A stretch of 64,000 nucleotides of DNA from Desulfosporosinus acididurans. Lineage in GTDB: Bacteria > Bacillota > Desulfitobacteriia > Desulfitobacteriales > Desulfitobacteriaceae. Both the position numbers and the translations under genes were made by a program. The stretch covers positions 124,001 to 188,000 of the forward strand of contig NZ_LDZY01000001.1 of assembly GCF_001029285.1 (NCBI RefSeq). The letters run 5' to 3'. Under the pieces are notes generated by a model. The model had not been told where the DNA came from. It worked only from the letters and a program-made list of their open reading frames with translations, and searched no databases. This document shows, in pieces, positions 1 to 64,000 of the stretch. Each line of letters opens with the position of its first letter. Within the stretch, counting starts at the first letter, position 1.

Positions 1-353
1 TTCGTAAGCCAATGAGTTATAAAGTGTTGTAATAACCGATTATAGAATGGCCAATGAATATAAATTTCTTGAATTTCTCGAATCAGGCGGAGAACTAAAA
101 GAGTAATTATGACGCCTACTCCCCCAATTTCCACAATCATAGCTGTCAGTACCGCTGGGACTTGGGGAAAACGGACTTTTCTGATAAGAAAATTCTTAAG
201 CGGGCTTATGGCTGCAGTCATGATAAATGCCAAAATAAAAGGCAAAAAAAGATAACTAAAGTGACCTACTAAGTAAATTAAAATACCAATGGCTAACCAA
301 AAAGCAATAAACTTCAAACTTCGAATAAAAAACGACTTGGTTACTTGGTTCAC
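1..353 (-). CDS. AI-2E/YtvI-type membrane protein, N-terminal part only
   Basis: An open frame on the minus strand starts at GTG (353-351) and runs off the window edge. The GTG shares one base with the TAG stop of dacF, so the two are translationally coupled. The roughly 117 visible residues start VNQVTKSFFIRSLKF. They contain hydrophobic segments such as FWLAIGILIYLVGHFSYLF and a PLKNFLIRKVRFPQVPAVL stretch, typical of the first helices of AI-2E-family permeases, which include the sporulation protein YtvI. The family assignment rests on pattern only; the C-terminal part that would settle it lies outside the window. Substrate unknown. Confidence 0.6.
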   Translation of the reverse strand, partial: MNQVTKSFFIRSLKFIAFWLAIGILIYLVGHFSYLFLPFILAFIMTAAISPLKNFLIRKVRFPQVPAVLTAMIVEIGGVGVIITLLVLRLIREIQEIYIHWPFYNRLLQHFITHWLT

Positions 354-1615
354 TAACTAGACTCCCTTCTTCTAGCAAGCAAAATTCGTTTCCGTGCCTG
401 GCGTTTCGCCATGAGCTTATAACGATAGAGAAACAGCAAAAATACTCCTAGACTCATAATACCTAAAGGCCAAGGCAGACCATTAGGTTTTGGATCCTCT
501 TGAGCTTTTGGGGGCAGGACAGTCCTCGAAGCATTAAGAGGAAGCGTATCTAAGAGGTTGCCGCCATCATAAACCTGCACTTGAGATACCGCCTGACCCT
601 CCTCAACTGAGTTCAGGACCTTCGAAGGAGACAATATCTTTAAACTTAATACTGAAGAGGTTTGACCATTGACCCCTTGTGTTAAGTAGATTGGCTTCCC
701 TAGCTTTAAATCAACCTTTTCATTGTTAACCGTTATTGCACCCAGCACCGAACCCGCAGGTTTATAAACCTGATCAGTATATTGGGTAAAACCATAATCG
801 AGCATTGCCTGCATATCTGTATAAATTTCACGGCCTGGTGATTTAAGAATCACGCCAATTAATTGACGGCCATTTCTTGTCATCGAGGCGACAAGACAGT
901 TTTCCGCTGCCGCCGTATAACCTGTTTTTATTCCATCGACGTCGGAATCTCGCCATAACAATTTGTTTTCATTCATCATTTGGGTTGGAACATCCGGCTT
1001 TGCTCTGGGAATAACATGAGATTTAGTACGTACATATTGAGCAAATACAGGGTTTTGATAAGCAACCCGAGCAATTAAGGCTAGATCATGAGCTGTGGTG
1101 ACATGACCTTCTGCGGTTAAACCGCTGGGATTGACAAAATGCGTCCGAGTAGCACCGATCTCAAGAGCTCTTTGATTCATAAGAGCGACAAAATTACTGA
1201 CATTTCCACCGATATATTCAGCTACAGTTACTGCAGCATCATTGGCGGAGTTTAACAACATTGCGTAAAGCAAATTCTGAAGTGACATTTGTTCACCAGG
1301 CCGTAAGTAAATCTGAGTCCCATAAACAAGCTTACTATTGAGTAAAGTAGAGGAGGCTGTCACAATATCATTCAAATTTCCCCGTTCGATTGCTAGAAGT
1401 CCGGTCATGATTTTTGTAGTACTGGCAGGTGCTAGTTGTTCGTCTGGATTTTTAGCAAACAGTGTCTGACCAGATTGAACATCAATCAAATAAGCACCCT
1501 CGCCGTGTATCTGAGGTAACGATTGATTAGTCGAAGGCATGTTCGAAGCATAAGTAACCGATATATTGCTTATTATCATCGATACCGTCAGTATTACAAC
1601 CATTATAAATTTCAA
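353..1615 (-). CDS. dacF: D-alanyl-D-alanine carboxypeptidase (DacF-like, S11 family)
   Basis: This is a penicillin-binding serine carboxypeptidase that trims the terminal D-Ala of peptidoglycan stem peptides. The three S11 motifs are present in order: SxxK as STTK near residue 66, SxN as SAN near 124, and KTG in DGIKTGYT near 230. An N-terminal signal peptide (residues 1-23) and a C-terminal hydrophobic helix (LPWPLGIMSLGVFLLFLY) followed by a basic tail give the usual membrane-anchored layout. The start is TTG, supported by GGAGG about nine bases upstream. It lies 23 bp after degV and overlaps the ytvI-like gene, so the three look like one operon. DacF-type enzymes often act in sporulation, but the sequence does not show timing. 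Confidence 0.9.
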   Translation of the reverse strand: MKFIMVVILTVSMIISNISVTYASNMPSTNQSLPQIHGEGAYLIDVQSGQTLFAKNPDEQLAPASTTKIMTGLLAIERGNLNDIVTASSTLLNSKLVYGTQIYLRPGEQMSLQNLLYAMLLNSANDAAVTVAEYIGGNVSNFVALMNQRALEIGATRTHFVNPSGLTAEGHVTTAHDLALIARVAYQNPVFAQYVRTKSHVIPRAKPDVPTQMMNENKLLWRDSDVDGIKTGYTAAAENCLVASMTRNGRQLIGVILKSPGREIYTDMQAMLDYGFTQYTDQVYKPAGSVLGAITVNNEKVDLKLGKPIYLTQGVNGQTSSVLSLKILSPSKVLNSVEEGQAVSQVQVYDGGNLLDTLPLNASRTVLPPKAQEDPKPNGLPWPLGIMSLGVFLLFLYRYKLMAKRQARKRILLARRRESS

Positions 1616-1638
1616 AGAAGAGTAGCCTCCTATTCTTG

Positions 1639-2490
1639 CTATACTTTACGCTGATAAAAAAGTGCGAGAGTGCCTGGCCCTGTATGACTGCCGACAACAC
1701 AGCCAATATCACTGATCCAAATATCTTTTACTACGACGCGCTCTTGGATTTCCCGTGCAAGAATCAATGCTTCTTCATAACACGCGGAATGAGAAATACC
1801 GATGATTTGTTCTTCCGGATGATCGATTTCCTCTTCTAACACCTCAGCTAACTTGCGGATTGCTGCTCGTCTGGAACGTACTTTGACAAAAGGTTCAATT
1901 TTCCCTTCCGAGGTCATTTGTAAAACGGGTTTGACATCGAGTAAACCGCCAAGGAATCCGGCAGTCTTACTCACTCTGCCCCCTTTAACCAAATACTCCA
2001 GGGTATCTAATGTAAAAATATATCGCATCTTGGCTCGAATATCAAGAATCTCCGCTTCCGCATCCTTCCAGGTCGTTGCCGAGGCAAGAACTTGCTGTGC
2101 CAAAATGGCCAGTAAACCGTAGCCAAAGGAAGCTCCCAGGCTATCAATAATATGAACTCGCTCAGGAGCCGATGTTGTTTCGGCAATCATTTGAGCCGTT
2201 GCAAAGGTAGAACTTAGACCTGATGAAAGATGAATCGCCACCACATCGCAGCCCTCAGATAGCCATCGTTCGTAATGCTCCAAAAGAGTATTGGGATTAG
2301 GCTGAGAAGTTTTCGGCAATTCTTTGTAGCGGCGATATTGAGTATAAAAATCCTGTATGTTAAGATTTACTCCTTCAAGATAAGTATTGCCATCAATAGT
2401 TACCGGCATCGGGACCGTTTCAATACCTGCTGCCTTAGCGCGATCTACAGGGATGTCTGAGGCACTATCGACGAGAATTTTAAAGGGCAT
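1639..2490 (-). CDS. DegV family fatty-acid-binding protein
   Basis: The 283-residue protein begins MPFKILVDSASDIPVD and has the DegV signatures: the N-terminal SDIP loop, TSQPNPNTLLEHYE (the lipid-pocket TSQPS-type motif near residues 60-66) and HLSSGLSSTFATA near 102. Family members bind one fatty acid and in Firmicutes can act as FakB subunits with the kinase FakA; no fakA is in the window, so that role is unproved. Length is normal. Start ATG is preceded by AGGGAGG. It heads the degV-dacF-ytvI-like operon. Confidence 0.88.
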   Translation of the reverse strand: MPFKILVDSASDIPVDRAKAAGIETVPMPVTIDGNTYLEGVNLNIQDFYTQYRRYKELPKTSQPNPNTLLEHYERWLSEGCDVVAIHLSSGLSSTFATAQMIAETTSAPERVHIIDSLGASFGYGLLAILAQQVLASATTWKDAEAEILDIRAKMRYIFTLDTLEYLVKGGRVSKTAGFLGGLLDVKPVLQMTSEGKIEPFVKVRSRRAAIRKLAEVLEEEIDHPEEQIIGISHSACYEEALILAREIQERVVVKDIWISDIGCVVGSHTGPGTLALFYQRKV

Positions 2491-2573
2491 AATGTTACCT
2501 CCCTAACGAAGACGATACATGTATTATAATTCGATGTGGGTCAATATTATCCCTGCAGGCCTAAAAAAATAAA

Positions 2574-2598
2574 TGTCCATGCTTATAAGCAATGGACA
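2574..2598 (-). terminator. Rho-independent terminator of the 40-codon gene
   Basis: An inverted repeat TGTCCAT...ATGGACA with inner GCTTA/TAAGC arms forms a nearly perfect 12-bp stem with one unpaired base. On the minus strand it is followed by TTTATTTTTTT. It lies between the small gene at 2653-2775 and degV, so it ends the small gene's transcript. Confidence 0.75.
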
Positions 2599-2652
2599 CT
2601 TAAGTCTATAATAATATATCAGTGAGTTATATCTTAACCGCAGACATACTTA

Positions 2653-2775
2653 CTAAGATACCAATTTTTGAATAATTGCGTGCTGCCCGATAATGGCCAT
2701 CAATTGCGGAAGTTCCTGCTTCTTAACCAACCGATAGTTTACTTCTTCGCCTTCAATCCATGTTACAAGAAACAT
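2653..2775 (-). CDS. Small protein, 40 aa, unknown
   Basis: A short frame starts at ATG 2775, preceded by GAGAAGGGG at good distance, and ends with TAG. The product starts MFLVTWIEGEEVNYRLVKKQ and ends AIIQKLVS. It has no signal peptide or membrane segment. Support comes from context rather than similarity: a well-spaced promoter overlapping a palindrome upstream, a ribosome binding site, and its own terminator downstream. I do not recognise the family. The compact beta-alpha-like sequence could be a small regulator or adaptor. Confidence 0.6.
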   Translation of the reverse strand: MFLVTWIEGEEVNYRLVKKQELPQLMAIIGQHAIIQKLVS

Positions 2776-2795
2776 AGAATCCCCTTCTCTCAATT

Positions 2796-2844
2796 GTATT
2801 ATGGATTATGTATACATAATACCATAATACAAAATAGAAAACAA
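2796..2844 (-). promoter_or_regulatory. Promoter overlapping a 35-bp near-palindrome
   Basis: On the minus strand TTGTTT (2844-2839) and TATTAT (2821-2816) are 17 bp apart, a good sigma-A promoter. The -10 lies inside a near-perfect palindrome, 2796-2830, with arms GTATTATG...CATAATAC around a TATGTATACATA core. A protein binding here would block RNA polymerase, so I infer a repressor operator for the 40-codon gene. Confidence 0.55.
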
Positions 2845-2881
2845 GTTTCTCGCGGGATCTGAGTCCATAAAAAATGTCAAT

Positions 2882-3307
2882 TCATAACCTTAAGTCAGTT
2901 TTTGTTAACAAGCAATTAATCTGAGCCCATAAATCGGTATTTCGAATATCCGTATGGCGGCCCTCTTTATTGATGAAGAGGTGGGCTGTTTTTCCTTGGG
3001 CTAGAAGCGTATTATCACGATATATATCATATAAGAACGTTATTGAACGCGAAGTGATTTTCTCGATGGTCGTAATTATTTCTAGTTCATCATCATAATG
3101 AGCAGGTTTTCGGTATCGACAATTGGCCTCAATTACTGCTAACGAAAATCCTTGCTCCTCAAACTTTGTATACGGGAGTTCTAAATCTCGAAAAAATTCG
3201 GAACGGCCTACCTCAAACCAAATAAGATAGTTCGCGTGATAAACAATTCCCATTTGATCCGTTTCTGCGTAACGAACTCGCAGTCGACTTTTGCCTGATA
3301 ACCCCAT
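2882..3307 (-). CDS. Acyl-CoA thioesterase, hotdog fold (YbgC/4HBT type)
   Basis: A 141-residue single hotdog domain. The start RVRYAETDQMGIVYHANYLIWFE is the YbgC/4-hydroxybenzoyl-CoA thioesterase signature, with the catalytic Asp at the ETDQMG position and the conserved HxNY that follows. Members hydrolyse short-chain or aromatic acyl-CoA thioesters in the cytoplasm; the substrate cannot be read from sequence. ATG follows AGGAGGCGTACAA. It is monocistronic as far as I can see. The hbd operon 6 kb away also handles acyl-CoA, but no direct link is visible. Confidence 0.85.
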   Translation of the reverse strand: MGLSGKSRLRVRYAETDQMGIVYHANYLIWFEVGRSEFFRDLELPYTKFEEQGFSLAVIEANCRYRKPAHYDDELEIITTIEKITSRSITFLYDIYRDNTLLAQGKTAHLFINKEGRHTDIRNTDLWAQINCLLTKTDLRL

Positions 3308-3435
3308 TTGTACGCCTCCTTAAACATATTCAAGCAAGTGAAATTCTTCTACATTTTTCACCTTCCTAATCTATAATAAACATAGTTTGATGAACAAAGG
3401 CAATTTTGGGTTTAATTATTAGCTCATTTGTGAAT

Positions 3436-3465
3436 CTGTCATTATCCTATACAACATGTTATAAT
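3436..3465 (+). promoter_or_regulatory. Sigma-A promoter of the DUF896 gene
   Basis: CTGTCA (3436-3441) and TATAAT (3460-3465) are 18 bp apart. Transcription would start near 3472, which puts the ATG at 3477 almost at the 5' end and favours the downstream TTG (3510) with its GGAAGGGG ribosome site. Confidence 0.55.
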
Positions 3466-3509
3466 AAACTATTATAATGTCAGCAATCCTAACGGAAGGG
3501 GAACTATTT

Positions 3510-3701
3510 TTGAGCACTCCAATTAATATCCTAATTCAACGAATTAATGAACTTTCCAAGAAACAAAGGTCCGAAGGTCTTGAAGATTGGGAAAAAGCGG
3601 AACAGGAAGTCCTTCGGCAAGAATATTTGTCGTTTATCCGCGGTCAAGTTAAAGAGACATTAAGCAGAGTCAAGTTTGTCGATAACGAAACCCTCCAATA
3701 G
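3510..3701 (+). CDS. DUF896 family protein (YnzC-like)
   Basis: A small cytoplasmic protein with the DUF896 pattern: INILIQRINELSKKQRSEGL, then EKAEQEVLRQEYLSFIRGQVK, two amphipathic helices. I place the start at TTG 3510 because GGAAGGGG sits eight bases before it; an in-frame ATG at 3477 has no ribosome site and would lie at the transcript 5' end. This gives 63 residues, close to family length. DUF896 proteins are common in Firmicutes and their function is unknown to me. Confidence 0.82.
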   Translation: MSTPINILIQRINELSKKQRSEGLEDWEKAEQEVLRQEYLSFIRGQVKETLSRVKFVDNETLQ

Positions 3702-3708
3702 TGGGCTA

Positions 3709-3787
3709 GGCGCTTTCGGCGAAAGCGTCCACAGGACACTTTCGTCACCGAGACCCCGATGTTCAGCTTTAGCTGAACGAGTTCACT
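3709..3787 (-). repeat. Dispersed intergenic element, copy F (divergent)
   Basis: In minus orientation it begins AGTGAACTCG, and the TGA in this string is the stop codon of the MBL gene. It then has the GAACATCGGGG segment shared with the copies at 18.9, 44.9 and 53.0 kb, and a stem CGAAAG-c-GTCC / GGAC-a-CTTTCG (3720-3744). The other copies have CAATAATGTCC / GGACATTATTG at this point, so the outer stem differs but stays paired. A second hairpin, CGCTTTC/GAAAGCG (3711-3728), competes with it. It also separates two convergent genes and may act as their terminator. Confidence 0.7.
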
Positions 3788-4436
3788 TCAACGTTCTTTG
3801 AAGGTTATCCAGCCAATGACTCGACGCAGGAGTCGCCGGTCCATGTCCAGGGAGAATCCAGCGCAAGGGACGACTTGTTATTGTTCGGGCCGATTCTATT
3901 AATTTTTCTTTATCCCATGTAAAAAACTTCGGCGCCAAACGAAGTTCTCCTCCTTGAAAAAGGTCCCCGACAATTGCAACACCGTTCCGATAGAGAACGA
4001 TATGTCCCGGAGTATGTCCAGGAGTTGGTATTATTTCCCATTCTCCAAATAGCTTTTGGTCCTTGAGGGAGCAAATGTTTTCCGGAATAGTTAATTTTCC
4101 GTAAATAGGACGAGTTAACAAGGGTAACCAACGTTTTATTCCATGACGTTTCAATTGTCCGTTAATAAAAGGTATCTCAAGGGAATGGGCATACAGCGGA
4201 CATTTCATAGTTTTTTGCAGTATGACTGCACTTCCGACGTGATCGATATCATAATGCGTGAGAATTATTCCTTCCGCAGCCGTTGGATCAAGCCCAATAG
4301 AATTTAAATACTTAAGTATGCGATCTTCTTGTCCCGGCATACCTGAATCAACTAAAAAAGTATGTAAACCTGTCACGACGTAAACGTGGGCACCCTTAAC
4401 TCCATCGATTAAATGAATGCCATCAGTTACTAACAC
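3783..4436 (-). CDS. MBL-fold metallohydrolase (glyoxalase II-like)
   Basis: The metallo-beta-lactamase zinc motif appears as THYDIDHVG, followed by TPGHTPGHIVLYRNGVAIVGD and a C-terminal LPGHGPA, giving the metal ligands of a glyoxalase II-type hydrolase. GTG 4436 is the likely start because GGAGG lies ten bases upstream; an in-frame ATG at 4457 would place that ribosome site inside the gene. The length is then about 217 residues. Substrate unknown. The last codons run into the repeat element, whose AGTGAAC supplies the stop codon. Confidence 0.85.
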   Translation of the reverse strand: MLVTDGIHLIDGVKGAHVYVVTGLHTFLVDSGMPGQEDRILKYLNSIGLDPTAAEGIILTHYDIDHVGSAVILQKTMKCPLYAHSLEIPFINGQLKRHGIKRWLPLLTRPIYGKLTIPENICSLKDQKLFGEWEIIPTPGHTPGHIVLYRNGVAIVGDLFQGGELRLAPKFFTWDKEKLIESARTITSRPLRWILPGHGPATPASSHWLDNLQRTLK

Positions 4437-4671
4437 TATGATTTTTCCTCCATCCAATGGTCAACGTGCTGTTTGTTCATTATAGGAACACAGCATGTTT
4501 TTTAATTTCTCCAGATTAGTTTGTTCGACGAAAAACTAAAAATACCTTTTTAGAAATAGAAGCAGGCAAAGATTCAAAGATGAAGAATAATAAACCTTTA
4601 TGAACGTATTTTTAAAGTCATTCGGCAGATACTAATAGTGTTCAAACGTTTTAAAAAGGAGGAGGATCCTT

Positions 4672-4965
4672 TTGCCGGAACGAATTCTGAAATTTGGAGG
4701 CGTTAAAATCCGCAATCTCGTTCCCCCTGTAAAAATAAATCGTTTTGTCAATCAATTACCATTAGAAAAACGAGACTCCCTCTTCGAAATTGCCACTGAA
4801 TTACAAAACGCGGGAATGATTGACGTATTAAATTCTCGTTCACAAAGTACGATGGATAAGGATACTATCGATGACCAAATGACCAATACAGGTAATTTTG
4901 CTCACGACTTATCAAGTTTTAAGCGACACATTAACGAGAAAGACTCTTTAAATCTTCCCAAGTGA
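4672..4965 (+). CDS. Hypothetical protein, 97 aa
   Basis: Starts at TTG 4672 behind a strong GGAGGAGG. The N-terminal half is basic (PERILKFGGVKIRNLVPPVK); the middle RFVNQLPLEKRDSLFEIATE is helical; the last 40 residues are polar and probably flexible. There is no signal peptide or membrane segment. I do not recognise the family. The stop codon is the TGA of the AGTGAACTCG string that starts the repeat copy at 4961, so the natural C-terminus may have been reshaped by insertion. Confidence 0.6.
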   Translation: MPERILKFGGVKIRNLVPPVKINRFVNQLPLEKRDSLFEIATELQNAGMIDVLNSRSQSTMDKDTIDDQMTNTGNFAHDLSSFKRHINEKDSLNLPK

Positions 4966-5030
4966 ACTCGTTCGGCTAATGCAAGTTCACAAAGGACCCA
5001 CCCCCACTTCTAAAAGTGGGGGTCTTATTA
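4961..5030 (+). repeat. Dispersed intergenic element, copy A (short form)
   Basis: Begins AGTGAACTCG, overlapping the stop codon of the 97-aa gene. It goes directly to the other end of the element, AAAGGACCCA followed by the CCCCCACTT/AAGTGGGGG hairpin; the central stem present in longer copies is missing. It therefore looks like an internally deleted copy in the same orientation as the gene. Confidence 0.7.
5000..5023 (+). terminator. Terminator hairpin within repeat copy A
   Basis: ACCCCCACTT / AAGTGGGGGT with a four-base loop is a perfect 10-bp stem. It is followed by CTTATTAATTATTTTT. It can end transcription of the 97-aa gene. Confidence 0.75.
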
Positions 5031-5057
5031 ATTATTTTTGGGGAAAAAATTGCATTT

Positions 5058-5094
5058 AAAATTCCGCACAAACTTAATGTTGTGCGGAATTTTT
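5058..5094. terminator. Bidirectional terminator between the 97-aa gene and deoR
   Basis: ATTCCGCACAA / TTGTGCGGAAT is a perfect stem flanked by A-runs on one side and T-runs on the other, so it can stop transcription from both convergent neighbours. Confidence 0.8.
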
Positions 5095-5112
5095 AGTGTT
5101 GGATTTTGCAAC

Positions 5113-5862
5113 TTAGGCAAGAAGAACCTTAACTCCCATAGAATTCAATTTATCCCGAATTTCTTCCTCTAGACCGGAATCAGTTACTAACGTTTGGATA
5201 CTGTCCCAGCGCGCAAAAGTATGAAAATAGATTTGGCCAATCTTGGCACTATGCGCAACAAGGATGACCTCTTTAGCAACTTTAAGCATTTCTTGTTTAA
5301 CTTCCGATTCAAGCATATTAGCAGTTGATAAACCACGTTCAATAGCAACTCCGGTTGCTCCTAAAAATAGTTTATCGGCATTAAAGCCTTTCAGAACAGA
5401 TCGTGTAAGTGGTCCAACAAGAGCAAAGTTTTTACCCTGAACTTCTCCTCCAGTTAGTAAAACGGTAATCTCATTTCGGTTTCCCAAAACACCTGCAATG
5501 GGTATTGAATTGGTAATCACGGTACATTTAGTCGTTAGAGCTTGAGCTACACCAAGCGTTGTAGTTCCTGCATCCAAGATAACCGAATCGCCTTCGGTGA
5601 TAAGAGTTGCAGCTAAATGTCCGATCCTAGACTTCTCACGCTCTGCTTCTCCCATACTCATCATCAAAATTTCCGTTGGTAGAACTGGAGGATAGATCGC
5701 TCGTCCATGTTCGCGCTGAATCAGACCTAGAGCGGCTAAGTTCTTCAAGTCTCGTCGAATTGTCATTTCCGAAACATTAAACCGTTTGGCCAATTCAGTG
5801 ACAGTTAAATTGCCATGCTCTTGGAGTAACCATTGAATTTCATCCTGCCTTTCAGAACTCAC
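5113..5862 (-). CDS. DeoR-family transcriptional regulator
   Basis: Residues 1-57 form a DeoR winged helix (LTVTELAKRFNVSEMTIRRDL, then LGLIQREHGRA). Residues 75-235 form the DeoR sugar-phosphate sensor fold (DSVILDAGTTTLGVAQAL, then TVLLTGGEVQ and DKLFLGATG). Such proteins repress sugar genes until a phosphorylated sugar binds. The GTG start has GGAGGG eight bases upstream. It is the last gene of gap-pyk-deoR, so it probably controls its own glycolytic operon; it is not the CggR type normally found with gap in Bacillus. The effector is unknown. Confidence 0.85.
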   Translation of the reverse strand: MSSERQDEIQWLLQEHGNLTVTELAKRFNVSEMTIRRDLKNLAALGLIQREHGRAIYPPVLPTEILMMSMGEAEREKSRIGHLAATLITEGDSVILDAGTTTLGVAQALTTKCTVITNSIPIAGVLGNRNEITVLLTGGEVQGKNFALVGPLTRSVLKGFNADKLFLGATGVAIERGLSTANMLESEVKQEMLKVAKEVILVAHSAKIGQIYFHTFARWDSIQTLVTDSGLEEEIRDKLNSMGVKVLLA

Positions 5863-5891
5863 GATCTCCCTCCTTTCTGTTGTTAACGTTT

Positions 5892-7625
5892 TTAAAGAAT
5901 GCTCATCGAACCTTCATATAAGATACCTGTAAGTGCATCAACGGTTACCAACTGCCCATTGGTTACTTTTGTAAAGGCCTCCCTTGCACCAACAATTGCG
6001 GGTATTCCATACTGCAAAGCAGCAATTGCCGCATGAGAAGTCAATCCTCCTTCTCCTACTACAAGTGCACCTGCACGAGCAATAAGAGGTACAAAGCTGG
6101 CATCAGTACTTTCGGCAATTAAAACGTCTCCCAGATTGAAATTATCCTGTTCAGGATTCTTGATTTTTTGCGCTAAACCGGAGAACGACTTACGTCCAAT
6201 ACCAGTTCCTTTGGAGAGAATATTTCCAATAATTTGGACTTTAATCATATTGGTCGAACCAACTTTACCGATTGGTACGCCCGCAGTAATAACAACTACA
6301 TCTCCCGAAGAAATATAATTCATGGTTAAGGCACTATTCACAGCTACAGACAGCATTTCGTCAGTACCCGAACTTTCAGGAACGACAATAGGTTGAACTC
6401 CCCATTGGAGTGACAGCTTTCTTGCGGTAGTAGCAAGTGGTGCAGCCGCAACTATCAAAGCTTTAGGACGATATTTAGAAATCATTTTTGCCGTCAAACC
6501 AGAATGGGTTGGAGTTAGAATAGCTGCCGCATCAAGATCCTTGGCAATATTATATGTTGCATAACTAATCGCTTCAGCAACATTTAACTGCGGATGGCGA
6601 TTAGCTTGACTTTCCAAAAATGTCCTTTCTGTTCGGCGTGCAATCTTATCCATCATTTGAACAGCTTGGATTGGAAACTGACCTGCAGCTGTTTCACCCG
6701 ATAACATAATGGCATCAGTTCCGTCCCAAATAGCATTGGCAACATCACTTGCCTCTGCACGCGTTGGCCGAGGCTGCCGAATCATTGAGTCCAGCATTTG
6801 GGTTGCCACTATTACCGGTTTCCCCATGAAGTTACATTTAGAGATCATTTCTTTTTGATTAATAGGAACTTCCTCGACGGGGATTTCAACCCCTAAGTCT
6901 CCCCTGGCTACCATTAATCCATCTGCGACTTCTAGGATTGAATCCAAGTTAGCAATGCCTTCTTGGCTTTCAATTTTGGCAATAATATGAACTTCAGCAC
7001 CCATATCTTCGACAATTCTGCGTACATCTAAAATATCCACAGCCTTTTGAGTGAACGATGCCGCGATGAAATCAATTCCTTGCGAAACACCAAAGCGAAT
7101 GTCATCAATATCTTTTTCTGTTACTGCCGGCAAATCGACATGAATACCAGGGACATTAACGCCTTTTTGCGATTTTAGAATCCCACCGTTACGGACGACG
7201 GTCCGAATTATTCCTTGTTCTACAGTGCTTACTTCTAGATCGAGTTGACCGTCATCAATTAATACATGGGTCCCAGGATTAACACTTTGCCACAACGTTT
7301 TGTGAGTAATACCTACCCGTTCTTGATTCCCAAGGCTGAGATCCGTATCGAGGGTAAAGCTCATACCATTTTCTAATCTAATTCCCTCATTAGGAACCAT
7401 TCCGGTACGAATTTCCGGGCCTTTTGTGTCGAGAAGAATTCCTAAATGCTTGCCGATTTTTGCTGCTTCTTCTTTTAAAACCGCAATTCGTCGTCCATGT
7501 TCCTCATGGGTTCCATGGGAGAAATTTAGTCGTGCAACATCCATTCCCGCAGCTAGAAGAGCTTGAACATTTTCTCTAGATTCACTTGCCGGGCCTATCG
7601 TGCAGACAATTTTAGTCCTTCTCAT
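5892..7625 (-). CDS. pyk: Pyruvate kinase with C-terminal PEP-utilising domain
   Basis: Converts PEP and ADP to pyruvate and ATP. The start MRRTKIVCTIGPAS, the ARLNFSHG loop, IIAKIESQEG with the catalytic Lys, MVARGDLGVEIP and TRAEASDVANAIWDGTDAIMLSGETA are all present. After about residue 470 there is an extra mobile PEP-utiliser-like domain, ending GGLTSHAAIAALQYGIPAIVG, as in Bacillus and clostridial enzymes. ATG 7625 has AGGAGG upstream and is preferred over a longer frame. It lies 16 bp after gap. The total of about 577 residues is normal for the two-part form. Confidence 0.96.
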   Translation of the reverse strand: MRRTKIVCTIGPASESRENVQALLAAGMDVARLNFSHGTHEEHGRRIAVLKEEAAKIGKHLGILLDTKGPEIRTGMVPNEGIRLENGMSFTLDTDLSLGNQERVGITHKTLWQSVNPGTHVLIDDGQLDLEVSTVEQGIIRTVVRNGGILKSQKGVNVPGIHVDLPAVTEKDIDDIRFGVSQGIDFIAASFTQKAVDILDVRRIVEDMGAEVHIIAKIESQEGIANLDSILEVADGLMVARGDLGVEIPVEEVPINQKEMISKCNFMGKPVIVATQMLDSMIRQPRPTRAEASDVANAIWDGTDAIMLSGETAAGQFPIQAVQMMDKIARRTERTFLESQANRHPQLNVAEAISYATYNIAKDLDAAAILTPTHSGLTAKMISKYRPKALIVAAAPLATTARKLSLQWGVQPIVVPESSGTDEMLSVAVNSALTMNYISSGDVVVITAGVPIGKVGSTNMIKVQIIGNILSKGTGIGRKSFSGLAQKIKNPEQDNFNLGDVLIAESTDASFVPLIARAGALVVGEGGLTSHAAIAALQYGIPAIVGAREAFTKVTNGQLVTVDALTGILYEGSMSIL

Positions 7626-7641
7626 TATTAATTCCTCCTGA

Positions 7642-8655
7642 TTACAAACCTTTCGCAACAATTAATTTTACCAAATCGACAACACGATTAGAATAGCCCC
7701 ACTCATTGTCGTACCAAGATAACACTTTGACCATTCGATCCCCCATCATCATTGTCGATAAGCCATCAACAATCGAGCTTGCCGGGTTTCCATTAAAATC
7801 ACGGGAGACGAGAGGAAGATCTGTGTAGTCAAGTATACCCTTCAACTCATTATTTGCGGCTTGGCGCAAAGCTGCATTGACATCTTCTTTCGTTGTCGGC
7901 CTGCTTAAATTAGCGACAAAATCTACTAAAGAAACATTTGGGGTTGGTACTCGAACAGCAAGTCCATTCATTTTACCTTCCAATTCAGGAAGAACAAGGG
8001 TTACCGCTTTAGCTGCCCCTGTTGTTGTCGGAATCATGGATTGATAGGCTGCTCTCGATCTACGCCAATCGGAATGTTCTAAATCTAAAATTCTTTGATC
8101 ATTTGTTACTGAATGAGTAGTTGTCATCATTCCTTGCTCGATTCCAAAAGCGTTGAGTAATACTTTGGCTACCGGGGCAAGACAGTTAGTGGTGCATGAT
8201 GCATTAGAGATAATATGATGATTTTTAGGATCGTATTTCTCCTCATTGACACCTAAAACAATTGTTATGTCTTCATTTTTTGCCGGCGCAGAGATGACGA
8301 CTTTTTTAGCCCCTGCAGTAAGGTGTTGAGCTGCGGCATCACGTTTTGTAAAACGTCCTGTTGATTCAATGACAATATCAACACCGAGCTTCGCCCATGG
8401 CAAATCTAAAGGATTTCTTTCAGCTAAAATTTCAATGCGTTTTCCATCAATAATCATAGTATTTCCATCAAGGTCAACTGAATTAGGAATAATCCCGTGG
8501 TTAGAGTCATACTTGAATAAATGGGCTAATAAAGCCGGGCTTCCCAAGTCATTGATAGCGACTACCTCAAAAGGCAGTGATTGTTGTTTGAGTGCAGCGC
8601 GAAGTGTTAATCTGCCAATCCGACCAAACCCATTAATAGCTACTCTTAAACTCAT
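7642..8655 (-). CDS. gap: Glyceraldehyde-3-phosphate dehydrogenase, type I
   Basis: Oxidises glyceraldehyde-3-phosphate to 1,3-bisphosphoglycerate with NAD. It has the NAD-binding [14 protein letters not shown] start, the catalytic cysteine in [15 protein letters not shown], and the sugar-phosphate-binding [15 protein letters not shown] end; 337 residues is the normal length. AGGAGG precedes ATG. It is first in gap-pyk-deoR. No pgk, tpi or eno follows, so only the two flanking steps of lower glycolysis are grouped with the regulator. Confidence 0.96.
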
Positions 8656-8791
8656 TTGTTTTTACCTCCTCTTAATGCTCCAATGTTCATAGTTAGTAGA
8701 GTACTACTTTAACATATTAACATTAATTCTGTGCGAACAAACAAATTCCTGCTTAAATATATGTTTATTTAAACATTTTTTTATTTGTATA

Positions 8792-8807
8792 TTTAGGGTT
8801 CCCTAAA
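8792..8807. promoter_or_regulatory. Candidate operator upstream of gap-pyk-deoR
   Basis: TTTAGGG TT CCCTAAA is an inverted repeat with perfect 7-bp arms and a two-base centre, in otherwise AT-rich DNA, about 140 bp before the gap start. Binding by the operon's own DeoR protein is inference. Confidence 0.35.
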
Positions 8808-8864
8808 CACAATAAAAACTTGCAAACTATAGTTTACAAGTTTTTCAATCAAATAAGGAAATAA

Positions 8865-8904
8865 AAACGGCTTGTAACAATGGTAAGTTGTTAACAAGCC
8901 GTTT
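8865..8904 (-). terminator. Terminator of the hbd-crt-acd-thl operon
   Basis: AAACGGCTTGT / ACAAGCCGTTT with an inner AACAA/TTGTT extension forms a long stem. On the minus strand TTTTTATTT follows, as expected for an intrinsic terminator about 60 bp after the thl stop. Confidence 0.8.
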
Positions 8905-8963
8905 CATGTAATTTGATTAAGTTGTGGTAACCTCTGGCGTTAAATTCCTAATATAATTTACTC

Positions 8964-10142
8964 CTAACGTTCTACAATTAAAGCAATCCCTTGACCGCCG
9001 CCGATACAAAGGGTCGCTAAACCGCGTTTTGAATTTCTGCGTTTCATCTCATGAAGTAAGGTCACTAAAATTCTTGTCCCCGAAGCTCCCACAGGATGCC
9101 CCAAGGCTATGGCTCCACCATTGACATTGGTTTTATCCATATTGAGGTTTAATTCTTTTGCTACCTCTAAAGTTTGAGATGCAAAAGCCTCATTGGCCTC
9201 AACAAGGTCAATATCCTCTATCTTCAAGCCGCACTTTTCTAAGGCTTTCCGAGTCGCAGGAATCGGACCTGTGCCCATTATGCGCGGGTCTACCCCGGCC
9301 GAACCCCAAGATTTAATGGTTGCTATGGGTGTTAATCCCAGTTCTGAGGCCTTCTCCTTGGACATAACAACAACTGCTGCTGCACCATCATTGATGCCTG
9401 ATGCGTTTGCAGCGGTTACAGTCCCTTCCTTTTTAAAGGCACCGCGCAATTTAGCTACAGACTCATAAGTTGCTCCGAAGCGAGGGAATTCATCCTGGGA
9501 AAATACAACCGGGTCTCCCTTACGCTGAGGAATACTTACAGGTACTATCTCTTCATTAAACTTCCCGGCTTTGATTGCCTCTTCCGCTCGGTTTTGACTC
9601 GATACAGCATAACGATCCTGTTCTTCACGTGAAATACCAAACTGCTCAGCAATATTTTCTGCCGTAATTCCCATGTGAATATTATGAAATGCATCAGTTA
9701 AACCATCATTAATCATAAGATCTACGACATTTGCATTTCCCATTCGATAACCTGTTCGTGCTTTTGGAAGAACATAGGGGGCCAGTGACATGCTCTCCAT
9801 TCCGCCAGCAATAACTATATCTGCGTCTCCGGCAATAATTGCTTGGGCTGCACAAACGACAGATTTTATACCCGAACCACAAACTTTATTAAGAGTCCAT
9901 GAAGGAACTTCTTGGGGAATTCCGGCATTCATTGCGGCTTGGCGAGCAGGATTTTGTCCTAATCCGCCTTGCAGAACGTTGCCTAAAATAACTTCGTCAA
10001 CTTGATCAGGGGTGATTCCAGCCCTCTTGATGGCCTCTTTAATAACGATTGCCCCAAGTTCGGCGGCAGGAATTTGTCCTAAAGCCCCGCTAAAAGAACC
10101 CACTGGTGTACGGACTGCGCTAACGATAACAACGTCTTTCAT
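8964..10142 (-). CDS. thl: Acetyl-CoA C-acetyltransferase (thiolase)
   Basis: Condenses two acetyl-CoA to acetoacetyl-CoA, or cleaves it in beta-oxidation. It has the acyl-carrying cysteine in [11 protein letters not shown] (near residue 88), GGMESMS, the NEAFA motif, [10 protein letters not shown] with the catalytic His, and CIGGGQG with the second cysteine near 378. The 392 residues match biosynthetic thiolases. ATG is preceded by AGGAGATGACTAA. It is the last gene of hbd-crt-acd-thl. Direction of flux is not decided by the sequence. Confidence 0.95.
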
Positions 10143-10188
10143 TTAGTCATCTCCTACAACAATATTCGAATATTGAAGGACTAGTGTA

Positions 10189-11331
10189 TTATCCTTTAAG
10201 GATATGGCTGCTGATAACTACACGTTGAATCTCATTCGTTCCTTCATAAATTTCCGTAATTTTGGCATCGCGCATCATACGCTCAGCAGGATACTCGCGT
10301 GTATAACCATATCCACCGTGGAGTTGAACACCCATGGTAGTTACAGCCATTGCAGTTTCAGAAGCAAACATTTTAGCCATTGCTGATAACTTGGAAACCG
10401 ATACATGGGCATCAGCCATTTTGCATGCTTTGTAAACGAGCAAGCGAGCAGCTTCAATTTGGGTTGCCATATCAGCAAGTTTAAATTGGGTGTTTTGGAA
10501 TTCTGAAATAGGTTTGCCGAATTGTACACGTTCTTTAACATACTTCATGCATTGTTCATAAGCTCCTTGAGCAATTCCTAAAGCTTGGGAAGCAATTCCG
10601 ATTCGTCCGAAATCAAGGGTTTGCATCGCAATTTTAAATCCTTGGCCTTCTTCACCCAAGAGATTTTCAGCAGGTACATGAACATCTTCAAACACTAGCT
10701 CATAGGTTGCGGAAGAACGGATTCCCATCTTCTTCTCTTTTTTGCCAAAAGAGAAACCCGGCATTCCCTTTTCAAGAATGAAAGCAGCAATTCCGCGATT
10801 TCCTTTGCTCTTATCCATTTGAGCAGTGACAACATAAGTATCGGCATAATAGCCATTGGTAATAAAGATCTTGCTGCCATTTATGATGTACTCGTCACCT
10901 TGACGAACTGCTGTCGTTCTTGTTCCCGAAGCATCGGAACCAGCCATGGGTTCAGTTAAACCAAAGGCACCAAGTTTTTCACCTGTAGCCAATGGTACAA
11001 GATATTTTTTCTTTTGGGCTTCTGTACCAAATTTATAAATGGGGTTGGCACAAAGACTGGAGTGGGCAGAAATCGTAACACCTACTGAGGCATCAACCCG
11101 GGAAAGTTCCTCAACAGCAATAGCATAGGAAATATAGTCAGCACCTACACCGCCGTACTCTTCAGGGAAAGTGATACCGGCCAGGCCAAGCTCCCCTGCT
11201 TTTTTCCAAATTTCTACGGAAAATTCTTCAGTCTCATCACGATGTTCAGCCCCCGGAGCACATTCTTTCTCCGCAAAGTCACGAACCATTTTACGCATCA
11301 TAACGTGGTCTTCAGTTAAATCGAAATTCAT
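10189..11331 (-). CDS. acd: Acyl-CoA dehydrogenase (short-chain/butyryl-CoA type)
   Basis: FAD enzyme that oxidises acyl-CoA or, in reverse, reduces enoyl-CoA. The start [23 protein letters not shown], the signatures [16 protein letters not shown] and [23 protein letters not shown], and the catalytic Glu in [13 protein letters not shown] are those of short-chain dehydrogenases. ATG 11331 follows GGAGG; a longer frame lacks such support. It needs an electron-transferring flavoprotein, but no etfAB lies in this operon. FixABCX (31-34.6 kb) is the only ETF in the window and a possible partner. Confidence 0.93.
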
Positions 11332-11359
11332 AATATTCAACCTCCAAATTTTTTGATTT

Positions 11360-12142
11360 TTAACGTCCTTCAAAGTTTGGTTTTCTTTTTTCCACAAATG
11401 CTGTACAACCCTCTGTTCGGTCCGAAGTACTCATGGTTAAACCGAAAACTTCTGCTTCATAAGCTTGGGCACTGTCTAAATCTAAATTAATTCCTCTTTG
11501 AATGGCGCTCTTTGTTAACTGAACGGCCACAGGAGCTCGTCCGGCAATCCGTTGGGCAAGTTTCAGCGCTTCTTCCATAAGAGACTCTAAAGGATAAACT
11601 TTATTGACGAGTCCTATTCGGTAAGCTTCCTGAGCATCAATAATATCGCCCGTAAATAATAATTCACTAGCAAGTCCTGTACCCACCAGACGCGGCAATC
11701 GTTGTGTACCTCCGAATCCGGCAGTCAGTCCTAAAGTCACTTCCGGCTGCCCAAATTTAGCATTTTCGCTGGCAATCCGGATGTCGCAGGCCATCGATAA
11801 TTCGCATCCTCCGCCCAAGGCAAAACCATTAACGGCGGCAATTACCGGTTGAGGCAAAAGTTCAAGTTTGCGAAACGTTGCATGACCCAACTGAGCAAAA
11901 CGGCGGCCTTCTAAAGGAGAAAAGTCTTTCATTTGCGAAATATCCGCTCCGGCGATAAATGCCTTTTCACCGCTGCCTGTGACAATGACTGCCTTGACAC
12001 TGGAATCTCTCCCCAGTTCATCAAGCGCGGCGGACAGTTCCGACAAGGTGTCGCTGTTTAAGGCATTTAAAGCTTTTGGTCGATTGATCGTTAGAACGGC
12101 AATATTACCTTGATGTTGAAGTAATAGATTTGTGTACTCCAC
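11360..12142 (-). CDS. crt: Enoyl-CoA hydratase/crotonase
   Basis: Interconverts crotonyl-CoA and 3-hydroxybutyryl-CoA. The crotonase fold is clear: [17 protein letters not shown] gives the first oxyanion-hole region, and [18 protein letters not shown] plus [20 protein letters not shown] contain the two catalytic glutamates. 260 residues is the usual length. It starts with GTG behind GAGGAGG. It sits between hbd and acd in the operon, matching the order of reactions. Confidence 0.94.
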
Positions 12143-12240
12143 GCTTTGACCTCCTCGTTGTTACAAATCGAAAAATAGTCTTACTCATAAAGAGCAGATA
12201 TCCCTCAAGACTTGTATTAGCCCGTTAGACGGCCCTATGA

Positions 12241-13086
12241 TCACGACTCATATTGATAGAAGCCTCGGCCAGTCTTGCGTCCCAGCCAACCTGCTTTGAC
12301 ATATTTGCGGAGTAATGGGCATGGACGGTATTTATCTCCAAGTCCTTCATGAAGAACTTCCATGATTGACAAGACAGTATCCAAACCGATCAAATCAGCT
12401 AATGCCAAAGGACCCATAGGGTGGTTCATTCCTAGCTTCATAACGTTATCAATGGCTTCAACCGTTGCAATCCCTTCATTAAGTGTAAAAATAGCTTCAT
12501 TGAGCATGGGAATTAAAATACGGTTAGCAACAAATCCTGGAGCGTCATTGACCTCTACCGGCGTTTTACCCATTTTTATACTAAGGTCTTCGATAGTACT
12601 ATAAACCTCATTACTAGTTGCTAAACCACGAATAACCTCGACAAGTTTCATTACCGGAACAGGATTCATGAAGTGCATCCCTATCACTTTCTCTGGACGC
12701 TTGGTGCAGGCAGCGACTTCAGTGATTGGGAGAGATGATGTATTTGTCGCAAGAATCGTATGTTCAGGGCAAATAACATCAAGCTGAGAAAATATTTGTA
12801 CCTTAATGGCCATATTTTCTACTGCAGCTTCAATAACCAAATCTGCTGAAACTGCATCTTGTAAAGATGTTGATTTTGTGATTCGGCTCAAAATCCCATC
12901 TTTTTCATCTGCCATTAGCTTACCTTTTTCAACAGATCGTTTTAAGTTTTTCTCTATGATTCCAAGACCGCGATTTACGAATTCTTCCTTAATGTCATTT
13001 AGAATAACTGAATAACCTGCTTGAGCTGCAACTTGGGCGATCCCGCCACCCATTTGTCCTGCCCCAATAACCATGATAGTTTTCAC
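12241..13086 (-). CDS. hbd: 3-hydroxybutyryl-CoA dehydrogenase
   Basis: NAD(P)-dependent reduction of acetoacetyl-CoA or oxidation of 3-hydroxybutyryl-CoA. It has the dinucleotide-binding start [20 protein letters not shown], the catalytic His in [15 protein letters not shown], and [18 protein letters not shown]; 281 residues is typical for clostridial Hbd. It starts at GTG behind AGGAGGAG. It is the first gene of hbd-crt-acd-thl and lies 78 bp downstream of the sigma-54 promoter. A 98-bp gap separates it from crt, with no clear terminator. Confidence 0.94.
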
Positions 13087-13163
13087 ACATGCTCCTCCTT
13101 TTTTCTATTAAAATTTTTACGTTCCCGCAGAAATGGGTGATTCCCGAATCGTATGAATCTTAT

Positions 13164-13179
13164 TGCAATTTCTGTGCCA
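13164..13179 (-). promoter_or_regulatory. Sigma-54 (-24/-12) promoter of the hbd operon
   Basis: On the minus strand TGGCAC-AGAAA-TTGCA matches the sigma-54 consensus TGGCAC-N5-TTGCA at every defined base with exact spacing. It lies 78 bp before the hbd start, and the gene just upstream encodes a sigma-54 activator. Dependence on RpoN is therefore strongly suggested. Confidence 0.88.
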
Positions 13180-13355
13180 TTTTACTATTCAATAGATTCA
13201 GAATCTTAAACCTCAATGGTGACAAGCCTTCCAATTGTTAGCAATAAGATAATAATCGTAACCCGAAATTTTAACTGTATACTTTTGTTGACACATACTT
13301 AAGACGTTATAATGCTTTTGCGATTTATTGCGAAATAATTAACATGTTTATTTTA

Positions 13356-13369
13356 GTAGACATGTCTAC
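13356..13369. promoter_or_regulatory. Candidate upstream activator site for the sigma-54 regulator
   Basis: GTAGACATGTCTAC is a perfect 14-bp palindrome about 190 bp upstream of the -24 box, a normal distance for an enhancer-type site. A weaker AACATGTT palindrome lies 18 bp away, centre to centre (13341-13348). Binding by the neighbouring activator is inference. Confidence 0.45.
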
Positions 13370-13452
13370 ATCTGTTTACATATATGTTTTGATTTTCTGA
13401 TCTTTAAATCTAAAATAAGACATTAATGGAGAAAATATTTTGTCGATTCTAA

Positions 13453-15183
13453 TTATTTATGAAGATTATGTTTAATTAATTTTTTGTACAAGCCTGCTCG
13501 CGATAGTCCTAAATTTTTTGCAGCTTGTACTTTATTCCCGTTCGCAGCATCTAAAGCATAAATTAAGGCTTCTTTTTCAACCGCATCTAAAATGCTCTCC
13601 AGTGATCCACCCGAAAAATGGCGAGTTTCATTGCCTGCTAAGATCTGCAAATAATTTGGTAAATGTTTTAATTGAATTTCCGAACCATCAAGCATATTAA
13701 AGGCCCTCTCAATAATGTTCTCAAGTTCTCGAACATTCCCAGGCCAGCGATAATTTATGAAGACATTTTTTGTTTCTTCAGAAATACCTGTAACGGACTG
13801 AGCAAACTGCAAATTAAACTTCTTTATAAATGTATCAATAAGAGCATCTAAATCTTCGATTCTATCTCTAAGGGGAGGAATAGTCAACGTCACCACATTT
13901 AAACGATAATATAAATCTTCACGAAACTGTTTCTCACGGATCATTGTTTCCAGATCGCGATTCGTCGCTGCTACTAGCCTAACATGTATTTTTCGAGGCT
14001 TATTGCTGCCTAGACGTTCGATTTCACGTTCTTGAAGAACACGCAGCAATTTTACCTGCATAGCCATTTCCATATCTCCGATCTCATCCAAGAACAGGGT
14101 ACCGCCATCAGCTAGTTCAAATTTTCCAATTTTGCCTCCTTTGCGAGCACCCGTAAAAGCACCTTCTTCATAGCCGAATAATTCCGATTCAAGAAGGTTC
14201 CCTGGCACAGCCGCACAATTTACCTTTATAAAAGGGCCCTCTTTGTTTAGGCTTTCCATATGAAGCAATTGGGCAAACAATTCTTTTCCTGTGCCGCTTT
14301 CGCCCCTTAAAAGTACGGTTGACTCTGATTTTGCAACTCTGAGTGCTATCTGTACTAAGGAAACCATGCGGGGGTTTTTCCCCTTTAAAAGTTCCAAGGC
14401 AGAAAAGTTCTTTTCTAAAATAGTTTTCTTATAGTAATCAAGTTCCGAGCGTAAAGAATTTACTTTTTTAGTTAAAGCATAAAGTTCATTGACATCTTTA
14501 AATACAACTTTCCCCAAAGCACCTACTATCTTTCCTTCTTGATTGATAGGAATCCTGCTGGCAATAATTTCATGACCGTTTAAATCATGAATATATCCAT
14601 GAACAGGTTGCCCCGTTACCAATACCTCCGTAAATTTTGGATTTTCATAAATGTCCTGAATATGCTTTCCAATCATTTCCTCAGGAGATTTATTAAAGAA
14701 ATTGGTAAACGCTTGATTTGTCATGGTTACGATTCCCTTTTCATTCACAACAATTAAACCATCGTAAGCTGTATCCAGAACGACTTCAAGAGTCCGCTGA
14801 AGTTGTTTCGTTTTTTCATGTTCAATTACCATGTTGTCAATTAGATTTTGGAGGACTGTGATATCTTGAAAAACTGCAACAGCGCCTACCAATTCACCAT
14901 GAATATAAATAGGAGTGCGATTGCTTAATAGAACCTTATTATTCATGGTCAGCTGCTGACCCAGCTCAGCGATTCCCTTCTCAAATACTCTCAATAGTCC
15001 TGTTCCAGGGAAATACGTAGTAATCGATTGCCCAACAAGGTCTCGATCCGGGGTTTGCAAAATATTATAGACAGCCCTATTAGCATATATTATTTGTCCT
15101 TCTAAATTAATTGCAATTATAGCATTATTCGTATTATCGAGTATCTTTTCTATTGGAATTGTGCCAGACAGTTCCTCCAGCAT
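13453..15183 (-). CDS. Sigma-54-dependent transcriptional activator with PAS domains
   Basis: Domain order: PAS 1 near residues 10-110, PAS 2 near 125-230, AAA+ domain about 275-500, Fis-type helix-turn-helix at the end. The AAA+ part has Walker A GESGTGKE, the sigma-54-contacting GAFTGA loop, Walker B TLFLDEIGD and an arginine-finger region. The helix-turn-helix is NKVQAAKNLGLSRAGLYKKL. ATG 15183 is preceded by AGGGGGG, so I prefer it to the TTG at 15231, which lacks a ribosome site. The protein resembles Firmicute regulators that sit before acyl-CoA operons, and it lies directly upstream of the sigma-54 promoter of hbd. The PAS ligand is unknown. Confidence 0.92.
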   Translation of the reverse strand: MLEELSGTIPIEKILDNTNNAIIAINLEGQIIYANRAVYNILQTPDRDLVGQSITTYFPGTGLLRVFEKGIAELGQQLTMNNKVLLSNRTPIYIHGELVGAVAVFQDITVLQNLIDNMVIEHEKTKQLQRTLEVVLDTAYDGLIVVNEKGIVTMTNQAFTNFFNKSPEEMIGKHIQDIYENPKFTEVLVTGQPVHGYIHDLNGHEIIASRIPINQEGKIVGALGKVVFKDVNELYALTKKVNSLRSELDYYKKTILEKNFSALELLKGKNPRMVSLVQIALRVAKSESTVLLRGESGTGKELFAQLLHMESLNKEGPFIKVNCAAVPGNLLESELFGYEEGAFTGARKGGKIGKFELADGGTLFLDEIGDMEMAMQVKLLRVLQEREIERLGSNKPRKIHVRLVAATNRDLETMIREKQFREDLYYRLNVVTLTIPPLRDRIEDLDALIDTFIKKFNLQFAQSVTGISEETKNVFINYRWPGNVRELENIIERAFNMLDGSEIQLKHLPNYLQILAGNETRHFSGGSLESILDAVEKEALIYALDAANGNKVQAAKNLGLSRAGLYKKLIKHNLHK

Positions 15184-15342
15184 CGTTGAGAACCCCCCTG
15201 AGATTTCTGTATTATCAATTTTATTCGACAAAGAGCAAAGGAAATCCTTCCGCCATGATTTGAAGCCTAACTCAGAAGGAGCTTGATTTCTCCAACATCT
15301 TTAATGATCAAACCTGTAGATCCGAACTTAATCCCCTAAAAG

Positions 15343-15379
15343 AAGAATGAGGAGTGGCATTCACACACTCCTCATTCTT
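15343..15379 (-). terminator. Terminator of the 40-codon basic-protein gene
   Basis: AAGAATGAGGAGTG / CACTCCTCATTCTT is a perfect 14-bp stem directly after the small gene's stop codon. On the minus strand CTTTTAGGGG follows, a modest T-tract. Confidence 0.75.
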
Positions 15380-15380
15380 G

Positions 15381-15503
15381 TTAACCGTTATTGGGTATTG
15401 ATCTTTGAATATTTCGTTCTTTTTGAGTATCATATTCGGTATAATGGGGATCAGATTTGGTAACAGGAGATTTCGGCCGTGAAACTTTTTTGTGCGTACC
15501 CAT
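15381..15503 (-). CDS. Small basic protein, 40 aa
   Basis: ATG 15503 follows GGGAGGATGGAT. The product starts MGTHKKVSRPKSPVTKSDPH, is hydrophilic with a net positive N-terminus, and ends with SIPNNG. An in-frame ATG six bases earlier is too near the ribosome site. A strong hairpin directly follows the TAA. I do not recognise the family; the composition would suit a nucleic-acid-binding or spore-associated small protein, but that is a guess. Confidence 0.55.
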   Translation of the reverse strand: MGTHKKVSRPKSPVTKSDPHYTEYDTQKERNIQRSIPNNG

Positions 15504-15605
15504 ATCCATCCTCCCTTTTAATTAAAAATTATGGCCCTTTATAGTTTTTCCAAAAAACCAAGTCTTATCCTGACATCAAAAATTTCACTTACGAGTATTA
15601 AAAAG

Positions 15606-15634
15606 TTGACTTGCATAGGAATTCGATTTTAAAT
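15606..15634 (+). promoter_or_regulatory. Promoter of the CRP/FNR-family gene
   Basis: TTGACT (15606-15611) and TTAAAT (15629-15634) are 17 bp apart. The transcript would start near 15642, leaving a leader of about 55 bases before the GTG start. Confidence 0.55.
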
Positions 15635-15696
15635 TATACTTCTTTTTAGGCTATAATGAAACTACTATTTTAGATTAATTCTAGGGGAGGTAAGAC

Positions 15697-16413
15697 GTGT
15701 TAAACGAAACACAAATAAAAGAATTATTAACAAATACACCCTTTGCTGCCATGCCTGGCAACTTTGTCGATTTTTGCCTAACCCATGGGCGTACGCGGAT
15801 TTATGGTCCAAAACAATATCTTTATTTTGCCGCTGACGAAGGAAATACTCTATATCTTCTTTTATCCGGAAGAATCAGGTTATATTTAATGGGAGAGTTC
15901 AATGAAAAAATCATTCGTGTCTTAAGCCCCCCAGTTTTCTTCCCTGAAATCGTTTTAGACGGAAGGCCATATCCTCATGCCGCACTCTCGATGGAAGAAA
16001 CAGAAGTTTTAGCTTTGAATCGTGATACTTTAATACAATTCATTGAAAAGAACCCCGCTGCTCTTTGGGATTTTTACAAAATGTTAGCATTGGATTTACG
16101 TCGTTCCTACAGACAAATCAGAAATTTATCTATCGGCGATGCTCGCTTACGTTTAGGTGCCAAACTCTATGCCCTGGCCCATGTTCATGGTCAGCAGACT
16201 CCCAAGGGGGTATTAATTACAATTCCTTTATCTGCCACGGAACTCGCCGGAATGTGCAGCTTAGCCAGGGAATCCGTCAGTCGTATTTTAAGCGAATTAA
16301 AAGATTCGAATTTAATAGAAATTGATAAAAAGAGCATTACGGTTTCTGATCCTCAGAAATTAAGCCATTGGATACATGACCGCTCTGCACGTTCTCATTC
16401 TTCTTCAGAGTAA
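15697..16413 (+). CDS. CRP/FNR-family transcriptional regulator
   Basis: Residues 20-120 form the cyclic-nucleotide-type beta barrel (TLYLLLSGRIRLYL). A long dimer helix follows, then a winged helix with recognition segment TELAGMCSLARESVSRIL. The ExxSR arrangement in that helix is of the FNR/CRP type, so a GTGA-N6-TCAC-like site is expected. There is no N-terminal cysteine cluster of the FNR kind, so it probably does not sense oxygen through an Fe-S cluster; ligand unknown. GTG start behind GGGGAGG. Its 3' end overlaps the convergent siroheme-protein gene by 77 bp. Matching sites lie before that gene and before the HdrD-like gene at 20.7 kb. Confidence 0.88.
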   Translation: MLNETQIKELLTNTPFAAMPGNFVDFCLTHGRTRIYGPKQYLYFAADEGNTLYLLLSGRIRLYLMGEFNEKIIRVLSPPVFFPEIVLDGRPYPHAALSMEETEVLALNRDTLIQFIEKNPAALWDFYKMLALDLRRSYRQIRNLSIGDARLRLGAKLYALAHVHGQQTPKGVLITIPLSATELAGMCSLARESVSRILSELKDSNLIEIDKKSITVSDPQKLSHWIHDRSARSHSSSE

Positions 16414-17014
16414 GATCAACAAATTCCAAGAAATGGGTCAATCGTTCTTGCTGCTGACCCTGAGTAATATATTGCTGCAATGCTTCTGAAATCCAAGACA
16501 CTGCCTCGTCATCATTTTTGACTCGACCGGCCAATTTGGAAAATCGCGGGTGACGCCCAACCCGCCCGCCATAACGTATTGTCCATCCTTGTTCACCAGC
16601 GGACAGGGTACCAGTCGGACAAACTCTTAAACAATCTCCGCATGAAATGCAGCTTGACCAATCGATAATAATTTCTTGACTATTCCTTTGTAGTGCCTTC
16701 TCTAAACACGCATCGACACAAGCATTACACTCCGCACACTGCCTTTGAGTAATTTGGGGAACGACATACCCGGATATGCCAAAATCCTTTATATCCGGTT
16801 GGGAACACCCATTGGGGCAGCCAGCTATACTAATTTTCGGAAAGTGATGATAATGAATAGGATTTATTTTTTGAGAAAGCACTTGGAGAAGATTTAAGTC
16901 ATTCAGTTTGTTAACCATTGTTTCATAAAGATTTTGCCAATTACAAGCAGATTTAGGACAATTTGACCGGCAATGTTCAACCTGAAACCCATTCTGCTGC
17001 ACATTCTGTTCCAT
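16337..17014 (-). CDS. Small siroheme/4Fe-4S protein (sulfite/nitrite reductase-like) with ferredoxin domain
   Basis: 225 residues. The N-terminal half carries cysteines in CRSNCPKSAC and the siroheme-[4Fe-4S] motif IAGCPNGCSQPDIKDFG. Then come two ferredoxin-type clusters, CAECNACVDACLEKAL and CISCGDCLRVCPTGTL. This is the layout of the C-terminal part of small dissimilatory-like (DsrA/AsrC/Fsr-type) sulfite reductases; full enzymes are longer. It could reduce sulfite or nitrite or be a reduced redox protein. ATG follows GGGAGG. The gene overlaps the CRP/FNR gene tail to tail, and a CRP-type site lies upstream. Confidence 0.8.
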   Translation of the reverse strand: MEQNVQQNGFQVEHCRSNCPKSACNWQNLYETMVNKLNDLNLLQVLSQKINPIHYHHFPKISIAGCPNGCSQPDIKDFGISGYVVPQITQRQCAECNACVDACLEKALQRNSQEIIIDWSSCISCGDCLRVCPTGTLSAGEQGWTIRYGGRVGRHPRFSKLAGRVKNDDEAVSWISEALQQYITQGQQQERLTHFLEFVDLTLKKNENVQSGHVSNGLISEDQKP

Positions 17015-17072
17015 GAGATTTTCCTCCCAAGATAAGTAAGTCTTAAAGTTTATCTAAACCCGATATACAGAT

Positions 17073-17115
17073 AGTTTAACAAATCAAGGTGTTTACTGAT
17101 GTGGTTTTAATCACA
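17073..17115 (-). promoter_or_regulatory. CRP/FNR-type site and promoter of the siroheme-protein gene
   Basis: On the minus strand TGTGA-TTAAAA-CCACA (17115-17100) differs by one base from TGTGA-N6-TCACA. A TAAACT -10 (17078-17073) places the site centre about 41.5 bp upstream of the predicted start, the standard class II activator position. No good -35 box is present, as expected for an activated promoter. Confidence 0.6.
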
Positions 17116-17257
17116 ATCCCGCATCATATTTAAAAATTTTTGCGATATCTTCGTAAGATTCCCCCATCTTGCAGGCTCTGGCGAAAGCGGCAGTTAAGCG
17201 GCATTCATGCTAGAAGAAAGTATGCAACTGAAGGTTATACTTTCTTCTAAATAAAAT

Positions 17258-17279
17258 GGATGGAGATAAATCTCCATCC
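17258..17279 (-). terminator. phoU terminator
   Basis: GGATGGAGAT / ATCTCCATCC is a perfect 10-bp stem. On the minus strand ATTTTATTT follows, about 65 bp after the phoU stop. Confidence 0.75.
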
Positions 17280-17342
17280 TAAAATTTTCTTCAAGTTGCT
17301 CAATTTGTGCGTATTTGTGCTCCCTTGTTCTGTTCTCTGATG

Positions 17343-18002
17343 TTAATCATTCAAATTTACGCGTTTTCCGGAGCAAAGATAGACAATTTCCTCTGAGACG
17401 TTTGTACAATAATCCCCCAGTCGTTCTAAAAACCTACAGGCAAAAAGAAGATAATTAGCTTGCTGTACCTGATGCGGTTTAGTCATCATAATAACTTTTA
17501 ACTCTTCAAAAACTCGAGAATATATTTTATCCACATCGTCATCCATTATTGCCATAGAAGCTGCAGCGTCACAGTCTTCTTGGACATAGGCTTTAAGGCC
17601 AAGTTCAAGCATTTCTTTAACCGTATCACTCATTCGAGGAATATCTATTAACGGCTTGATCAATGATTCTTGACCTATTCTGTGGGTTAACTTTGCCAAA
17701 TCAACAGACAAATCGCCCATTCTTTCAAGATACATAGAAATTTTTAAACCTGCCACAACCTTACGCAAATCGCGGGCAAACGGCTGTTGAGTCGCAATCA
17801 AGCGGATGCAGTTTTCTTCAATAATCGCTTGGAGATCATTAACTGCGGAATCGCCGGTTATTATAGTGTTAGCTAAATCTAAGTCTTGATTAATTAAAGA
17901 CTTTATTGCTAAGCCAATTCGTTCATCCACCATCTTACCTAGATCAAGGATATTAAGGCGCAAATCTTCTAGATCTTGATCGAATTTTTGACGCGTCGGC
18001 AT
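17343..18002 (-). CDS. phoU: PhoU-family phosphate-signalling protein
   Basis: 219 residues forming the two three-helix bundles of PhoU. The first has IENCIRLIATQQPFARDLRKVVAGLKISMYLERMGD; the second repeats the pattern with LLFACRFLERLGDYCTNVSEEIVYL. The E-x-GD metal-binding motifs are intact in both. PhoU proteins normally damp PhoR/PstSCAB signalling, but no pst or pho genes lie nearby, so it may serve another phosphate transporter. ATG follows GAGAGGGGG. Confidence 0.92.
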   Translation of the reverse strand: MPTRQKFDQDLEDLRLNILDLGKMVDERIGLAIKSLINQDLDLANTIITGDSAVNDLQAIIEENCIRLIATQQPFARDLRKVVAGLKISMYLERMGDLSVDLAKLTHRIGQESLIKPLIDIPRMSDTVKEMLELGLKAYVQEDCDAAASMAIMDDDVDKIYSRVFEELKVIMMTKPHQVQQANYLLFACRFLERLGDYCTNVSEEIVYLCSGKRVNLND

Positions 18003-18413
18003 TTTCCAGCCCCCTCTCCCTCTAAAATTGCCTTACTATTATATGTCTAATCTCCAGATTTTAAAGTAGTTTAATGATATTTCTTTATCTTATCCAATCG
18101 TAAGACTCCCCGTTTGCCAAAACCTCCTTATGATTTTACGTTATTGAGATACTAAACTCTTTTCCAAGATTAGTTTATATACTAAGTTTAGCATCTCAAT
18201 TTGTAATTGAAAAATCTGTCTTTCGGATTACAAACACTTTTCTTTTTTGTTTTTGTTCTATAATTTTTCACTAAATTTTCGGTTCTTCATTCTAAACCCA
18301 AGGCCTGAAGAAGCAAACGAAAAAATAATTCCAAGTGAAATAAAAAGCCACGATAGCCGTGGCCTTTCTCAGATATGCCGATGAACACATTTTAAATACC
18401 AGCTGTTAACCAG
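18003..18413. other. Intergenic region upstream of phoU
   Basis: A 411-bp AT-rich stretch. It contains the CBS-gene terminator at 18347-18363. It has a short match, TTATCCAATCGTAAG (about 18090-18104), to the sequence next to the repeat element at 18.87 kb. It also has a segment CTGTCTTTCGGATTACAAA (18216-18234) that resembles one at 20.29 kb. No credible gene is visible. Confidence 0.5.
18347..18363 (-). terminator. Terminator of the CBS-domain gene
   Basis: GCCACG-ATAGC-CGTGGC; on the minus strand TTTTTATTTC follows. It lies about 50 bp after the stop codon. Confidence 0.75.
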
Positions 18414-18830
18414 TCACTCCACTTTCCGTTGTAGCAATAATTTCGAACAATATTCAATCATCTCGCGTCGCCGCACGATTCCGATAAAGGTTTGTTGGTC
18501 ATCAACAACAGGAACGAAATTTTGTACGACAGCTCGAGATATCAAATCCTCAATTTGGGCATCGATAGTGACAGGCAAATTTTGAACATGTTGCTCCACT
18601 TCACTTAAATGAATGTCTTCCGTATTATGAAAGGTTAAACCAGGAGTATTTTTAAGCTTCCAAAGCAAATCTCCTTCAGTAATGGTTCCGACATATTTTC
18701 CATCATTATCAATGAGAGGGACCGCCGAATAACTATGATATTCCATCCTTTCCAATGCTTGGCGCATTGTCGCATTTTCTTTCAAATAGACTATATCCTT
18801 TTTAGGTATAAGAAAAAAAGCTACATTCAT
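18414..18830 (-). CDS. CBS-domain protein
   Basis: A stand-alone pair of CBS domains of about 138 residues. Domain one runs from MNVAFFLIPKKDIVYLKENA through VPLIDNDGKYVGTITEGDLL; domain two ends FVPVVDDQQTFIGIVRRREMIEYC. CBS pairs bind adenine nucleotides and act as energy sensors or regulatory partners. I prefer ATG 18830 (GGAG nine bases upstream, and the MN-AFFL start usual for such proteins) to an ATG nine codons earlier, which lacks a ribosome site. Confidence 0.85.
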   Translation of the reverse strand: MNVAFFLIPKKDIVYLKENATMRQALERMEYHSYSAVPLIDNDGKYVGTITEGDLLWKLKNTPGLTFHNTEDIHLSEVEQHVQNLPVTIDAQIEDLISRAVVQNFVPVVDDQQTFIGIVRRREMIEYCSKLLLQRKVE

Positions 18831-18928
18831 ACCTCTTCGCTCCGTTAATAAAATCATGGAAGGTTCACTTTATCCAATCGTAAGGTTCCCACTTCTTGTG
18901 GGAGTGGTTCACATTTCACGCGATAAGG

Positions 18929-19069
18929 AGTGAACTCGCTTACGCTAAAGCTGAACATCGGGGCTTCAGATACAATAATGTCCAGTGGACATTATTGCCG
19001 AGCCGCCTTCACCATAGGAAGGGACCCACCCCCACTATAGAAGTAGGGGGCATAAAAACTGGATAAAAA
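18929..19069 (+). repeat. Dispersed intergenic element, copy B (full form)
   Basis: In plus orientation: AGTGAACTCGCTTACGC, GAACATCGGGGCTTCAG, the stem CAATAATGTCC-AGT-GGACATTATTG (18973-18997), GCCGAGCCGCC, then AGGGACCCACC with the CCCCCACT/AGTAGGGGG hairpin, and TAAAAACTGGATAAA at the end. Upstream, 18868-18928 has TTATCCAATCGTAAG and a CCCAC/GTGGG hairpin that may belong to a longer version of the element. It is the only copy not placed downstream of a same-strand gene. Confidence 0.75.
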
Positions 19070-19188
19070 TCCGTTTGTAAATCCTACATGATTATGAATC
19101 TACTTATTATTATAGATAAACCCTTTCCAAAAGAAAAGATAAACCCTGCAACTAATACATTATACTTCAAATGGTTCTAAATACAAAA

Positions 19189-19962
19189 CTAAAAATGTTT
19201 ACTGAAACGGTTTAATAAGTTCACCAAACCCTCCGGGGTAAATTGCAGAAGAGGTGGCTTACTGGAAGAGGATTCTTGCAAAGGTTTGGCTCCTGTAGTT
19301 TGGGGAGGCACTACAGCTCGAACAAAAATTGTTCCTAATAATTCTAAAATTAGCATCGGTAACGCTCCGCGCAATCCTGGAAAGGTAACGATCGGCAATA
19401 TCAGAAAAACAGTAGGGCCATAAGGATTGGCTACAAAATCCCCCCAAACTGTCAAAGCGAAAATAACTGGGGCTTCAGGCGTTTCTAAAGTCCCGGAAGA
19501 TACATCCCTTGGTAAGTTCATCGGTTGATTATTTAAGGGTTGACCCACTGAAGACTGAATAGAACTGCTAGTCACAGATGCCAGAAAATCTTGTAAATCA
19601 CTGGTCGACATACGAACAGTTTGTTCTGGAGAGATAACCGTGCCAGGTTTAATTGTGCTTAATTCCAGTCCAAATAAACGATTAGCTAAAAACAGAAAAA
19701 GCTGAGCAGCAATTAAAATACCAAGTGATGCAAATACTTTTCCAGTTAATAATGGTTGAAGGAAAAAGAGAGAAGAAGTTCCCGGCAAGGAACTAACCGG
19801 AGAAAAAATAGAGATTCCAAAATTCAAGGGTTCTTTGGATGAATTTACAGCACTTACCAACGGATCACAAGCATTCGACATTGCTAAGGGTTTATCAAAG
19901 GTGGTCGCAATTGTTTTTTGAGTAATTTGATCTAAAGGAACCGTCGAATAATTGTCGCTCAT
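19189..19962 (-). CDS. Hypothetical membrane protein, 257 aa
   Basis: I do not recognise this protein. It begins MSDNYSTVPLDQITQKTIAT. It has a clear hydrophobic helix near residues 77-93 (VFASLGILIAAQLFLFL), a Ser/Gln/Pro-rich linker near 110-155, and two further hydrophobic stretches near 165-187 and 195-220. The C-terminal 30 residues are polar. ATG follows AGGAGAGGAG, so it is probably expressed. It lies between two copies of the dispersed repeat, and no enzyme motif is visible. The proline- and serine-rich linkers would suit an envelope or sporulation protein, but there is no firm evidence. Confidence 0.65.
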   Translation of the reverse strand: MSDNYSTVPLDQITQKTIATTFDKPLAMSNACDPLVSAVNSSKEPLNFGISIFSPVSSLPGTSSLFFLQPLLTGKVFASLGILIAAQLFLFLANRLFGLELSTIKPGTVISPEQTVRMSTSDLQDFLASVTSSSIQSSVGQPLNNQPMNLPRDVSSGTLETPEAPVIFALTVWGDFVANPYGPTVFLILPIVTFPGLRGALPMLILELLGTIFVRAVVPPQTTGAKPLQESSSSKPPLLQFTPEGLVNLLNRFSKHF

Positions 19963-20060
19963 AATCTTACTCCTCTCCTACCATAAATTATGAACGATCT
20001 ATTAAAATGGTAACTTTATTGACTGAGAACTTTCAATCTCCAATTTATCAGGCATGAAAT

Positions 20061-20146
20061 CAGTTAACGAAGGACCCACTCCCACTTATAGTCCTGACCC
20101 CTATATCCATCTTACAAGAAGTGAGGGCCTTAAAAACTAGATAAAA
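20061..20146 (+). repeat. Dispersed intergenic element, copy E (right part, divergent)
   Basis: Shares AGTTAACGAAGGACCCA, a degenerate CCCACTT...AAGTGAGGG hairpin with an enlarged loop, and the TTAAAAACTAGATAAA end with the copies at 19.0 and 44.8 kb. The left and central segments are missing. Confidence 0.6.
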
Positions 20147-20480
20147 CTGCCAATATAACTTAATTATGATGCAAGCCCAATCTTAATAGTGATATAGGTA
20201 TTTGTTATGGATTAAAAGAATTATATTTACTGAATTTAAAGCAATAACCACCTCTAAACTCTTTAACTTCATTCTTCAAGAAAAATATCTGTTTTTCGGA
20301 CTGTAAATCCTTTATTTAATTGTATGTAATAGTACAATTCGACATATAACATCCATATGTTAAATTAATATTCAGCATGTTGACATAATACGACCTCAAT
20401 GATAGTCTTTGACTATAAGAAAAACGCGGGTGTATTATTAGTAATTTCTTAAATGAATTACTGAATAATTTCTAAACGTT

Positions 20481-20563
20481 TTTGAGGTATTTCACACGAT
20501 TTAAGTGTAAAAATTCACAATAAAAGTGAATTATTTCACTTGATAGACTTTTCTAACTATTAT
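20481..20563 (+). promoter_or_regulatory. Three phased CRP/FNR-type sites and promoter of the HdrD-like gene
   Basis: Three GTGA-N6-TCAC-like sites follow each other: TTTGA-GGTATT-TCACA (20481-20496), AGTGT-AAAAAT-TCACA (20504-20519), and the perfect palindrome AAGTGAATTATTTCACTT (20524-20541). Their centres are 23 and 21 bp apart, about two helical turns. TATTAT at 20558-20563 puts the third centre close to -40. This is a class II activated promoter layout. The obvious candidate regulator is encoded at 15.7 kb. Confidence 0.65.
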
Positions 20564-20709
20564 TATTTTAAAGGAGTGGATAGCACAGGAGCATAGAAGA
20601 AGTTTGACACCAAATCCAGATCCTGGTCATCGGGCTACGAAAATTCTAAGTGTTGTAGTTTCCTAATCCTCGGCAATGCTGAGAGTATATTTGAAGTGGA
20701 GGGAGTTAA

Positions 20710-22767
20710 ATGCGTTTAAGTTGGCTAATAGTTTTCTTAATCATGGCTGCCGTTGCAGTCGCAGCTTTTAGTACTGCCCTAAAGAAAAAGATTAATATTT
20801 TATCATTAGGGGCTAAAGTAAAGGAAGAAAGATTCGAGAACCCCCAAAAACGTTTTATGAATTTTGTATCCTTAGTCTTAGGTCAGAGTAAAATGATCAG
20901 TGAATCTTATGGATTTATTCATTTTTTCATTTTCTGGGGATTTATTTTTATTTGTTTAGGCGAATTACCATTAATATTTGAAGGAATTTTCCCTGCCTAT
21001 TCTTTTCCCCTTCTAGGTACAAACCCATATTTTTATATGCTTAAAGATATCTTAACTTTGTTAGTGACCATCGGCTTAATCATTAGTTCTATTAGACGCT
21101 GGATCTTTAAGCCAGCTCAACTCTATCGTTCTAAAGAAGCAGCAATTATTGTTTTACTAGTTATCGGAGTCATAGTGACTGAATGGATTTCCAGCGGCGC
21201 TAAAGTTGCTCTTGAGCCCAAAAGCGCGTACGCTCTTGCTATTATGTATCATACCTTCGCCTACCTCTTTAAAGGCCTTAGTCCTGATACATTGGTCGGT
21301 ATTCAAACATCATTTTGGTGGATTCATATGGTTGTCGTCTTTAGTTTTCTCGTTTATATTCCGAATTCCAAGCATATGCACCTATTAGCAGTTCATCCTA
21401 ATGTTTATTTTTCATCCTTAAAGCCCCTTGGTGCTCAGATTGAGAAGATTGATCTTGAAGATGAAGAACTGACTGAGTTAGGCGTTGCCAGAATAGAAAG
21501 CTTTACTTGGAAACAACTATTGGATTGTTTTGCCTGCGGTGAATGCGGTCGCTGTATGGCCAACTGCCCTGCCAATATTTCCGGTAAACCTCTTAATCCA
21601 AAACATTTGTTAAGTCACCAGTTAAAAGAACATCTTATGGAAAAAGGTGCAATTCTGAGGGCTAACGGATTGACCTCCACTGGCGACGAAAATGCCGAAG
21701 CTTTGGCTGAGATCGCCGAAAAGGACCCGCAGGCTGCAGAAATTCTACAAAAGTCACTGATCGGTGACATTGTGACCGAAGAGGAAATCTGGGCTTGTAC
21801 TACTTGCATGTCCTGCCAAGTCCAATGCCCTGTTGCCAATGAACATGTTAATAAGATCATTAATTTACGTCAATCCTTAGTTATGATGGATAGTAATTTT
21901 CCGCAGGAATTACAAACCGCTTTTCGTAATGTCGAAAATAATGCCAATCCTTGGGGCGTCGGCTATACTGAACGTGCTAATTGGGCCTCTGACTTAGACA
22001 TCCCCCTGATTAGCGAAAAAGAAAATGTTGACTATCTCTTCTGGGTTGGATGTGCCGGTTCATTCGACAGTCGTGCTCAAAAAGTTACTGTTGCTATTGC
22101 TAAGATTCTGAAAGCTGCCGGAGTTAATTTCGCGATCTTGGGAACAGAAGAAAAATGCTGCGGCGACTTTGTTCGTCGATCCGGTAATGAATACCTGTTC
22201 CAAACAGCTGCTGCAGAAAATGTAGAGATCCTAAATAACTATAACGTTAAGAAAATCATCACAGCTTGCCCCCACTGCCTAAATACGTTAAAGAATGAGT
22301 ATCCGGAGTTTGGCGGTAATTATGAGGTCATTCACCATACTCAATTCCTCAACCAATTAATTAAGGATGGGAAATTAGTACTGAACAAAAACGGCGCAGT
22401 CGAACCGCAAAAGATCGTTTACCATGATTCCTGCTATTTAGGCCGCTACCAACAAGAGTTTGATGCTCCTCGTTCTCTCTTCCGCATGGTTCCGGGGGTA
22501 GAGATCGTCGAGATGGATCGTAACCATAATAAGAGCTTCTGCTGCGGAGCCGGCGGTGGCCGTATGTGGCTGGAAGAAGAAAATCACCAACGAGTTAATA
22601 ACTTAAGAGTTGAACAAGCCCTTGAGAAGAATGCGGAAGTCATCGGTGCCAACTGCCCCTTCTGTATTACGATGTTGGAAGACGGTATCAAAGATAAAGT
22701 CGATGCTGATAAGCAAACCGTACGAGTTGTTGATCCAGCAGAGCTTATCGCTAAGATGATTAGTTAA
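20710..22767 (+). CDS. Membrane-bound HdrD/DsrK-like Fe-S oxidoreductase with NarI-like domain
   Basis: 685 residues. Residues 1-235 form a NarI/HdrE-type heme b membrane domain of about six helices with histidines in YGFIHFF, MYHTFAY and WWIHMVV. Then two 4Fe-4S motifs: CFACGECGRCMANCPA and CTTCMSCQVQCPV. The C-terminus has two cysteine-rich CCG domains with CCGDFVRRSGNEY and CCGAGGGRMWLEE. This is the fused HdrE-HdrD layout of the DUF224 proteins, which in syntrophic and sulfate-reducing Firmicutes are thought to pass electrons between ETF and menaquinone. ATG has GGAGGGAG upstream. Here it probably partners with FixABCX or acyl-CoA dehydrogenase (inference). Confidence 0.9.
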   Translation: MRLSWLIVFLIMAAVAVAAFSTALKKKINILSLGAKVKEERFENPQKRFMNFVSLVLGQSKMISESYGFIHFFIFWGFIFICLGELPLIFEGIFPAYSFPLLGTNPYFYMLKDILTLLVTIGLIISSIRRWIFKPAQLYRSKEAAIIVLLVIGVIVTEWISSGAKVALEPKSAYALAIMYHTFAYLFKGLSPDTLVGIQTSFWWIHMVVVFSFLVYIPNSKHMHLLAVHPNVYFSSLKPLGAQIEKIDLEDEELTELGVARIESFTWKQLLDCFACGECGRCMANCPANISGKPLNPKHLLSHQLKEHLMEKGAILRANGLTSTGDENAEALAEIAEKDPQAAEILQKSLIGDIVTEEEIWACTTCMSCQVQCPVANEHVNKIINLRQSLVMMDSNFPQELQTAFRNVENNANPWGVGYTERANWASDLDIPLISEKENVDYLFWVGCAGSFDSRAQKVTVAIAKILKAAGVNFAILGTEEKCCGDFVRRSGNEYLFQTAAAENVEILNNYNVKKIITACPHCLNTLKNEYPEFGGNYEVIHHTQFLNQLIKDGKLVLNKNGAVEPQKIVYHDSCYLGRYQQEFDAPRSLFRMVPGVEIVEMDRNHNKSFCCGAGGGRMWLEEENHQRVNNLRVEQALEKNAEVIGANCPFCITMLEDGIKDKVDADKQTVRVVDPAELIAKMIS

Positions 22768-22943
22768 ACTTTCCGAGACCTATTCGAATTCAAATTCAAT
22801 TAAATAACAGGTTAAAATTAAATTTATATTAAACAGCCATGAACAGTAGCAGAATTAGTACAAGCAAATTATATCTTTAAGTTGTAACAATTTATGCACT
22901 ATTTTTAAGCACTTGAGTAGATCTAATTTTAAGGAGGCTGCCC

Positions 22944-23354
22944 ATGAAAGCGTGTGAAGGGACAATTCAAAGATTTACCTCAACAGGCCAAGATAGTGGT
23001 ATAAAAGAACTTCAAGATCATGAGACCGCAGATTATAAATTAATCTACAATAATTTAATTGCTAAACACATTGAAGCTTGTGGAGAAATTCCAAAAGGAA
23101 TGGACATTCAAGTCATTAACAAGATCTTTACCCCAAAGGACGAGAATATAACTCCACTCGGTCTTGTCAATGTAAGTTTAGAATATTTGGCAAGAATTCT
23201 GACCTTCGCAAAAAGGCAAGGGATACAATGGCAGATTGATAGCCGCGAACACACTGATACTCATTTTCAGAAACTGTCTCACTTCACGGTCAAGGTCGAT
23301 TGTCCTCAAGAAGATTTTATGACAATGGCCAAAGGATGCGGATACAGGTATTAG
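22944..23354 (+). CDS. Hypothetical protein, 136 aa
   Basis: I do not recognise this protein. ATG follows AAGGAGGCTGCCC. It has no signal peptide or membrane helix. It contains LIYNNLIAKHIEACGEIPKG and ILTFAKRQGIQWQIDSREH, and ends with DFMTMAKGCGYRY. Three cysteines (near 4, 46 and 121) and a further one near the end are not arranged as a known cluster motif. It lies 176 bp after the HdrD-like gene on the same strand with no strong terminator between, so it may be co-transcribed. Confidence 0.6.
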   Translation: MKACEGTIQRFTSTGQDSGIKELQDHETADYKLIYNNLIAKHIEACGEIPKGMDIQVINKIFTPKDENITPLGLVNVSLEYLARILTFAKRQGIQWQIDSREHTDTHFQKLSHFTVKVDCPQEDFMTMAKGCGYRY

Positions 23355-23398
23355 ATGATAACTTGAGACTATATGATCCCCTAAAATTCTGCGTATGA

Positions 23399-23427
23399 CT
23401 AAAGGCGCCCTTTTGTGGCGCCTTTAG
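23399..23427. terminator. Hairpin between convergent genes
   Basis: CTAAAGGCGCC / GGCGCCTTTAG is a perfect 11-bp stem. A second, overlapping stem TGTGGCGC/GCGCCACA (23415-23438) excludes it. T-tracts are weak in both directions, so termination is plausible rather than proved. Confidence 0.5.
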
Positions 23428-23469
23428 TTGCGCCACAAATAGGTGTATTGTCAATTCATAATTATCTCA

Positions 23470-24051
23470 TTAGCAAATAGTCGCTGATTGACTCAATTGA
23501 GTATTCGCTTGTGCTTTTTCAAGCAATACTTGCAGAAGCTTCGAGATTGATCTTTTCGTTAAATTATCAACCAACTTTCCATCCTGATCAAATTTCTTTG
23601 CTGCATTCGTTATTAAAACTTTAGGAGTTCTTACTGTTTGCGAGTGAAGCTTAAAACAAACTTGCCGAAGATGATACTGGACACGCGCTCCCCCTAACAT
23701 ATCTAGAGAAGCGCTCATAATTGCCAATGGTTTATTGCTTAATGGCAGATCATTTCCTCTGGAAGCCCAATCCAAAGCATTTTTTAGAACCGGGGGAATG
23801 GAATAATTGTACTCAGGAGTTGATATTAGAATCGCATCTGCCTCAACAACTTTTCTTTTAAAATCCAATACTGCCTGAGGTACGCCTTCCGCTTCAAGGT
23901 CTTCATTAAAAAACGGGATTGGAGATAAATCCACTATTTCCAAAGTGGCCCATGCGGGAAGCAGCTCAGCTGCTGCATGTAAGGCTGCTAAATTATAGGA
24001 CTTTTCTCGCAGGCTTCCAGTTAACCCAATAATCTTTAGCATTTTAGTCAT
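23470..24051 (-). CDS. NAD(P)H-dependent FMN reductase
   Basis: A flavodoxin-like fold of about 193 residues. The start MLKIIGLTGSLREKSYN carries the FMN phosphate loop GSLREKS, and ISTPEYNYSIPPVLKNALDW is the flavin-contacting signature of the SsuE/ArsH/azoreductase group. It probably reduces flavin or quinones using NAD(P)H. ATG 24051 follows AGGGGGG; an upstream in-frame start has no ribosome site. It is monocistronic, convergent to the 136-aa gene. Substrate undetermined. Confidence 0.85.
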   Translation of the reverse strand: MTKMLKIIGLTGSLREKSYNLAALHAAAELLPAWATLEIVDLSPIPFFNEDLEAEGVPQAVLDFKRKVVEADAILISTPEYNYSIPPVLKNALDWASRGNDLPLSNKPLAIMSASLDMLGGARVQYHLRQVCFKLHSQTVRTPKVLITNAAKKFDQDGKLVDNLTKRSISKLLQVLLEKAQANTQLSQSATIC

Positions 24052-24191
24052 TAAAAGCCCCCCTATTAGTATTACATAATATGTAGGCATTGTTTAAAAA
24101 GTCAGTATACTTTTAACATTCAACATTTTTAATATATTTCCTTCTTTTTCCCAAAATAATTTTGACAATTATAAATTTTAAAAATTAAAAA

Positions 24192-24226
24192 AAGTTAAGC
24201 CCAACTTAACCTGTCTGGCTTAACTT
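24192..24226 (-). terminator. Terminator of the 120-aa membrane-protein gene
   Basis: AAGTTAAGCC / GGCTTAACTT, perfect 10-bp stem; on the minus strand TTTTTTTAATTTTT follows. Confidence 0.8.
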
Positions 24227-24272
24227 AGAAGAAACATCACCTATGTATTAAATAAGAATTAGATTGTTCTTG

Positions 24273-24635
24273 TTAAGAAGATATCCTTCTTTCCCAATCC
24301 ACACCATGGTTATATTGTACAGATTGGGCTTTTATTTTGGATCTTGCTCGCTCTTCACCCACCCTCTCTCCTCTTTTATAGTTATAGCTGTGTCCCAGCC
24401 CCATTGTCTCCTGGGCTTTAAATGGAGCTTCCACTCTTAAAGTACTGAGATAAAAGACGAGAGATCCTATAACTGCTGAAAAGATCGTTAAAACATAATA
24501 AATCGTCGCAAGATATAAATTGAAACTATCATCATAGGTATAAATTTGTCCTGCATTAAACATCAAGTTTTTAGAATAGCCAAATCCATAGAACAATAAA
24601 GAAGCAATATAACAAACGACTGTAACTTTGGGCAT
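24273..24635 (-). CDS. Hypothetical membrane protein, 120 aa
   Basis: Two transmembrane helices, near residues 4-18 (VTVVCYIASLLFYGFGY) and 42-65 (IYYVLTIFSAVIGSLVFYLSTL), followed by a charged cytoplasmic tail of about 50 residues rich in Lys, Arg and Glu. ATG is preceded by GAGGCGGAGG and the gene has its own strong terminator. I do not recognise the family. Confidence 0.65.
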   Translation of the reverse strand: MPKVTVVCYIASLLFYGFGYSKNLMFNAGQIYTYDDSFNLYLATIYYVLTIFSAVIGSLVFYLSTLRVEAPFKAQETMGLGHSYNYKRGERVGEERARSKIKAQSVQYNHGVDWERRISS

Positions 24636-25102
24636 TATTACACCTCCGCCTCAATAACTGGTCTTCGCTGATCAAGGAAGGAAATACAGCGACTACACTA
24701 TTAAGAACCTTGTCATTTTTCAAGATAACCAAATTCCTTTTGGATTAGGATGCGTCTATGTATTAATTTAAGATATTAAGAAACTAAAAGAGACCTGCAA
24801 TACATTACACCGTAACACAAAACACTAGTACATTTATTTGGTATTCGTTCGAACCTATGTTCCCATTATACCTCTATCTTATATGAATAGCAACAGTTTC
24901 TATCCATGTATCTCCATAAAACTATATTTATACAGCTATCCTCCTGCCTTTTTCTTGGAAAACGAAATGATTATACGGCACAATTATTCGGCGATAAAAA
25001 AACAAACGTCCAAAAAAACAAACGCTTGTTTTTAAACCTATGGGATTTCAAATGTGTAATCAGCACGGATTGGAAGGAACCGATCGAGTGAACTAAAAAA
25101 GA
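24636..25102. other. Intergenic region, no gene seen
   Basis: AT-rich sequence upstream of the 120-aa gene. The open frames here (for example 24838-25035) have no ribosome site and a composition unlike protein, so I call none. It should hold the promoter of the 120-aa gene, which I could not place with confidence. Confidence 0.5.
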
Positions 25103-25130
25103 TGCCCATGAAGAAACAATCCTCAGGGCA
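25103..25130 (-). terminator. Second terminator behind tRNA-Lys
   Basis: TGCCC-TGA...TCA-GGGCA-type stem (arms 25103-25111 and 25123-25130); on the minus strand TCTTTTTTAG follows. It backs up the nearer hairpin at 25167. Confidence 0.6.
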
Positions 25131-25166
25131 CACTTTAACAATATGATAATTCATTGCAAAGAAAAA

Positions 25167-25198
25167 GCAGGTGTCTCAGTAATACCTGAAACACCTGC
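25167..25198 (-). terminator. Terminator of tRNA-Lys
   Basis: GCAGGTGT / ACACCTGC, 8-bp stem; on the minus strand TTTTTCTTTG follows, 24 bp after the tRNA 3' end. Confidence 0.75.
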
Positions 25199-25221
25199 TC
25201 CATTTACTCTTGTAATTCAAT

Positions 25222-25297
25222 TGGTGCGCCACCGCGGGATCGAACCGCGGACCTGCCGATTAAGAGTCGGATGCTCTACCAGCTGAGCTAGTGGCGC
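25222..25297 (-). tRNA. tRNA-Lys (anticodon CTT)
   Basis: A 76-nt cloverleaf. Acceptor stem GCGCCAC/GTGGCGC, D arm GCTCAGCTGGTAGAGC, anticodon loop CTCTTAA with anticodon CTT, T arm CGCGGTTCGATCCCGCG, and an encoded CCA. The top pair of the anticodon stem (positions 27 and 43) reads T-C and is unpaired; otherwise all stems are intact. It has its own promoter and terminators, so it is a single-gene unit. Confidence 0.97.
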
Positions 25298-25313
25298 AAT
25301 AACAACAATAATT

Positions 25314-25342
25314 AGTATACTCATGTTTCTAATGATAGTCAA
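25314..25342 (-). promoter_or_regulatory. Promoter of tRNA-Lys
   Basis: On the minus strand TTGACT (25342-25337) and TATACT (25319-25314) are 17 bp apart, a strong sigma-A promoter about 10 bp before the expected transcript start. Confidence 0.8.
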
Positions 25343-25407
25343 GCTTTTTTTGTGAAATTAGTTTTTTTATTCTATGCCCACCATTTTTAATCCGCTTTTG
25401 CTTATTC

Positions 25408-26811
25408 TTAGCGATGCTCAGAATCACTTGCAATATTTAGGATTGCCTGGGCATAAACTTTTGTCGTTAACAGCACGTTATTGATAGAAATATATTCATC
25501 AGCACAATGTATCACTTCAGGTTCACCTGGAAAAACAGGGCCAAAAGCCACGCCCTGAGGGAGCGCTTTAGCATACGTTCCTCCGCCAATAGCAAAAGCG
25601 TAAGGTTCAAGGCCAGTTACATCTGCATAAGCTTTCAGCAGTGATTTCACCAGTTCGCTATCCTTGGGAACATGATGAGCTTTTTGGTGGTTAAGAACTT
25701 CTATACTAAATCCCTCATCCCGAATAATTTTTTCAATCGGCTGCAAAACATCTTCTTGCTTATAGGTTACTGGATAGCGAATATCAAGAACAAAGCGTAA
25801 GTGATCCGAAGACAATTCGAATATTCCTAGGTTAAGAGACAATTGACCAGAGGGTTCATCCTTGAGGGCAATACCAAATCCTTCTCCGAAGAAGCCTTTT
25901 CCCGGATACATTAAGATAAACTCAAGAATTTTTTGCTCCTCAGAAGTTAAAGGCAACTTCTGTAAATACTTTAAGGCAAAGAGAACTGCATTCTTTCCTT
26001 TCTGCGGAAGACTTCCATGGGCCCCTATCCCTTTAAAACTAATAATAACTTCCGAAGTTTCCTTTGGAGTCTTGATTTCTGCCCCTACTCCCTCAGGGAA
26101 AACGAAGGACCTTAAGGACCGAGCTATCAACTCTTGATCAAGCCCACGCAAAGTAACCTCACAAAGGTCGGGAACAACATTTGCTCGTTCCCCCCCACGG
26201 ATACTGACAAGATGCGGTAAAGAAGCCTCAAATGCTTTTTTCAATTCCAGATGAAGTATTCCTTTTTCGGCGTGAATTAGAGGGAATTCAGCGTCCGGTG
26301 CAAAACCGAGATAGGGAACCTCTTCTTTTTTTAAATAGTAATCCATATCTGCCCAACCTGATTCCTCATCCGTACCTAAAATTAAACGAACTCGCTTATT
26401 CAAGGGGATATTAGCATCTTTAATGGCTTTCATAGCAAATAAAGCTGCTAAAGTCGGACCTTTATCATCCAGCGCACCACGACCGTAGATTTTTCCATCA
26501 ACAATAGCTGCACTGTAAGGTGGAACCGACCAACCATCCCCTTCCGGTACAACGTCTAAATGCCCCAAAATTCCTAAGAGATCTCCACTACCCATTTCAA
26601 TATGACCCGCATATCCATCAACATTTTTAACCTCAAAGCCAAGTTTCTTTCCCAATTTCAAAGTCCAATCCAAGGCTGCTTGAATTCCAGGTCCAAAGGG
26701 AGATCCTGGGGCCGCATGAGCTACATCCTTTACGCTCTTAATTTGAATACAATCCTGAATCGCTGAGATTATGTCTTCTTTCATTCCTTCGATTTGATGA
26801 TCTAGACGCAT
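25408..26811 (-). CDS. pepV: Dipeptidase PepV-like (M20 family)
   Basis: A zinc dipeptidase of 467 residues. The N-terminal catalytic part has GILGHLDVVPEGDGW (first metal His and Asp), YGRGALDDKGPTLA (bridging Asp) and LILGTDEESGWADMDYY (catalytic and metal glutamates); the C-terminal metal His lies in EPEVIHCADEYI. The lid domain holds GGERANVVPD. It cleaves unblocked dipeptides in the cytoplasm. ATG is preceded by GGAGGAATAGTAAGTC. It is monocistronic. Confidence 0.92.
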   Translation of the reverse strand: MRLDHQIEGMKEDIISAIQDCIQIKSVKDVAHAAPGSPFGPGIQAALDWTLKLGKKLGFEVKNVDGYAGHIEMGSGDLLGILGHLDVVPEGDGWSVPPYSAAIVDGKIYGRGALDDKGPTLAALFAMKAIKDANIPLNKRVRLILGTDEESGWADMDYYLKKEEVPYLGFAPDAEFPLIHAEKGILHLELKKAFEASLPHLVSIRGGERANVVPDLCEVTLRGLDQELIARSLRSFVFPEGVGAEIKTPKETSEVIISFKGIGAHGSLPQKGKNAVLFALKYLQKLPLTSEEQKILEFILMYPGKGFFGEGFGIALKDEPSGQLSLNLGIFELSSDHLRFVLDIRYPVTYKQEDVLQPIEKIIRDEGFSIEVLNHQKAHHVPKDSELVKSLLKAYADVTGLEPYAFAIGGGTYAKALPQGVAFGPVFPGEPEVIHCADEYISINNVLLTTKVYAQAILNIASDSEHR

Positions 26812-26847
26812 GACTTACTATTCCTCCGTGTTCTTGTATATTTCTCA

Positions 26848-26877
26848 ACTCTATCCTATTTTACCGAAGGATAGAGT
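26848..26877. promoter_or_regulatory. Inverted repeat upstream of pepV
   Basis: ACTCTATCCT / AGGATAGAGT, perfect 10-bp arms around a 10-base centre, 37 bp before the pepV start and between two divergent genes. It could be an operator or a 5' leader hairpin; no T-tract follows on the minus strand. Confidence 0.4.
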
Positions 26878-26979
26878 CGAAATTACCATTAATAAGTAAA
26901 ACTGCTCAATAACCGCAATGGATATGCACTCATTATCTAAAATAACATAAGCTATATAAAACTAAAAGGAGTTGTTATT

Positions 26980-27147
26980 ATGAATAGCCCTCAAGAAATT
27001 GCAACTCGAATTACTGAGGCCTGGCTAAATGCCTTTGCCACAATTACTAAAGAATTAGGTCACGTCGAGCAACATATTCCTACTCCTCAAGAAGTGAGTG
27101 AATTCTTTACTGAGATTCATCGCACTGCACAAAAGACAAATACATAG
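26980..27147 (+). CDS. Small protein, 55 aa, unknown
   Basis: ATG 26980 follows AAAAGGAGTTGTTATT, and the frame ends with TAG. The product starts MNSPQEIATRITEAWLNAFA and continues with EVSEFFTEIHRTAQKTNT; it is predicted all-helical with amphipathic spacing. No signal or membrane segment. I do not recognise the family; it is too short to be picked up by a 60-codon cutoff but the ribosome site and codon use look real. Confidence 0.65.
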   Translation: MNSPQEIATRITEAWLNAFATITKELGHVEQHIPTPQEVSEFFTEIHRTAQKTNT

Positions 27148-27171
27148 GAATTAACTACATTGCCAACATTA

Positions 27172-27241
27172 AAGAGCTTACGCTGTCTTAACTAACGATG
27201 GCAATTAATTAAGCCACCTCGCTAAGAAACCGCAAGCTCTT
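27172..27241 (+). other. Stem-closed structured region behind the 55-aa gene
   Basis: AAGAGCTT (27172-27179) pairs with AAGCTCTT (27234-27241) and encloses a GGC-AATTAATTA-GCC hairpin and other short complements. It could be the 3' structure of the 55-aa gene or a small RNA. I could not match it to a known riboswitch. Confidence 0.3.
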
Positions 27242-27296
27242 GATTCTAGTTTGTCCTTAGATGGGTGGAAACTATGCTTGAAAGGTAAAGGTATTT

Positions 27297-28265
27297 TTAT
27301 GAAAGTTTGGTACTCTTAGGCTTAGCAAAGGTTTTCCAGGAGAAAATGAGACCCATTAACATTCCAGTAAAAAGTCCACCTAAATGTGCAAAATTATCAA
27401 TCCCCGGCTGCCAAAAGCCAAAGCCAAGGTTTACCAAAATTACGATCACAAGGTTCATTCCCAGACCGGTTTTCCAAAGATACGGCCGTTTGTAAATAAA
27501 AAGCAGCTGAGCTCCTAAGAGACCCATAATTGCTCCTGAAGCGCCCGCCGAAAGAGCCGGCGAAAACAAAAAGCTCGCTAACGATCCTCCCAGACCGCTT
27601 AACATATAAATTGCAAAATACTTTCCATGCCCATAACTTTGTTCCGTCACAGGTCCTAATGCCCATAAAGCATATAAATTGAAAGCTAGATGCAGAATAC
27701 CAATATGAATAAACATAGATGTCAATAAGCGCCACACTTGACCCGCTTGAATTAGAGAATTAACTTTAGCGCCGAAGGTGATTAAGACATCTGGATTTGT
27801 TGACCCACCTGCTAAAGTCATAAGCAAAAAAACTATGACATTAATTCCTAGCAGAACATAAGTAAAATAAGGCGTCGATAGCTTTGGTAATTGAGGTTCA
27901 ACATTCAGCGTAATTGGAGTTCCGCTGGCAATTTGCTGCAACATATTGGGAATATCCCGCTTTTTTGTCGGTGGAAAGGGAAATAAATTCCCCATTTCCA
28001 GGTCCCAGTACCATAATTGGATACCCGGAAAACGATGTTTCTTTAACTGCGCTGAATCAAACCCTGTAGGACAAAAAACAATTGCGTCCCAGATAGGAAT
28101 ATTAAATTCAGAGATCTTAGCCATTACATCATCGGACATCTCATTTAAATATCCAAAGATAAGACCTCGCGGCTGAGTGTCAGAGACAGCACAAAACCAG
28201 TTTCCCGCTAGGGTGCCGACATTCCAGCCTGAGCGTTTCAAACTATCAATAATTACTTCAACCAT
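27297..28265 (-). CDS. Rhomboid-family intramembrane serine protease
   Basis: 322 residues. The first 110 or so are soluble (VFCPTGFDSAQLKKHRF, then PNMLQQIASGTP). The rest is a six-helix rhomboid core with the catalytic Ser in AGASGAIMGLLGAQL and the catalytic His in NFAHLGGLFTGMLMG. It cleaves membrane proteins inside the lipid bilayer. ATG follows AGGAGATAGT, only 16 bp after the larC stop, so it belongs to the lar transcript. Rhomboids are not known partners of nickel-pincer synthesis; the placement is odd. The function of the soluble N-terminal domain is unknown. Confidence 0.9.
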   Translation of the reverse strand: MVEVIIDSLKRSGWNVGTLAGNWFCAVSDTQPRGLIFGYLNEMSDDVMAKISEFNIPIWDAIVFCPTGFDSAQLKKHRFPGIQLWYWDLEMGNLFPFPPTKKRDIPNMLQQIASGTPITLNVEPQLPKLSTPYFTYVLLGINVIVFLLMTLAGGSTNPDVLITFGAKVNSLIQAGQVWRLLTSMFIHIGILHLAFNLYALWALGPVTEQSYGHGKYFAIYMLSGLGGSLASFLFSPALSAGASGAIMGLLGAQLLFIYKRPYLWKTGLGMNLVIVILVNLGFGFWQPGIDNFAHLGGLFTGMLMGLIFSWKTFAKPKSTKLS

Positions 28266-28281
28266 ACTATCTCCTTAGGTT

Positions 28282-29133
28282 TTATACTTCTCCAATTACC
28301 CCCCGAAGCAGGCTTGGAATGCCATAATCATTTTTACCTGACCCATAACCCACGTTCTGAATAACCATTTCCGGGAAATTGCTCTGTTGAGCTAAAGCCT
28401 TCATAAGAGACGCTCCTGTTGGCGTAATAAGTTCACCCGTAATGCCGGACTCTCTGAATTTAAAGCCCCGCAGCAACATCAGAGTCGCGGGAGCCGGCAG
28501 GGGCAGCGTCCCATGAGCACATTGAACAAAGCCTTTTGACCAAGGAAGAGTAGAAACACGAATTTCCTCAATATCTAAAAGATCGAGAGCAATACAGGTC
28601 CCAACGATATCGACGAGAGAATCCACTGCTCCGACTTCATGAAAGTGAACTTTATCAAGAGTTGTCCCATGAACTTTAGCTTCTGCTTCAGCTAAGACAT
28701 CAAACACCCGTAAAGCGTTTTTTTGAGAACGATCGGACAAGGATCCTGATAAGATCATCTTCTGAATATCAGGAAGAAACCGGTTATGATTATGACTATG
28801 ATCATGCTTGTGACTATGATCGTGTTCATGACTATGTTCATGTTCATGCTTATGTTCATGCTCATGCTCGTGCTCATGTTCATGTTCATGTTCATGTTCA
28901 TGTTCATGACTATGATCACTTTCAAGTTGGAGCTCATTTAGTAATACAACATCGATGTCTGTAGCCTGGATGCCTTGAACTTGACGCGAACGGACATCGA
29001 GTCGAAATTCGTTCAGACCAATAGAATGTAATTGTTCAATAATCTTCTCCGGGTCAGCACCCAAAGCTATTAAAGATCCCAAAGCCATATCTCCGCTAAT
29101 ACCAGCAAATGTATCCCAGTAGAGTATTTTCAA
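28282..29133 (-). CDS. larC: LarC N-terminal part (LarC1) with His-rich insert, lacking LarC2
   Basis: Nickel insertion protein of nickel-pincer nucleotide (NPN) synthesis. The start KILYWDTFAGISGDMALGSLIALG and the later KVHFHEVGAVDSLVDIVG and GITGELITPTGASLM are LarC signatures. Residues 73-116 are a HEHEHE-type metal-binding insert. The protein ends GYGSGKNDYGIPSLLRGVIGEV, precisely where LarC2, the CTP-binding catalytic domain, normally begins. In Lactobacillus plantarum LarC1 and LarC2 are joined by a programmed frameshift; here the rhomboid gene follows instead and no LarC2-like frame is present. TTG start behind GAGAGGAG. Confidence 0.88.
   Translation of the reverse strand: MKILYWDTFAGISGDMALGSLIALGADPEKIIEQLHSIGLNEFRLDVRSRQVQGIQATDIDVVLLNELQLESDHSHEHEHEHEHEHEHEHEHEHKHEHEHSHEHDHSHKHDHSHNHNRFLPDIQKMILSGSLSDRSQKNALRVFDVLAEAEAKVHGTTLDKVHFHEVGAVDSLVDIVGTCIALDLLDIEEIRVSTLPWSKGFVQCAHGTLPLPAPATLMLLRGFKFRESGITGELITPTGASLMKALAQQSNFPEMVIQNVGYGSGKNDYGIPSLLRGVIGEV
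28786..28917 (-). repeat. Hexanucleotide-like tandem repeat coding the His-rich insert of LarC
   Basis: Imperfect tandem repeats of CATGTT/CATGAT-like hexamers encode alternating His with Glu, Ser, Asp and Lys (residues 73-116). The pattern is prone to slippage, so length may vary between strains. It binds nickel in the protein, by analogy with His-rich nickel chaperones. Confidence 0.85.
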
Positions 29134-29146
29134 AATGAGGCTCCTC

Positions 29147-29908
29147 TCAATGATTTTTGTTTATTCTGCGAATAATTGTTGACGCTAATGAAGCTGCTCC
29201 AAAGCCATTATCAATATTTACAACGCCAACTCCCGAAGCACAGCTATTCAACATGCTGAGTAATGCTGCCAGCCCTTGAAAATGAGCACCATAACCAACA
29301 CTTGTAGGCACCGCTATCACCGGCTGCTCGACTAAACCGCCGACGACACTCGCTAAAGCGCCTTCCATACCTGCCACAACAATCAAAACTTCTGCGCTAT
29401 CCATAGTCTCTCGTTGAGCAAGAAGACGATGAAGCCCCGCAACACCAACATCAAAAATTGTTTCAACGTCATGACCCATATAGCGAGCTGTAATCCAAGC
29501 TTCCCGAGCAACAGGCAAATCAGCTGTTCCCGCAGTCATAATAAGAATTTTCCCAGGAATTGTTGGCTCCTCCAAGGGCAGCAACAGGAGGCAGCGTGCC
29601 AAAGGATCATACTGAGCATCGGGGAAATGATGAAGTATCATATCGGCATGTTCTGGGATAAGCCGAGTTGCCAGGACATTCCGAGATTTAGCGCCTAAAT
29701 GTTTCAAGATGGATATGATTTGCTCCGGCTGCTTACCTTGGCAAAAAATAACTTCAGATTGTCCTGTCCTTAATGCTCGATGATGATCTAAGCGAGCAAA
29801 CCCTAAATCCTCAAAGGGCAATTCCTTCAGTTGGCTTAAAGCCTGGTCTGGGGTACAATTTCCCGACTTAACGGCTTCAAGGAGACTTTTAAGTGTTTCT
29901 TCATCCAT
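29147..29908 (-). CDS. larB: LarB, nickel-pincer cofactor carboxylase/hydrolase
   Basis: Carboxylates and hydrolyses nicotinic acid adenine dinucleotide to pyridinium-3,5-biscarboxylic acid mononucleotide. The C-terminal half resembles the PurE/AIR-carboxylase fold: MTAGTADLPVAREAWITARYMG, then VVAGMEGALASVVGGLVEQPVIAVPTSVGYGAHFQGLAALLSML. The N-terminal EVIFCQGKQPEQIISIL is the LarB-specific region. 253 residues is normal. Its ATG directly adjoins the larE stop and lies behind AGGAGGGGG. Confidence 0.93.
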   Translation of the reverse strand: MDEETLKSLLEAVKSGNCTPDQALSQLKELPFEDLGFARLDHHRALRTGQSEVIFCQGKQPEQIISILKHLGAKSRNVLATRLIPEHADMILHHFPDAQYDPLARCLLLLPLEEPTIPGKILIMTAGTADLPVAREAWITARYMGHDVETIFDVGVAGLHRLLAQRETMDSAEVLIVVAGMEGALASVVGGLVEQPVIAVPTSVGYGAHFQGLAALLSMLNSCASGVGVVNIDNGFGAASLASTIIRRINKNH

Positions 29909-30736
29909 TTAAGCCCCCTCCTTCTGGTTATGATTTAAACTGCCCGAACGAAGTCCTTCTAAATCCAGCGTTACAAATTGAAAACCTAACTTTTTAATAG
30001 CCTCGGCAATTTCGGTATAATGTTGAAGAAATGGCGCAAATTCTTGGGTTGGAATCTCAATACGCCCTATGTCTTTATGGGCCCTTACGCGACATTCGTC
30101 AAAGCCAAAGCTGAACAGAACAGCCTCAGCCTGTGCAATTCTGGTTAATAATTCAACGGATATGGCATCACCGTAAGGAACTCTTGAAGCAAGACAGGCC
30201 ATTGATGGCTTGTCCCAAGTCAGCAAATTTCGGCGACGAGATAGAGCCCGGATCTCTTCTTTTGTAAGGCCGACCTCCAGCAATGGGCTTTTTATCTTTA
30301 ATTCTTTTAGAGCCTTTCTTCCCGGACGATAATCTTGGTCATCAGAAGCATTCGTTCCTTCAATTAAATTAGAATATCCTAATTTTTTGCTTAGCGATAG
30401 GAATGTCTCGAATAATTCCTTTTTACAAAAATAACACCGATCTGGTGGATTGTCTCGAAACGGTTGTAACTCCATAATGTCAATATCAATCACTTCGATG
30501 GGAAAGTGATATGTTTGAGCTAACAATAGAGCTGAGTTCTGCTCTTCGCTGGAAATCATCGGGCCACGTGCAAAAACTGCTTTACAGTTTTGCCCTAAAG
30601 CCTCCTGAGTTACAGCCATGAGATAGGTAGAATCGACGCCGCCCGAAAAGGCTGCAAGGACGCTATTATAGGATTTTATAAGGTTAATAAGCTTGGTCTC
30701 TTTGTTTAAAGTTTCTTCGCTGAGTGTTACTTCCAT
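29909..30736 (-). CDS. larE: LarE, ATP-dependent sulfur transferase of NPN synthesis (Fe-S type)
   Basis: Adds sulfur to the pyridinium biscarboxylate nucleotide. The PP-loop SGGVDSTYLMAV near residue 30 activates the substrate with ATP. Three cysteines matter: the pair in DRCYFCKKEL and the one in PSMACLASRVP. LarE of L. plantarum has a single sacrificial cysteine, whereas LarE proteins with all three, as in Thermotoga, hold a [4Fe-4S] cluster, so this one should be catalytic rather than sacrificial (inference). ATG 30736 is chosen because the promoter would start RNA near 30751, excluding a GTG at 30754; GGAAGGGAG fits. Confidence 0.92.
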   Translation of the reverse strand: MEVTLSEETLNKETKLINLIKSYNSVLAAFSGGVDSTYLMAVTQEALGQNCKAVFARGPMISSEEQNSALLLAQTYHFPIEVIDIDIMELQPFRDNPPDRCYFCKKELFETFLSLSKKLGYSNLIEGTNASDDQDYRPGRKALKELKIKSPLLEVGLTKEEIRALSRRRNLLTWDKPSMACLASRVPYGDAISVELLTRIAQAEAVLFSFGFDECRVRAHKDIGRIEIPTQEFAPFLQHYTEIAEAIKKLGFQFVTLDLEGLRSGSLNHNQKEGA

Positions 30737-30757
30737 GGTTCTGCTCCCTTCCACTCT

Positions 30758-30786
30758 ATTCTACTGATCGTTTAAATGACTGTCAA
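30758..30786 (-). promoter_or_regulatory. Promoter of larE-larB-larC1-rhomboid
   Basis: On the minus strand TTGACA (30786-30781), 17 bp, TAGAAT (30763-30758): a near-consensus sigma-A promoter with a leader of only about 15 bases carrying the ribosome site. Confidence 0.85.
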
Positions 30787-30850
30787 AGAAACTTTAAAGA
30801 AGCGAAATCTACGAAATTAAAGACATCTTTAGTAAAAATTCCTGGTAAAA

Positions 30851-30878
30851 AAGAACAGGGGGTAACCTCCCTGCTCTT
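30851..30878 (-). terminator. Terminator of fixABCX
   Basis: AAGAACAGGG and CTCCCTGCTCTT form a stem of about 11 bp with minor mismatches; on the minus strand TTTTTTACC follows, 23 bp after the fixX stop. Confidence 0.75.
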
Positions 30879-30900
30879 GAAGCAACTATGTTTGAATTAT

Positions 30901-31182
30901 TTAACCATTCTTCCAGGATACGCCAAAACCGCCTCTCGGATATTTCCAGATTATATTGCCATAAGGGCAGCCAATGAGACATGTCCCGCACTCAAGACAT
31001 CCTTCATACCCCACAGAAATTCGCTTCTCCTCTTCGTCCCAATCATAAACATGAGCAGGGCAAAAGCGGGTACAAGGTTTATCTTGGCATTGGTTCAGGC
31101 AAACTTTTGGGTCGCTGATTTTAATATGATTTAATTTATCAGTATTAAATCGCACTAAATAAAGTTTATCATCTAGTTTCAT
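30901..31182 (-). CDS. fixX: FixX-type ferredoxin
   Basis: 93-residue ferredoxin-like protein that accepts electrons from the ETF FixAB and passes them to FixC. Cysteines lie in VCLNQCQDKPCTRFCPAHVY and in YEGCLECGTCLIGCPYGNI; the C-terminal WKYPRGGFGVSWKNG is typical of FixX. ATG 31182 overlaps the fixC TGA by three bases and follows GGAGGG, so the two are coupled. Last gene of fixABCX. Confidence 0.93.
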   Translation of the reverse strand: MKLDDKLYLVRFNTDKLNHIKISDPKVCLNQCQDKPCTRFCPAHVYDWDEEEKRISVGYEGCLECGTCLIGCPYGNIIWKYPRGGFGVSWKNG

Positions 31183-32471
31183 AGTAATGCCCTCCATGCC
31201 CCATAGATATCTTTAATAATACCGCCTTTTGATCGTTGATTGAAGAGCATTTGCATTATTTCTTTCTGGCGTTGTTTCTTAGGTGTCCCGTCAGCCGTTA
31301 AATACATTTTGGCAGCTTTGGAAAACATTTTGGGATAAATCTTTAAAAGATGAGGGTTATTCTCAAAGAATTGACCCATATGGCGATAATGGTAAAGGTC
31401 TTTTAAAACGAAAGAATCACGCAATCGAGCTTCGTAAACCGCCATTGCTTGATCACTGACGTCCCCCGCTTTGATCGCTTGAGCTGCAACTTCGCCGGCG
31501 ATTTTCCCTGATATCATGGCAAGATTTGACCCTTCACGGTTCAGCGAATTCATAAGCATAGCAGTGTCTCCTACCACCATAACTCCCTGACGATGAAGCC
31601 TTGGAACTTGAGTATAACCGCCCTCCGGGATTAGATGAGCGAGGTACTCCTTGGTTTCCCCGCCTTGTAAAAGACGCTTGACATAGGGCTTTGATTTGAG
31701 ATTTTCCAAAAGGTCATTTGGTGTCCATTGTTCACGAATTACGGAGGCTAAAATTGCTCCAACTCCGATTGAGATGGAATCCTTATTCGTATAGATGAAT
31801 CCCACACCCATCATACCTGCGGTTGAATCTCCGTAGAGTTCTATTGTAGCCCCTTGTCCTTCATCGAGACAGAATCGATCTTCAATCTTTTCTTTGGGCA
31901 GGGCAATTACTTCTTTAACAGTGACAGCTACTGAGGCCGGTTTCAAAGGTTTAGCCAGCCCAGTTTTAACTGCTAAAAAGTTATTTACTCCTTCAGCAAT
32001 AATGACGACTTTTGCTCCCAAATCCCCCTCGGCTCGACCTGTCCGAACACCTACAACGTTTCCGTTTTGATATAATAGATCTTCGACTAATGTTTCTGTA
32101 ATAATCATAACGCCGGCTTTTTCAGCTTGCTGAGCAAGCCACCGGTCAAATTTAACCCGTAATATCGAATGGGCGTTATAAGGTTCCTTCGCCCAATCCG
32201 GATCGCGATACCCTGCCAGGATCGATTCATCCCCACTTAACATAGCGATCCTCTGTTCTATAATGGGGCGTTCTAAGGGGGCCTCTTTCCAAAACTCCGA
32301 CACTACCATATCCGTAGCCTTAGTATAAAGAATACCGCCCATTACATTTTTCGTGCCGGGATAATCCCCGCGTTCAATGACTAATGTTTTCATACCTCCA
32401 TTAGCAGCACTAATTGCGGCAGATAGGCCAGCAGGACCGCCTCCGACGATAATTACATCAAAGTTTTCCAT
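31179..32471 (-). CDS. fixC: FixC, ETF:quinone oxidoreductase-like flavoprotein
   Basis: FAD-binding protein of 430 residues with VIVGGGPAGLSAAISAANGG at the start, a second conserved region HRQGVMVVGDTAMLMNSLNREG for the FAD ribityl part, and the GTKNVMGG loop that marks FixC/ETF-QO. It receives electrons from FixAB and reduces quinone, with FixX as partner, at the membrane surface. ATG follows AGGAGGGG, 12 bp after fixB. Confidence 0.94.
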   Translation of the reverse strand: MENFDVIIVGGGPAGLSAAISAANGGMKTLVIERGDYPGTKNVMGGILYTKATDMVVSEFWKEAPLERPIIEQRIAMLSGDESILAGYRDPDWAKEPYNAHSILRVKFDRWLAQQAEKAGVMIITETLVEDLLYQNGNVVGVRTGRAEGDLGAKVVIIAEGVNNFLAVKTGLAKPLKPASVAVTVKEVIALPKEKIEDRFCLDEGQGATIELYGDSTAGMMGVGFIYTNKDSISIGVGAILASVIREQWTPNDLLENLKSKPYVKRLLQGGETKEYLAHLIPEGGYTQVPRLHRQGVMVVGDTAMLMNSLNREGSNLAMISGKIAGEVAAQAIKAGDVSDQAMAVYEARLRDSFVLKDLYHYRHMGQFFENNPHLLKIYPKMFSKAAKMYLTADGTPKKQRQKEIMQMLFNQRSKGGIIKDIYGAWRALL

Positions 32472-32483
32472 GGTTGCCCCTCC

Positions 32484-33812
32484 TTAATTAGCCACGCCAT
32501 GCTGAAGGCGTTTTTTGAATTCTGCTGTCATTGCAGGCACGATCTGAAATAAATCTCCGACAATTCCGTAGTTTGCAACTTTTAATATGGGAGCTTCGGG
32601 ATCATTATTGATGGCAATAATAAAATCTGATGTTTCCATTCCTACCAAATGCTGAATTGCACCAGAAATTCCAATGGCTATATATACTTTAGGGCGAACA
32701 GTAACGCCGGATTGCCCTACTTGTTGATCATGGCTGAGCCAACCCGCTTCCACAGCCCCGCGAGTTCCTGCCAAGGTAGCACCTAAAACCTCAGCCAATT
32801 CTTCTGCTAAAACTAAATTTCGCTTAGCAGCAATCCCCAAACCCACAGAAACAATAATTTCTGCCTTATCAAGAAAAGTGCTCTTGGCATCAGCTGGTAT
32901 AAATTCCAGGACTTTTGTACGAATGTCGCTTTCAGTTAAAGTGAATTCTTCACGAATCAATTCTCCTTCGCGGCCAACAGCTCGCTCAGGCATTTCCATC
33001 ACTCTCGGACGAACTGTAGCCATTTGCGGGCGTCTTGTGCGGCAAAGAATTGTCGCCATGATATTTCCTCCGAAAGCGGGCCGGGTTTGCTGCAGGAGTT
33101 TTGTCTCCGGATCGATTCCTAAGACAGTACAATCAGCAGTTAAACCGGTTTGCATCTTAGTAGCCACAGCCGGGAATACATCTCGTCCCATCGATGTCGC
33201 GCCCATCAAAATAATTTCTGGTTGGTATTTTCTTACGAGACTCGTAATTGCTTCGGCATAAGGTTCAGTTCTATAGTCTTTAAGAACTTCATGATCTATA
33301 ACATAGAGTTTTTCAGCGCCATAGGCAAACGCTTCGGGGATAACATTGTCAACTTGATAACCGGTAATTACACCGCAAAGTTCAGACCCGAGGGAATCTG
33401 CGAGTTTTCGGCCCTCACCCAACAACTCCCAGGATACCGGAGCAACTCTCCCATTGTTATATTCAATGATAACCCAAACCCCGCTCCAGACCTCTCCCCC
33501 AGCAATTGGCGTCACTTGAGAACGAATAGTTTTCTTCTCATTTCCCTGAGCATAATCGCTGACCGATTCAGGCAAAGGCTCCTTTAGATTAAATTTCGAA
33601 CCGATCTCAGAAGACAGTTCGCCTTTTGAGTCCTGGGGAATAGTAAGGGATAAAGCATTCGTAGGGCAAACTTTAACACAACTCCCCAAGTCCTTGCATT
33701 TATTAGGGTCCGGAGTAGCTAAACCATCAACTAAATCAATAGCTTCAAGGGAACATTCCATAACGCAGGCTCCGCAGCCGATACACTTTGTCTTATCAAC
33801 AGCAACTGTCAT
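32484..33812 (-). CDS. fixB: FixB (ETF alpha) with N-terminal ferredoxin domain
   Basis: ETF alpha subunit of 442 residues. The first 60 residues are a ferredoxin-like domain. Its first motif, CIGCGACVMEC, is complete. The second reads CKDLGSCVKVCP and lacks one of the four expected cysteines, so only one cluster may be complete there. The C-terminal ETF domain carries the FAD signature, KVYIAIGISGAIQHLVGMETSDFIIAINNDPEAPI. Its ATG overlaps the fixA stop by one base. FixAB pairs often bifurcate electrons from NADH to ferredoxin and quinone; the sequence supports but does not prove this. Confidence 0.94.
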   Translation of the reverse strand: MTVAVDKTKCIGCGACVMECSLEAIDLVDGLATPDPNKCKDLGSCVKVCPTNALSLTIPQDSKGELSSEIGSKFNLKEPLPESVSDYAQGNEKKTIRSQVTPIAGGEVWSGVWVIIEYNNGRVAPVSWELLGEGRKLADSLGSELCGVITGYQVDNVIPEAFAYGAEKLYVIDHEVLKDYRTEPYAEAITSLVRKYQPEIILMGATSMGRDVFPAVATKMQTGLTADCTVLGIDPETKLLQQTRPAFGGNIMATILCRTRRPQMATVRPRVMEMPERAVGREGELIREEFTLTESDIRTKVLEFIPADAKSTFLDKAEIIVSVGLGIAAKRNLVLAEELAEVLGATLAGTRGAVEAGWLSHDQQVGQSGVTVRPKVYIAIGISGAIQHLVGMETSDFIIAINNDPEAPILKVANYGIVGDLFQIVPAMTAEFKKRLQHGVAN

Positions 33813-34645
33813 TATCGTTTTCCTCCCTTCATAAGGGGATTAACCATGATGACATTTTGTTGGAAAAGTTTTTGAACAACCGAAGCAGCAGTACCCGCCG
33901 GATCGTTTAGCCCGTCAATGATCTCTCCGCCAGAACGTCCAGGGGGGGCAAAAATTCGTGAAACACTCGTAGGAGATCCCTTAAGACCCATTTGAGTCAG
34001 ATCAAACGACAAAGCGTTTACGGTCCATATTTCGGGCTCATAGGCAGCGGCTTTCATCATGTGGGGTAATGTCGCATAGCGTATATCATTCAGTTCTTTT
34101 TCGACAGTAATTAAAGCAGGCAGCTGAGCTTGAACAATTTGTCGGCCACTTTCCGTTTTCCGTTCAACAGTTACGCTCGTGTCTGTCAGTTCCCTAATTC
34201 TGATGGCATAGGTCAACTGGGGAAAACCGAGGCGTTGGGCGATTCCGGGTCCGGTTTGAGCAGTATCGCCGTCAATTGCTTCTTTACCGGCAAACACCAG
34301 ATCGACGGGTTCCGTCTCATGAATCTTTTTCAGAGCCGTTGATATGATATAAGCTGTTGCTAAGGAGTCTGAACCACCAAAAGCACGATCACTTAGAAGA
34401 ATTGCTCGATCAGCACCAAAAGACATTGCTTTTTTCAAAGCTTCTTTCGCCTGAGGGGGACCCATACTGACGATAGTAACTTTCCCGCCAACTTTATCCT
34501 TTAAACGAATAGCTTCTTCTAGGCCATGGGCATCGTAGGGATTGATAATTGACGGTACTCCTTCACGCATGAGGGTATTAGTATGGGGATCTATTCGGAC
34601 TTCTGAGGTATCTGGTACTTGTTTAAGGCAGACGACAAAGTGCAC
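33812..34645 (-). CDS. fixA: FixA (ETF beta)
   Basis: ETF beta subunit of 277 residues. The start MHFVVCLKQVPDTSEVRID and AIRLKDKVGGKVTIVSMGPPQAKEALKKAMSFGADRAILLSD are beta-subunit signatures; DGDTAQTGPGIAQRLGFPQ is the FAD/NAD-binding loop seen in bifurcating-type ETFs. I choose GTG 34645, which has AGGGTGGAA at the right distance; an upstream GTG lies too close to it. First gene of fixABCX; an AGAGTT/AACTCT palindrome lies just upstream. Confidence 0.94.
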   Translation of the reverse strand: MHFVVCLKQVPDTSEVRIDPHTNTLMREGVPSIINPYDAHGLEEAIRLKDKVGGKVTIVSMGPPQAKEALKKAMSFGADRAILLSDRAFGGSDSLATAYIISTALKKIHETEPVDLVFAGKEAIDGDTAQTGPGIAQRLGFPQLTYAIRIRELTDTSVTVERKTESGRQIVQAQLPALITVEKELNDIRYATLPHMMKAAAYEPEIWTVNALSFDLTQMGLKGSPTSVSRIFAPPGRSGGEIIDGLNDPAGTAASVVQKLFQQNVIMVNPLMKGGKR

Positions 34646-34793
34646 AGCGCATTCCACCCTTATTTTTAATAATTTTTAATTGATTAGAGTTATAAACTCT
34701 CGTCCAATTACAGCATATTACAACCCCCAAAAATTATCAAGTTTTGACACGTTCTTAATTAGCTATTAGAATCATAAATAATTAATATTAACT

Positions 34794-35705
34794 TTAATGT
34801 TCCGCGAGATATTTCTCAACTTCAACGGCAGCAAGAGCTCCGTCCCCGACGGCTGTTGCTACTTGACGTAATGGTGTATCGCGAATATCACCTACTGCAT
34901 ACACACCTTCAATATTTGTCTGCAGATATTGATTAGTATATATATACCCTCGTTCATTAGTTTTTATCTCACCGTTCAAAAATTGGTCATTGGGATCGGT
35001 TCCAACATAAATAAATACTCCATCAGCCTGGATTTCCTTCGTTGTTGAATCAAGGACATTACGTAGGCGTACTCCTGCGACCTGCTCCGAGCCAAGAATC
35101 TCCTCAACAACATAATTTAATTCAAAGCGCATTTTGGGGTTGCCTTTTGCCCGGCCAATGATGATTTGCGAAGCCCGAAAACCCTCACGCCGATGAATAA
35201 GAATAACTTCTTCCGCGAATTTTGTCAGGTAAACGCCTTCTTCAAGGGCTGCATCTCCTCCGCCTACAACGACAACTTTTTTACCTCGAAAAAAAGCACC
35301 GTCACATGTTGCACAATAAGACACACCTCTGCCTCTGAATAGGTCTTCCCCCGGAACATTCAACAATCTTGGTTTTGAACCTGCGGCGATAATTACCGAC
35401 TTTGTTTCAAGAACAGAACTATCTGTATGGATTTTTTTCACCGTTTCTTTGAGGTCAAGAGTTTTGACTTCTTCATAAATAAACTCAACGCCGAAGGACA
35501 AGGCTTGCTGATGGAATGAATTCATCAACTCATAACCATTAACCCCCTCCGGAAATCCCGGATAGTTTTCAATTTTCTCTGTTGAAGCCGCTTGTCCGCC
35601 AGGCATTGCTAATTCAACGATGGCAGTCTTAAGACCTCCTCGGGAAGCATAAATTCCTGCGGTCAGTCCCGCAGGGCCGGCTCCAACGATTATTACGTCA
35701 TACAT
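34794..35705 (-). CDS. trxB: Thioredoxin reductase (NADPH, low-Mr type)
   Basis: 303-residue pyridine nucleotide-disulfide reductase. It has DVIIVGAGPAGLTAGIYASRGG for FAD, the redox CATCD in GRGVSYCATCDGAFFRGK, KVVVVGGGDAALEEGVYL for the nicotinamide nucleotide, and VYAVGDIRDTPLRQVATAVGDGALAA. ATG 35705 follows AGAGGAGT; a longer frame has no support. A CsoR/CstR-like operator lies about 32 bp upstream of the start, suggesting control by copper or sulfane sulfur. Confidence 0.95.
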   Translation of the reverse strand: MYDVIIVGAGPAGLTAGIYASRGGLKTAIVELAMPGGQAASTEKIENYPGFPEGVNGYELMNSFHQQALSFGVEFIYEEVKTLDLKETVKKIHTDSSVLETKSVIIAAGSKPRLLNVPGEDLFRGRGVSYCATCDGAFFRGKKVVVVGGGDAALEEGVYLTKFAEEVILIHRREGFRASQIIIGRAKGNPKMRFELNYVVEEILGSEQVAGVRLRNVLDSTTKEIQADGVFIYVGTDPNDQFLNGEIKTNERGYIYTNQYLQTNIEGVYAVGDIRDTPLRQVATAVGDGALAAVEVEKYLAEH

Positions 35706-35736
35706 TATTGAACAACTCCTCTTAATGCTCTCTAAT

Positions 35737-35753
35737 ATACCCCTTACGGGTAT
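35737..35753. promoter_or_regulatory. CsoR/CstR-like operator at trxB
   Basis: ATACCC-CTTAC-GGGTAT: six-base arms with a five-base centre. The layout resembles CsoR-family operators of Firmicutes (ATACCC-N5-GGGTAT). On the minus strand it lies just after a TATAAT (35757-35752 overlaps it), so binding would block transcription. Confidence 0.5.
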
Positions 35754-35916
35754 TATATGTTTAGTATACCATAACAAGACTAAATTTAGAAAGACTCTAA
35801 TCGCAATTTATAAAAATTTTGGAAGGGATTTTTATTTCTTGGGAAGAATATATGAAATACTGGCTATAGATTTAAAACAATGATAGGTTTTAGCCATAGT
35901 ATTAAAGGAGGAATCT

Positions 35917-38670
35917 TTGTTGCGACGTTTCATCAAAATCCTTGTGGGGATTATCTTTATTGCAGTTTTACTAAAGGCTTCAAGCGGCTTATATGAAGAT
36001 TGGTTATGGTTTAAGGATCTCGGTTATTCACAGCTTTTTTGGACACCTCTCTTAAGCAAGATTATTTTCCAAGCTGTTAACGGAACGATTCTCTTCCTTT
36101 TTATAGCTGGGACATTATTCTCCATACGCCATGCCATCATGACATTTGTAAATGAACGTCTGCGTTTGCGTTTGCGTTTGGTACAAGATATGAATCGGCC
36201 GGTATTAAGCTTATCCCAACGCAGAGTAACAATTTGGCTTCTTATTATTTCAGCCGTTATAAGTTTCGGAGTAAGTTTTATTGCTGGGTTTACCGGATGG
36301 TTAGATGTTTTATCCTTTATCCATGCCACACCTTTTGGACAAACCGATCCTATATTTGGTAAGGATTTAGCATTTTATTTTTTTCAATTACCCTTTTTAA
36401 GAACCTTGTTCAATGCCTTCTTTGCTCCCCTATTTCTTCTGACCTTATTTACCACGCTATTCTATATTGTAACAAGAGTTCTCAAACTCCATTCCCTCAA
36501 ATTTTGGCGTAAGGGAACAGTAGAAATTACGCCTGGAGCACGCAGACATCTTGCTTTATTAATATGTATTCTTTTCGCCTTAAAAGGCTTCGGTTATTAT
36601 CTTGACATTTTTCAGCTGCTTTATTCTATCCACGGCCATGTTGTTGGTGCAGGCTATACAGATTTAACGGCTACTCTGCCTGCTCTTAAGATCCTAATTG
36701 TGATCAGCATAATAGGCTTTATTTTAGCCATTTTTGCCCAAAGAATCAAAGACACTCGCTTATTAACATTCCCGGTCGCAGGGGTCATTGCTGTTGGAAT
36801 TCTAATTTACGGCATATTTCCGAATCTATTGCAGTCCTTTGTGGTAATTCCCAATGAGTTGACTAAAGAACAGCCTTACATCCAAAATGAAATTGCCATG
36901 ACTCGATTTGGTTATGGATTAAATCATATTTCTGAGGTTAATTATCCTGGAAATACGCCTATTACTTTGAGCAGTTTAAAGGCCGATCAAGGCACTTTGA
37001 ACAATATTAGACTAAATGATACCCGCCCCTTGCTGCAAACATTTACCCAAAAGCAAGGTATTCGCCTCTACTATAAATTTAACGATATTGATGTCGATCG
37101 CTACAACGTTAATGGTGAGTATCGCCAAGTTATGTTAGGCCCCAGGGAAATATCCACACCGGACTTAGATCCCAAGGCTCAAACCTTCGTTAACTTGCGC
37201 TTCAAATATACTCACGGTTACGGTGTTGCCGCTTCTTTTGCGAATGCCGTTGGGCCTGAGGGATTGCCGTCCTTTGCGGTTAGCGATATCCCCCCTGTTA
37301 CTGATTTCCCTGAACTAAAAATAAAAGAACCTCGCATCTATTACGGTGAACTCACTAATGATTGGGTTGTTGCCGATACTTCAATTAAAGAGTTTGATTA
37401 TCCTCAAGGAGATACAAACTCCGATACCTCTTATACCGGAAAAACAGGAATTCCCTTTACCCCAATTAATAAGTTTATGCTTTCTCTCAGCCATGGAACA
37501 TTACGATTCTATCTAGCCAATGAGGTAACATCAAACAGCAAAATGCTGATTTACCGCAATATTAAAGAACGGGTTCAAAAATTAGCTCCCTTTTTAACTT
37601 ATGATTCTGATCCCTATATGGTAATCGATAATGGCCGACTTAAGTGGATTATTGATGCTTATACCACCTCGGATGCCTTACCGTATTCAAATAAATACTC
37701 CGATCAAGGATTTAACTACATCCGTAACTCTGTAAAAGTCGTCATCGATGCCAACGATGGAACCGTAGATTTTTACGCTATTGATCCTCAAGATCCTATT
37801 CTAAAAACATACATGAGCATTTTCCCTGGAGTATTTAAAGATTTTGCCAGTTTTCCGGCATCGTTAAAAAGCCATCTGCGTTATCCTGAAACCTTATTCA
37901 CAATTCAAAGCAATATGCTTAAAACATTTCATATGACCGATCCCTCTGTCTTCTATAATAAAGAAGATGCTTGGGATATTGCTAAAGAACTTTACCAAGG
38001 AAAGCCTCAAAATGTTGCTCCTTATTATACGATTATGACAATTCCAGGAGAAACGAAACCTGAGTTTGTACTTATGCTGCCCTTTACCCCGGCTTCCAGC
38101 GAATCCAATTCGCGTTATAACATGGTTTCTTGGATGGCTGCACGAATGGATGGCTCACATTATGGCCAGCTCTTGCTCTTTGATCTCCCCAAAAGTATCG
38201 AAATTGACGGACCTATGCAGATTGAATCACGCATCGATCAAGATCCTGATATATCAAAACAGTTGTCCCTTTGGGATCAAAAAGGATCCAGCGTCATCCG
38301 TGGAAACCTCTTAGCTCTTCCTATCGGCGGTAACTTCCTCTATGTTGAACCGATTTATCTCCAATCAGATAAAGGCGGAAGCATCCCTGAAATGAAACGA
38401 GTTGTGCTCGCTTACGGAGATCAGTTAGTAATGACTGATAATGTCGGTTCGGCGTTAACTCAAATCTTCGGAGATGGAGCACCTCAGCCAACCACTCCTG
38501 GGCAACAGACTACTCCTCCGCCGACTACACCGTCAGGGACAGAAACTCCAAACAGTCAATCTCAATCCATTTCCTCAATACTTGATCAAATGAACCAGAT
38601 CCGTGACTTACTTGACAACTTAGAAACTCAACTTAAAGACTTACAAAGTTCATCAAGCCCTAAGCAGTGA
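35917..38670 (+). CDS. UPF0182 family membrane protein
   Basis: 917 residues. The N-terminal 310 carry about seven transmembrane helices (for example IKILVGIIFIAVLLKASSGLY and LLIISAVISFGVSFIAGFTGWL). A large extracellular region of about 500 residues follows, with NEIAMTRFGYGL, RPLLQTFTQKQGIRLYYKFNDIDVDRY and the FFxVVDTSIKEFDYP-like block typical of the family. The C-terminus has a Thr/Pro linker and a coiled coil (DQMNQIRDLLDNLETQLKDL). The start may be TTG 35917 or TTG 35920, both behind AAAGGAGG. Function of UPF0182 proteins is unknown to me; members are widespread in actinobacteria and anaerobic Firmicutes. Confidence 0.92.
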   Translation: MLRRFIKILVGIIFIAVLLKASSGLYEDWLWFKDLGYSQLFWTPLLSKIIFQAVNGTILFLFIAGTLFSIRHAIMTFVNERLRLRLRLVQDMNRPVLSLSQRRVTIWLLIISAVISFGVSFIAGFTGWLDVLSFIHATPFGQTDPIFGKDLAFYFFQLPFLRTLFNAFFAPLFLLTLFTTLFYIVTRVLKLHSLKFWRKGTVEITPGARRHLALLICILFALKGFGYYLDIFQLLYSIHGHVVGAGYTDLTATLPALKILIVISIIGFILAIFAQRIKDTRLLTFPVAGVIAVGILIYGIFPNLLQSFVVIPNELTKEQPYIQNEIAMTRFGYGLNHISEVNYPGNTPITLSSLKADQGTLNNIRLNDTRPLLQTFTQKQGIRLYYKFNDIDVDRYNVNGEYRQVMLGPREISTPDLDPKAQTFVNLRFKYTHGYGVAASFANAVGPEGLPSFAVSDIPPVTDFPELKIKEPRIYYGELTNDWVVADTSIKEFDYPQGDTNSDTSYTGKTGIPFTPINKFMLSLSHGTLRFYLANEVTSNSKMLIYRNIKERVQKLAPFLTYDSDPYMVIDNGRLKWIIDAYTTSDALPYSNKYSDQGFNYIRNSVKVVIDANDGTVDFYAIDPQDPILKTYMSIFPGVFKDFASFPASLKSHLRYPETLFTIQSNMLKTFHMTDPSVFYNKEDAWDIAKELYQGKPQNVAPYYTIMTIPGETKPEFVLMLPFTPASSESNSRYNMVSWMAARMDGSHYGQLLLFDLPKSIEIDGPMQIESRIDQDPDISKQLSLWDQKGSSVIRGNLLALPIGGNFLYVEPIYLQSDKGGSIPEMKRVVLAYGDQLVMTDNVGSALTQIFGDGAPQPTTPGQQTTPPPTTPSGTETPNSQSQSISSILDQMNQIRDLLDNLETQLKDLQSSSSPKQ

Positions 38671-38752
38671 GCTGGGCGTCTTACGATCGATAAAACATAG
38701 ACCTAACATATAAAAACATCGTTTTAGAATTACTTAAAGAATTTAATAAAAA

Positions 38753-38772
38753 GGAGCGCTCACGGGCGCTCC
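38753..38772. terminator. Bidirectional terminator between convergent genes
   Basis: GGAGCGC / GCGCTCC, 7-bp GC-rich stem. TTTTAT follows on the plus strand and TTTTTATT on the minus strand, so it serves both the UPF0182 gene and the 443-aa gene. Confidence 0.75.
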
Positions 38773-38849
38773 TTTTATATGATTACTAAATTATGGACTT
38801 CCCAAAGAAAGTTTTCTTCGCCCATGAAAGTCGTTTCAGAGATATTTGC

Positions 38850-40181
38850 TCACTCTTTAGATTTTAGCGGCTGCAATTCGGCCTGGGTAGAATCTCCGTT
38901 CTTGGTAAGCTGGATTAATTCCGCCCCATCAACAGAAACGTAATTTTCGTCTCCTTGCAATTTAACTTGCGAGAGATTCCCTTTAGTAATAATATAGGCC
39001 GTTTGATTACTATATACAATAACCTGCCCGTCTGCTCCAATTAGTGTCCGTACAGAATCGTCATAAGGAATATTCCCTTCCCAAAGAGTATCAAGCGAAG
39101 GATTGCTCGTAACTTGGTTAAGGTCATCGGTAGTTTTGATTTTGACAAGTCGATTATTTTTTATTTCACTGATATAAACACTGCCATCTCTTATACCTAA
39201 AATTTGATCAGAATTATTATTGGAAATCACAACACGTTTTGAACCATTTAAGGCAATGACTTCATGTTTGGAACCAACTTTACTATCAAGGTATAGAGTT
39301 CCATATCGATCTGAAGCCGCCATATTATCAATAGTTTCACCTGATTTACTCAGTGTTCTAACATTTTTCATAACATCAATTTCCAGAAGCAATTCAGACT
39401 GTTCACTTTTTACTGTCAGATACATCAAATTTGTGAAGGTTGAAACGACGCATTCTTCAATCTTTCCACCTGCAGGAAAATTATTAATCGTTTGATTGAA
39501 TCGATCGTCCGGTGCCGTCGAATCATCATCACTGTCCGGAAGATCAAGAGAATATAACTCCGTTAATTGGGGATTATTGTAATGTTTCACGACGTACGGC
39601 TTAGCGGGCTGCTCTTTTGTTGTTTCTTTTGTAGAGCTATTGGTATTAGTTTTATTATTACTTGTTTTGTCGCCTGACTTATCCGCAGTTTTGGAATTAG
39701 CTCTTTCATTGGGATCTTCAGTTTTAGGCTCTGTCGTCGATGGTGTCTGTACCTTTGATGACGAAGTCTTGGACTGAGTTTGAGTAGGATAAACAGTTTC
39801 TAGTGTATAGGGGTTCGGGTTTGCCTTAGCATAAAAATAGAGCAGCGTATTTCTATCCGGCAGCCACTGATAGCTTAAAACTCCAAATGATTTGCTGTTT
39901 CCGGAAGGGGGAGCCTTCTCGAACACAACCTTCTTCTTTTTAAGATTAAAAACTTTGAGAGTTCCATCTTCGGAATAAGCGATATAGTCCTTAGCGTAGG
40001 AAACCTGAACATCCTGGAGATTTGATCCAGGGATAGTAGCTTTAAGTTGAGTAGTAATAACTTTGGGACTTTGAACTGGAGCAATTACTTGCTGAACTTT
40101 ATGATTTAAATAAGAATATCCCCCATATTGCACTAATAAGGAAATCAATGTCCAAACGGCAACAGTACGTAGCTTCTTCAT
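38850..40181 (-). CDS. Secreted or anchored beta-propeller-like protein, 443 aa
   Basis: One N-terminal membrane helix (VAVWTLISLLVQYGGYSYL) then an extracellular region. Repeating units such as YAKDYIAYSEDGTLKVFNLKKKK, YQWLPDRNTLLYFYA and AASDRYGTLYLDSKVG suggest a WD40-like beta-propeller. A low-complexity Thr/Ser/Lys linker of 60 residues interrupts it near 130-190. ATG follows AAGGAG. It lies 30 bp after the phosphodiester glycosidase gene in the same operon, so both may act on envelope polysaccharides. No enzymatic motif; function unknown. Confidence 0.7.
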   Translation of the reverse strand: MKKLRTVAVWTLISLLVQYGGYSYLNHKVQQVIAPVQSPKVITTQLKATIPGSNLQDVQVSYAKDYIAYSEDGTLKVFNLKKKKVVFEKAPPSGNSKSFGVLSYQWLPDRNTLLYFYAKANPNPYTLETVYPTQTQSKTSSSKVQTPSTTEPKTEDPNERANSKTADKSGDKTSNNKTNTNSSTKETTKEQPAKPYVVKHYNNPQLTELYSLDLPDSDDDSTAPDDRFNQTINNFPAGGKIEECVVSTFTNLMYLTVKSEQSELLLEIDVMKNVRTLSKSGETIDNMAASDRYGTLYLDSKVGSKHEVIALNGSKRVVISNNNSDQILGIRDGSVYISEIKNNRLVKIKTTDDLNQVTSNPSLDTLWEGNIPYDDSVRTLIGADGQVIVYSNQTAYIITKGNLSQVKLQGDENYVSVDGAELIQLTKNGDSTQAELQPLKSKE

Positions 40182-40211
40182 GAAATTTCTCCTTTACACC
40201 AGGATTGCTTA

Positions 40212-41177
40212 TTAAGGGGTTACAACAAAAGCTGTCGGAATATACCGTTCGCCAAAAATATCCCACAACTTGTTTTGGACTTTCCCATCATAGACGAGTT
40301 CAGAAGAAGAACCGCCATCCAAGTTAACAGCATTAACAGCATGATAATCATTAAAAACATTCATGAGATCCCGCAACGTTGCTCCAATACTCCAAGTTGG
40401 CTGTCGACCGTCAATTACTACGAAAATTACAGTTCCATCGGCCGTTTGGCCTATCCCTGTCCTAGGCGCTATCCCCCATCCTCCATCGCCTTGAATCACG
40501 GACTTGCCGTTGACAATCAGGTTCGGTCCAAAGGAAACAGCTTCTTGAATATGTTTTTCTTCCAATTGACTCGCAGTCATATCTCCAATGACTAATTTAC
40601 CTTGATCATTGAAGCCTACAATATTTACTTTCTGATTACCGACATTATTATGGACTAATTTGCCATTTTGAACAGTCAGTCCATCAGGAAAAGCTCCATT
40701 ACCTTTACCATTGGGATCATAAAATCCTCCCGCATTAATTCCGGCAATTGCTCCCATATCATGAACCAAGTCACTGACTCGTTCTCCCGTTGTGCCAATT
40801 TGCTTTGTCACTGCCAGCTTAATTCGCTTGGGATCTTTAATCAACATAACTTTCCCTTTAAAACTCGGGCCTTGAATATCTTCTATGGTAATTCCTGAGT
40901 TTGCATCATTAACCACGCTGCTGCGTGAAATATCTTGACTTGTTAAAACCCCTTTGCCATAGCCACTGTCCATGATTTTATTTATTTCATCTTGTGACAA
41001 AAAGGCTTTAACAAACTGTGGATGACGTGAGGTATAAACAGAACCTACTGCTACAGTCTTAAGGGCCTGAAATGGTCCCCAGAACAAAACAAAGGGCGCA
41101 AGAATTACAGCAAGAATAAGATTATAGACTAAAAAGGCTAAAATCTTCTTGATTCTAATTGTTCGCTTTTTCTTCAT
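40212..41177 (-). CDS. Phosphodiester glycosidase family protein (NAGPA domain)
   Basis: 321 residues. One N-terminal membrane helix (ILAFLVYNLILAVILAPFVLFW), then a NAGPA/phosphodiester glycosidase domain outside the cell: INAGGFYDPNGKGNGAFPDGLTVQNGKLV, PRTGIGQTADGTVIFVVIDGR, and the metal-binding-type VNAVNLDGGSSSELVYDG. Such enzymes act on sugar phosphodiesters of capsule, teichoic acid or exopolysaccharide; the natural substrate is unknown. I start at ATG 41177 although its ribosome site (GAAGGGG) is rather far; an upstream start has none. Operon with the 443-aa gene. Confidence 0.82.
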   Translation of the reverse strand: MKKKRTIRIKKILAFLVYNLILAVILAPFVLFWGPFQALKTVAVGSVYTSRHPQFVKAFLSQDEINKIMDSGYGKGVLTSQDISRSSVVNDANSGITIEDIQGPSFKGKVMLIKDPKRIKLAVTKQIGTTGERVSDLVHDMGAIAGINAGGFYDPNGKGNGAFPDGLTVQNGKLVHNNVGNQKVNIVGFNDQGKLVIGDMTASQLEEKHIQEAVSFGPNLIVNGKSVIQGDGGWGIAPRTGIGQTADGTVIFVVIDGRQPTWSIGATLRDLMNVFNDYHAVNAVNLDGGSSSELVYDGKVQNKLWDIFGERYIPTAFVVTP

Positions 41178-41235
41178 AAGAATTGTTTTCCCCTTCTCCG
41201 TTGATCTAAAATTAAAAGATTTTCTAAAAAACAAA

Positions 41236-41253
41236 GCCGCATTTTTTTGCGGC
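41236..41253 (-). terminator. Terminator of the 91-aa gene
   Basis: GCCGCA / TGCGGC stem with a T/A loop; on the minus strand TTTGTTTTTTAG follows. Confidence 0.75.
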
Positions 41254-41281
41254 CTCGAAACCTTATTTGACCTTTATTACT

Positions 41282-41557
41282 TCATTTACCCCGCTTTTTC
41301 AATTCAGATATCAACTTCCATATAGAATAAAGAATTAATGCTAAATAAAAGTATGCACTGATCTGAATTGAAGACCATTGAGAAGTCCCTTGATAAACCT
41401 CTATGAACTGAATGAGTAACCCAGAAGACATACCAACAATGATAATCGTCCACAAATAGATTGTAACACCATATTTTTTGCGCTTTGAAAAATAGTACAA
41501 ATAAAGCACTACGCAAAGAACAAATATACTTCTTAAAACCATCAATAATATTGACAT
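41282..41557 (-). CDS. Small membrane protein, 91 aa
   Basis: Three predicted helices: residues 3-23 (ILLMVLRSIFVLCVVLYLYYF), 31-52 (TIYLWTIIIVGMSSGLLIQFI) and 66-84 (ISAYFYLALILYSIWKLIS), with a basic tail. ATG follows GAGGCTGAAG. Another frame (41304-41570) overlaps but lacks a ribosome site and gives an unlikely composition. I do not recognise the family. Confidence 0.65.
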   Translation of the reverse strand: MSILLMVLRSIFVLCVVLYLYYFSKRKKYGVTIYLWTIIIVGMSSGLLIQFIEVYQGTSQWSSIQISAYFYLALILYSIWKLISELKKRGK

Positions 41558-41764
41558 TCTTCAGCCTCATTCGTCATTAAATTATACCCATAACGCCGAC
41601 TTAAGTATAACAAATCATATTAATTCAATCAAGGATTGTCTCAAAGATATCTTAATCATTGTGATAACTCAAATCCTCAAACACTGTCTGACTTGCTCCA
41701 TTGCGTGGCACACACAAAAAAGGAGCCGAATTAAACGACTCTTAAAAGTTTATCCCTGTATTTC

Positions 41765-42181
41765 TTACTCAGGATTCACTTCAATCCTGTACGTTAAATC
41801 TGCTGCTTTATCAATCATATTGGCAACACTGCAGTACTTTTCCATAGAAAGCTGAACAGCTCGACGAAGCTTATCCTCAGGAAGAGATTTACCCCAAAAT
41901 TTATAAACAACTTCGATATCTTTAAATACTTTTGGATGATCGCTAGCCCTTTCTCCTTCTACCGTTAGCTCAAATCGCTGCGGCTTAACTTGCATTTTAT
42001 CAAGGATAGATACGATATCCATTCCGCTGCAGCCTGCTATAGCCATTAAAAGGAGCTCCATCGGATTAGAACCAAGTCCTGAACCGCCGGCAGTAACAGC
42101 TGAATCAATATGGGTAATTGTTTTTGAACTTCCTTCACCTTGAAAGTGCGTACCCTTAATATGTTTGACGGTTACTTTCAT
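41765..42181 (-). CDS. OsmC-family protein
   Basis: 138 residues with the OsmC/YhfA fold. The pattern GSGLGSNPMELLLMAIAGCSGMDIVSILDKMQV supplies one redox-active cysteine at the helix start. The second is in MEKYCSVANMIDKAADLTYRIEV. OsmC-type enzymes reduce organic hydroperoxides or act on related thiols. ATG follows AAAGGAG. Monocistronic as far as I can see. The specificity (Ohr or OsmC or YhfA) cannot be fixed from this. Confidence 0.88.
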   Translation of the reverse strand: MKVTVKHIKGTHFQGEGSSKTITHIDSAVTAGGSGLGSNPMELLLMAIAGCSGMDIVSILDKMQVKPQRFELTVEGERASDHPKVFKDIEVVYKFWGKSLPEDKLRRAVQLSMEKYCSVANMIDKAADLTYRIEVNPE

Positions 42182-42245
42182 AAAAAAACTCCTTTCGACT
42201 TTTATAATCCTAAGGCTCTCGTTTTTTCCCTAAGAGGGTATTATT

Positions 42246-42300
42246 TCTTCAGTTTTAGCCGAACGAGTTACTCGAAATTTAGAAATTCGAACGAGTTCTG
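42246..42300 (-). repeat. Possible remnant of the dispersed element (copy G)
   Basis: In minus orientation ACTCGTTCGGCTAAAACTG resembles the start of copy A (ACTCGTTCGGCTAATGC). An ACTCGTTCG string is repeated nearby, giving a hairpin CGAATTTCT/AGAAATTCG-like arms. It lies directly after the ANTAR gene, in gene orientation, as for other copies. The match is short. Confidence 0.35.
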
Positions 42301-42304
42301 TGAT

Positions 42305-42898
42305 CTAAAACGTAGGTGACCAGACACCTTTAATAACTTCCTGGGCAACTTTCCTCAGAGACTTACGCGTTGTCATCGCATGATCACGAAGAGCTTTATA
42401 AGCATCTTGTTCGGAAATACCCTGCTGCTGAATGATCGATAACATAGCTTGGAATAATAGTTTCCGCGTCTTGAGATCTTCTTCCAAACGCTGCAGTTGT
42501 TGATAGTGTTCTGTTTCACGTTGATAACGATGTTCTGCCATTTGAATACCCGCAACTATTTCTAAAACACGCCAGGGATAAACAGCTACATGATGGGCAT
42601 CAGCTTCAATGACTTCAGGAAGTACATAATGCTCTTCCTGAGTTAAGACAACCACTATAGGGCATAAATGCTGTAACACAAGATTTTGGAGAACTTCCGA
42701 TGAACTTAAGCCGCGAAGATTCCATCCCATAATTACAAGATCAGGTTCAAAGCGATGTATAAAACGCAAGGCCTCCATACCGTTATCGGTTGTAGCTAAA
42801 AGTTGATAATTAGCTAAGGGCAGCATTGATTTTATTTCTTGATTTAAAGTAGACTTACCTGATACTAATATAGCCCTTTTCATTCGAATTTCACTCAT
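42305..42898 (-). CDS. ANTAR-domain RNA-binding regulator with degenerate receiver
   Basis: Layout: receiver-like domain, coiled-coil linker, ANTAR domain. The ANTAR end (EDAYKALRDHAMTTRKSLRKVAQEVI) has the conserved Ala, Leu-Arg and Met positions that bind paired RNA hairpins to prevent termination. The receiver is degenerate: the phosphoacceptor aspartate is glycine in PDLVIMGWNLRG, the acidic pair is replaced in AILVSGKS, and the conserved lysine is absent. It cannot be phosphorylated in the usual way. The promoter lies over an upstream frame, so I start at ATG 42898; ATG 42883 is an alternative. Monocistronic; target RNAs unknown. Confidence 0.82.
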   Translation of the reverse strand: MSEIRMKRAILVSGKSTLNQEIKSMLPLANYQLLATTDNGMEALRFIHRFEPDLVIMGWNLRGLSSSEVLQNLVLQHLCPIVVVLTQEEHYVLPEVIEADAHHVAVYPWRVLEIVAGIQMAEHRYQRETEHYQQLQRLEEDLKTRKLLFQAMLSIIQQQGISEQDAYKALRDHAMTTRKSLRKVAQEVIKGVWSPTF

Positions 42899-42921
42899 TT
42901 CAATTCCGAAAATAATTACCA

Positions 42922-42949
42922 ATAATACCGTGATATACAAAATATTCAA
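42922..42949 (-). promoter_or_regulatory. Promoter of the ANTAR gene
   Basis: On the minus strand TTGAAT (42949-42944), 16 bp, TATTAT (42927-42922). The transcript would start near 42915, after an in-frame TTG at 42949 and before the ATG at 42898. Confidence 0.5.
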
Positions 42950-42997
42950 GACTGTTTAATGGTTCTTCGACATGAATATCTAATTACCTTCTAATGA

Positions 42998-43022
42998 AAA
43001 AACGCTCGAAGGGAGCGTTTTT
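42998..43022 (-). terminator. Terminator of the 221-aa gene
   Basis: AAAAACGCTC / GAGCGTTTTT stem immediately after the stop codon; U-run on the minus strand within the arm. Confidence 0.75.
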
Positions 43023-43027
43023 TATTT

Positions 43028-43693
43028 TTATTTAGCTACAGCACCAATATGATCATCGGCAGCACAGAACTCTGGATCTTGCTGGGTTGCAGGCGAATTG
43101 TATTTAACGGAATTAATTCTCAGCGGGAATACAAGGACAAATAGAGCAATACCCCCAAAAGCAAAAGCCAAATGCTGTATAGTTAACAACGTAAAAACAA
43201 ACGGAATCTTGTTAGGAGGAGTCCCTATAGCATAGCTAAAGGGCTGAATTAGTCTTAAATTAGCATTTTGAAGTTCATCCGGAGTTGCGTCGGAAATAGG
43301 TTTTTTATCCGCCGGAATCCAGACCGGCTTATCCGTATTTTTAACAGATTGAATAATTTTCTCTCCGACTCTATAAAAGGGATCAGCTGAGGAAAAATAA
43401 ACAAATCCTTTTGTGGTATAAATTTTATCTAGTTCAACAGGCGTACCCGTAATGCTTGCTTTCGTATTAGTTGTTTCTATACGTAAAATATCGCTTTTAT
43501 TAATATTTACAGGTCCTTGGTCGGTTATCACAGTATACAAATCACCGTCAACTAATTCAATATTGGATACTTTAACATTCAGGAGCCTTATGCCAACCAT
43601 TGACAGGAAGATCACTAATAAGCTCACTATGATCATAGCTCCCGCAATGCGTTCGCGATCGAACTGTCTTTCTTTATTTAACAACTTTGACAC
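43028..43693 (-). CDS. Hypothetical membrane protein, 221 aa
   Basis: Two transmembrane helices, near residues 17-37 (AGAMIIVSLLVIFLSMVGIRLL) and 165-190 (FVFTLLTIQHLAFAFGGIALFVLVFPL), with about 125 residues between them, probably outside (DLYTVITDQGPVNINKSDILRIETT). GTG start behind AAAAGGAC; a TTG three codons later is also possible. Own terminator. I do not recognise the family. Confidence 0.65.
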   Translation of the reverse strand: MSKLLNKERQFDRERIAGAMIIVSLLVIFLSMVGIRLLNVKVSNIELVDGDLYTVITDQGPVNINKSDILRIETTNTKASITGTPVELDKIYTTKGFVYFSSADPFYRVGEKIIQSVKNTDKPVWIPADKKPISDATPDELQNANLRLIQPFSYAIGTPPNKIPFVFTLLTIQHLAFAFGGIALFVLVFPLRINSVKYNSPATQQDPEFCAADDHIGAVAK

Positions 43694-43807
43694 GTCCTTT
43701 TCTTATCTTCTAGAAGCACTTCTAGTTTTACCACAAATCTCATTTTACTATAAATTATTTTCTGAAACAAACTTTTTATAAATTCATCCATAAGATCAAT
43801 CTATGAA

Positions 43808-43833
43808 AAAAGAAGGCATACTAGCCTTCTTTT
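43808..43833. terminator. Bidirectional terminator after the PHP gene
   Basis: AAAAGAAGGC / GCCTTCTTTT, 10-bp stem with a six-base loop. A- and T-runs allow action in both directions; it lies about 70 bp after the PHP-gene stop. Confidence 0.75.
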
Positions 43834-43903
43834 TGAAAATCCTATCATTATCACAGGCTCAGGAGCCCTAAGAAACAAATTAAACTTCCGGAACATAAAC
43901 TTA

Positions 43904-44635
43904 TTAAATGGTTGTAAAACGCCTTCTGCGTCGATCTTGTAAATAATCAAGCACCCGTTGAGGTGAAATATTGAGAATCTGATCTTCCAAGATCCCTGCA
44001 TCTTCAACTAATTGCAGAGATCGATCGAAGACGCCCACCCTATCCCAAAAGTGAGCATCACTGCCTATGATAATGGGGCCCTTATATTTTGCCATATAAC
44101 TTGCAAAGCGATGACAATTCTCCTGAGTCTCCTTTTTCCCGGCTGCAAGAGAGCTGTTATTAATTTCAACCGGAACTTGTAATTGAGCTGACATATAAGC
44201 GATCTTCTCTAAGTCTAATTCAAATTCCGGTCGGCCTGGATGAACCATCATATCGGTAAAAGGATTTTCCATGGCTTTAATATACGCTTGGGTGTTTTGT
44301 TCAATTGTTCCACCTGGATAACATTGAACATGAAGGCCGGCTAAAACTAGTTTCATTCGGGTTAAATAGTTTATGGGTAAATCTAGTTCGCCTTCATGGC
44401 TGATAATATTGGCCTCGACTCCCGGCAGGATCCTTACCCCGTAAAGTTCTTCAGGCATAATTGCTAAATTTCCGAAATGATATAAAGAAGGTGCCCCTAA
44501 CATACTGGGGCCATGATCCGTCATCCCTAATAATTGTAATCCTTTCCGAGAAGCAGCTAAAGCGTTTTCAGAAATAGTGCTATAGGCATGTCCACTAGAA
44601 ATTGTATGCGTATGTAAATCCACTAACATTTTCAT
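43904..44635 (-). CDS. PHP-domain phosphatase (YcdX-like)
   Basis: 243 residues, trinuclear-metal PHP domain. Metal ligands appear in VDLHTHTISSGHAYS, LLGMTDHGPSM, ILPGVEANIIS, DMMVHPGRPEF and IIGSDAHFWDRVG. The YcdX group hydrolyses phosphate monoesters; natural substrate not known. I start at ATG 44635 because GAGG sits eight bases before it; a GTG three codons upstream overlaps that site. Monocistronic. Confidence 0.88.
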   Translation of the reverse strand: MKMLVDLHTHTISSGHAYSTISENALAASRKGLQLLGMTDHGPSMLGAPSLYHFGNLAIMPEELYGVRILPGVEANIISHEGELDLPINYLTRMKLVLAGLHVQCYPGGTIEQNTQAYIKAMENPFTDMMVHPGRPEFELDLEKIAYMSAQLQVPVEINNSSLAAGKKETQENCHRFASYMAKYKGPIIIGSDAHFWDRVGVFDRSLQLVEDAGILEDQILNISPQRVLDYLQDRRRRRFTTI

Positions 44636-44644
44636 CTGATTCAC

Positions 44645-44955
44645 CTCGGGTTTATTATACCTCCCAAATTACTCTTAAGCAAAATTTGGGAAATGCAGAA
44701 AGAGGACTATATTCACGCATATAGCCCCCAACTTTTCTTGCTGAGTTGTAAGTTGTTAGTTCCAGATTGTTATAGATTTATCTAGTTTTTAACCCCCCAC
44801 TTCTGTAAGTGGGGGTAGGTCCTTCGTTAACTTCAGGCAGGGTAGAGTCCTACTTCGCCGCTAAGTATTCCTATTGGGAAAGGCGGCTCGGCAATAATGT
44901 CCACCGGACATTATTGTATCTGAAGCTCCGATGTTCAGCTTTAGCGTAAGCGAGT
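44645..44955. other. Intergenic region filled by repeat copy C
   Basis: About 310 bp between the PHP gene start and the 192-aa gene stop. The right 180 bp is the dispersed element; the rest (44645-44775) should carry the PHP promoter. No further gene. Confidence 0.6.
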
Positions 44956-44960
44956 TCACT
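44776..44960 (-). repeat. Dispersed intergenic element, copy C (full form)
   Basis: In minus orientation: AGTGAACTCGCTTACGC (its TGA is the stop codon of the 192-aa gene), GAACATCGGAGCTTCAG, stem CAATAATGTCC-GGT-GGACATTATTG (44892-44916), GCCGAGCCGCC, TTTCCCAATAGGAATACTTAG, AGTTAACGAAGGACC, the CCCCCACTT/AAGTGGGGG hairpin and TTAAAAACTAGATAAA. With 185 bp it is the most complete copy. Confidence 0.8.
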
Positions 44961-45534
44961 GCTTGTTCCCTGCAGCTGGAGCTTTAACGGTTGAATCGAC
45001 AATGAAACGAAAACTGGCTTCCGTAGCTTGATCTACCCCGCCGGCTGGATTGGGTTTAATTCTTACAATCATCAGATGCTGCCCGGAAGTCGCGCTTTTT
45101 CCAAGAGCATCACCTAAACATTTTATCTGGCGAAAAGCAATTCGAGCTTTAGCACCTGGTTCCAAAGAAGGCAATACACCGGGAGAAATTACTTTTTTAG
45201 TTTCATCGCCTGCCAGAGAGACTTGCAATTCTACGGGTATGTTTGTCATTTTTTTAGCAGTCGTATTCTGAACTGTTACAATTAGATCAAAAGTTTTACT
45301 AGCAATTACTTGCGCACCTTTTAAAGTTACATTGCCGTAATTTAGGTCTTTCACAACTGAGGCCGGTTCCACATTTACCCCCAACATTTGAATTTCAGGC
45401 GTGACGGTTACGCTAGATCCGCTCGTTTGTTTCGTCTGCCAGAATGAATACCCGGCAAGTCCAATTAAACAAATTAATAAGCCACTGGTTAGCATTACGA
45501 GATATTTACGATTAAGAGCTATAATTTTAGTCAA
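44956..45534 (-). CDS. Membrane-anchored protein with Ig/CARDB-like domain, 192 aa
   Basis: N-terminal helix near residues 10-32 (LVMLTSGLLICLIGLAGYSFW), then an extracellular beta-rich domain: LIVTVQNTTAKKMTNIPVELQVSL and LPSLEPGAKARIAFRQIKC, a CARDB/Ig-like pattern. TTG 45534 has AGGAGG upstream and is preferred to a longer frame. The stop TGA comes from the repeat element, so the last residues (AAGNKQ) may be altered from an ancestral form. Function unknown. Confidence 0.65.
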   Translation of the reverse strand: MTKIIALNRKYLVMLTSGLLICLIGLAGYSFWQTKQTSGSSVTVTPEIQMLGVNVEPASVVKDLNYGNVTLKGAQVIASKTFDLIVTVQNTTAKKMTNIPVELQVSLAGDETKKVISPGVLPSLEPGAKARIAFRQIKCLGDALGKSATSGQHLMIVRIKPNPAGGVDQATEASFRFIVDSTVKAPAAGNKQ

Positions 45535-45573
45535 AGCTGACAACCTCCTATAATTCAGATTTATTCTATAAAA

Positions 45574-45609
45574 AAAGTATGCATGTCCTTTTAAAGACAT
45601 GCATACTTT
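45574..45609 (-). terminator. Terminator between dnaI-like and the 192-aa gene
   Basis: AAAGTATGCATGTC / GACATGCATACTTT, perfect 14-bp stem with a short loop. On the minus strand TTTATAG follows. It ends the dnaD-dnaI operon. Confidence 0.7.
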
Positions 45610-45635
45610 GAAAAAATTTTTATGAATATGCACGG

Positions 45636-46496
45636 TTACTTTTTAGCTTCACGTTCCTGATAGATCTGATGGCGAATATCTCTCTCCACAGTTAAGCGAA
45701 AGATGCGCGATGACTGAATAATTCTTGAAGTAGTACGTATCCCTAAATATTCTTCCATCTCCTCAAGGGTTAGGTTCGAAGTGAAGATCGTAGGAAGTTG
45801 ATCGTTCATACGATAGTTAATTATGGAATAAAGCCGATTTCTTGTCCAATCAGTATAATTATGTGCACCTAAGTCGTCAAGAATTAAAATTGGTATCGTT
45901 CTCGCCGTATCAAGCAAATCCAATTCATTGACATCCGATTTGTACGTTGCTCTCAACTCATCTAAAAGATCAGGTACAACTAAAAATAAAACCTGTTTTT
46001 TTGCTTCCATAAGTTCATTGGCAATTGCAGCGGCTAGAAACGTTTTACCAGACCCTACCGGACCTGTAAACATTATCCCAAGTGCATGAGAGCCGGCCCT
46101 GCATTCTTCCACGAAACTTTGAGAAGCACGTAAGGCTTTTATAGCGCTTTCATGGTGACTTTGATCGCCAACATTTGAACGATAATAATCAAACTTAAAG
46201 TTTTCAAAACGGCATTTTTTTAATTCTCGAGATATGCGGGCGATTCGAAATTGATTATCCAATTTCTTTAATGTCATACAACTGCAAGGAAAGGCGACAT
46301 CTCCTTCCAGCAAAATTCCTCTATCTTGGCAAAGAGGGCATTTATATGTTTCAGAAGGTTGATGACATTCCTCCGGCTCAATACTATGAGTTCCTAAAGA
46401 AGTGTGTTTGACCTGTGAGTTCTCAAATAAGTTTATTGCCGTATTAGTTTCTGTCGATAGTCCCTTATTGGCCAAGATATCACTGATACGTTTCAT
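45636..46496 (-). CDS. dnaI: Primosomal helicase loader (DnaI/DnaC-like)
   Basis: 286-residue AAA+ ATPase. A Zn-binding N-terminus (YKCPLCQDRGILLEGDVAFPCSC), then Walker A TGPVGSGKTFLAAAIANELM, Walker B IPILILDDLGAHNYTDWTR, sensor TIFTSNLTLEEMEEYLGIRTTSRI. It loads the DnaC/DnaB-type replicative helicase. It follows the dnaD-like gene by 33 bp, the usual Firmicute pairing in the primosome. ATG behind GGGAGGG. Confidence 0.92.
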   Translation of the reverse strand: MKRISDILANKGLSTETNTAINLFENSQVKHTSLGTHSIEPEECHQPSETYKCPLCQDRGILLEGDVAFPCSCMTLKKLDNQFRIARISRELKKCRFENFKFDYYRSNVGDQSHHESAIKALRASQSFVEECRAGSHALGIMFTGPVGSGKTFLAAAIANELMEAKKQVLFLVVPDLLDELRATYKSDVNELDLLDTARTIPILILDDLGAHNYTDWTRNRLYSIINYRMNDQLPTIFTSNLTLEEMEEYLGIRTTSRIIQSSRIFRLTVERDIRHQIYQEREAKK

Positions 46497-46529
46497 ACAA
46501 TTAATACCCTCCCAACTGGCCCTATTCTC

Positions 46530-47297
46530 TTAAAGATAAAAGTTGTCATATTTGTTCGAAGAAGTTTTAGGTCCCTGTTTTTTGGGCCTTGAAACCTTTT
46601 TCTCTTGCCGAGCTTGAAAATATGCATCCTCAGCTTCTACTTCCATCTTAGTTCGTAATCCTTTTTTCTCCCATTCTCGAAGTATCGAATCTAAATACCT
46701 AAAGTTTCGGATTCCTGCGCTAACTCCTCGTCTTAATGCCTCGATGATAAGTTCTTCAGAAAAATGAGTGGCTAGCCAACGATCTAAGTTCTCGCATTCA
46801 ATACTTGTTAGAGGTCTTCCAAGTTCTTGTTCAAAAACACGAACTAAATTTTCCATTGGCGATTTTACAGGAGTCGGGGCAGACGTTGATTGAGTTTGCC
46901 GTAAAGTTCGTTCTTCTTCTAATTGTTGAGAACGTTCAATAGCCCACAATTCCGCAAGCTCATCAATTAAAGCAACAAAACAATAACTATTTAGCCACTT
47001 TTGTTCTGCAGAATTCCAGTATCGTTCGATTGCCAGTAAATTTCGCTCCACCAAATGGCCGACACTTTCTTCGATTTCCGTTAAAGTAGCACTCATACGA
47101 GCAGCTAAGGTAGCTAAGGAAGGATAAGGATTGGTCTCAGCTTCACAGAGAATCTGAATTAAGACCATTACTTCACGATCTGTTATACCCATCGTTTTAT
47201 AGTGAGTTAATAGATATTTAGGAACTGAAACGACTCCAGAAAAGAAAAGAGCTTGTGTAAAGCTCCCATAAACACTTGTCTTATTGCTCATGTGCAA
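46530..47297 (-). CDS. DnaD-domain replication initiation protein
   Basis: About 255 residues. The N-terminal winged-helix part is SVPKYLLTHYKTMGITDREVMVLIQILCEA; the C-terminal DnaD domain reads VRVFEQELGRPLTSIECENLDRWL, then EALRRGVSAGIRNFRYLDSILREWEKKGL with the YIxxIL-type helix. It acts with DnaI in helicase loading, as DnaD or DnaB of Bacillus. TTG 47297 follows GGGAG by five bases; ATG 47291 is an alternative. First gene of the pair. Confidence 0.88.
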   Translation of the reverse strand: MHMSNKTSVYGSFTQALFFSGVVSVPKYLLTHYKTMGITDREVMVLIQILCEAETNPYPSLATLAARMSATLTEIEESVGHLVERNLLAIERYWNSAEQKWLNSYCFVALIDELAELWAIERSQQLEEERTLRQTQSTSAPTPVKSPMENLVRVFEQELGRPLTSIECENLDRWLATHFSEELIIEALRRGVSAGIRNFRYLDSILREWEKKGLRTKMEVEAEDAYFQARQEKKVSRPKKQGPKTSSNKYDNFYL

Positions 47298-47528
47298 AAT
47301 CACTCCCTGTTTACATCCATGAAAAACCATACAAAACCATTATAAATATTCCTAGATTATTCTCGCTTTTAAACAATATTCCTGCTCAAAAGCCAAAGAC
47401 TTGACTCCATAATAATCGAATCAAAAGATATCTAAGAGTCATTAGTAATAAAGTATTTCCATATTTTAGGAGGATTTTTTCTTCCTATGGCGTATATAGT
47501 TTCAAAAGAAGCTAAGGAGGCCAACTAT

Positions 47529-48119
47529 ATGAAGTTCCGCCAAGAACTTATTCAGATCGTCGAAAAATCAGGTGCTCATCCTGCCTGGGGAATCAAACAT
47601 TGTTTTAGGGTATACCATTTGGCAAAGGAACTATCCTCCCATCTAATGCTTGATGATGAGGTGTTATTTGCTGCAGCAATGCTTCATGATACGGGGAAAT
47701 ACCCTATTTATGCTATTAAAAATGTTGACCATGCATTACGCTCAAAAGGAGTGGCTGCTAACCTTTTACAACAAATGATGTTCTCTCCCGATAAGATACC
47801 TTTGATTTTAGACGCTGTTGAAAATCACATGTATTATTCCGAACCGGGTCGCAGTGACGAGGCTGTATATTTACGCGAGTCTGACATACTGGATAACCTG
47901 GGAAATATCGGTTTAATGAGATTATTTAGCTGCGTAGGGCAAGACGAATTAATTCAAACACCTGAGCAAGCTGTTGAACGGGCTCGACTTTTCGCTGACG
48001 CTTTGCCTGACAAAGTATCCACCAAATCCGGGAAACGATTGGCTATTAAGCGACGTGAAGAAACCCTCCGCTTCCTTGCCGGAATCAAACGCCAAACGGC
48101 AGAGTTTGCCTGGATCTAA
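47529..48119 (+). CDS. HD-domain phosphohydrolase
   Basis: About 196 residues. The HD metal site is built from GIKHCFRVYHLAKEL, LFAAAMLHDTGKY and LILDAVENHMYY. Such proteins hydrolyse nucleotides or phosphate esters; substrate not known. Two starts are possible: ATG 47487 behind a distant AGGAGG, or ATG 47529 behind AAGGAGG at eight bases; I prefer the second. Divergent from the dnaD-like gene. Confidence 0.82.
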   Translation: MKFRQELIQIVEKSGAHPAWGIKHCFRVYHLAKELSSHLMLDDEVLFAAAMLHDTGKYPIYAIKNVDHALRSKGVAANLLQQMMFSPDKIPLILDAVENHMYYSEPGRSDEAVYLRESDILDNLGNIGLMRLFSCVGQDELIQTPEQAVERARLFADALPDKVSTKSGKRLAIKRREETLRFLAGIKRQTAEFAWI

Positions 48120-48155
48120 TAACAATTACCTTGGATAGCAGCGCATTAATTCATT

Positions 48156-49889
48156 CTATTTGCGCCGATTGACCTTCTCTTGATCTTCGAGCCATCGGGT
48201 CAAGCCGTCAAGCAGTTCAATAACCCGGTCATAATTGCGAGAGCGATTACCTTCATCAAGTATCTTTTTAAGACGATGTCGAAGTCTAATGTAAGCTCTG
48301 TTAACTTGGGCTCGTGAATGATGAGATTCAAGACGACTTGTCCGCTTCGTTGGCAAGGATACAGACTTTGGTCTTGATTCTTTAACAGGGGGCTCTGCAG
48401 AAAGAGCTTGATTCGCCTCTCCAGTCCTCGCTGCAGTATCCTCCAATATCCATGGCTTGTCAGGAGCATGCCGAACAAACTGATCAGATATATATTCAAA
48501 TACTTCTCCTAATTGAGGGATAACTGGTGTCGTTCCGAATATATCCTTAATCTTTTCAGAAAACGTAGTTTGAGCCTCTAACTCTCCGTGAATAAGAACA
48601 ATCTGCTCTGCCTTTTTCCCTAAAAGCGACAGCCACTGAAGAAGTTCGGCTTGATCAGCGTGAGCAGATAAGCCATCCATATGCTTTATACGGGCTTTGA
48701 CTGCTACTTTTTCGCCGTGAATAGTTACTGTTTCAGCGCCTTCAGAAAGAAGTCTGCCTAGAGTTCCTTGGGCCTGGTAGCCAACAAACAACACAGTAGC
48801 ATTACTGCGCCATAAATTATGCTTTAAATGATGTTTAATCCTACCGGCATCAGCCATTCCACTAGCAGCAATTATAATAGCGCCGCCTTCTATTTCATTA
48901 AGAGCCATGGATTCTTCAGCAGTTTGGCTGAAATGTACATTTGCCAGTGTAAGGGGACTGCTTCCCTGTTTAATGAGCTCACGAGTTTCTAAATCAAAGT
49001 GTTCTGTATTTTCCTGAAATATCTTAGTTGCAGCAATTGCTAAGGGGCTGTCTATATACACAGGCAGAATTGGTATTCGATGTTCGTCCTGTAGTTTACG
49101 AAGATAATAAAGAAGATCTTGCGTACGCTCTATAGCAAAAGCCGGAATAATTAAATTTCCTCCAGCTTCGTAGGCAGAGCGAATCGTTTCGGCAAGTTGT
49201 TCCGCACGATCCGTCATCTTGCCAAGTTCGTCATGAAGACGGTCCCCATAGGTCGTTTCCATAATCACGATTTCTGCATCACTTAAAATACTTGGGTCTT
49301 CAAGATAGGGTTGATTAACATTACCAATATCGCCAGAGAAAACTATGGATTTAATAAAGTCTGCTTCTTTGACATGAAGTACGACATGTGCAGAACCTAA
49401 AATATGTCCCGCATCATATAGTTCAAAAGATATGGTTGGAACCAAATTAACGAGTTCATGATAGGATATAGGCTGAAAATATGGCAGGGTGTCCAAAGCA
49501 TCCTGAACGGTATAAATCGGATCTAACGGTTTAAGTCCGGCCCTTTCTCGTTTTCTGTTTTTTCGTTCGATCTCCATTTCTTGAATGTGACCGCTGTCAG
49601 GCAACATGATAGAACATAACTTAATCGTCTCAGGTGTTGCCCATATTTTGCCTTTAAATCCATGTTTCACCAGTTTTGGGAGCATACCTGAATGATCTGT
49701 ATGAGCATGGGTCAAGATAACAGCATCCAGACTGGAAGGATTATAGGGAAAGTCTCCGTAATTCAACTCTTTAAGTGCCTTTGATCCCTGAAACATCCCA
49801 CAATCAATTAAAATTCGCGCTTTATCGGATTCCACGAGATACGATGATCCAGTTACAACTTGAGCTGCACCAAAAAAACTAATCTTCAT
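48156..49889 (-). CDS. Beta-CASP metallo-beta-lactamase ribonuclease-like protein
   Basis: 577 residues. MBL zinc motif [16 protein letters not shown], later ligands in [11 protein letters not shown] and [11 protein letters not shown]. The beta-CASP insert has [27 protein letters not shown] and [21 protein letters not shown], then the RMM-type [17 protein letters not shown]. These are the CPSF73/RNase J-like signatures. A 120-residue basic C-terminal extension ([24 protein letters not shown]) may bind RNA. Probably an endo- or exoribonuclease. ATG behind GGAGG. Confidence 0.9.
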
Positions 49890-50004
49890 GAATAATCCTC
49901 CACTTATAAAAGTCTGAAAACCGAAACGGCCCTTAATTATTCGAGTTTATTTCATCTTACCTTCTAGAGGCTTATTTAGCAATAGATTATTATTTTATTA
50001 CATT

Positions 50005-50640
50005 TTAATCCAGTTGAATCAGTTTAAGTTTAACAGCCTTCAGTGCTGCTTGAGTCCGATCTTCCACTTCCAATTTCCTGTAAATACTGGACAAATGATT
50101 TTTTACTGTCTTTTCACTTATAAACAAAGCAATACCAATTTCTCGATTTGAAGATCCTTGAACCACATAATGTAGGATCTCTAATTCTCGATCACTAAGG
50201 CCACATGTATTCTTAACCGGTGGTTGGGACAGTTGTCCCATTAATTTTCCGGTAACAGCCGGCGACAAAATCGGTTCACCGTTATATACCTTGTATATCG
50301 ACTCTATCAGTGTCTTCGAGTCCACATCTTTGAGTAAATACCCGGCAACACCAATTTGCAGTACTTGAAAAACTTTATCGTCAGAATCATCAACTGTAAG
50401 AACTAAAATACCAATGTTAGGTTTTTCGCGACGAATAACCCGCCCCGCTTCCAGTCCATTAACCCCTGGCATATTTAGATCCATTAACAAAATATCGAAT
50501 TCCAAAGTCCGTGCAATATTTATGGCACCTTGTCCATCTCCAACTTCTGCCACGACTTTAATGCCATCTTCAAATTCCAAAATACGCCGTAACCCCTCTC
50601 GCAAAAGAGGGTGATCATCGGCGATAACTATTTGTATCAT
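50005..50640 (-). CDS. DegU-like response regulator (NarL/LuxR family)
   Basis: Receiver with IVIADDHPLLREGLRRILE, phosphoacceptor in FDILLMDLNMPGVNG, and Lys in YLLKDVDSKTL; LuxR helix-turn-helix ending LSDRELEILHYVVQGSSNREIGIALFISEKTVKNHLSSIYRKL. 211 residues. Its ATG overlaps the kinase stop by four bases, so it works with the DegS-like kinase. Targets unknown. Confidence 0.92.
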   Translation of the reverse strand: MIQIVIADDHPLLREGLRRILEFEDGIKVVAEVGDGQGAINIARTLEFDILLMDLNMPGVNGLEAGRVIRREKPNIGILVLTVDDSDDKVFQVLQIGVAGYLLKDVDSKTLIESIYKVYNGEPILSPAVTGKLMGQLSQPPVKNTCGLSDRELEILHYVVQGSSNREIGIALFISEKTVKNHLSSIYRKLEVEDRTQAALKAVKLKLIQLD

Positions 50641-51779
50641 GGTTTGTCCCCCCCCTCAAGCCTTGATGGAATTGAAAATTCGATAATTGTACCTTCCCCA
50701 CAACAAGATTGAAGCGAAAAACGTCCATAAAACATTTCTACTCGTTCCCTCATACCTATAAGACCGAAATGCTCTCCCGGCGTCTGCATTGTTGAATCAA
50801 TATCAAAGCCTTTTCCATAATCCTGAATTCGAGCTGAAGTCCAATCGTCTTGAAAATTAAGAACAATCTTAACTTTAGATGAATGTGCATGTTTGGCCAC
50901 ATTTGTGATGCCTTCTTGGATTAGTCGAAAAAGTGCCACTTCCATTGTTGGAAAAAGCCTTTTTTCAGATCCTTCAATAAGCAATTCACATTCAATCCCA
51001 TAGGTTTCACTAAAATTATCCAGATATTTGGAAATTGCTGCAATCAGTCCCAAGTCGTCCAGCGCCATAGGACGTAAATCAAAAATAATTCGTCGGATGT
51101 CTTGAAGGTTTGCCCGAACCAAATTTTTCAGATCCATCAGTTCTGCCTTTACACGACTGGGATCATACTCTAACAACTTTCCAGCGATCTCTAAGCGTAA
51201 AACAATATTAGCGAGAGTTTGAGCCGGTCCATCATGTATTTCTCTGGCAACACGTCGTCTTTCGTCTTCCTGCGCCTTTATAACTCGCAACCCCAGCTCT
51301 TGACGTTGTTCATGGCATTGGAAATTAAGTGCTCCCTCAATCCCGCCTTGTAATAGACTAATCGCCATGCTTACCTGGGTCATTAAGTTTTGAGCTCGTT
51401 CAATAGTTGCTCGCATCTGATTTAAGGATCGTTCCAGCTCATCCCTTCGCTTACGTAATTGCGCTTCTCTTGATTGCAGAAGCTGCAATGTTACCTGGGC
51501 ATCTTTTGCTTCTGCATAAGCTTCAATCATTTCCTTTTGAGTATATTTTTGAAAGGATCTATTAACTTCCATTAACATCATGCGTTTTTGTCTATCAACT
51601 TTTTCTTGAGCATCCACCTGAGATATAATCTCAGAAATATCTGACTTTAGCTGAGAGAGCTCGTTTGTTAATCGAAGGGTCTCATTGCGCGATGTTTCCG
51701 CTATAAAAAAAATCTCCTCTTTCCCCGATTCAATCGCGGCCAAAGTATTTTTTATAATTTCCCCCAACTTATCAGACAA
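50637..51779 (-). CDS. DegS-like cytoplasmic histidine kinase
   Basis: 380 residues without membrane segment. Residues 1-170 are the DegS coiled-coil sensor (ESGKEEIFFIAETSRNETLRL, then QKRMMLMEVNRSFQKY). The HisKA_3 phosphoacceptor is in RRRVAREIHDGPAQTLANIVLRLE; the HATPase has ITNVAKHAHSSKVKIVL and EHFGLIGMRERVEMFYG. TTG start behind GAGG. A direct repeat TCTTTTCATCG (51793-51813) lies just upstream. Pairs with the downstream regulator. Confidence 0.9.
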   Translation of the reverse strand: MSDKLGEIIKNTLAAIESGKEEIFFIAETSRNETLRLTNELSQLKSDISEIISQVDAQEKVDRQKRMMLMEVNRSFQKYTQKEMIEAYAEAKDAQVTLQLLQSREAQLRKRRDELERSLNQMRATIERAQNLMTQVSMAISLLQGGIEGALNFQCHEQRQELGLRVIKAQEDERRRVAREIHDGPAQTLANIVLRLEIAGKLLEYDPSRVKAELMDLKNLVRANLQDIRRIIFDLRPMALDDLGLIAAISKYLDNFSETYGIECELLIEGSEKRLFPTMEVALFRLIQEGITNVAKHAHSSKVKIVLNFQDDWTSARIQDYGKGFDIDSTMQTPGEHFGLIGMRERVEMFYGRFSLQSCCGEGTIIEFSIPSRLEGGDKP

Positions 51780-51889
51780 AAAATAAACCTCTTTTCATCG
51801 TCTTTTCATCGTAATGTCGTATTACAAAATAATATATAAATTATTCGACAAAGAAATAGTATTTCCTACTACCAGGTAATAAAAAACCA

Positions 51890-52783
51890 TTATTTCACGA
51901 GTGCTCTTCCTTTCTGACGTAAAATCTGTCGAATCCCTCTTTCCACTCTACGTGGGTATAATAGGTCTTCATAACTGCAAATCAACGCCTTCCATCCTTG
52001 TCGATTTAATAGTTTAGTATTGCAAAAATTAGAGGGATCATCCAAACAAATCAGCAAATCTTCTATTTTGGCGAAGACTGGCTGATTAGCGACTTTCATA
52101 TTCCATTGAATTGATTTGCCAGGATAGATTGTTTTTAACACATACTCTAACCGCTCTTTTGCTTCGTCACTATGAGATTGGCAATCCAGACCCTTTTCAT
52201 CATCATCCTTATGCTGTAAGTTCATAGGAACTTGTGCAAATTCTATGGCTTCTAGAGGCGGCTCCTGATAATCCTTAATTGTTTCATTTACTAAAGATAG
52301 AGCTGGTCCTATGTTTTCTGAGCATTCTTCAAAGTCCACATCCTTGTGAATAGATAATTCCTCTTCGCTTTCAAAATCTTGATTTAAAGATATTATTTTA
52401 TCGAAATTATTATAAGCTTCTTCAATTGGAATCTTGGGCACCACCGGTTCAGAAATCTCCTCGTTCCTTGCAATATTTATCGCCTGAGAGACCCCTTCAG
52501 CTAGCATTCGACTCTTTATATCAGCAAAAGAAGGAAAGTTATTTATAATCTTCTTAGCTGGGAGCTGTTGTTCGATAAGTTGCTCAACACCCTCCTTAAG
52601 GTATTCCGGTGGAAATATTGCGATACTTTGCAGTAATATTGTAAGCTTGACAACAATTCGACATCCTTTGTTAAACTCCGTTTCAGCATCTACGCCTTTT
52701 AAGAGGCAAACTGTGAAAATCTTTTCGGTAATTTGCTCAATCCATTCATGAATTCGAGGATCATTATGGAAATACGTTTCCAA
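51890..52783 (-). CDS. Hypothetical protein, 297 aa
   Basis: I do not recognise it. The first 110 residues are helical (RIHEWIEQITEKIFTVCLLKG, VVKLTILLQSIAIFPPEYLKEGVEQLIEQQL). An acidic, disordered middle (residues 125-200) follows. The basic C-terminal 90 residues (KSIQWNMKVANQPVFAKIEDLLICLDD, then ICSYEDLLYPRRVERGIRQILRQKG) may bind a partner or nucleic acid. No signal peptide. I choose TTG 52783 with GGAGG eight bases before it; a GTG three codons upstream overlaps that site. It lies upstream of degS/degU in the same direction, 110 bp away. Confidence 0.65.
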   Translation of the reverse strand: METYFHNDPRIHEWIEQITEKIFTVCLLKGVDAETEFNKGCRIVVKLTILLQSIAIFPPEYLKEGVEQLIEQQLPAKKIINNFPSFADIKSRMLAEGVSQAINIARNEEISEPVVPKIPIEEAYNNFDKIISLNQDFESEEELSIHKDVDFEECSENIGPALSLVNETIKDYQEPPLEAIEFAQVPMNLQHKDDDEKGLDCQSHSDEAKERLEYVLKTIYPGKSIQWNMKVANQPVFAKIEDLLICLDDPSNFCNTKLLNRQGWKALICSYEDLLYPRRVERGIRQILRQKGRALVK

Positions 52784-52867
52784 AAAATCCACCTCCAGAT
52801 TTAGTTTCTGTAGATAGCTATGCTTGTATCTTCTTAAGTATGAATAGAAATTCGTTTAAGTAAATAA

Positions 52868-52896
52868 AAAACTCCTCAGATTTTCTGAGGAGTTTT
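52868..52896 (-). terminator. Terminator of the CODH/ACS operon
   Basis: AAAACTCCTCAGA / TCTGAGGAGTTTT, perfect 13-bp stem with a three-base loop; on the minus strand TTATTTAC follows. It lies 150 bp after acsE, on the far side of repeat copy D. Confidence 0.85.
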
Positions 52897-52919
52897 ATTT
52901 GAATAGCCAATTGTTTTTT

Positions 52920-53024
52920 CGCTGCTAAGTATTCCTATTGGGAAAGGCGGCTCGGCAATAATGTCCGCTGGACATTATTGGATCTGAAGCCCCGATGTTC
53001 TGCTTTAGCGTAAGCGAGTTCACT
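52920..53024 (-). repeat. Dispersed intergenic element, copy D
   Basis: In minus orientation AGTGAACTCGCTTACGC, GAACATCGGGGCTTCAG, stem CAATAATGTCC-AGC-GGACATTATTG (52956-52980), GCCGAGCCGCC, TTTCCCAATAGGAATACTTAG. It is about 93 percent identical to copy C over 105 bp. The right-hand hairpin is missing. It starts 26 bp after the acsE stop codon. Confidence 0.8.
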
Positions 53025-53049
53025 TTGTAACTTATTGAGAAGGAAAGTG

Positions 53050-54880
<1,831 letters not shown>

Positions 54881-54895
54881 GAACTTCTCTCCTTT

Positions 54896-55657
54896 CTAGT
54901 TAAAGATTCCGGCACGATTCAAAATGCTTTGCACAGCCTTGACCGAGACGGCATCATCTGGTAAATCGAATAATGGCTTTCCTGCCAAGTCATATTCCGC
55001 AACCATTGGATCAAGCGGAATATCCCCTAATAAGGTGAGACCTGTTTGCGCAATTTCTTCTTTGAGCAATTCCAAACTGTCGGTATTTGTCTTAGTGACA
55101 ATTAAATATAATGTCCCAACTGCAGATTTTAGGCCTTGAATAAGCTCATAGACCCTTCGAGCAGAACGGATTCCTCGTGCTGACGAATCACTAATGACAA
55201 ACATGACATCAATATGAGGAATTGTTCGACGACTAATATGTTCAAGGCCCGCTTCGGAATCAACGACTACATAATTATAGCCTTCTCCGATAGTCTCAAG
55301 ATGTTTGCGCAGGATATCATTTGGATAACAGTAGCATCCTGCTCCCTGTGGTCCACCCATGACAAGAAGGTCTATATCCTTAGTCTCCACCAGAGCCTGT
55401 TGAAGTTTATACTCGATAAAGATATTTTTAGGCATTCCTGTGGGAATGGCTTTAGGATCTTTACTTTGCTCAAGCACATCTGAAATTGTTCCAGTAACTT
55501 CTAAACCTAAAGCCTCATCCAGATTTGCATTAGGGTCGGCATCAACGGCAAGAATAGAAATTTCTTTTCTTTGTTGAACCATTTGTTTTAATAATAATGC
55601 AGTAAATGTCGTTTTCCCTACCCCGCCTTTACCTGCAACTGCTATATATTTTGCCAT
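54896..55657 (-). CDS. acsF: CooC-type nickel-insertion ATPase for ACS
   Basis: 253-residue MinD/ParA-like ATPase. Deviant Walker A GKGGVGKTTFTALLL, the metal-binding CXC in GAGCYCYPNDILR, and VVDSEAGLEHISRRTIPHID. AcsF/CooC proteins insert nickel into ACS or CODH. ATG behind GGAGG. A second CooC-type ATPase opens the operon (63416-64000), so two maturation ATPases serve two nickel enzymes, probably one each. Confidence 0.92.
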   Translation of the reverse strand: MAKYIAVAGKGGVGKTTFTALLLKQMVQQRKEISILAVDADPNANLDEALGLEVTGTISDVLEQSKDPKAIPTGMPKNIFIEYKLQQALVETKDIDLLVMGGPQGAGCYCYPNDILRKHLETIGEGYNYVVVDSEAGLEHISRRTIPHIDVMFVISDSSARGIRSARRVYELIQGLKSAVGTLYLIVTKTNTDSLELLKEEIAQTGLTLLGDIPLDPMVAEYDLAGKPLFDLPDDAVSVKAVQSILNRAGIFN

Positions 55658-55679
55658 TTAAAAGACCTCCATTTTAACC

Positions 55680-57584
55680 TTAATGACAAGATGGAAATAG
55701 GGATAAGTCGGTATGCGGCAAAAACAGAGCGGATACATACTCGTCCATAAATGTTGCCCCAACCGATAGTTCAACATAAGTCATCTTACGTCCTAACTCT
55801 TCCGCTTCCCGCCAGGCAGCTTGGGATAATAAGGCTAGTCTTGCACCTTTTACGGAAGAATTCCCAATAAATTCAAACCGTTCCGGTTCAAGATCGGGCA
55901 GCAAACCTATTTGAATGGAATCATGAACATTGAGGTAATTACCAAAACCGCCGGCGATCACGATACGGCTGATCATTTCGATGTCTACGGCAACCATATT
56001 AAGCAAGGAACGAATCCCGGCATAAACAGCGCCTTTAGCACGAATAATATTTTTCACATCATTTTCAGTAATGACAACGTCTTTTTTGCCGCCTGCTTGG
56101 TGTGCCCAGGCTAAGACAAATTCTTTATCATCAGCGGTCGCACGTAAGCGCTCAGATCCTGAGGAATGGCCTAATTGAAAGTTCCCGGCCCGGTCGATTA
56201 TGCCGACAATAAGTAATTTGGCCACACAATCAACGAGCCCTGAACCGCAGATTCCAACCGGCAAACATTTTCCAATTACTTTAAGGGATACATCCAGAGT
56301 ATCCGGATCTATAACGACTCGCTCGATAGCCCCAGGCATGGCTCTCATGCCAAAGGTTATCCCGCCCCCTTCAAAGCTTGGACCTGCAGAACATGCACAA
56401 GATACAAGCCAATCTTGATTGCCGAGAACAATTTCACCGTTAGTGCCAATATCGATAAATAATGTAATGTCTTCTTCGTTGGCTAAATCTGTAACTAACG
56501 TTCCTGCAACAATGTCACCGCCAACATAACTTGCAACCGAAGGATAGCAATGAACCAATGCCTCGGGTAACATGTGCATACCGGCATCACGGGCCGTAAC
56601 AAAAGGTACAGTCGACATAGTAGGAATATAGGGTTCCAATCGAATGTACTTTGGATCAACACCTAAAAACAACTGGGTCATCGTTGTGTTTCCGGCCACC
56701 ACGGCACTAGCAATATCCTTTGGGCTGTTCGAATGACGACTTAGAAGTTTATCCAGAAGATCATTGATAGTTTCTAAAACAGCTTGACGTATTTCTTGTA
56801 AGTTTTCTGCATTTTCAACCGCAAAAACGATCCGAGAAATAACATCGTCTCCATAGCGTGCCTGCTTATTGTAGGATCCCTGCTGATCAACAATCTGACC
56901 ACTGGAAAGTTCTATTAAATAAACTACGACAGTAGTTGTACCAATATCAATCGCCAGCCCAAAAAGAGGGTTATCATTACCTGCTTCAACATTTGTCACC
57001 ATAAAACCAGATTCGAGATCTGTTAAAGTAACTGAGACATCCCAATTGGCTTTGCGCAGTATCTCAGGCAAATGCTGAAGAACTGATAAGGGAATGTGGA
57101 TAGGTTTATCTCCAGCTTTGAGAACACGTCGAAGTTCCATATGAAGTCGAGCCCAATCATTGGTATTTTCCGTCAAAGTTGGAGCCGAAAGTACTATTCT
57201 TTGTTTTGTTGCCAGAGGGTGATGCCCAAACTTTTCAAGCAAATCATGTTCGCTTTCCCGTAAAAGTCCTTTTTGTGAATCTCCTAATAAGACCTGGTGT
57301 TCTTGGAGCCTGGATTCAGGAGGCACCTCGATGGTCAGGTCTCCTTGAACAATCGTTTGGCAGGCTAACCGAACTCCCTTGGCAAGTTGTTCGGGCGTGA
57401 GGTTTCCAGTCCCTATTACTTGAGGTTCCCCATTCAGAACGACTACTTTACAGGCACCGCATGTTCCTTTACCTCCGCACCCTGATTTAATGAATATTTC
57501 AGCTTGAGCTGCTGCGGTGAGCAACGATGTTCCTATTTCTACTTGAATAATGCGGTCATCGGGCATGAATTTGATTTCGGGCAT
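55680..57584 (-). CDS. acsV: Reductive activator of the corrinoid/Fe-S protein (RACo-like)
   Basis: About 634 residues. The N-terminus is a plant-type [2Fe-2S] ferredoxin domain (SGCGGKGTCGACKVVVL, then LACQT). A linker follows, then a large ASKHA ATPase-like domain, with LAIDIGTTTVVVYLIEL and FIDIGTNGEIVLGNQD, and VIAGGFGNYLNVHDSIQIGLLPD near the end. RACo uses ATP to reduce inactive Co(II) corrinoid to Co(I). ATG 57584 is chosen; the upstream GTG overlaps the ribosome site. Its placement among acs genes fits the role. Confidence 0.93.
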   Translation of the reverse strand: MPEIKFMPDDRIIQVEIGTSLLTAAAQAEIFIKSGCGGKGTCGACKVVVLNGEPQVIGTGNLTPEQLAKGVRLACQTIVQGDLTIEVPPESRLQEHQVLLGDSQKGLLRESEHDLLEKFGHHPLATKQRIVLSAPTLTENTNDWARLHMELRRVLKAGDKPIHIPLSVLQHLPEILRKANWDVSVTLTDLESGFMVTNVEAGNDNPLFGLAIDIGTTTVVVYLIELSSGQIVDQQGSYNKQARYGDDVISRIVFAVENAENLQEIRQAVLETINDLLDKLLSRHSNSPKDIASAVVAGNTTMTQLFLGVDPKYIRLEPYIPTMSTVPFVTARDAGMHMLPEALVHCYPSVASYVGGDIVAGTLVTDLANEEDITLFIDIGTNGEIVLGNQDWLVSCACSAGPSFEGGGITFGMRAMPGAIERVVIDPDTLDVSLKVIGKCLPVGICGSGLVDCVAKLLIVGIIDRAGNFQLGHSSGSERLRATADDKEFVLAWAHQAGGKKDVVITENDVKNIIRAKGAVYAGIRSLLNMVAVDIEMISRIVIAGGFGNYLNVHDSIQIGLLPDLEPERFEFIGNSSVKGARLALLSQAAWREAEELGRKMTYVELSVGATFMDEYVSALFLPHTDLSLFPSCH

Positions 57585-57711
57585 CTTGTTCACATCCTTA
57601 ATCTACTGAAAAATCACTTTTGCAAATCGAGTACAAACTCTAAAACAGTGCTCTCCAGATCAACTGAACTATTAATAATAAATTAGACTATTGTGCCAAT
57701 TGTTTATAAGA

Positions 57712-59040
57712 TTACATGAGTTGTGATTTGGCAAAAGAAATGATGCCGCTGGATTCACGAGGACCAACAACTACTTTCCAGCCGGTTAATTCTCCCAGTT
57801 TGCCGGATATCACGGCGACATAACCTGGAATAATTAAATTTCGATGCTTTACTTTATCGGCAATACCACTGGCTTCCATGGCCTGAGCAATTTTGTCAGG
57901 TTCAAACTTTCCTGCTGCATAAGCTGTAAGCACTGAAGTTCCATCCGTATCAATAGGAAGTATATAACTCGGAATCTTCGTTGCTTCGACCTCACCTTCT
58001 ACGCTGTAATAAGTTAAGGAGAAGTTCGTCGTAACATAGAATGGAGAGTTTTCATTCACTTCTCCCACAGAATGAAGCTTTGGTTCAACCTGAATGGGTT
58101 TTTGGGGATCTGTGTAAAGGTTTTGCCGTAAAGTCATTAGTGGTAAAATATGAGCTTTGGCACTTGTATTTAAAACAATAGCGCTGGCATATTTAGCCAC
58201 ATAAACAGAAGCTTCCAATATTTCATCCAGGGGTTCTGGGTGACTGGTATAAGCAACCACCGGATAACCAAAGGGCCGAAATTTTTTCTTAATCGCTAAA
58301 CGACGAAGATGGGTCAAATTCGCCAACGTTTCTACCGGTTTTCTCGAACCTGGATCTAAAACAAACTCTTTATAACCTAAAGCCTGAGCTTTCTCGACAA
58401 GGTCATTCAAAGCATCAAGACCATCAGCTTTTAATATGACAGGAACTGAATTCTCTTTAGCAAGATTAACCATAGCTTCGTAGTTTTCTGCTGTTGCCTC
58501 ACCGACTAAAGGTTTGCGGGCAGCTAAAGGTACAAGAGCCGCTTTCAACGCTTCAGGATTGCTGCTTAACAAAAGCAACGATTTATCAGTACCTGCAGCC
58601 ACCATACTGGCTACTTTTTCAAAACGTGCTGCATCTCCTGATTCATTGACAACAGCAACTCCATCGATAGAATAGTGAAGGCCGACACGATCGAACTCTA
58701 AAATGTTTATTTCTTGAACCTTCGCTTCTACGTCAGCATCACTTAATGCATCTGAGACTCGGATCAGCAACGTCGTGGGATGATAAAAGGTCTTGTCATG
58801 ACGAAAAAGAACATTTTCGTCCCCAAGGACTGAATCTTTCCCAAATTTTATTGCTTTAATTGGAGGGGCAGAGGCAGAATCCAGGGCCTCTTTAGCTGCT
58901 GCCGTGACATACGGGCAGGTGTCTAATGCCGCTTTGCCAGAAGCTAAAGCCATGGCAAACGCCAGACAAGTTGGTACTCCACACTCTCCGCAGTTTTTCT
59001 TTGGTAATTGCTTATAAATTTCTAAACCTGTTAGTGCCAT
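57712..59040 (-). CDS. acsC: Corrinoid/Fe-S protein large subunit (CODH/ACS gamma)
   Basis: 442 residues. The N-terminal [4Fe-4S] domain has KNCGECGVPTCLAFAMALASG and the fourth cysteine in DTCPY, spacing C-X2-C-X4-C-X16-C. A TIM barrel follows, and the C-terminal domain (AAGKFEPDKIAQAMEASGIADKVKHRNLIIPGYVAVISGKL) binds the cobalamin. The cluster reduces the cobalt. ATG behind AAGGGG. A strong hairpin separates it from acsB. Confidence 0.95.
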   Translation of the reverse strand: MALTGLEIYKQLPKKNCGECGVPTCLAFAMALASGKAALDTCPYVTAAAKEALDSASAPPIKAIKFGKDSVLGDENVLFRHDKTFYHPTTLLIRVSDALSDADVEAKVQEINILEFDRVGLHYSIDGVAVVNESGDAARFEKVASMVAAGTDKSLLLLSSNPEALKAALVPLAARKPLVGEATAENYEAMVNLAKENSVPVILKADGLDALNDLVEKAQALGYKEFVLDPGSRKPVETLANLTHLRRLAIKKKFRPFGYPVVAYTSHPEPLDEILEASVYVAKYASAIVLNTSAKAHILPLMTLRQNLYTDPQKPIQVEPKLHSVGEVNENSPFYVTTNFSLTYYSVEGEVEATKIPSYILPIDTDGTSVLTAYAAGKFEPDKIAQAMEASGIADKVKHRNLIIPGYVAVISGKLGELTGWKVVVGPRESSGIISFAKSQLM

Positions 59041-59078
59041 ATTTAAACCCCTTTCTTATTGAGAATAGTAAAGAAGCA

Positions 59079-59119
59079 GACTCTAAGGCCCCTGAGTGAT
59101 GACAACGGGGCCTTGAGTC
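59079..59119 (-). promoter_or_regulatory. Intercistronic hairpin between acsB and acsC
   Basis: GACTC-AAGGCCCC / GGGGCCTT-a-GAGTC, a 13-bp stem with a 14-base loop and one bulge. No U-run follows (next is TGCTTC), so it is not a simple terminator. It may protect the acsB 3' end and lower expression of downstream genes. Confidence 0.6.
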
Positions 59120-59133
59120 GTTAGAGCTTTTTA

Positions 59134-61314
59134 TTACATGAGTGGATCAAGACCGAAGCAGGGATGTCCGTTTTCCTCTAGGAAAGGTAATATTTCCTCA
59201 GCAGTAGTTCCGATGGACTCGTCCGCAATTTTATCGATAAAGTCTGCGCCTATTCCTTCATCAAGTGAACGCTGAACAAAATCTTCGCGTATGAATTCCT
59301 TCAGTTCTTTAGGCATCCAGATAATACGAGCAATTCCGCCGTCTGCGGGAATGAACTTTTTACTGAGAATATATGAGCGTCCAATACCCATAAAGCCGGG
59401 AGTCTGCATTCCTCCGCCGCAAGTTCCGGCTAATGTTGAAAATGTCATTCCGCAAGGAGTCATTCCGGAGTGTTCACGAGTTGTAATCATAAGACCATTT
59501 GCCTCCGGAACAATAGCCATAATGGCTTCAAAGCAACCACAGGAAGTCATTGGCCGATCCATTAAGGTATAAAGATTAACCTCTTCCAGAGTATTATTCG
59601 AAGCTTTATACAGGTAATCATTGCAGGACTGCCACATACCCTTTAAGTCGTCAATGGCCAGTCCCTTAGGAATTGGCTGATTAGGACCATTAGGAGCAAT
59701 TTCATGAGAGGCTTTAGCATCCAGCCAACTCACAGCACCGCAGAGACCAACCCGTTCTGGGGTAACAATGCATACGTGATTGGGTGCAAAAGACTGGCAA
59801 AGCAAACATGAATAAAAGTCTTCGACAGATTCATCGGTCAGACTCCTCATGCGGTCATCGCGGGCCTTATAACGTTCGCGGGCAAGAACAATACCCTCAT
59901 CAACGGCTGCTTGATCGAGCATGATGGTGACTTCGACCCGGTCAATAATAGCTGGGAATTCTTCTTTTAATTTAGCAATCAAAAGTTCTCCAAAGTGTTT
60001 CATCAAGAAACCTTTTGCCCGAGCATCTTTGGAAATACGTACCCAACACAAATCACGCTGTGCCACGTGCCAAACGCCTTCGCCATAATTTGCGAAATAG
60101 TGAATTCTGCGTTCAAAAACACCTTCGAAATCAGCTTGCATCTTACGTCCATAGATATCTACTTTTATTCCTAAAGGAAGTTTAGATCCCTCAGGAACAG
60201 TATCAATATCCGGACCTATCACAGTGACTCGTCCGTCTTCAATATTATCAGGACCTACCATTTGAACAAGTTCGAAAGCGGTTGTTCGTCCGCCGCCGAA
60301 TTCAACGTAGGTATCTCCTTTGCGAATGGTCTCACCTTCAAAGGCCGGGCCAAAGTTAACCGGAATGGGCAGCTCGATATTCGTTAATTTTATGCCCCGA
60401 ACTTCCAAGGCTAAAGGAACTAATTTCTCATAATCAGGCTCGGAAATATACCAATCAGGGATTTGCATATCTTCGCCCAGAGTCTGATCTGTCAGAACTG
60501 GGAAGCCCATAAAAATTGCGCCCATTTCTGCGGCCACTTTTACATCATCAAGTTCTCCAAGATGCAGAACGAAAGCCCGAACCCTGCGACGCTGGTAATC
60601 ACGATGATTTTCTCGTTCCCCTGCAGGAATACCACCAAAAGCAAGACCTGCTCTGAAAGCGTAATTTACCGCATGAATTACCTGTGTAAAGTTTCCTAAA
60701 GGGAAAGCGATATAATCCTCACCAATTTTAACGTTCTCTTCAAGTAATTGCTCAATAACCTCATCGCAAAGGAAGATCATAAATCCTTTGCCCATTAAAT
60801 TATCTATAATTTTCTTAGCAGCTTTTGAATCTTTAGCTCGCCCAAGAACAACCGCTACGCCCGGAATAGTCCAGTCAACCATCTTAATACCGTGTTTCCG
60901 AACAACAGGGTCACCTAAGAATCCTGTCCACGGTTTAACTTTAGGTTCATCACCTCTGAGATAATGAATCGTTTCAATAACTTCAGCGGCATAAAGAACT
61001 GACTCACCCCAAAGTCTGGCATTTTCAAATGTAAGTTCCGTACGAACCTGATTACGCAAGCGGTTAAGAATTGGAACTAATTCACCCAGCTTGGTCACCT
61101 TTTCACCGGAAAGACATGTGATGACTGGGAGATAATAAGCAGTATCAGGATAACCAATCGTCTGAGCTTCACCGTAATCTTTAATAGCACGATTAAGCAG
61201 AATTTCGGCATAGGTCATGGCAATTACGGTTCCATCATAAGCTTTGCGCAATAATTTTTTGGGTTGATTATTTGGGTCCTTAATAGCTTCTTCATATATT
61301 TGTTCCATTGACAT
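59134..61314 (-). CDS. acsB: Acetyl-CoA synthase subunit (CODH/ACS beta)
   Basis: 726 residues. Joins CO, a methyl group and CoA at the nickel A-cluster. All six ligand cysteines are there: CLLCQSFAPNHVC, then the one in VGLCGAVSWL (C-X2-C-X8-C-X9-C), and the Cys-Gly-Cys in MTSCGCFEAIM that binds the distal nickel. The N-terminal CO-channel domain is full length, as in the Moorella enzyme. ATG behind GGAGG. 18 bp after acsA. Confidence 0.97.
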   Translation of the reverse strand: MSMEQIYEEAIKDPNNQPKKLLRKAYDGTVIAMTYAEILLNRAIKDYGEAQTIGYPDTAYYLPVITCLSGEKVTKLGELVPILNRLRNQVRTELTFENARLWGESVLYAAEVIETIHYLRGDEPKVKPWTGFLGDPVVRKHGIKMVDWTIPGVAVVLGRAKDSKAAKKIIDNLMGKGFMIFLCDEVIEQLLEENVKIGEDYIAFPLGNFTQVIHAVNYAFRAGLAFGGIPAGERENHRDYQRRRVRAFVLHLGELDDVKVAAEMGAIFMGFPVLTDQTLGEDMQIPDWYISEPDYEKLVPLALEVRGIKLTNIELPIPVNFGPAFEGETIRKGDTYVEFGGGRTTAFELVQMVGPDNIEDGRVTVIGPDIDTVPEGSKLPLGIKVDIYGRKMQADFEGVFERRIHYFANYGEGVWHVAQRDLCWVRISKDARAKGFLMKHFGELLIAKLKEEFPAIIDRVEVTIMLDQAAVDEGIVLARERYKARDDRMRSLTDESVEDFYSCLLCQSFAPNHVCIVTPERVGLCGAVSWLDAKASHEIAPNGPNQPIPKGLAIDDLKGMWQSCNDYLYKASNNTLEEVNLYTLMDRPMTSCGCFEAIMAIVPEANGLMITTREHSGMTPCGMTFSTLAGTCGGGMQTPGFMGIGRSYILSKKFIPADGGIARIIWMPKELKEFIREDFVQRSLDEGIGADFIDKIADESIGTTAEEILPFLEENGHPCFGLDPLM

Positions 61315-61331
61315 CAGACATTCCTCCTTTC

Positions 61332-63350
61332 TTACCAGCCTTGAGCTATTGGGGTCTCATTTTTCTCTGCAGTTTTCTTATGGATATTAAGCTTCCACGT
61401 CCGATACTCCAAAGCATTAAGAAGTTTTTGGGCACCAATAAGCGGATCCACTTCAAAAATAAAGTTTCCTCCGAAAACATCATGAGCAATTTGAGTGGTA
61501 ATACCGTAGACCAGATCGCTTCCTTCAACAGGCGGCAAACTTCCTACATGTGTCGGCAATCCTAAGGTGACACACCATGTCCCAATAGCAACCGCTTTTT
61601 CATGCATAGCTTCTGGAGCTGAGGCCACAAAGGGCACTTTTGGTATATCAACTCCGAGTTCATCGGCCATGGCAACCGCTAAATCTGAAGCTCTGCTATT
61701 GTCTACACACGAACCTACGTGGAAAACTAAAGGCAAGCCAGTCGTCAGCTGAGGATTGGCATTTTCCAGCATTTTCAGGAAAGATTTAAGTCCTTCTCCT
61801 GCATAGGCTTCTACTGCCAGGGGTGACATTAGACCGAACTTCGCGAAGGCTCCAGCCGAACAACCTGTTGCAATGACAAAAACATCATTTTTCACAAGCT
61901 CTTTTAAAATTGCAATGTGAGACTCGTCCTGTGATCGCTTCAAGTTGTTACATCCGGCCATTAAGGCAACTCCCTTAATTTGTCCGCTCAGAATTGCATC
62001 GGTGAGAACAGAGATCGGTCGTTCGGGACATACTTTTGAGAAAATATCTGTGAGAGCTTCAATGCTGAAACCGGCAACCAGTTTATGTCGTTCATTAGGA
62101 ATGGAAATCTTATTTGGATCTCGCTGTTTATAAGCTTCAATAGCGATGGTTACAAGTTTCTGAGCATCTTCCATAGCTGTTTCTGGTTTAAAGGCAAGAT
62201 GTTGAGCCCCTGGAGTTTTCATAATACCTTCTGTGGTAATAATTTTAGTATGGAAACATTCCGCAGCTGTTTGGACTGACGGATAAATACATTGGATATC
62301 AACCACCATGGCGTCTAAAGCACCGGTCATAATAGCCATTTCTTGCGAAGCGGAAGAAGTTGCTAAATAGACTCCTTCTCTCATGAGCAATTCATTTCCT
62401 GTACAGCAAATCCCGACAACGTTAATTCCTTCAGCACCAACTTTTTGTGCTTCTGCTTTCATTTTTCGAGCTGCTGCTACAACCATCTCACTGAGGACTG
62501 GATTATGGCCGTGAACTGCAATATTCACCATTTTAGGATCGATTACCCCGAGATTCGCTTCAGAAACAATAGGTTCGGGAATTCCAAACAAAACATCGCT
62601 GAGAGTAGTTCCCACATATTCTCCGGCTAAATCAGCCAGAGCAGTTTTAATTCCGCCGAAAATAATATTTACCGGGTCGTTATCAACACCCATTGCCGTT
62701 TGTGCAATTAATTCAGTAACGGTACCATCAATTGCTTTGGGCATAACATTGGTATGCTGAAATTTATTACGACGTCCCTGGGTCATGAAGGAATCGAGAA
62801 AAGCTAAAGGACGATCTTGGTAGCGGCCAAAATCTGCATATCCCAGTTCAACAACATCTTTCAAAATTTCCTTATCTTCACGGTCAAGAGTTGAAATTCC
62901 TAACCTTTGAGCTAATTTATGCAGTTTAGCTGTTGATTTTATTTCATAATCCGGGGCGTGACCTTCTACTAAAGCATGGGCGGTATGAAGAACATGACGT
63001 GCGTGCTCCGAGTGAGATGCTGCTCCTCCGGCAATCAGACGTACAAGATTACGAGAAACAATGGTATAGGCAGATGCCCCGCAAATTCCGCGGCTGCCAG
63101 GACCGTCTTCCTTTTTAACCCTACAAGGACCAGCGATACAAATTCGGCAGCATACACCTTTGTAACCAAATGTGCACTGCGGTTGTTGAGCTACTACGCG
63201 GTCAAAAACTGTTTCGATGTTTTTACCTTCCAGCATTTTTAACATTTGCAAGGCACCTGGATCTGACGTACGAACAGGATTTTTCGGATCTACAACTCTT
63301 GGTGCATCCGATGGCCGGGCAGTATGGGTTAAATCCCGATATCTAGGCAT
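61332..63350 (-). CDS. acsA: Carbon monoxide dehydrogenase catalytic subunit (CooS/AcsA)
   Basis: 672 residues. Reversibly oxidises CO at the Ni-Fe C-cluster. B- and D-cluster cysteines are in CTFGYKGVCCRICIAGPCRV; C-cluster ligands in FHVGSCVDNSRASDLAVAM, GVCxGNE-like GICCTGNELLM and IATGCSAGAFAKFG. Length equals acetogen CODH alpha subunits that pair with ACS. ATG behind AGGAGG. Its position directly before acsB supports a bifunctional CODH/ACS rather than a stand-alone CooS. Confidence 0.96.
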   Translation of the reverse strand: MPRYRDLTHTARPSDAPRVVDPKNPVRTSDPGALQMLKMLEGKNIETVFDRVVAQQPQCTFGYKGVCCRICIAGPCRVKKEDGPGSRGICGASAYTIVSRNLVRLIAGGAASHSEHARHVLHTAHALVEGHAPDYEIKSTAKLHKLAQRLGISTLDREDKEILKDVVELGYADFGRYQDRPLAFLDSFMTQGRRNKFQHTNVMPKAIDGTVTELIAQTAMGVDNDPVNIIFGGIKTALADLAGEYVGTTLSDVLFGIPEPIVSEANLGVIDPKMVNIAVHGHNPVLSEMVVAAARKMKAEAQKVGAEGINVVGICCTGNELLMREGVYLATSSASQEMAIMTGALDAMVVDIQCIYPSVQTAAECFHTKIITTEGIMKTPGAQHLAFKPETAMEDAQKLVTIAIEAYKQRDPNKISIPNERHKLVAGFSIEALTDIFSKVCPERPISVLTDAILSGQIKGVALMAGCNNLKRSQDESHIAILKELVKNDVFVIATGCSAGAFAKFGLMSPLAVEAYAGEGLKSFLKMLENANPQLTTGLPLVFHVGSCVDNSRASDLAVAMADELGVDIPKVPFVASAPEAMHEKAVAIGTWCVTLGLPTHVGSLPPVEGSDLVYGITTQIAHDVFGGNFIFEVDPLIGAQKLLNALEYRTWKLNIHKKTAEKNETPIAQGW

Positions 63351-63415
63351 GTTACAACCTCCTCTTTAATAAGATCCTCTTCTCATACTCTTATTGCTGC
63401 TAATGAAAACTCCTG

Positions 63416-64000
63416 TCATCTCCCTTCATCGATAATTTTTTCATAAATTGTATTGAGCTGAACTCCCAGAGACCCTTCAGGCATTGGAATACTGCCTGTA
63501 TTGATGGACATTTCCAACAGTTCGTCGCTGTAAGGGATGATGCCGATAAGTTGCTCTGTAGAAAAGTGGTCTCTAAGAAACTTTTCATCGTTCACATTAC
63601 GAATTTTGTTGCCTATAACAACGATACGAGGAATACCTAGCTCATTGGCAAGTTGTTGAATTACATGAACAGTTTGTACACTCACCTTGGAAGGTTCTGT
63701 AACAATTACCAGAACATCAACACCTAAGGCTGTTCCTCGTGTTAATTGTTCTATTCCTGCACCCATATCAAGAATTACTGTATCTTTTTCTCCAAGAATA
63801 AGAGAATTGACCAAAGCTTGCAGAAAACTGTTTTCCTTACAATAGCAAGAAGTTCCGCCGCCTTTTATATTCCCCATTCGAAAAAAGCGAAGTTGTCCAA
63901 GAGAGACACTGTAATCATCTAGGATATCGTCAACATTAGGATTTAGCGGATAAAAGGCGCCAGTCCCCCCCATGCGCTCTTCTATAAGTTCCTTCATATC
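63416..64000 (-). CDS. cooC: CooC nickel-insertion ATPase, N-terminus cut by window edge
   Basis: The frame stays open through base 64000; the P-loop is outside. Visible part: FRMGNIKGGGTSCYCKENSFLQ with the CXC nickel site, TVILDMGAGIEQLTRGTALGVDVLVIVTEPS (Walker B region) and the C-terminal GVQLNTIYEKI. It inserts nickel into the CODH C-cluster. First visible gene of the operon, 65 bp before acsA; the operon promoter must be outside the window. Confidence 0.93.
   Translation of the reverse strand, partial: DMKELIEERMGGTGAFYPLNPNVDDILDDYSVSLGQLRFFRMGNIKGGGTSCYCKENSFLQALVNSLILGEKDTVILDMGAGIEQLTRGTALGVDVLVIVTEPSKVSVQTVHVIQQLANELGIPRIVVIGNKIRNVNDEKFLRDHFSTEQLIGIIPYSDELLEMSINTGSIPMPEGSLGVQLNTIYEKIIDEGR

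Follow-up and report, generated by a model that had tools for sequence, protein, structure and literature searches.

The genome of Desulfosporosinus acididurans, a sulfate-reducing bacterium, carries about 180 whole or partial copies of a short dispersed repeat that is a genuine, mobile element and whose tip can rebuild the stop codon of the gene on which it lands. As read from the genomes, insertion converts a gene end of the form xAA TAA or xAA TAG into xAG TGA at the same position, and the last codon is synonymous for Lys, Gln and Glu. We consider it likely that the repeat is a non-autonomous PATE-type element of about 178 bp that descends from IS200/IS605 transposons or parasitises them, and this judgement includes the target and stop mechanism described below. 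The sequence-only reading had known no described family with such a habit; this does not hold for the class, as PATEs have been described, and it does hold for the rebuilding of stop codons, of which we found no report in a literature search that had most subscription journals outside its reach. The stop-codon rebuilding by the element tip appears to be the new part, and the PATE class the part already known.

The genome-wide search that had been proposed from the sequence gave at least 178 left ends (151 of one form and 27 of another), while reversed control patterns gave 1 and 0. Relatives within the genus carry between 0 and 206 left ends per genome, with 162 in the relative that we call FKB, and the element also occurs in a different genus, in Desulfotruncus arcticus (12 left ends in a set fetched without requiring the A that precedes the tip). 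Plasmid and phage collections contained no match to the element, and IMG/VR no exact match to its 24-base core.

The window, which is the whole stretch of 64,000 nucleotides that was analysed, contains the motif AGTGAACTCG as an exact match at 3778-3787 (minus strand), 4961-4970 (plus), 18929-18938 (plus), 44951-44960 (minus) and 53015-53024 (minus), in agreement with the five copies first reported at 3.7, 5.0, 18.9, 44.8 and 53.0 kb. Five matches with at most one mismatch are unremarkable on their own (2.2 expected on average, and 5 reached in 8 of 100 shuffles); the copies are unmistakable because of the sequence that lies behind the motif, not because of the motif count. The features of the window are the following, G009 being the genome of a second relative.

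3702-3786, minus strand: copy A, 3'-truncated; the TGA at 3783-3785, at which a metallo-beta-lactamase-fold gene stops, comes from its tip GTGA
3783-4457, minus strand: metallo-beta-lactamase-superfamily gene (PF00753, E 2.3e-25), stop given by copy A
4672-4965, plus strand: open reading frame of 97 aa, stop given by copy B; conserved in G009 up to that point; no family above cut-off
4962-5027, plus strand: copy B, internally deleted, with TGA at 4963-4965; right hairpin kept, tail lost
18874-18912, minus strand: 39-bp ends-only relative in which one end's hairpin is joined to the tip of the other end, adjoining TTTAT
18930-19062, plus strand: copy C, intergenic and internally deleted, with its target ATAAA at 19063-19067; absent in FKB
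20063-20140, plus strand: partial right end; target ATAAA at 20141-20145
42247-42272, minus strand: decayed left-end fragment
44777-44781, minus strand: target pentamer ATAAA of copy D (TTTAT on the plus strand)
44782-44959, minus strand: copy D, full length of 178 bp, GTGAACTCG...CTAG; its TGA (44956-44958) ends the gene at 44956-45633
44956-45633, minus strand: gene of 225 aa without a family match, stop given by copy D
52912-53023, minus strand: copy E, 3'-truncated, 26 bp past acsE (53050-53904); shorter remnant in FKB

These coordinates bear out that the TGA of the motif is the stop of three genes, each time in gene orientation (3783-4457 minus, 4672-4965 plus, 44956-45633 minus), and that copy E starts 26 bp past acsE, a gene identified by its match to NF005719. 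The right end was less uniform than had been described: the hairpin together with TTAAAAACTRGATAAA is present only in copies C (with 2 mismatches) and D, copy B has the hairpin without the tail, and copies A and E are 3'-truncated. Both suspected partial copies were recovered: at 20.1 kb there is a right end without a left one, and at 42.2 kb a decayed left end. The motif borders also shift, since the closing ATAAA of the right motif and the leading A of AGTGAACTCG belong to the target DNA and not to the element.

A complete element is about 178 bp long (GTGAACTCG...CTGG) and contains no gene; at this length or less it is below transposase-coding size. It has no terminal inverted repeats. Instead, palindromes unlike each other lie near its two termini, GTTCAGC/GCTGAAC at one end (where the CTTACGC form of the element is less regular) and CCCCCACTT/AAGTGGGGG at the other, and these subterminal hairpins are present in 52+11 full copies. 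Two-sided base changes occur in five hairpin pairs in an alignment of 27 copies, and the folding z-scores are -4.7 as DNA and -4.2 as RNA. On the other strand than the one first described, the element runs TTTAT^CCAG..., a hairpin, a branched interior, a second hairpin and ...GAGTTCAC^T. Wobbles outside hairpin H1 comprise 42 A-C against 24 G-T, which is at most suggestive of the TTTAT strand and was left unused. A reading as HEARO or omega RNA was rejected: Rfam gave no family on the element, neither for the window at gathering threshold nor for five loci at E up to 5, and no tnpB that we compared has the element's ends.

Comparison with relatives that have insertion sites without the element, a comparison the sequence-only reading had also proposed, shows that the element inserts at A^ATAAA (with the variants ATCAA and ATGAA) with neither duplication nor loss of bases; on the opposite strand, this is insertion 3' of TTTAT and less often of TTGAT or TTCAT. 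Thirteen filled/empty pairs were aligned. Six of these were resolved on both sides (L011, L012, L145, C1:121800, C1:310025 and F32:217324) and had no target duplication, the pair of copy D was resolved on the left side only, with the right side aligned by eye, and six were not clean, being two-sided remnants or a decayed copy. Together with the pair of copy B, resolved on its left side, this leaves eight usable empty sites, in which the base before the cut is A in seven and G in one. The pentamer after the cut is ATAAA in three and ATCAA in one, so that exact variants account for four of the eight, and the other four (ATGAG, AACAA, ATAGG, ATAGA) are one or two bases off AT(A/C/G)AA. Across 36 clean right ends the flank reads A35 T34 A30/C3/G3 A35 A34 and then falls to background; the targeting pentamer is found at this one end of the element only. 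At the other end, an A precedes the tip in all 39 left ends fetched without requiring it (27 from D. acididurans and 12 from D. arcticus). It also does so in 121 of a larger set of 124, three lacking it, though this set is partly selected: similarity or a motif served to fetch L002-L060, and the motif used for L031-L060 includes the A before GTGA.

These two features account for the stop-codon habit: the target A^ATAAA can hold a TAA or TAG stop, and the tip is GTGA. In-frame replacement is shown by comparison with relatives for copies B and D and for an Hsp33 gene, and is less sure for copy A: where relatives have AAA TAG, CAA TAG and AAA TAA, D. acididurans has AAG TGA, CAG TGA and AAG TGA. 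At copy D, the gene ends with AAG CAG TGA in D. acididurans and with AAG CAA TAG in FKB, where the element is absent. At copy B the end is CCC AAG TGA against CCC AAA TAG in G009, again without the element, and FKB has CCG AAG TGA next to a copy that has decayed differently. At copy A, D. acididurans has TTG AAG TGA, a gene remnant in FKB has TTA AAA TAA, and the orthologue in G009 reads TTA AAT AGT TAA. Profile matches reach the C-terminus or its vicinity in FakA (545/545), HSP90 (614/616), FloA (319/333) and Hsp33 (280/297). The stop cases read xAG TGA owing to the A before the tip, and this is no separate evidence.

How often the element lands on stops is a different question, and all stop counts rest on crude gene calling. 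The unselected stretches, 1.61 Mb of DNA in all, hold 47 left ends, of which 4 are gene stops, 38 fall between genes and 5 lie at a gene edge. The proposal that the element inserts precisely at gene 3' ends is not upheld by these numbers; a dispersed mobile element that gives in-frame stops in gene orientation is what remains of it, and a restriction to gene 3' ends is not. Three of the four unselected stop cases come from this window, and the rate outside it, 1/42, is near the expected 2.4-3.5%, which is the basis for regarding the three stops as chance, produced by a common repeat that has a TGA near its tip and no excess at stops. Such a coincidence appears very unlikely to us, since relatives have TAA or TAG at the same codon, so that the in-frame replacement itself is real, and since frames and one of the hosts depart from chance. 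Among 124 strict-motif left ends with at least 400 bp upstream (49 from D. acididurans, 5 of the window, 49 from FKB, 4 from D. arcticus and 17 others), open frames of at least 100 codons reach the element 15 times in the TGA frame and 3 and 2 times in the other frames, with L098 counted in two frames. The split is 12:3:2 without the window (p 0.002) and 9:3:1 without the window and D. arcticus (p 0.009). In D. arcticus, 5 of 12 left ends are at stops, compared with 2 of the 40 target sites that lie outside genes in the surrounding 56 kb (p 0.0002). The corresponding figures for unselected stretches of Desulfosporosinus are 4/42 against 32/919 (p 0.067), and the motif-fetched set without the window and D. 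arcticus gives 9/115, with p 0.02 at an expected 3.5% and 0.25 at 6%. The excess at stops is clear in D. arcticus and modest and uncertain in Desulfosporosinus.

The strong conserved hairpins, and the occurrence of stop cases in several unrelated genes, could also indicate a portable 3' UTR or terminator that persists at the ends of genes because it serves transcript ending or stability, as had been suggested from the sequence. In copy B, a terminator scan marked the hairpin, on both strands, as terminator-like, yet it detected no such site in the full copy D, and the only one at copy E lies downstream of the element and is found in FKB as well. Downstream of copy B there is, by eye, an inverted repeat with a T run both in D. 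acididurans and in FKB, which the scan did not flag. With 38 of the 47 unselected left ends intergenic rather than at stops, and with copies at stops decaying (A truncated, B deleted), we regard a retained terminator as highly improbable.

Assignment to the PATE type is based on hairpins near both ends, the lack of terminal inverted repeats, the absence of a gene and a one-sided 5-bp target, which are the published marks of these elements. A canonical MITE mobilised by a DDE transposase was rejected, as there are neither terminal inverted repeats nor a target duplication. The link to a Y1 transposase is one of co-occurrence: genomes with at least two left ends contain PF01797 in 21 of 23 cases, against 6 of 17 with fewer (Fisher 0.0004, from a hand tally uncorrected for kinship). 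None of the TnpA/TnpB loci of D. acididurans and relatives that were compared with both subfamilies bears the element ends as its own termini. A profile search of 52 Y1 loci found the repeat nearby only at L214 and L235, with a weak partial hit at L343, and strict end patterns 230-3500 bp apart revealed no such element in the DNA searched. Three candidate partners were discarded: the resident two-copy IS605, whose common sequence starts with TTTAA and not TTTAT; the TnpA locus L214 of G021, where the copy sits just upstream of tnpA and outside the stretch common to it and a further copy of the transposon; and L069/L235 on contig C6 of D. acididurans, where tnpA and tnpB fragments are enclosed by two separate repeat pieces, which is not an autonomous element. 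The PATE description speaks of 'related' palindromes and sets no demand for an intact partner in the same genome, so the missing partner lowers the probability of membership without excluding it.

Mobilisation of a REP-like element by a resident RAYT (REP-associated tyrosine transposase) would fit FKB, which has 162 left ends and yet only RAYT-like Y1 genes above the cut-off; RAYT-like genes are also the only Y1 genes above it in G002, G006, G007 and G011 (RAYT-like being called by length, and by sequence where examined); the complete genome G003, with no left end, has no Y1 gene. However, four RAYT loci (L218, L232, L329 and L340) are flanked by other repeats of the GGGGACAGGT / GGACCGTCCCCCTGACAC type and not by element ends, and the element is much longer than a REP, which makes this origin unlikely. 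A near-invariant T after TTTAT is, to our knowledge, not a known demand of IS200/IS605 elements. IS200/IS605 elements are expected to favour the lagging strand, and the copies show this bias weakly, with 39/63 in G009, 41/72 in D. acididurans (p 0.14; of its 84 exact matches, 12 that lie close to the skew switch of C3 or on contigs lacking a skew sample are not counted) and 45/83 by profile (p 0.26); a study of Halanaerobium IS605 likewise reports no strand preference (PMC7290912).

The bcr1 repeat of the Bacillus cereus group, about 155 bp long with TTTAT at both ends, offers a further comparison. Our element resembles it in size class, high copy number, structure, the TTTAT motif and confinement mainly to one genus, and could by analogy be a site-specific-recombination repeat unrelated to IS200/IS605. 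Since it has TTTAT at one end only and no duplication, we think this quite improbable, and we know of no stop-codon habit in bcr1. Published work on bcr repeats describes high-copy, TTTAT-associated, group-restricted repeats and links their mobility to the TTTAT motif (PMC6542083).

PATEs were described in Haloquadratum walsbyi in 2011. Like our element, they have palindromes close to their two ends but no terminal inverted repeats, are below transposase length and insert without duplicating the target; they also have in common with it a targeting sequence of 4-5 bp at the 5' side, where the tip is longer, internally deleted ends-only forms and strain-specific insertions (PMC3119063). The same source reports that insertions in H. 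walsbyi are strain-specific though nearly all IS200-type genes are pseudogenes (PMC3119063). Against the PATEs so described, our element differs in its bacterial host, in a sequence that is unrelated as far as seen, in its branched conserved interior, in the near-invariant base 3' of the target, in its stop-rebuilding tip and in that we found no partner with matching ends. Solo-tnpB IS200/IS605 elements of Sulfolobus islandicus likewise have TTTAT at the left end only and a hairpin-forming right end, but carry tnpB and an omega RNA, whereas our element has no gene and no Rfam match (PMC10640517). REP/REPIN sequences with their RAYTs share with it a suspected Y1-type enzyme, hairpins and an extragenic position (PMC2817692, PMC3116915, PMC3733652), one of which gives REPs as 20-40 bp long with GTAG/CGTC tags (PMC3733652).

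For a PATE-type element we propose, by analogy with IS200/IS605, that an HUH Y1 transposase (TnpA) acting in trans would recognise two similar pentamers, TTTAT and TTCAC, and cut there in single-stranded DNA. In the orientation of the gene, the target is A^ATAAA and the inserted tip reads GTGA, so that where ATAA or ATAG holds a stop, the last codon passes from xAA to xAG and TAA or TAG to TGA, leaving the protein the same. Such harmless landings may be retained more than others, although a clear excess is seen only in D. arcticus. The landed element would then turn into a 3' UTR and decay by deletion with the TGA kept, a course seen for copy B. Tentatively, the tip may itself be an adaptation, its GTGA end matched to the A^ATAA target such that landings on stops are always in frame and protein-silent. 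If so, gene 3' ends would be a 'safe landing site', with high use in some hosts (5/12 in D. arcticus). Mobile elements that avoid harm commonly land in tRNA genes or intergenic DNA; a five-base target that holds a stop, with a tip that restores it in frame behind a synonymous last codon, would be a cheap alternative. It also provides a sequence-level account of how a transposon can sit on a gene end with the protein untouched. The element can move stop usage from TAA/TAG to TGA, and annotators should be aware that in such genomes a part of the TGA stops and 3' UTRs is transposon-derived.

The motif AGTGAACTCG is present as an exact match at each of the five window places where the sequence-only reading had reported the repeat. 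Judged from the surrounding sequence, these are copies of one repeat in various states of decay (left end, the GTGA-tip end; right end, the CTGG end):

Copy A, 3.7 kb: right end cut off
Copy B, 5.0 kb, 4962-5027 (+ strand): strongly shortened
Copy C, 18.9 kb: internally shortened
Copy D, 44.8 kb: full length
Copy E, 53.0 kb: right end cut off

At 20.1 and 42.2 kb, where partial copies had also been reported, lie a right-end piece and a decayed left end, respectively. Missing from that list was an ends-only form of 39 bp at 18.87 kb (18874-18912), which consists of one hairpin and both tips, lies beside copy C and adjoins TTTAT. The repeat spans about 180 bp (query positions 31 to about 214 matched, with 40 of 218 candidate places scored), and the D. 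acididurans genome holds two forms of left end, in 151 and 27 copies.

At least two subfamilies share the left end and differ in their interiors (core hairpin ACAATAATGTCC or CGAAAGTGTCC). A third form, read from the alignment, has its interior inverted between CTTCGGTG/CACCGAAG arms and its two ends oriented as usual:

L214:1190-1360, inverted interior
L105:301-485, inverted interior
L109:3573-3751, inverted interior
L167:9592-9772, inverted interior

With strict end patterns and the flanking pentamer counted, 31 copies measure 180-199 bp, 9 measure 100-119, 2 measure 80-99 and one 160-179. The minimum-energy DNA fold runs from a hairpin through an outer stem (CTTCAG/CTGAAG) enclosing three hairpins to a final hairpin; none of 200 shuffles of copy D folds as well as copy D itself, whether as DNA or as RNA, and in an alignment of 27 copies five base pairs are changed on both sides. 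In genome G003, which lacks left ends, a core hairpin of related appearance (CGAAAGTGTCC...) lies within a different repeat-like stretch after acsE (L161, ~9.5 kb).

Among the matches listed, the exact 24-base core in named genomes falls mostly in Desulfosporosinus, plus Desulfotruncus arcticus and one Bacillota MAG; 25 of the 40 genomes examined have a match to the repeat. The 24 genomes of the genus, D. acididurans included and some of them incomplete drafts, hold from 0 to 206 left ends. Outside the genus, 16 genomes of the order were included; more than one left end occurs in just two of them, which belong to a single genus. The core had no exact match in IMG/VR, nor was the repeat matched in the plasmid and phage collections searched.

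Sequence comparison shows that the repeat moves. Contig C1 of D. acididurans (430,787 bp) and contig C32 of Desulfosporosinus sp. FKB (400,000 bp compared), ~92% identical where aligned, differ by the repeat being present in one and absent in the other, and these pairs are resolved on both sides (^, junction of element and target):

L011: D. acididurans GGGGAA^GTGAAC...CTGG^ATAAAAAAACCC, filled; FKB GGGGAAATAAAAAAACCC
L012: same pattern as L011
C1:121800: D. acididurans GTGGA^GTGAAC...^ATCAAAG; FKB GTGGAATCAAAG
L145: FKB filled; D. acididurans AAACAATGAGG, empty
C1:310025: filled/empty pair
F32:217324: FKB filled; D. acididurans empty

Six further pairs were not clean, and copy D is exact at its left side only. 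The resolved pairs define the element as GTGAACTCG...CTGG, inserted into A^ATAAA and its variants with zero duplication or loss; the check at orthologous loci that the sequence-only reading proposed yielded empty counterparts. The five bases flanking 36 clean right ends read A35 T34 A30/C3/G3 A35 A34, with background beyond. The base just before the cut is A in all 39 left ends collected without requiring it, and in seven of the eight empty sites. Other insertion-deletion differences between the two genomes (D. acididurans C1:141139, 297642 and 308015) are marked by a second repeat-like sequence (GGCGAAAGCGGCAG...TTAG.TGC).

In-frame stop replacement by the element is certain, since relatives have TAA or TAG at the same codon for copies B and D and the Hsp33 gene:

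Copy B gene end: D. acididurans CCC AAG TGA; genome G009 CCC AAA TAG
Copy D gene end: D. acididurans AAG CAG TGA; FKB AAG CAA TAG; five further relatives CAA TAG, CAA TAA or CAG TAA
Hsp33 gene end (L011): D. acididurans AAG TGA; FKB AAA TAA
Copy A gene end: D. acididurans TTG AAG TGA; FKB gene remnant TTA AAA TAA; G009 TTA AAT AGT TAA

For copy A the ancestral form is less certain because the G009 gene ends one codon later. The arithmetic is simple: xA^ATAR with TAR as stop becomes xA GTGA, so that codon xAA turns into xAG, synonymous for Lys, Gln and Glu, and TAR into TGA at an unchanged position. The xAG TGA form is no separate evidence, because the A before the tip forces it in every in-frame case. 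Profile matches reach or approach the C-termini of FakA (545/545), HSP90 (614/616), FloA (319/333) and Hsp33 (280/297), so these four genes are not cut short.

How often do copies sit on stops? Sufficient upstream sequence was present for 124 left ends; 20 open frames of at least 100 codons (19 copies) reach the element, 15 in the TGA frame and 3 and 2 in the others (binomial p 0.00017); the split is 12:3:2 of 119 minus the five window left ends (p 0.002) and 9:3:1 of 115 minus D. arcticus as well (p 0.009). In three cases a long open frame in another frame enters the element, ending a few codons inside. Rough gene calls on 1.61 Mb of unselected DNA (D. acididurans C1 and C2; FKB C32 and 400 kb of C35) place 4 of 47 left ends at a stop, 5 at a gene edge and 38 in intergenic DNA, which argues against insertion only at gene 3' ends. 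Of the non-genic A^AT[AGC]AA sites there, 42 lie at stops and 1721 between genes (32 and 887 when A^ATAAA is counted by itself); left ends at stops are in roughly 3-fold excess, which is not secure (Fisher p 0.067); three of the four stop cases are this window's, and outside it 1 of 42 shows no excess. In the motif-fetched Desulfosporosinus set 9 of 115 are at stops (p 0.02 at an expected 3.5%, 0.25 at 6%). Of the 12 D. arcticus left ends, 5 supply the in-frame stop of a gene (three of these genes also count among the 124); for comparison, 2 of the 40 non-genic target sites within 56 kb surrounding its copies lie at stops (p 0.0002). Copies at stops are therefore clearly in excess in this species, and in Desulfosporosinus the excess is at most modest.

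An element landing at a stop codon becomes 3' UTR. That it is kept there as a portable terminator, the other idea of the sequence-only reading, is not supported: a terminator scan gave no terminator-like site in copy D, the only such site at copy E is located past the element and recurs in FKB, and visual inspection showed an inverted repeat and a run of Ts past copy B in both genomes. On the other side, the scan flagged the copy B hairpin itself as terminator-like on both strands. Copies at stops decay like others, copy B being deleted differently in D. acididurans and FKB with the TGA kept in both.

On the TTTAT strand the layout is TTTAT^, ~13 bases, hairpin, interior, hairpin, GAGTTCAC^T. 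Four features described for palindrome-associated transposable elements (PATEs, non-autonomous IS200/IS605-type) and IS605-type elements (PMC3119063) recur in the repeat: a pentamer target on one side only, insertion that duplicates nothing, hairpins close to the termini and a longer tip on the target side. It also shares TTTAT with the left-end motif given for solo-tnpB IS200/IS605 elements of S. islandicus (PMC10640517). Its two tips, TTTAT and TTCAC, are alike, as expected if a single enzyme would cut both. In our view this mobile repeat is probably of PATE type, and its target and tip together leave the protein unchanged when it lands on a stop codon; the match of tip and target may be an adaptation or a lucky by-product. 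The class is already known, and we found no report of a mobile element rebuilding stop codons in the literature searched.

Of 23 genomes holding two left ends or more, 21 have a Y1 domain (HUH transposase, PF01797), vs 6 of the 17 with fewer, in a hand tally uncorrected for kinship or completeness (Fisher 0.0004). The two exceptions are the incomplete genomes G013 and G022; the complete genome G003 has neither left ends nor a Y1 domain. RAYT-like (REP-associated tyrosine transposase) genes are the sole Y1 genes in FKB and some other genomes, and the flanks of four (L232, D. acididurans C20; L218, FKB C22; L329; L340) carry other repeats, of GGGGACAGGT / GGACCGTCCCCCTGACAC type. D. acididurans also has a resident two-copy IS605-type element (C15:3371 and C37:6675; L215, L221) with a similarly placed hairpin, its shared sequence starting TTTAA. 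Two results argue against full PATE membership: comparison of TnpA/TnpB loci and a strict end-pattern search found no transposon with the repeat's own ends, and the strand bias expected of single-strand transposition is weak (39/63 in G009, 41/72 in D. acididurans, 45/83 by profile). Between 1.75 and 2.5 Mb of G009 C3, the strand preference of the copies is opposite to the rest of the replichore, and the GC skew is not.
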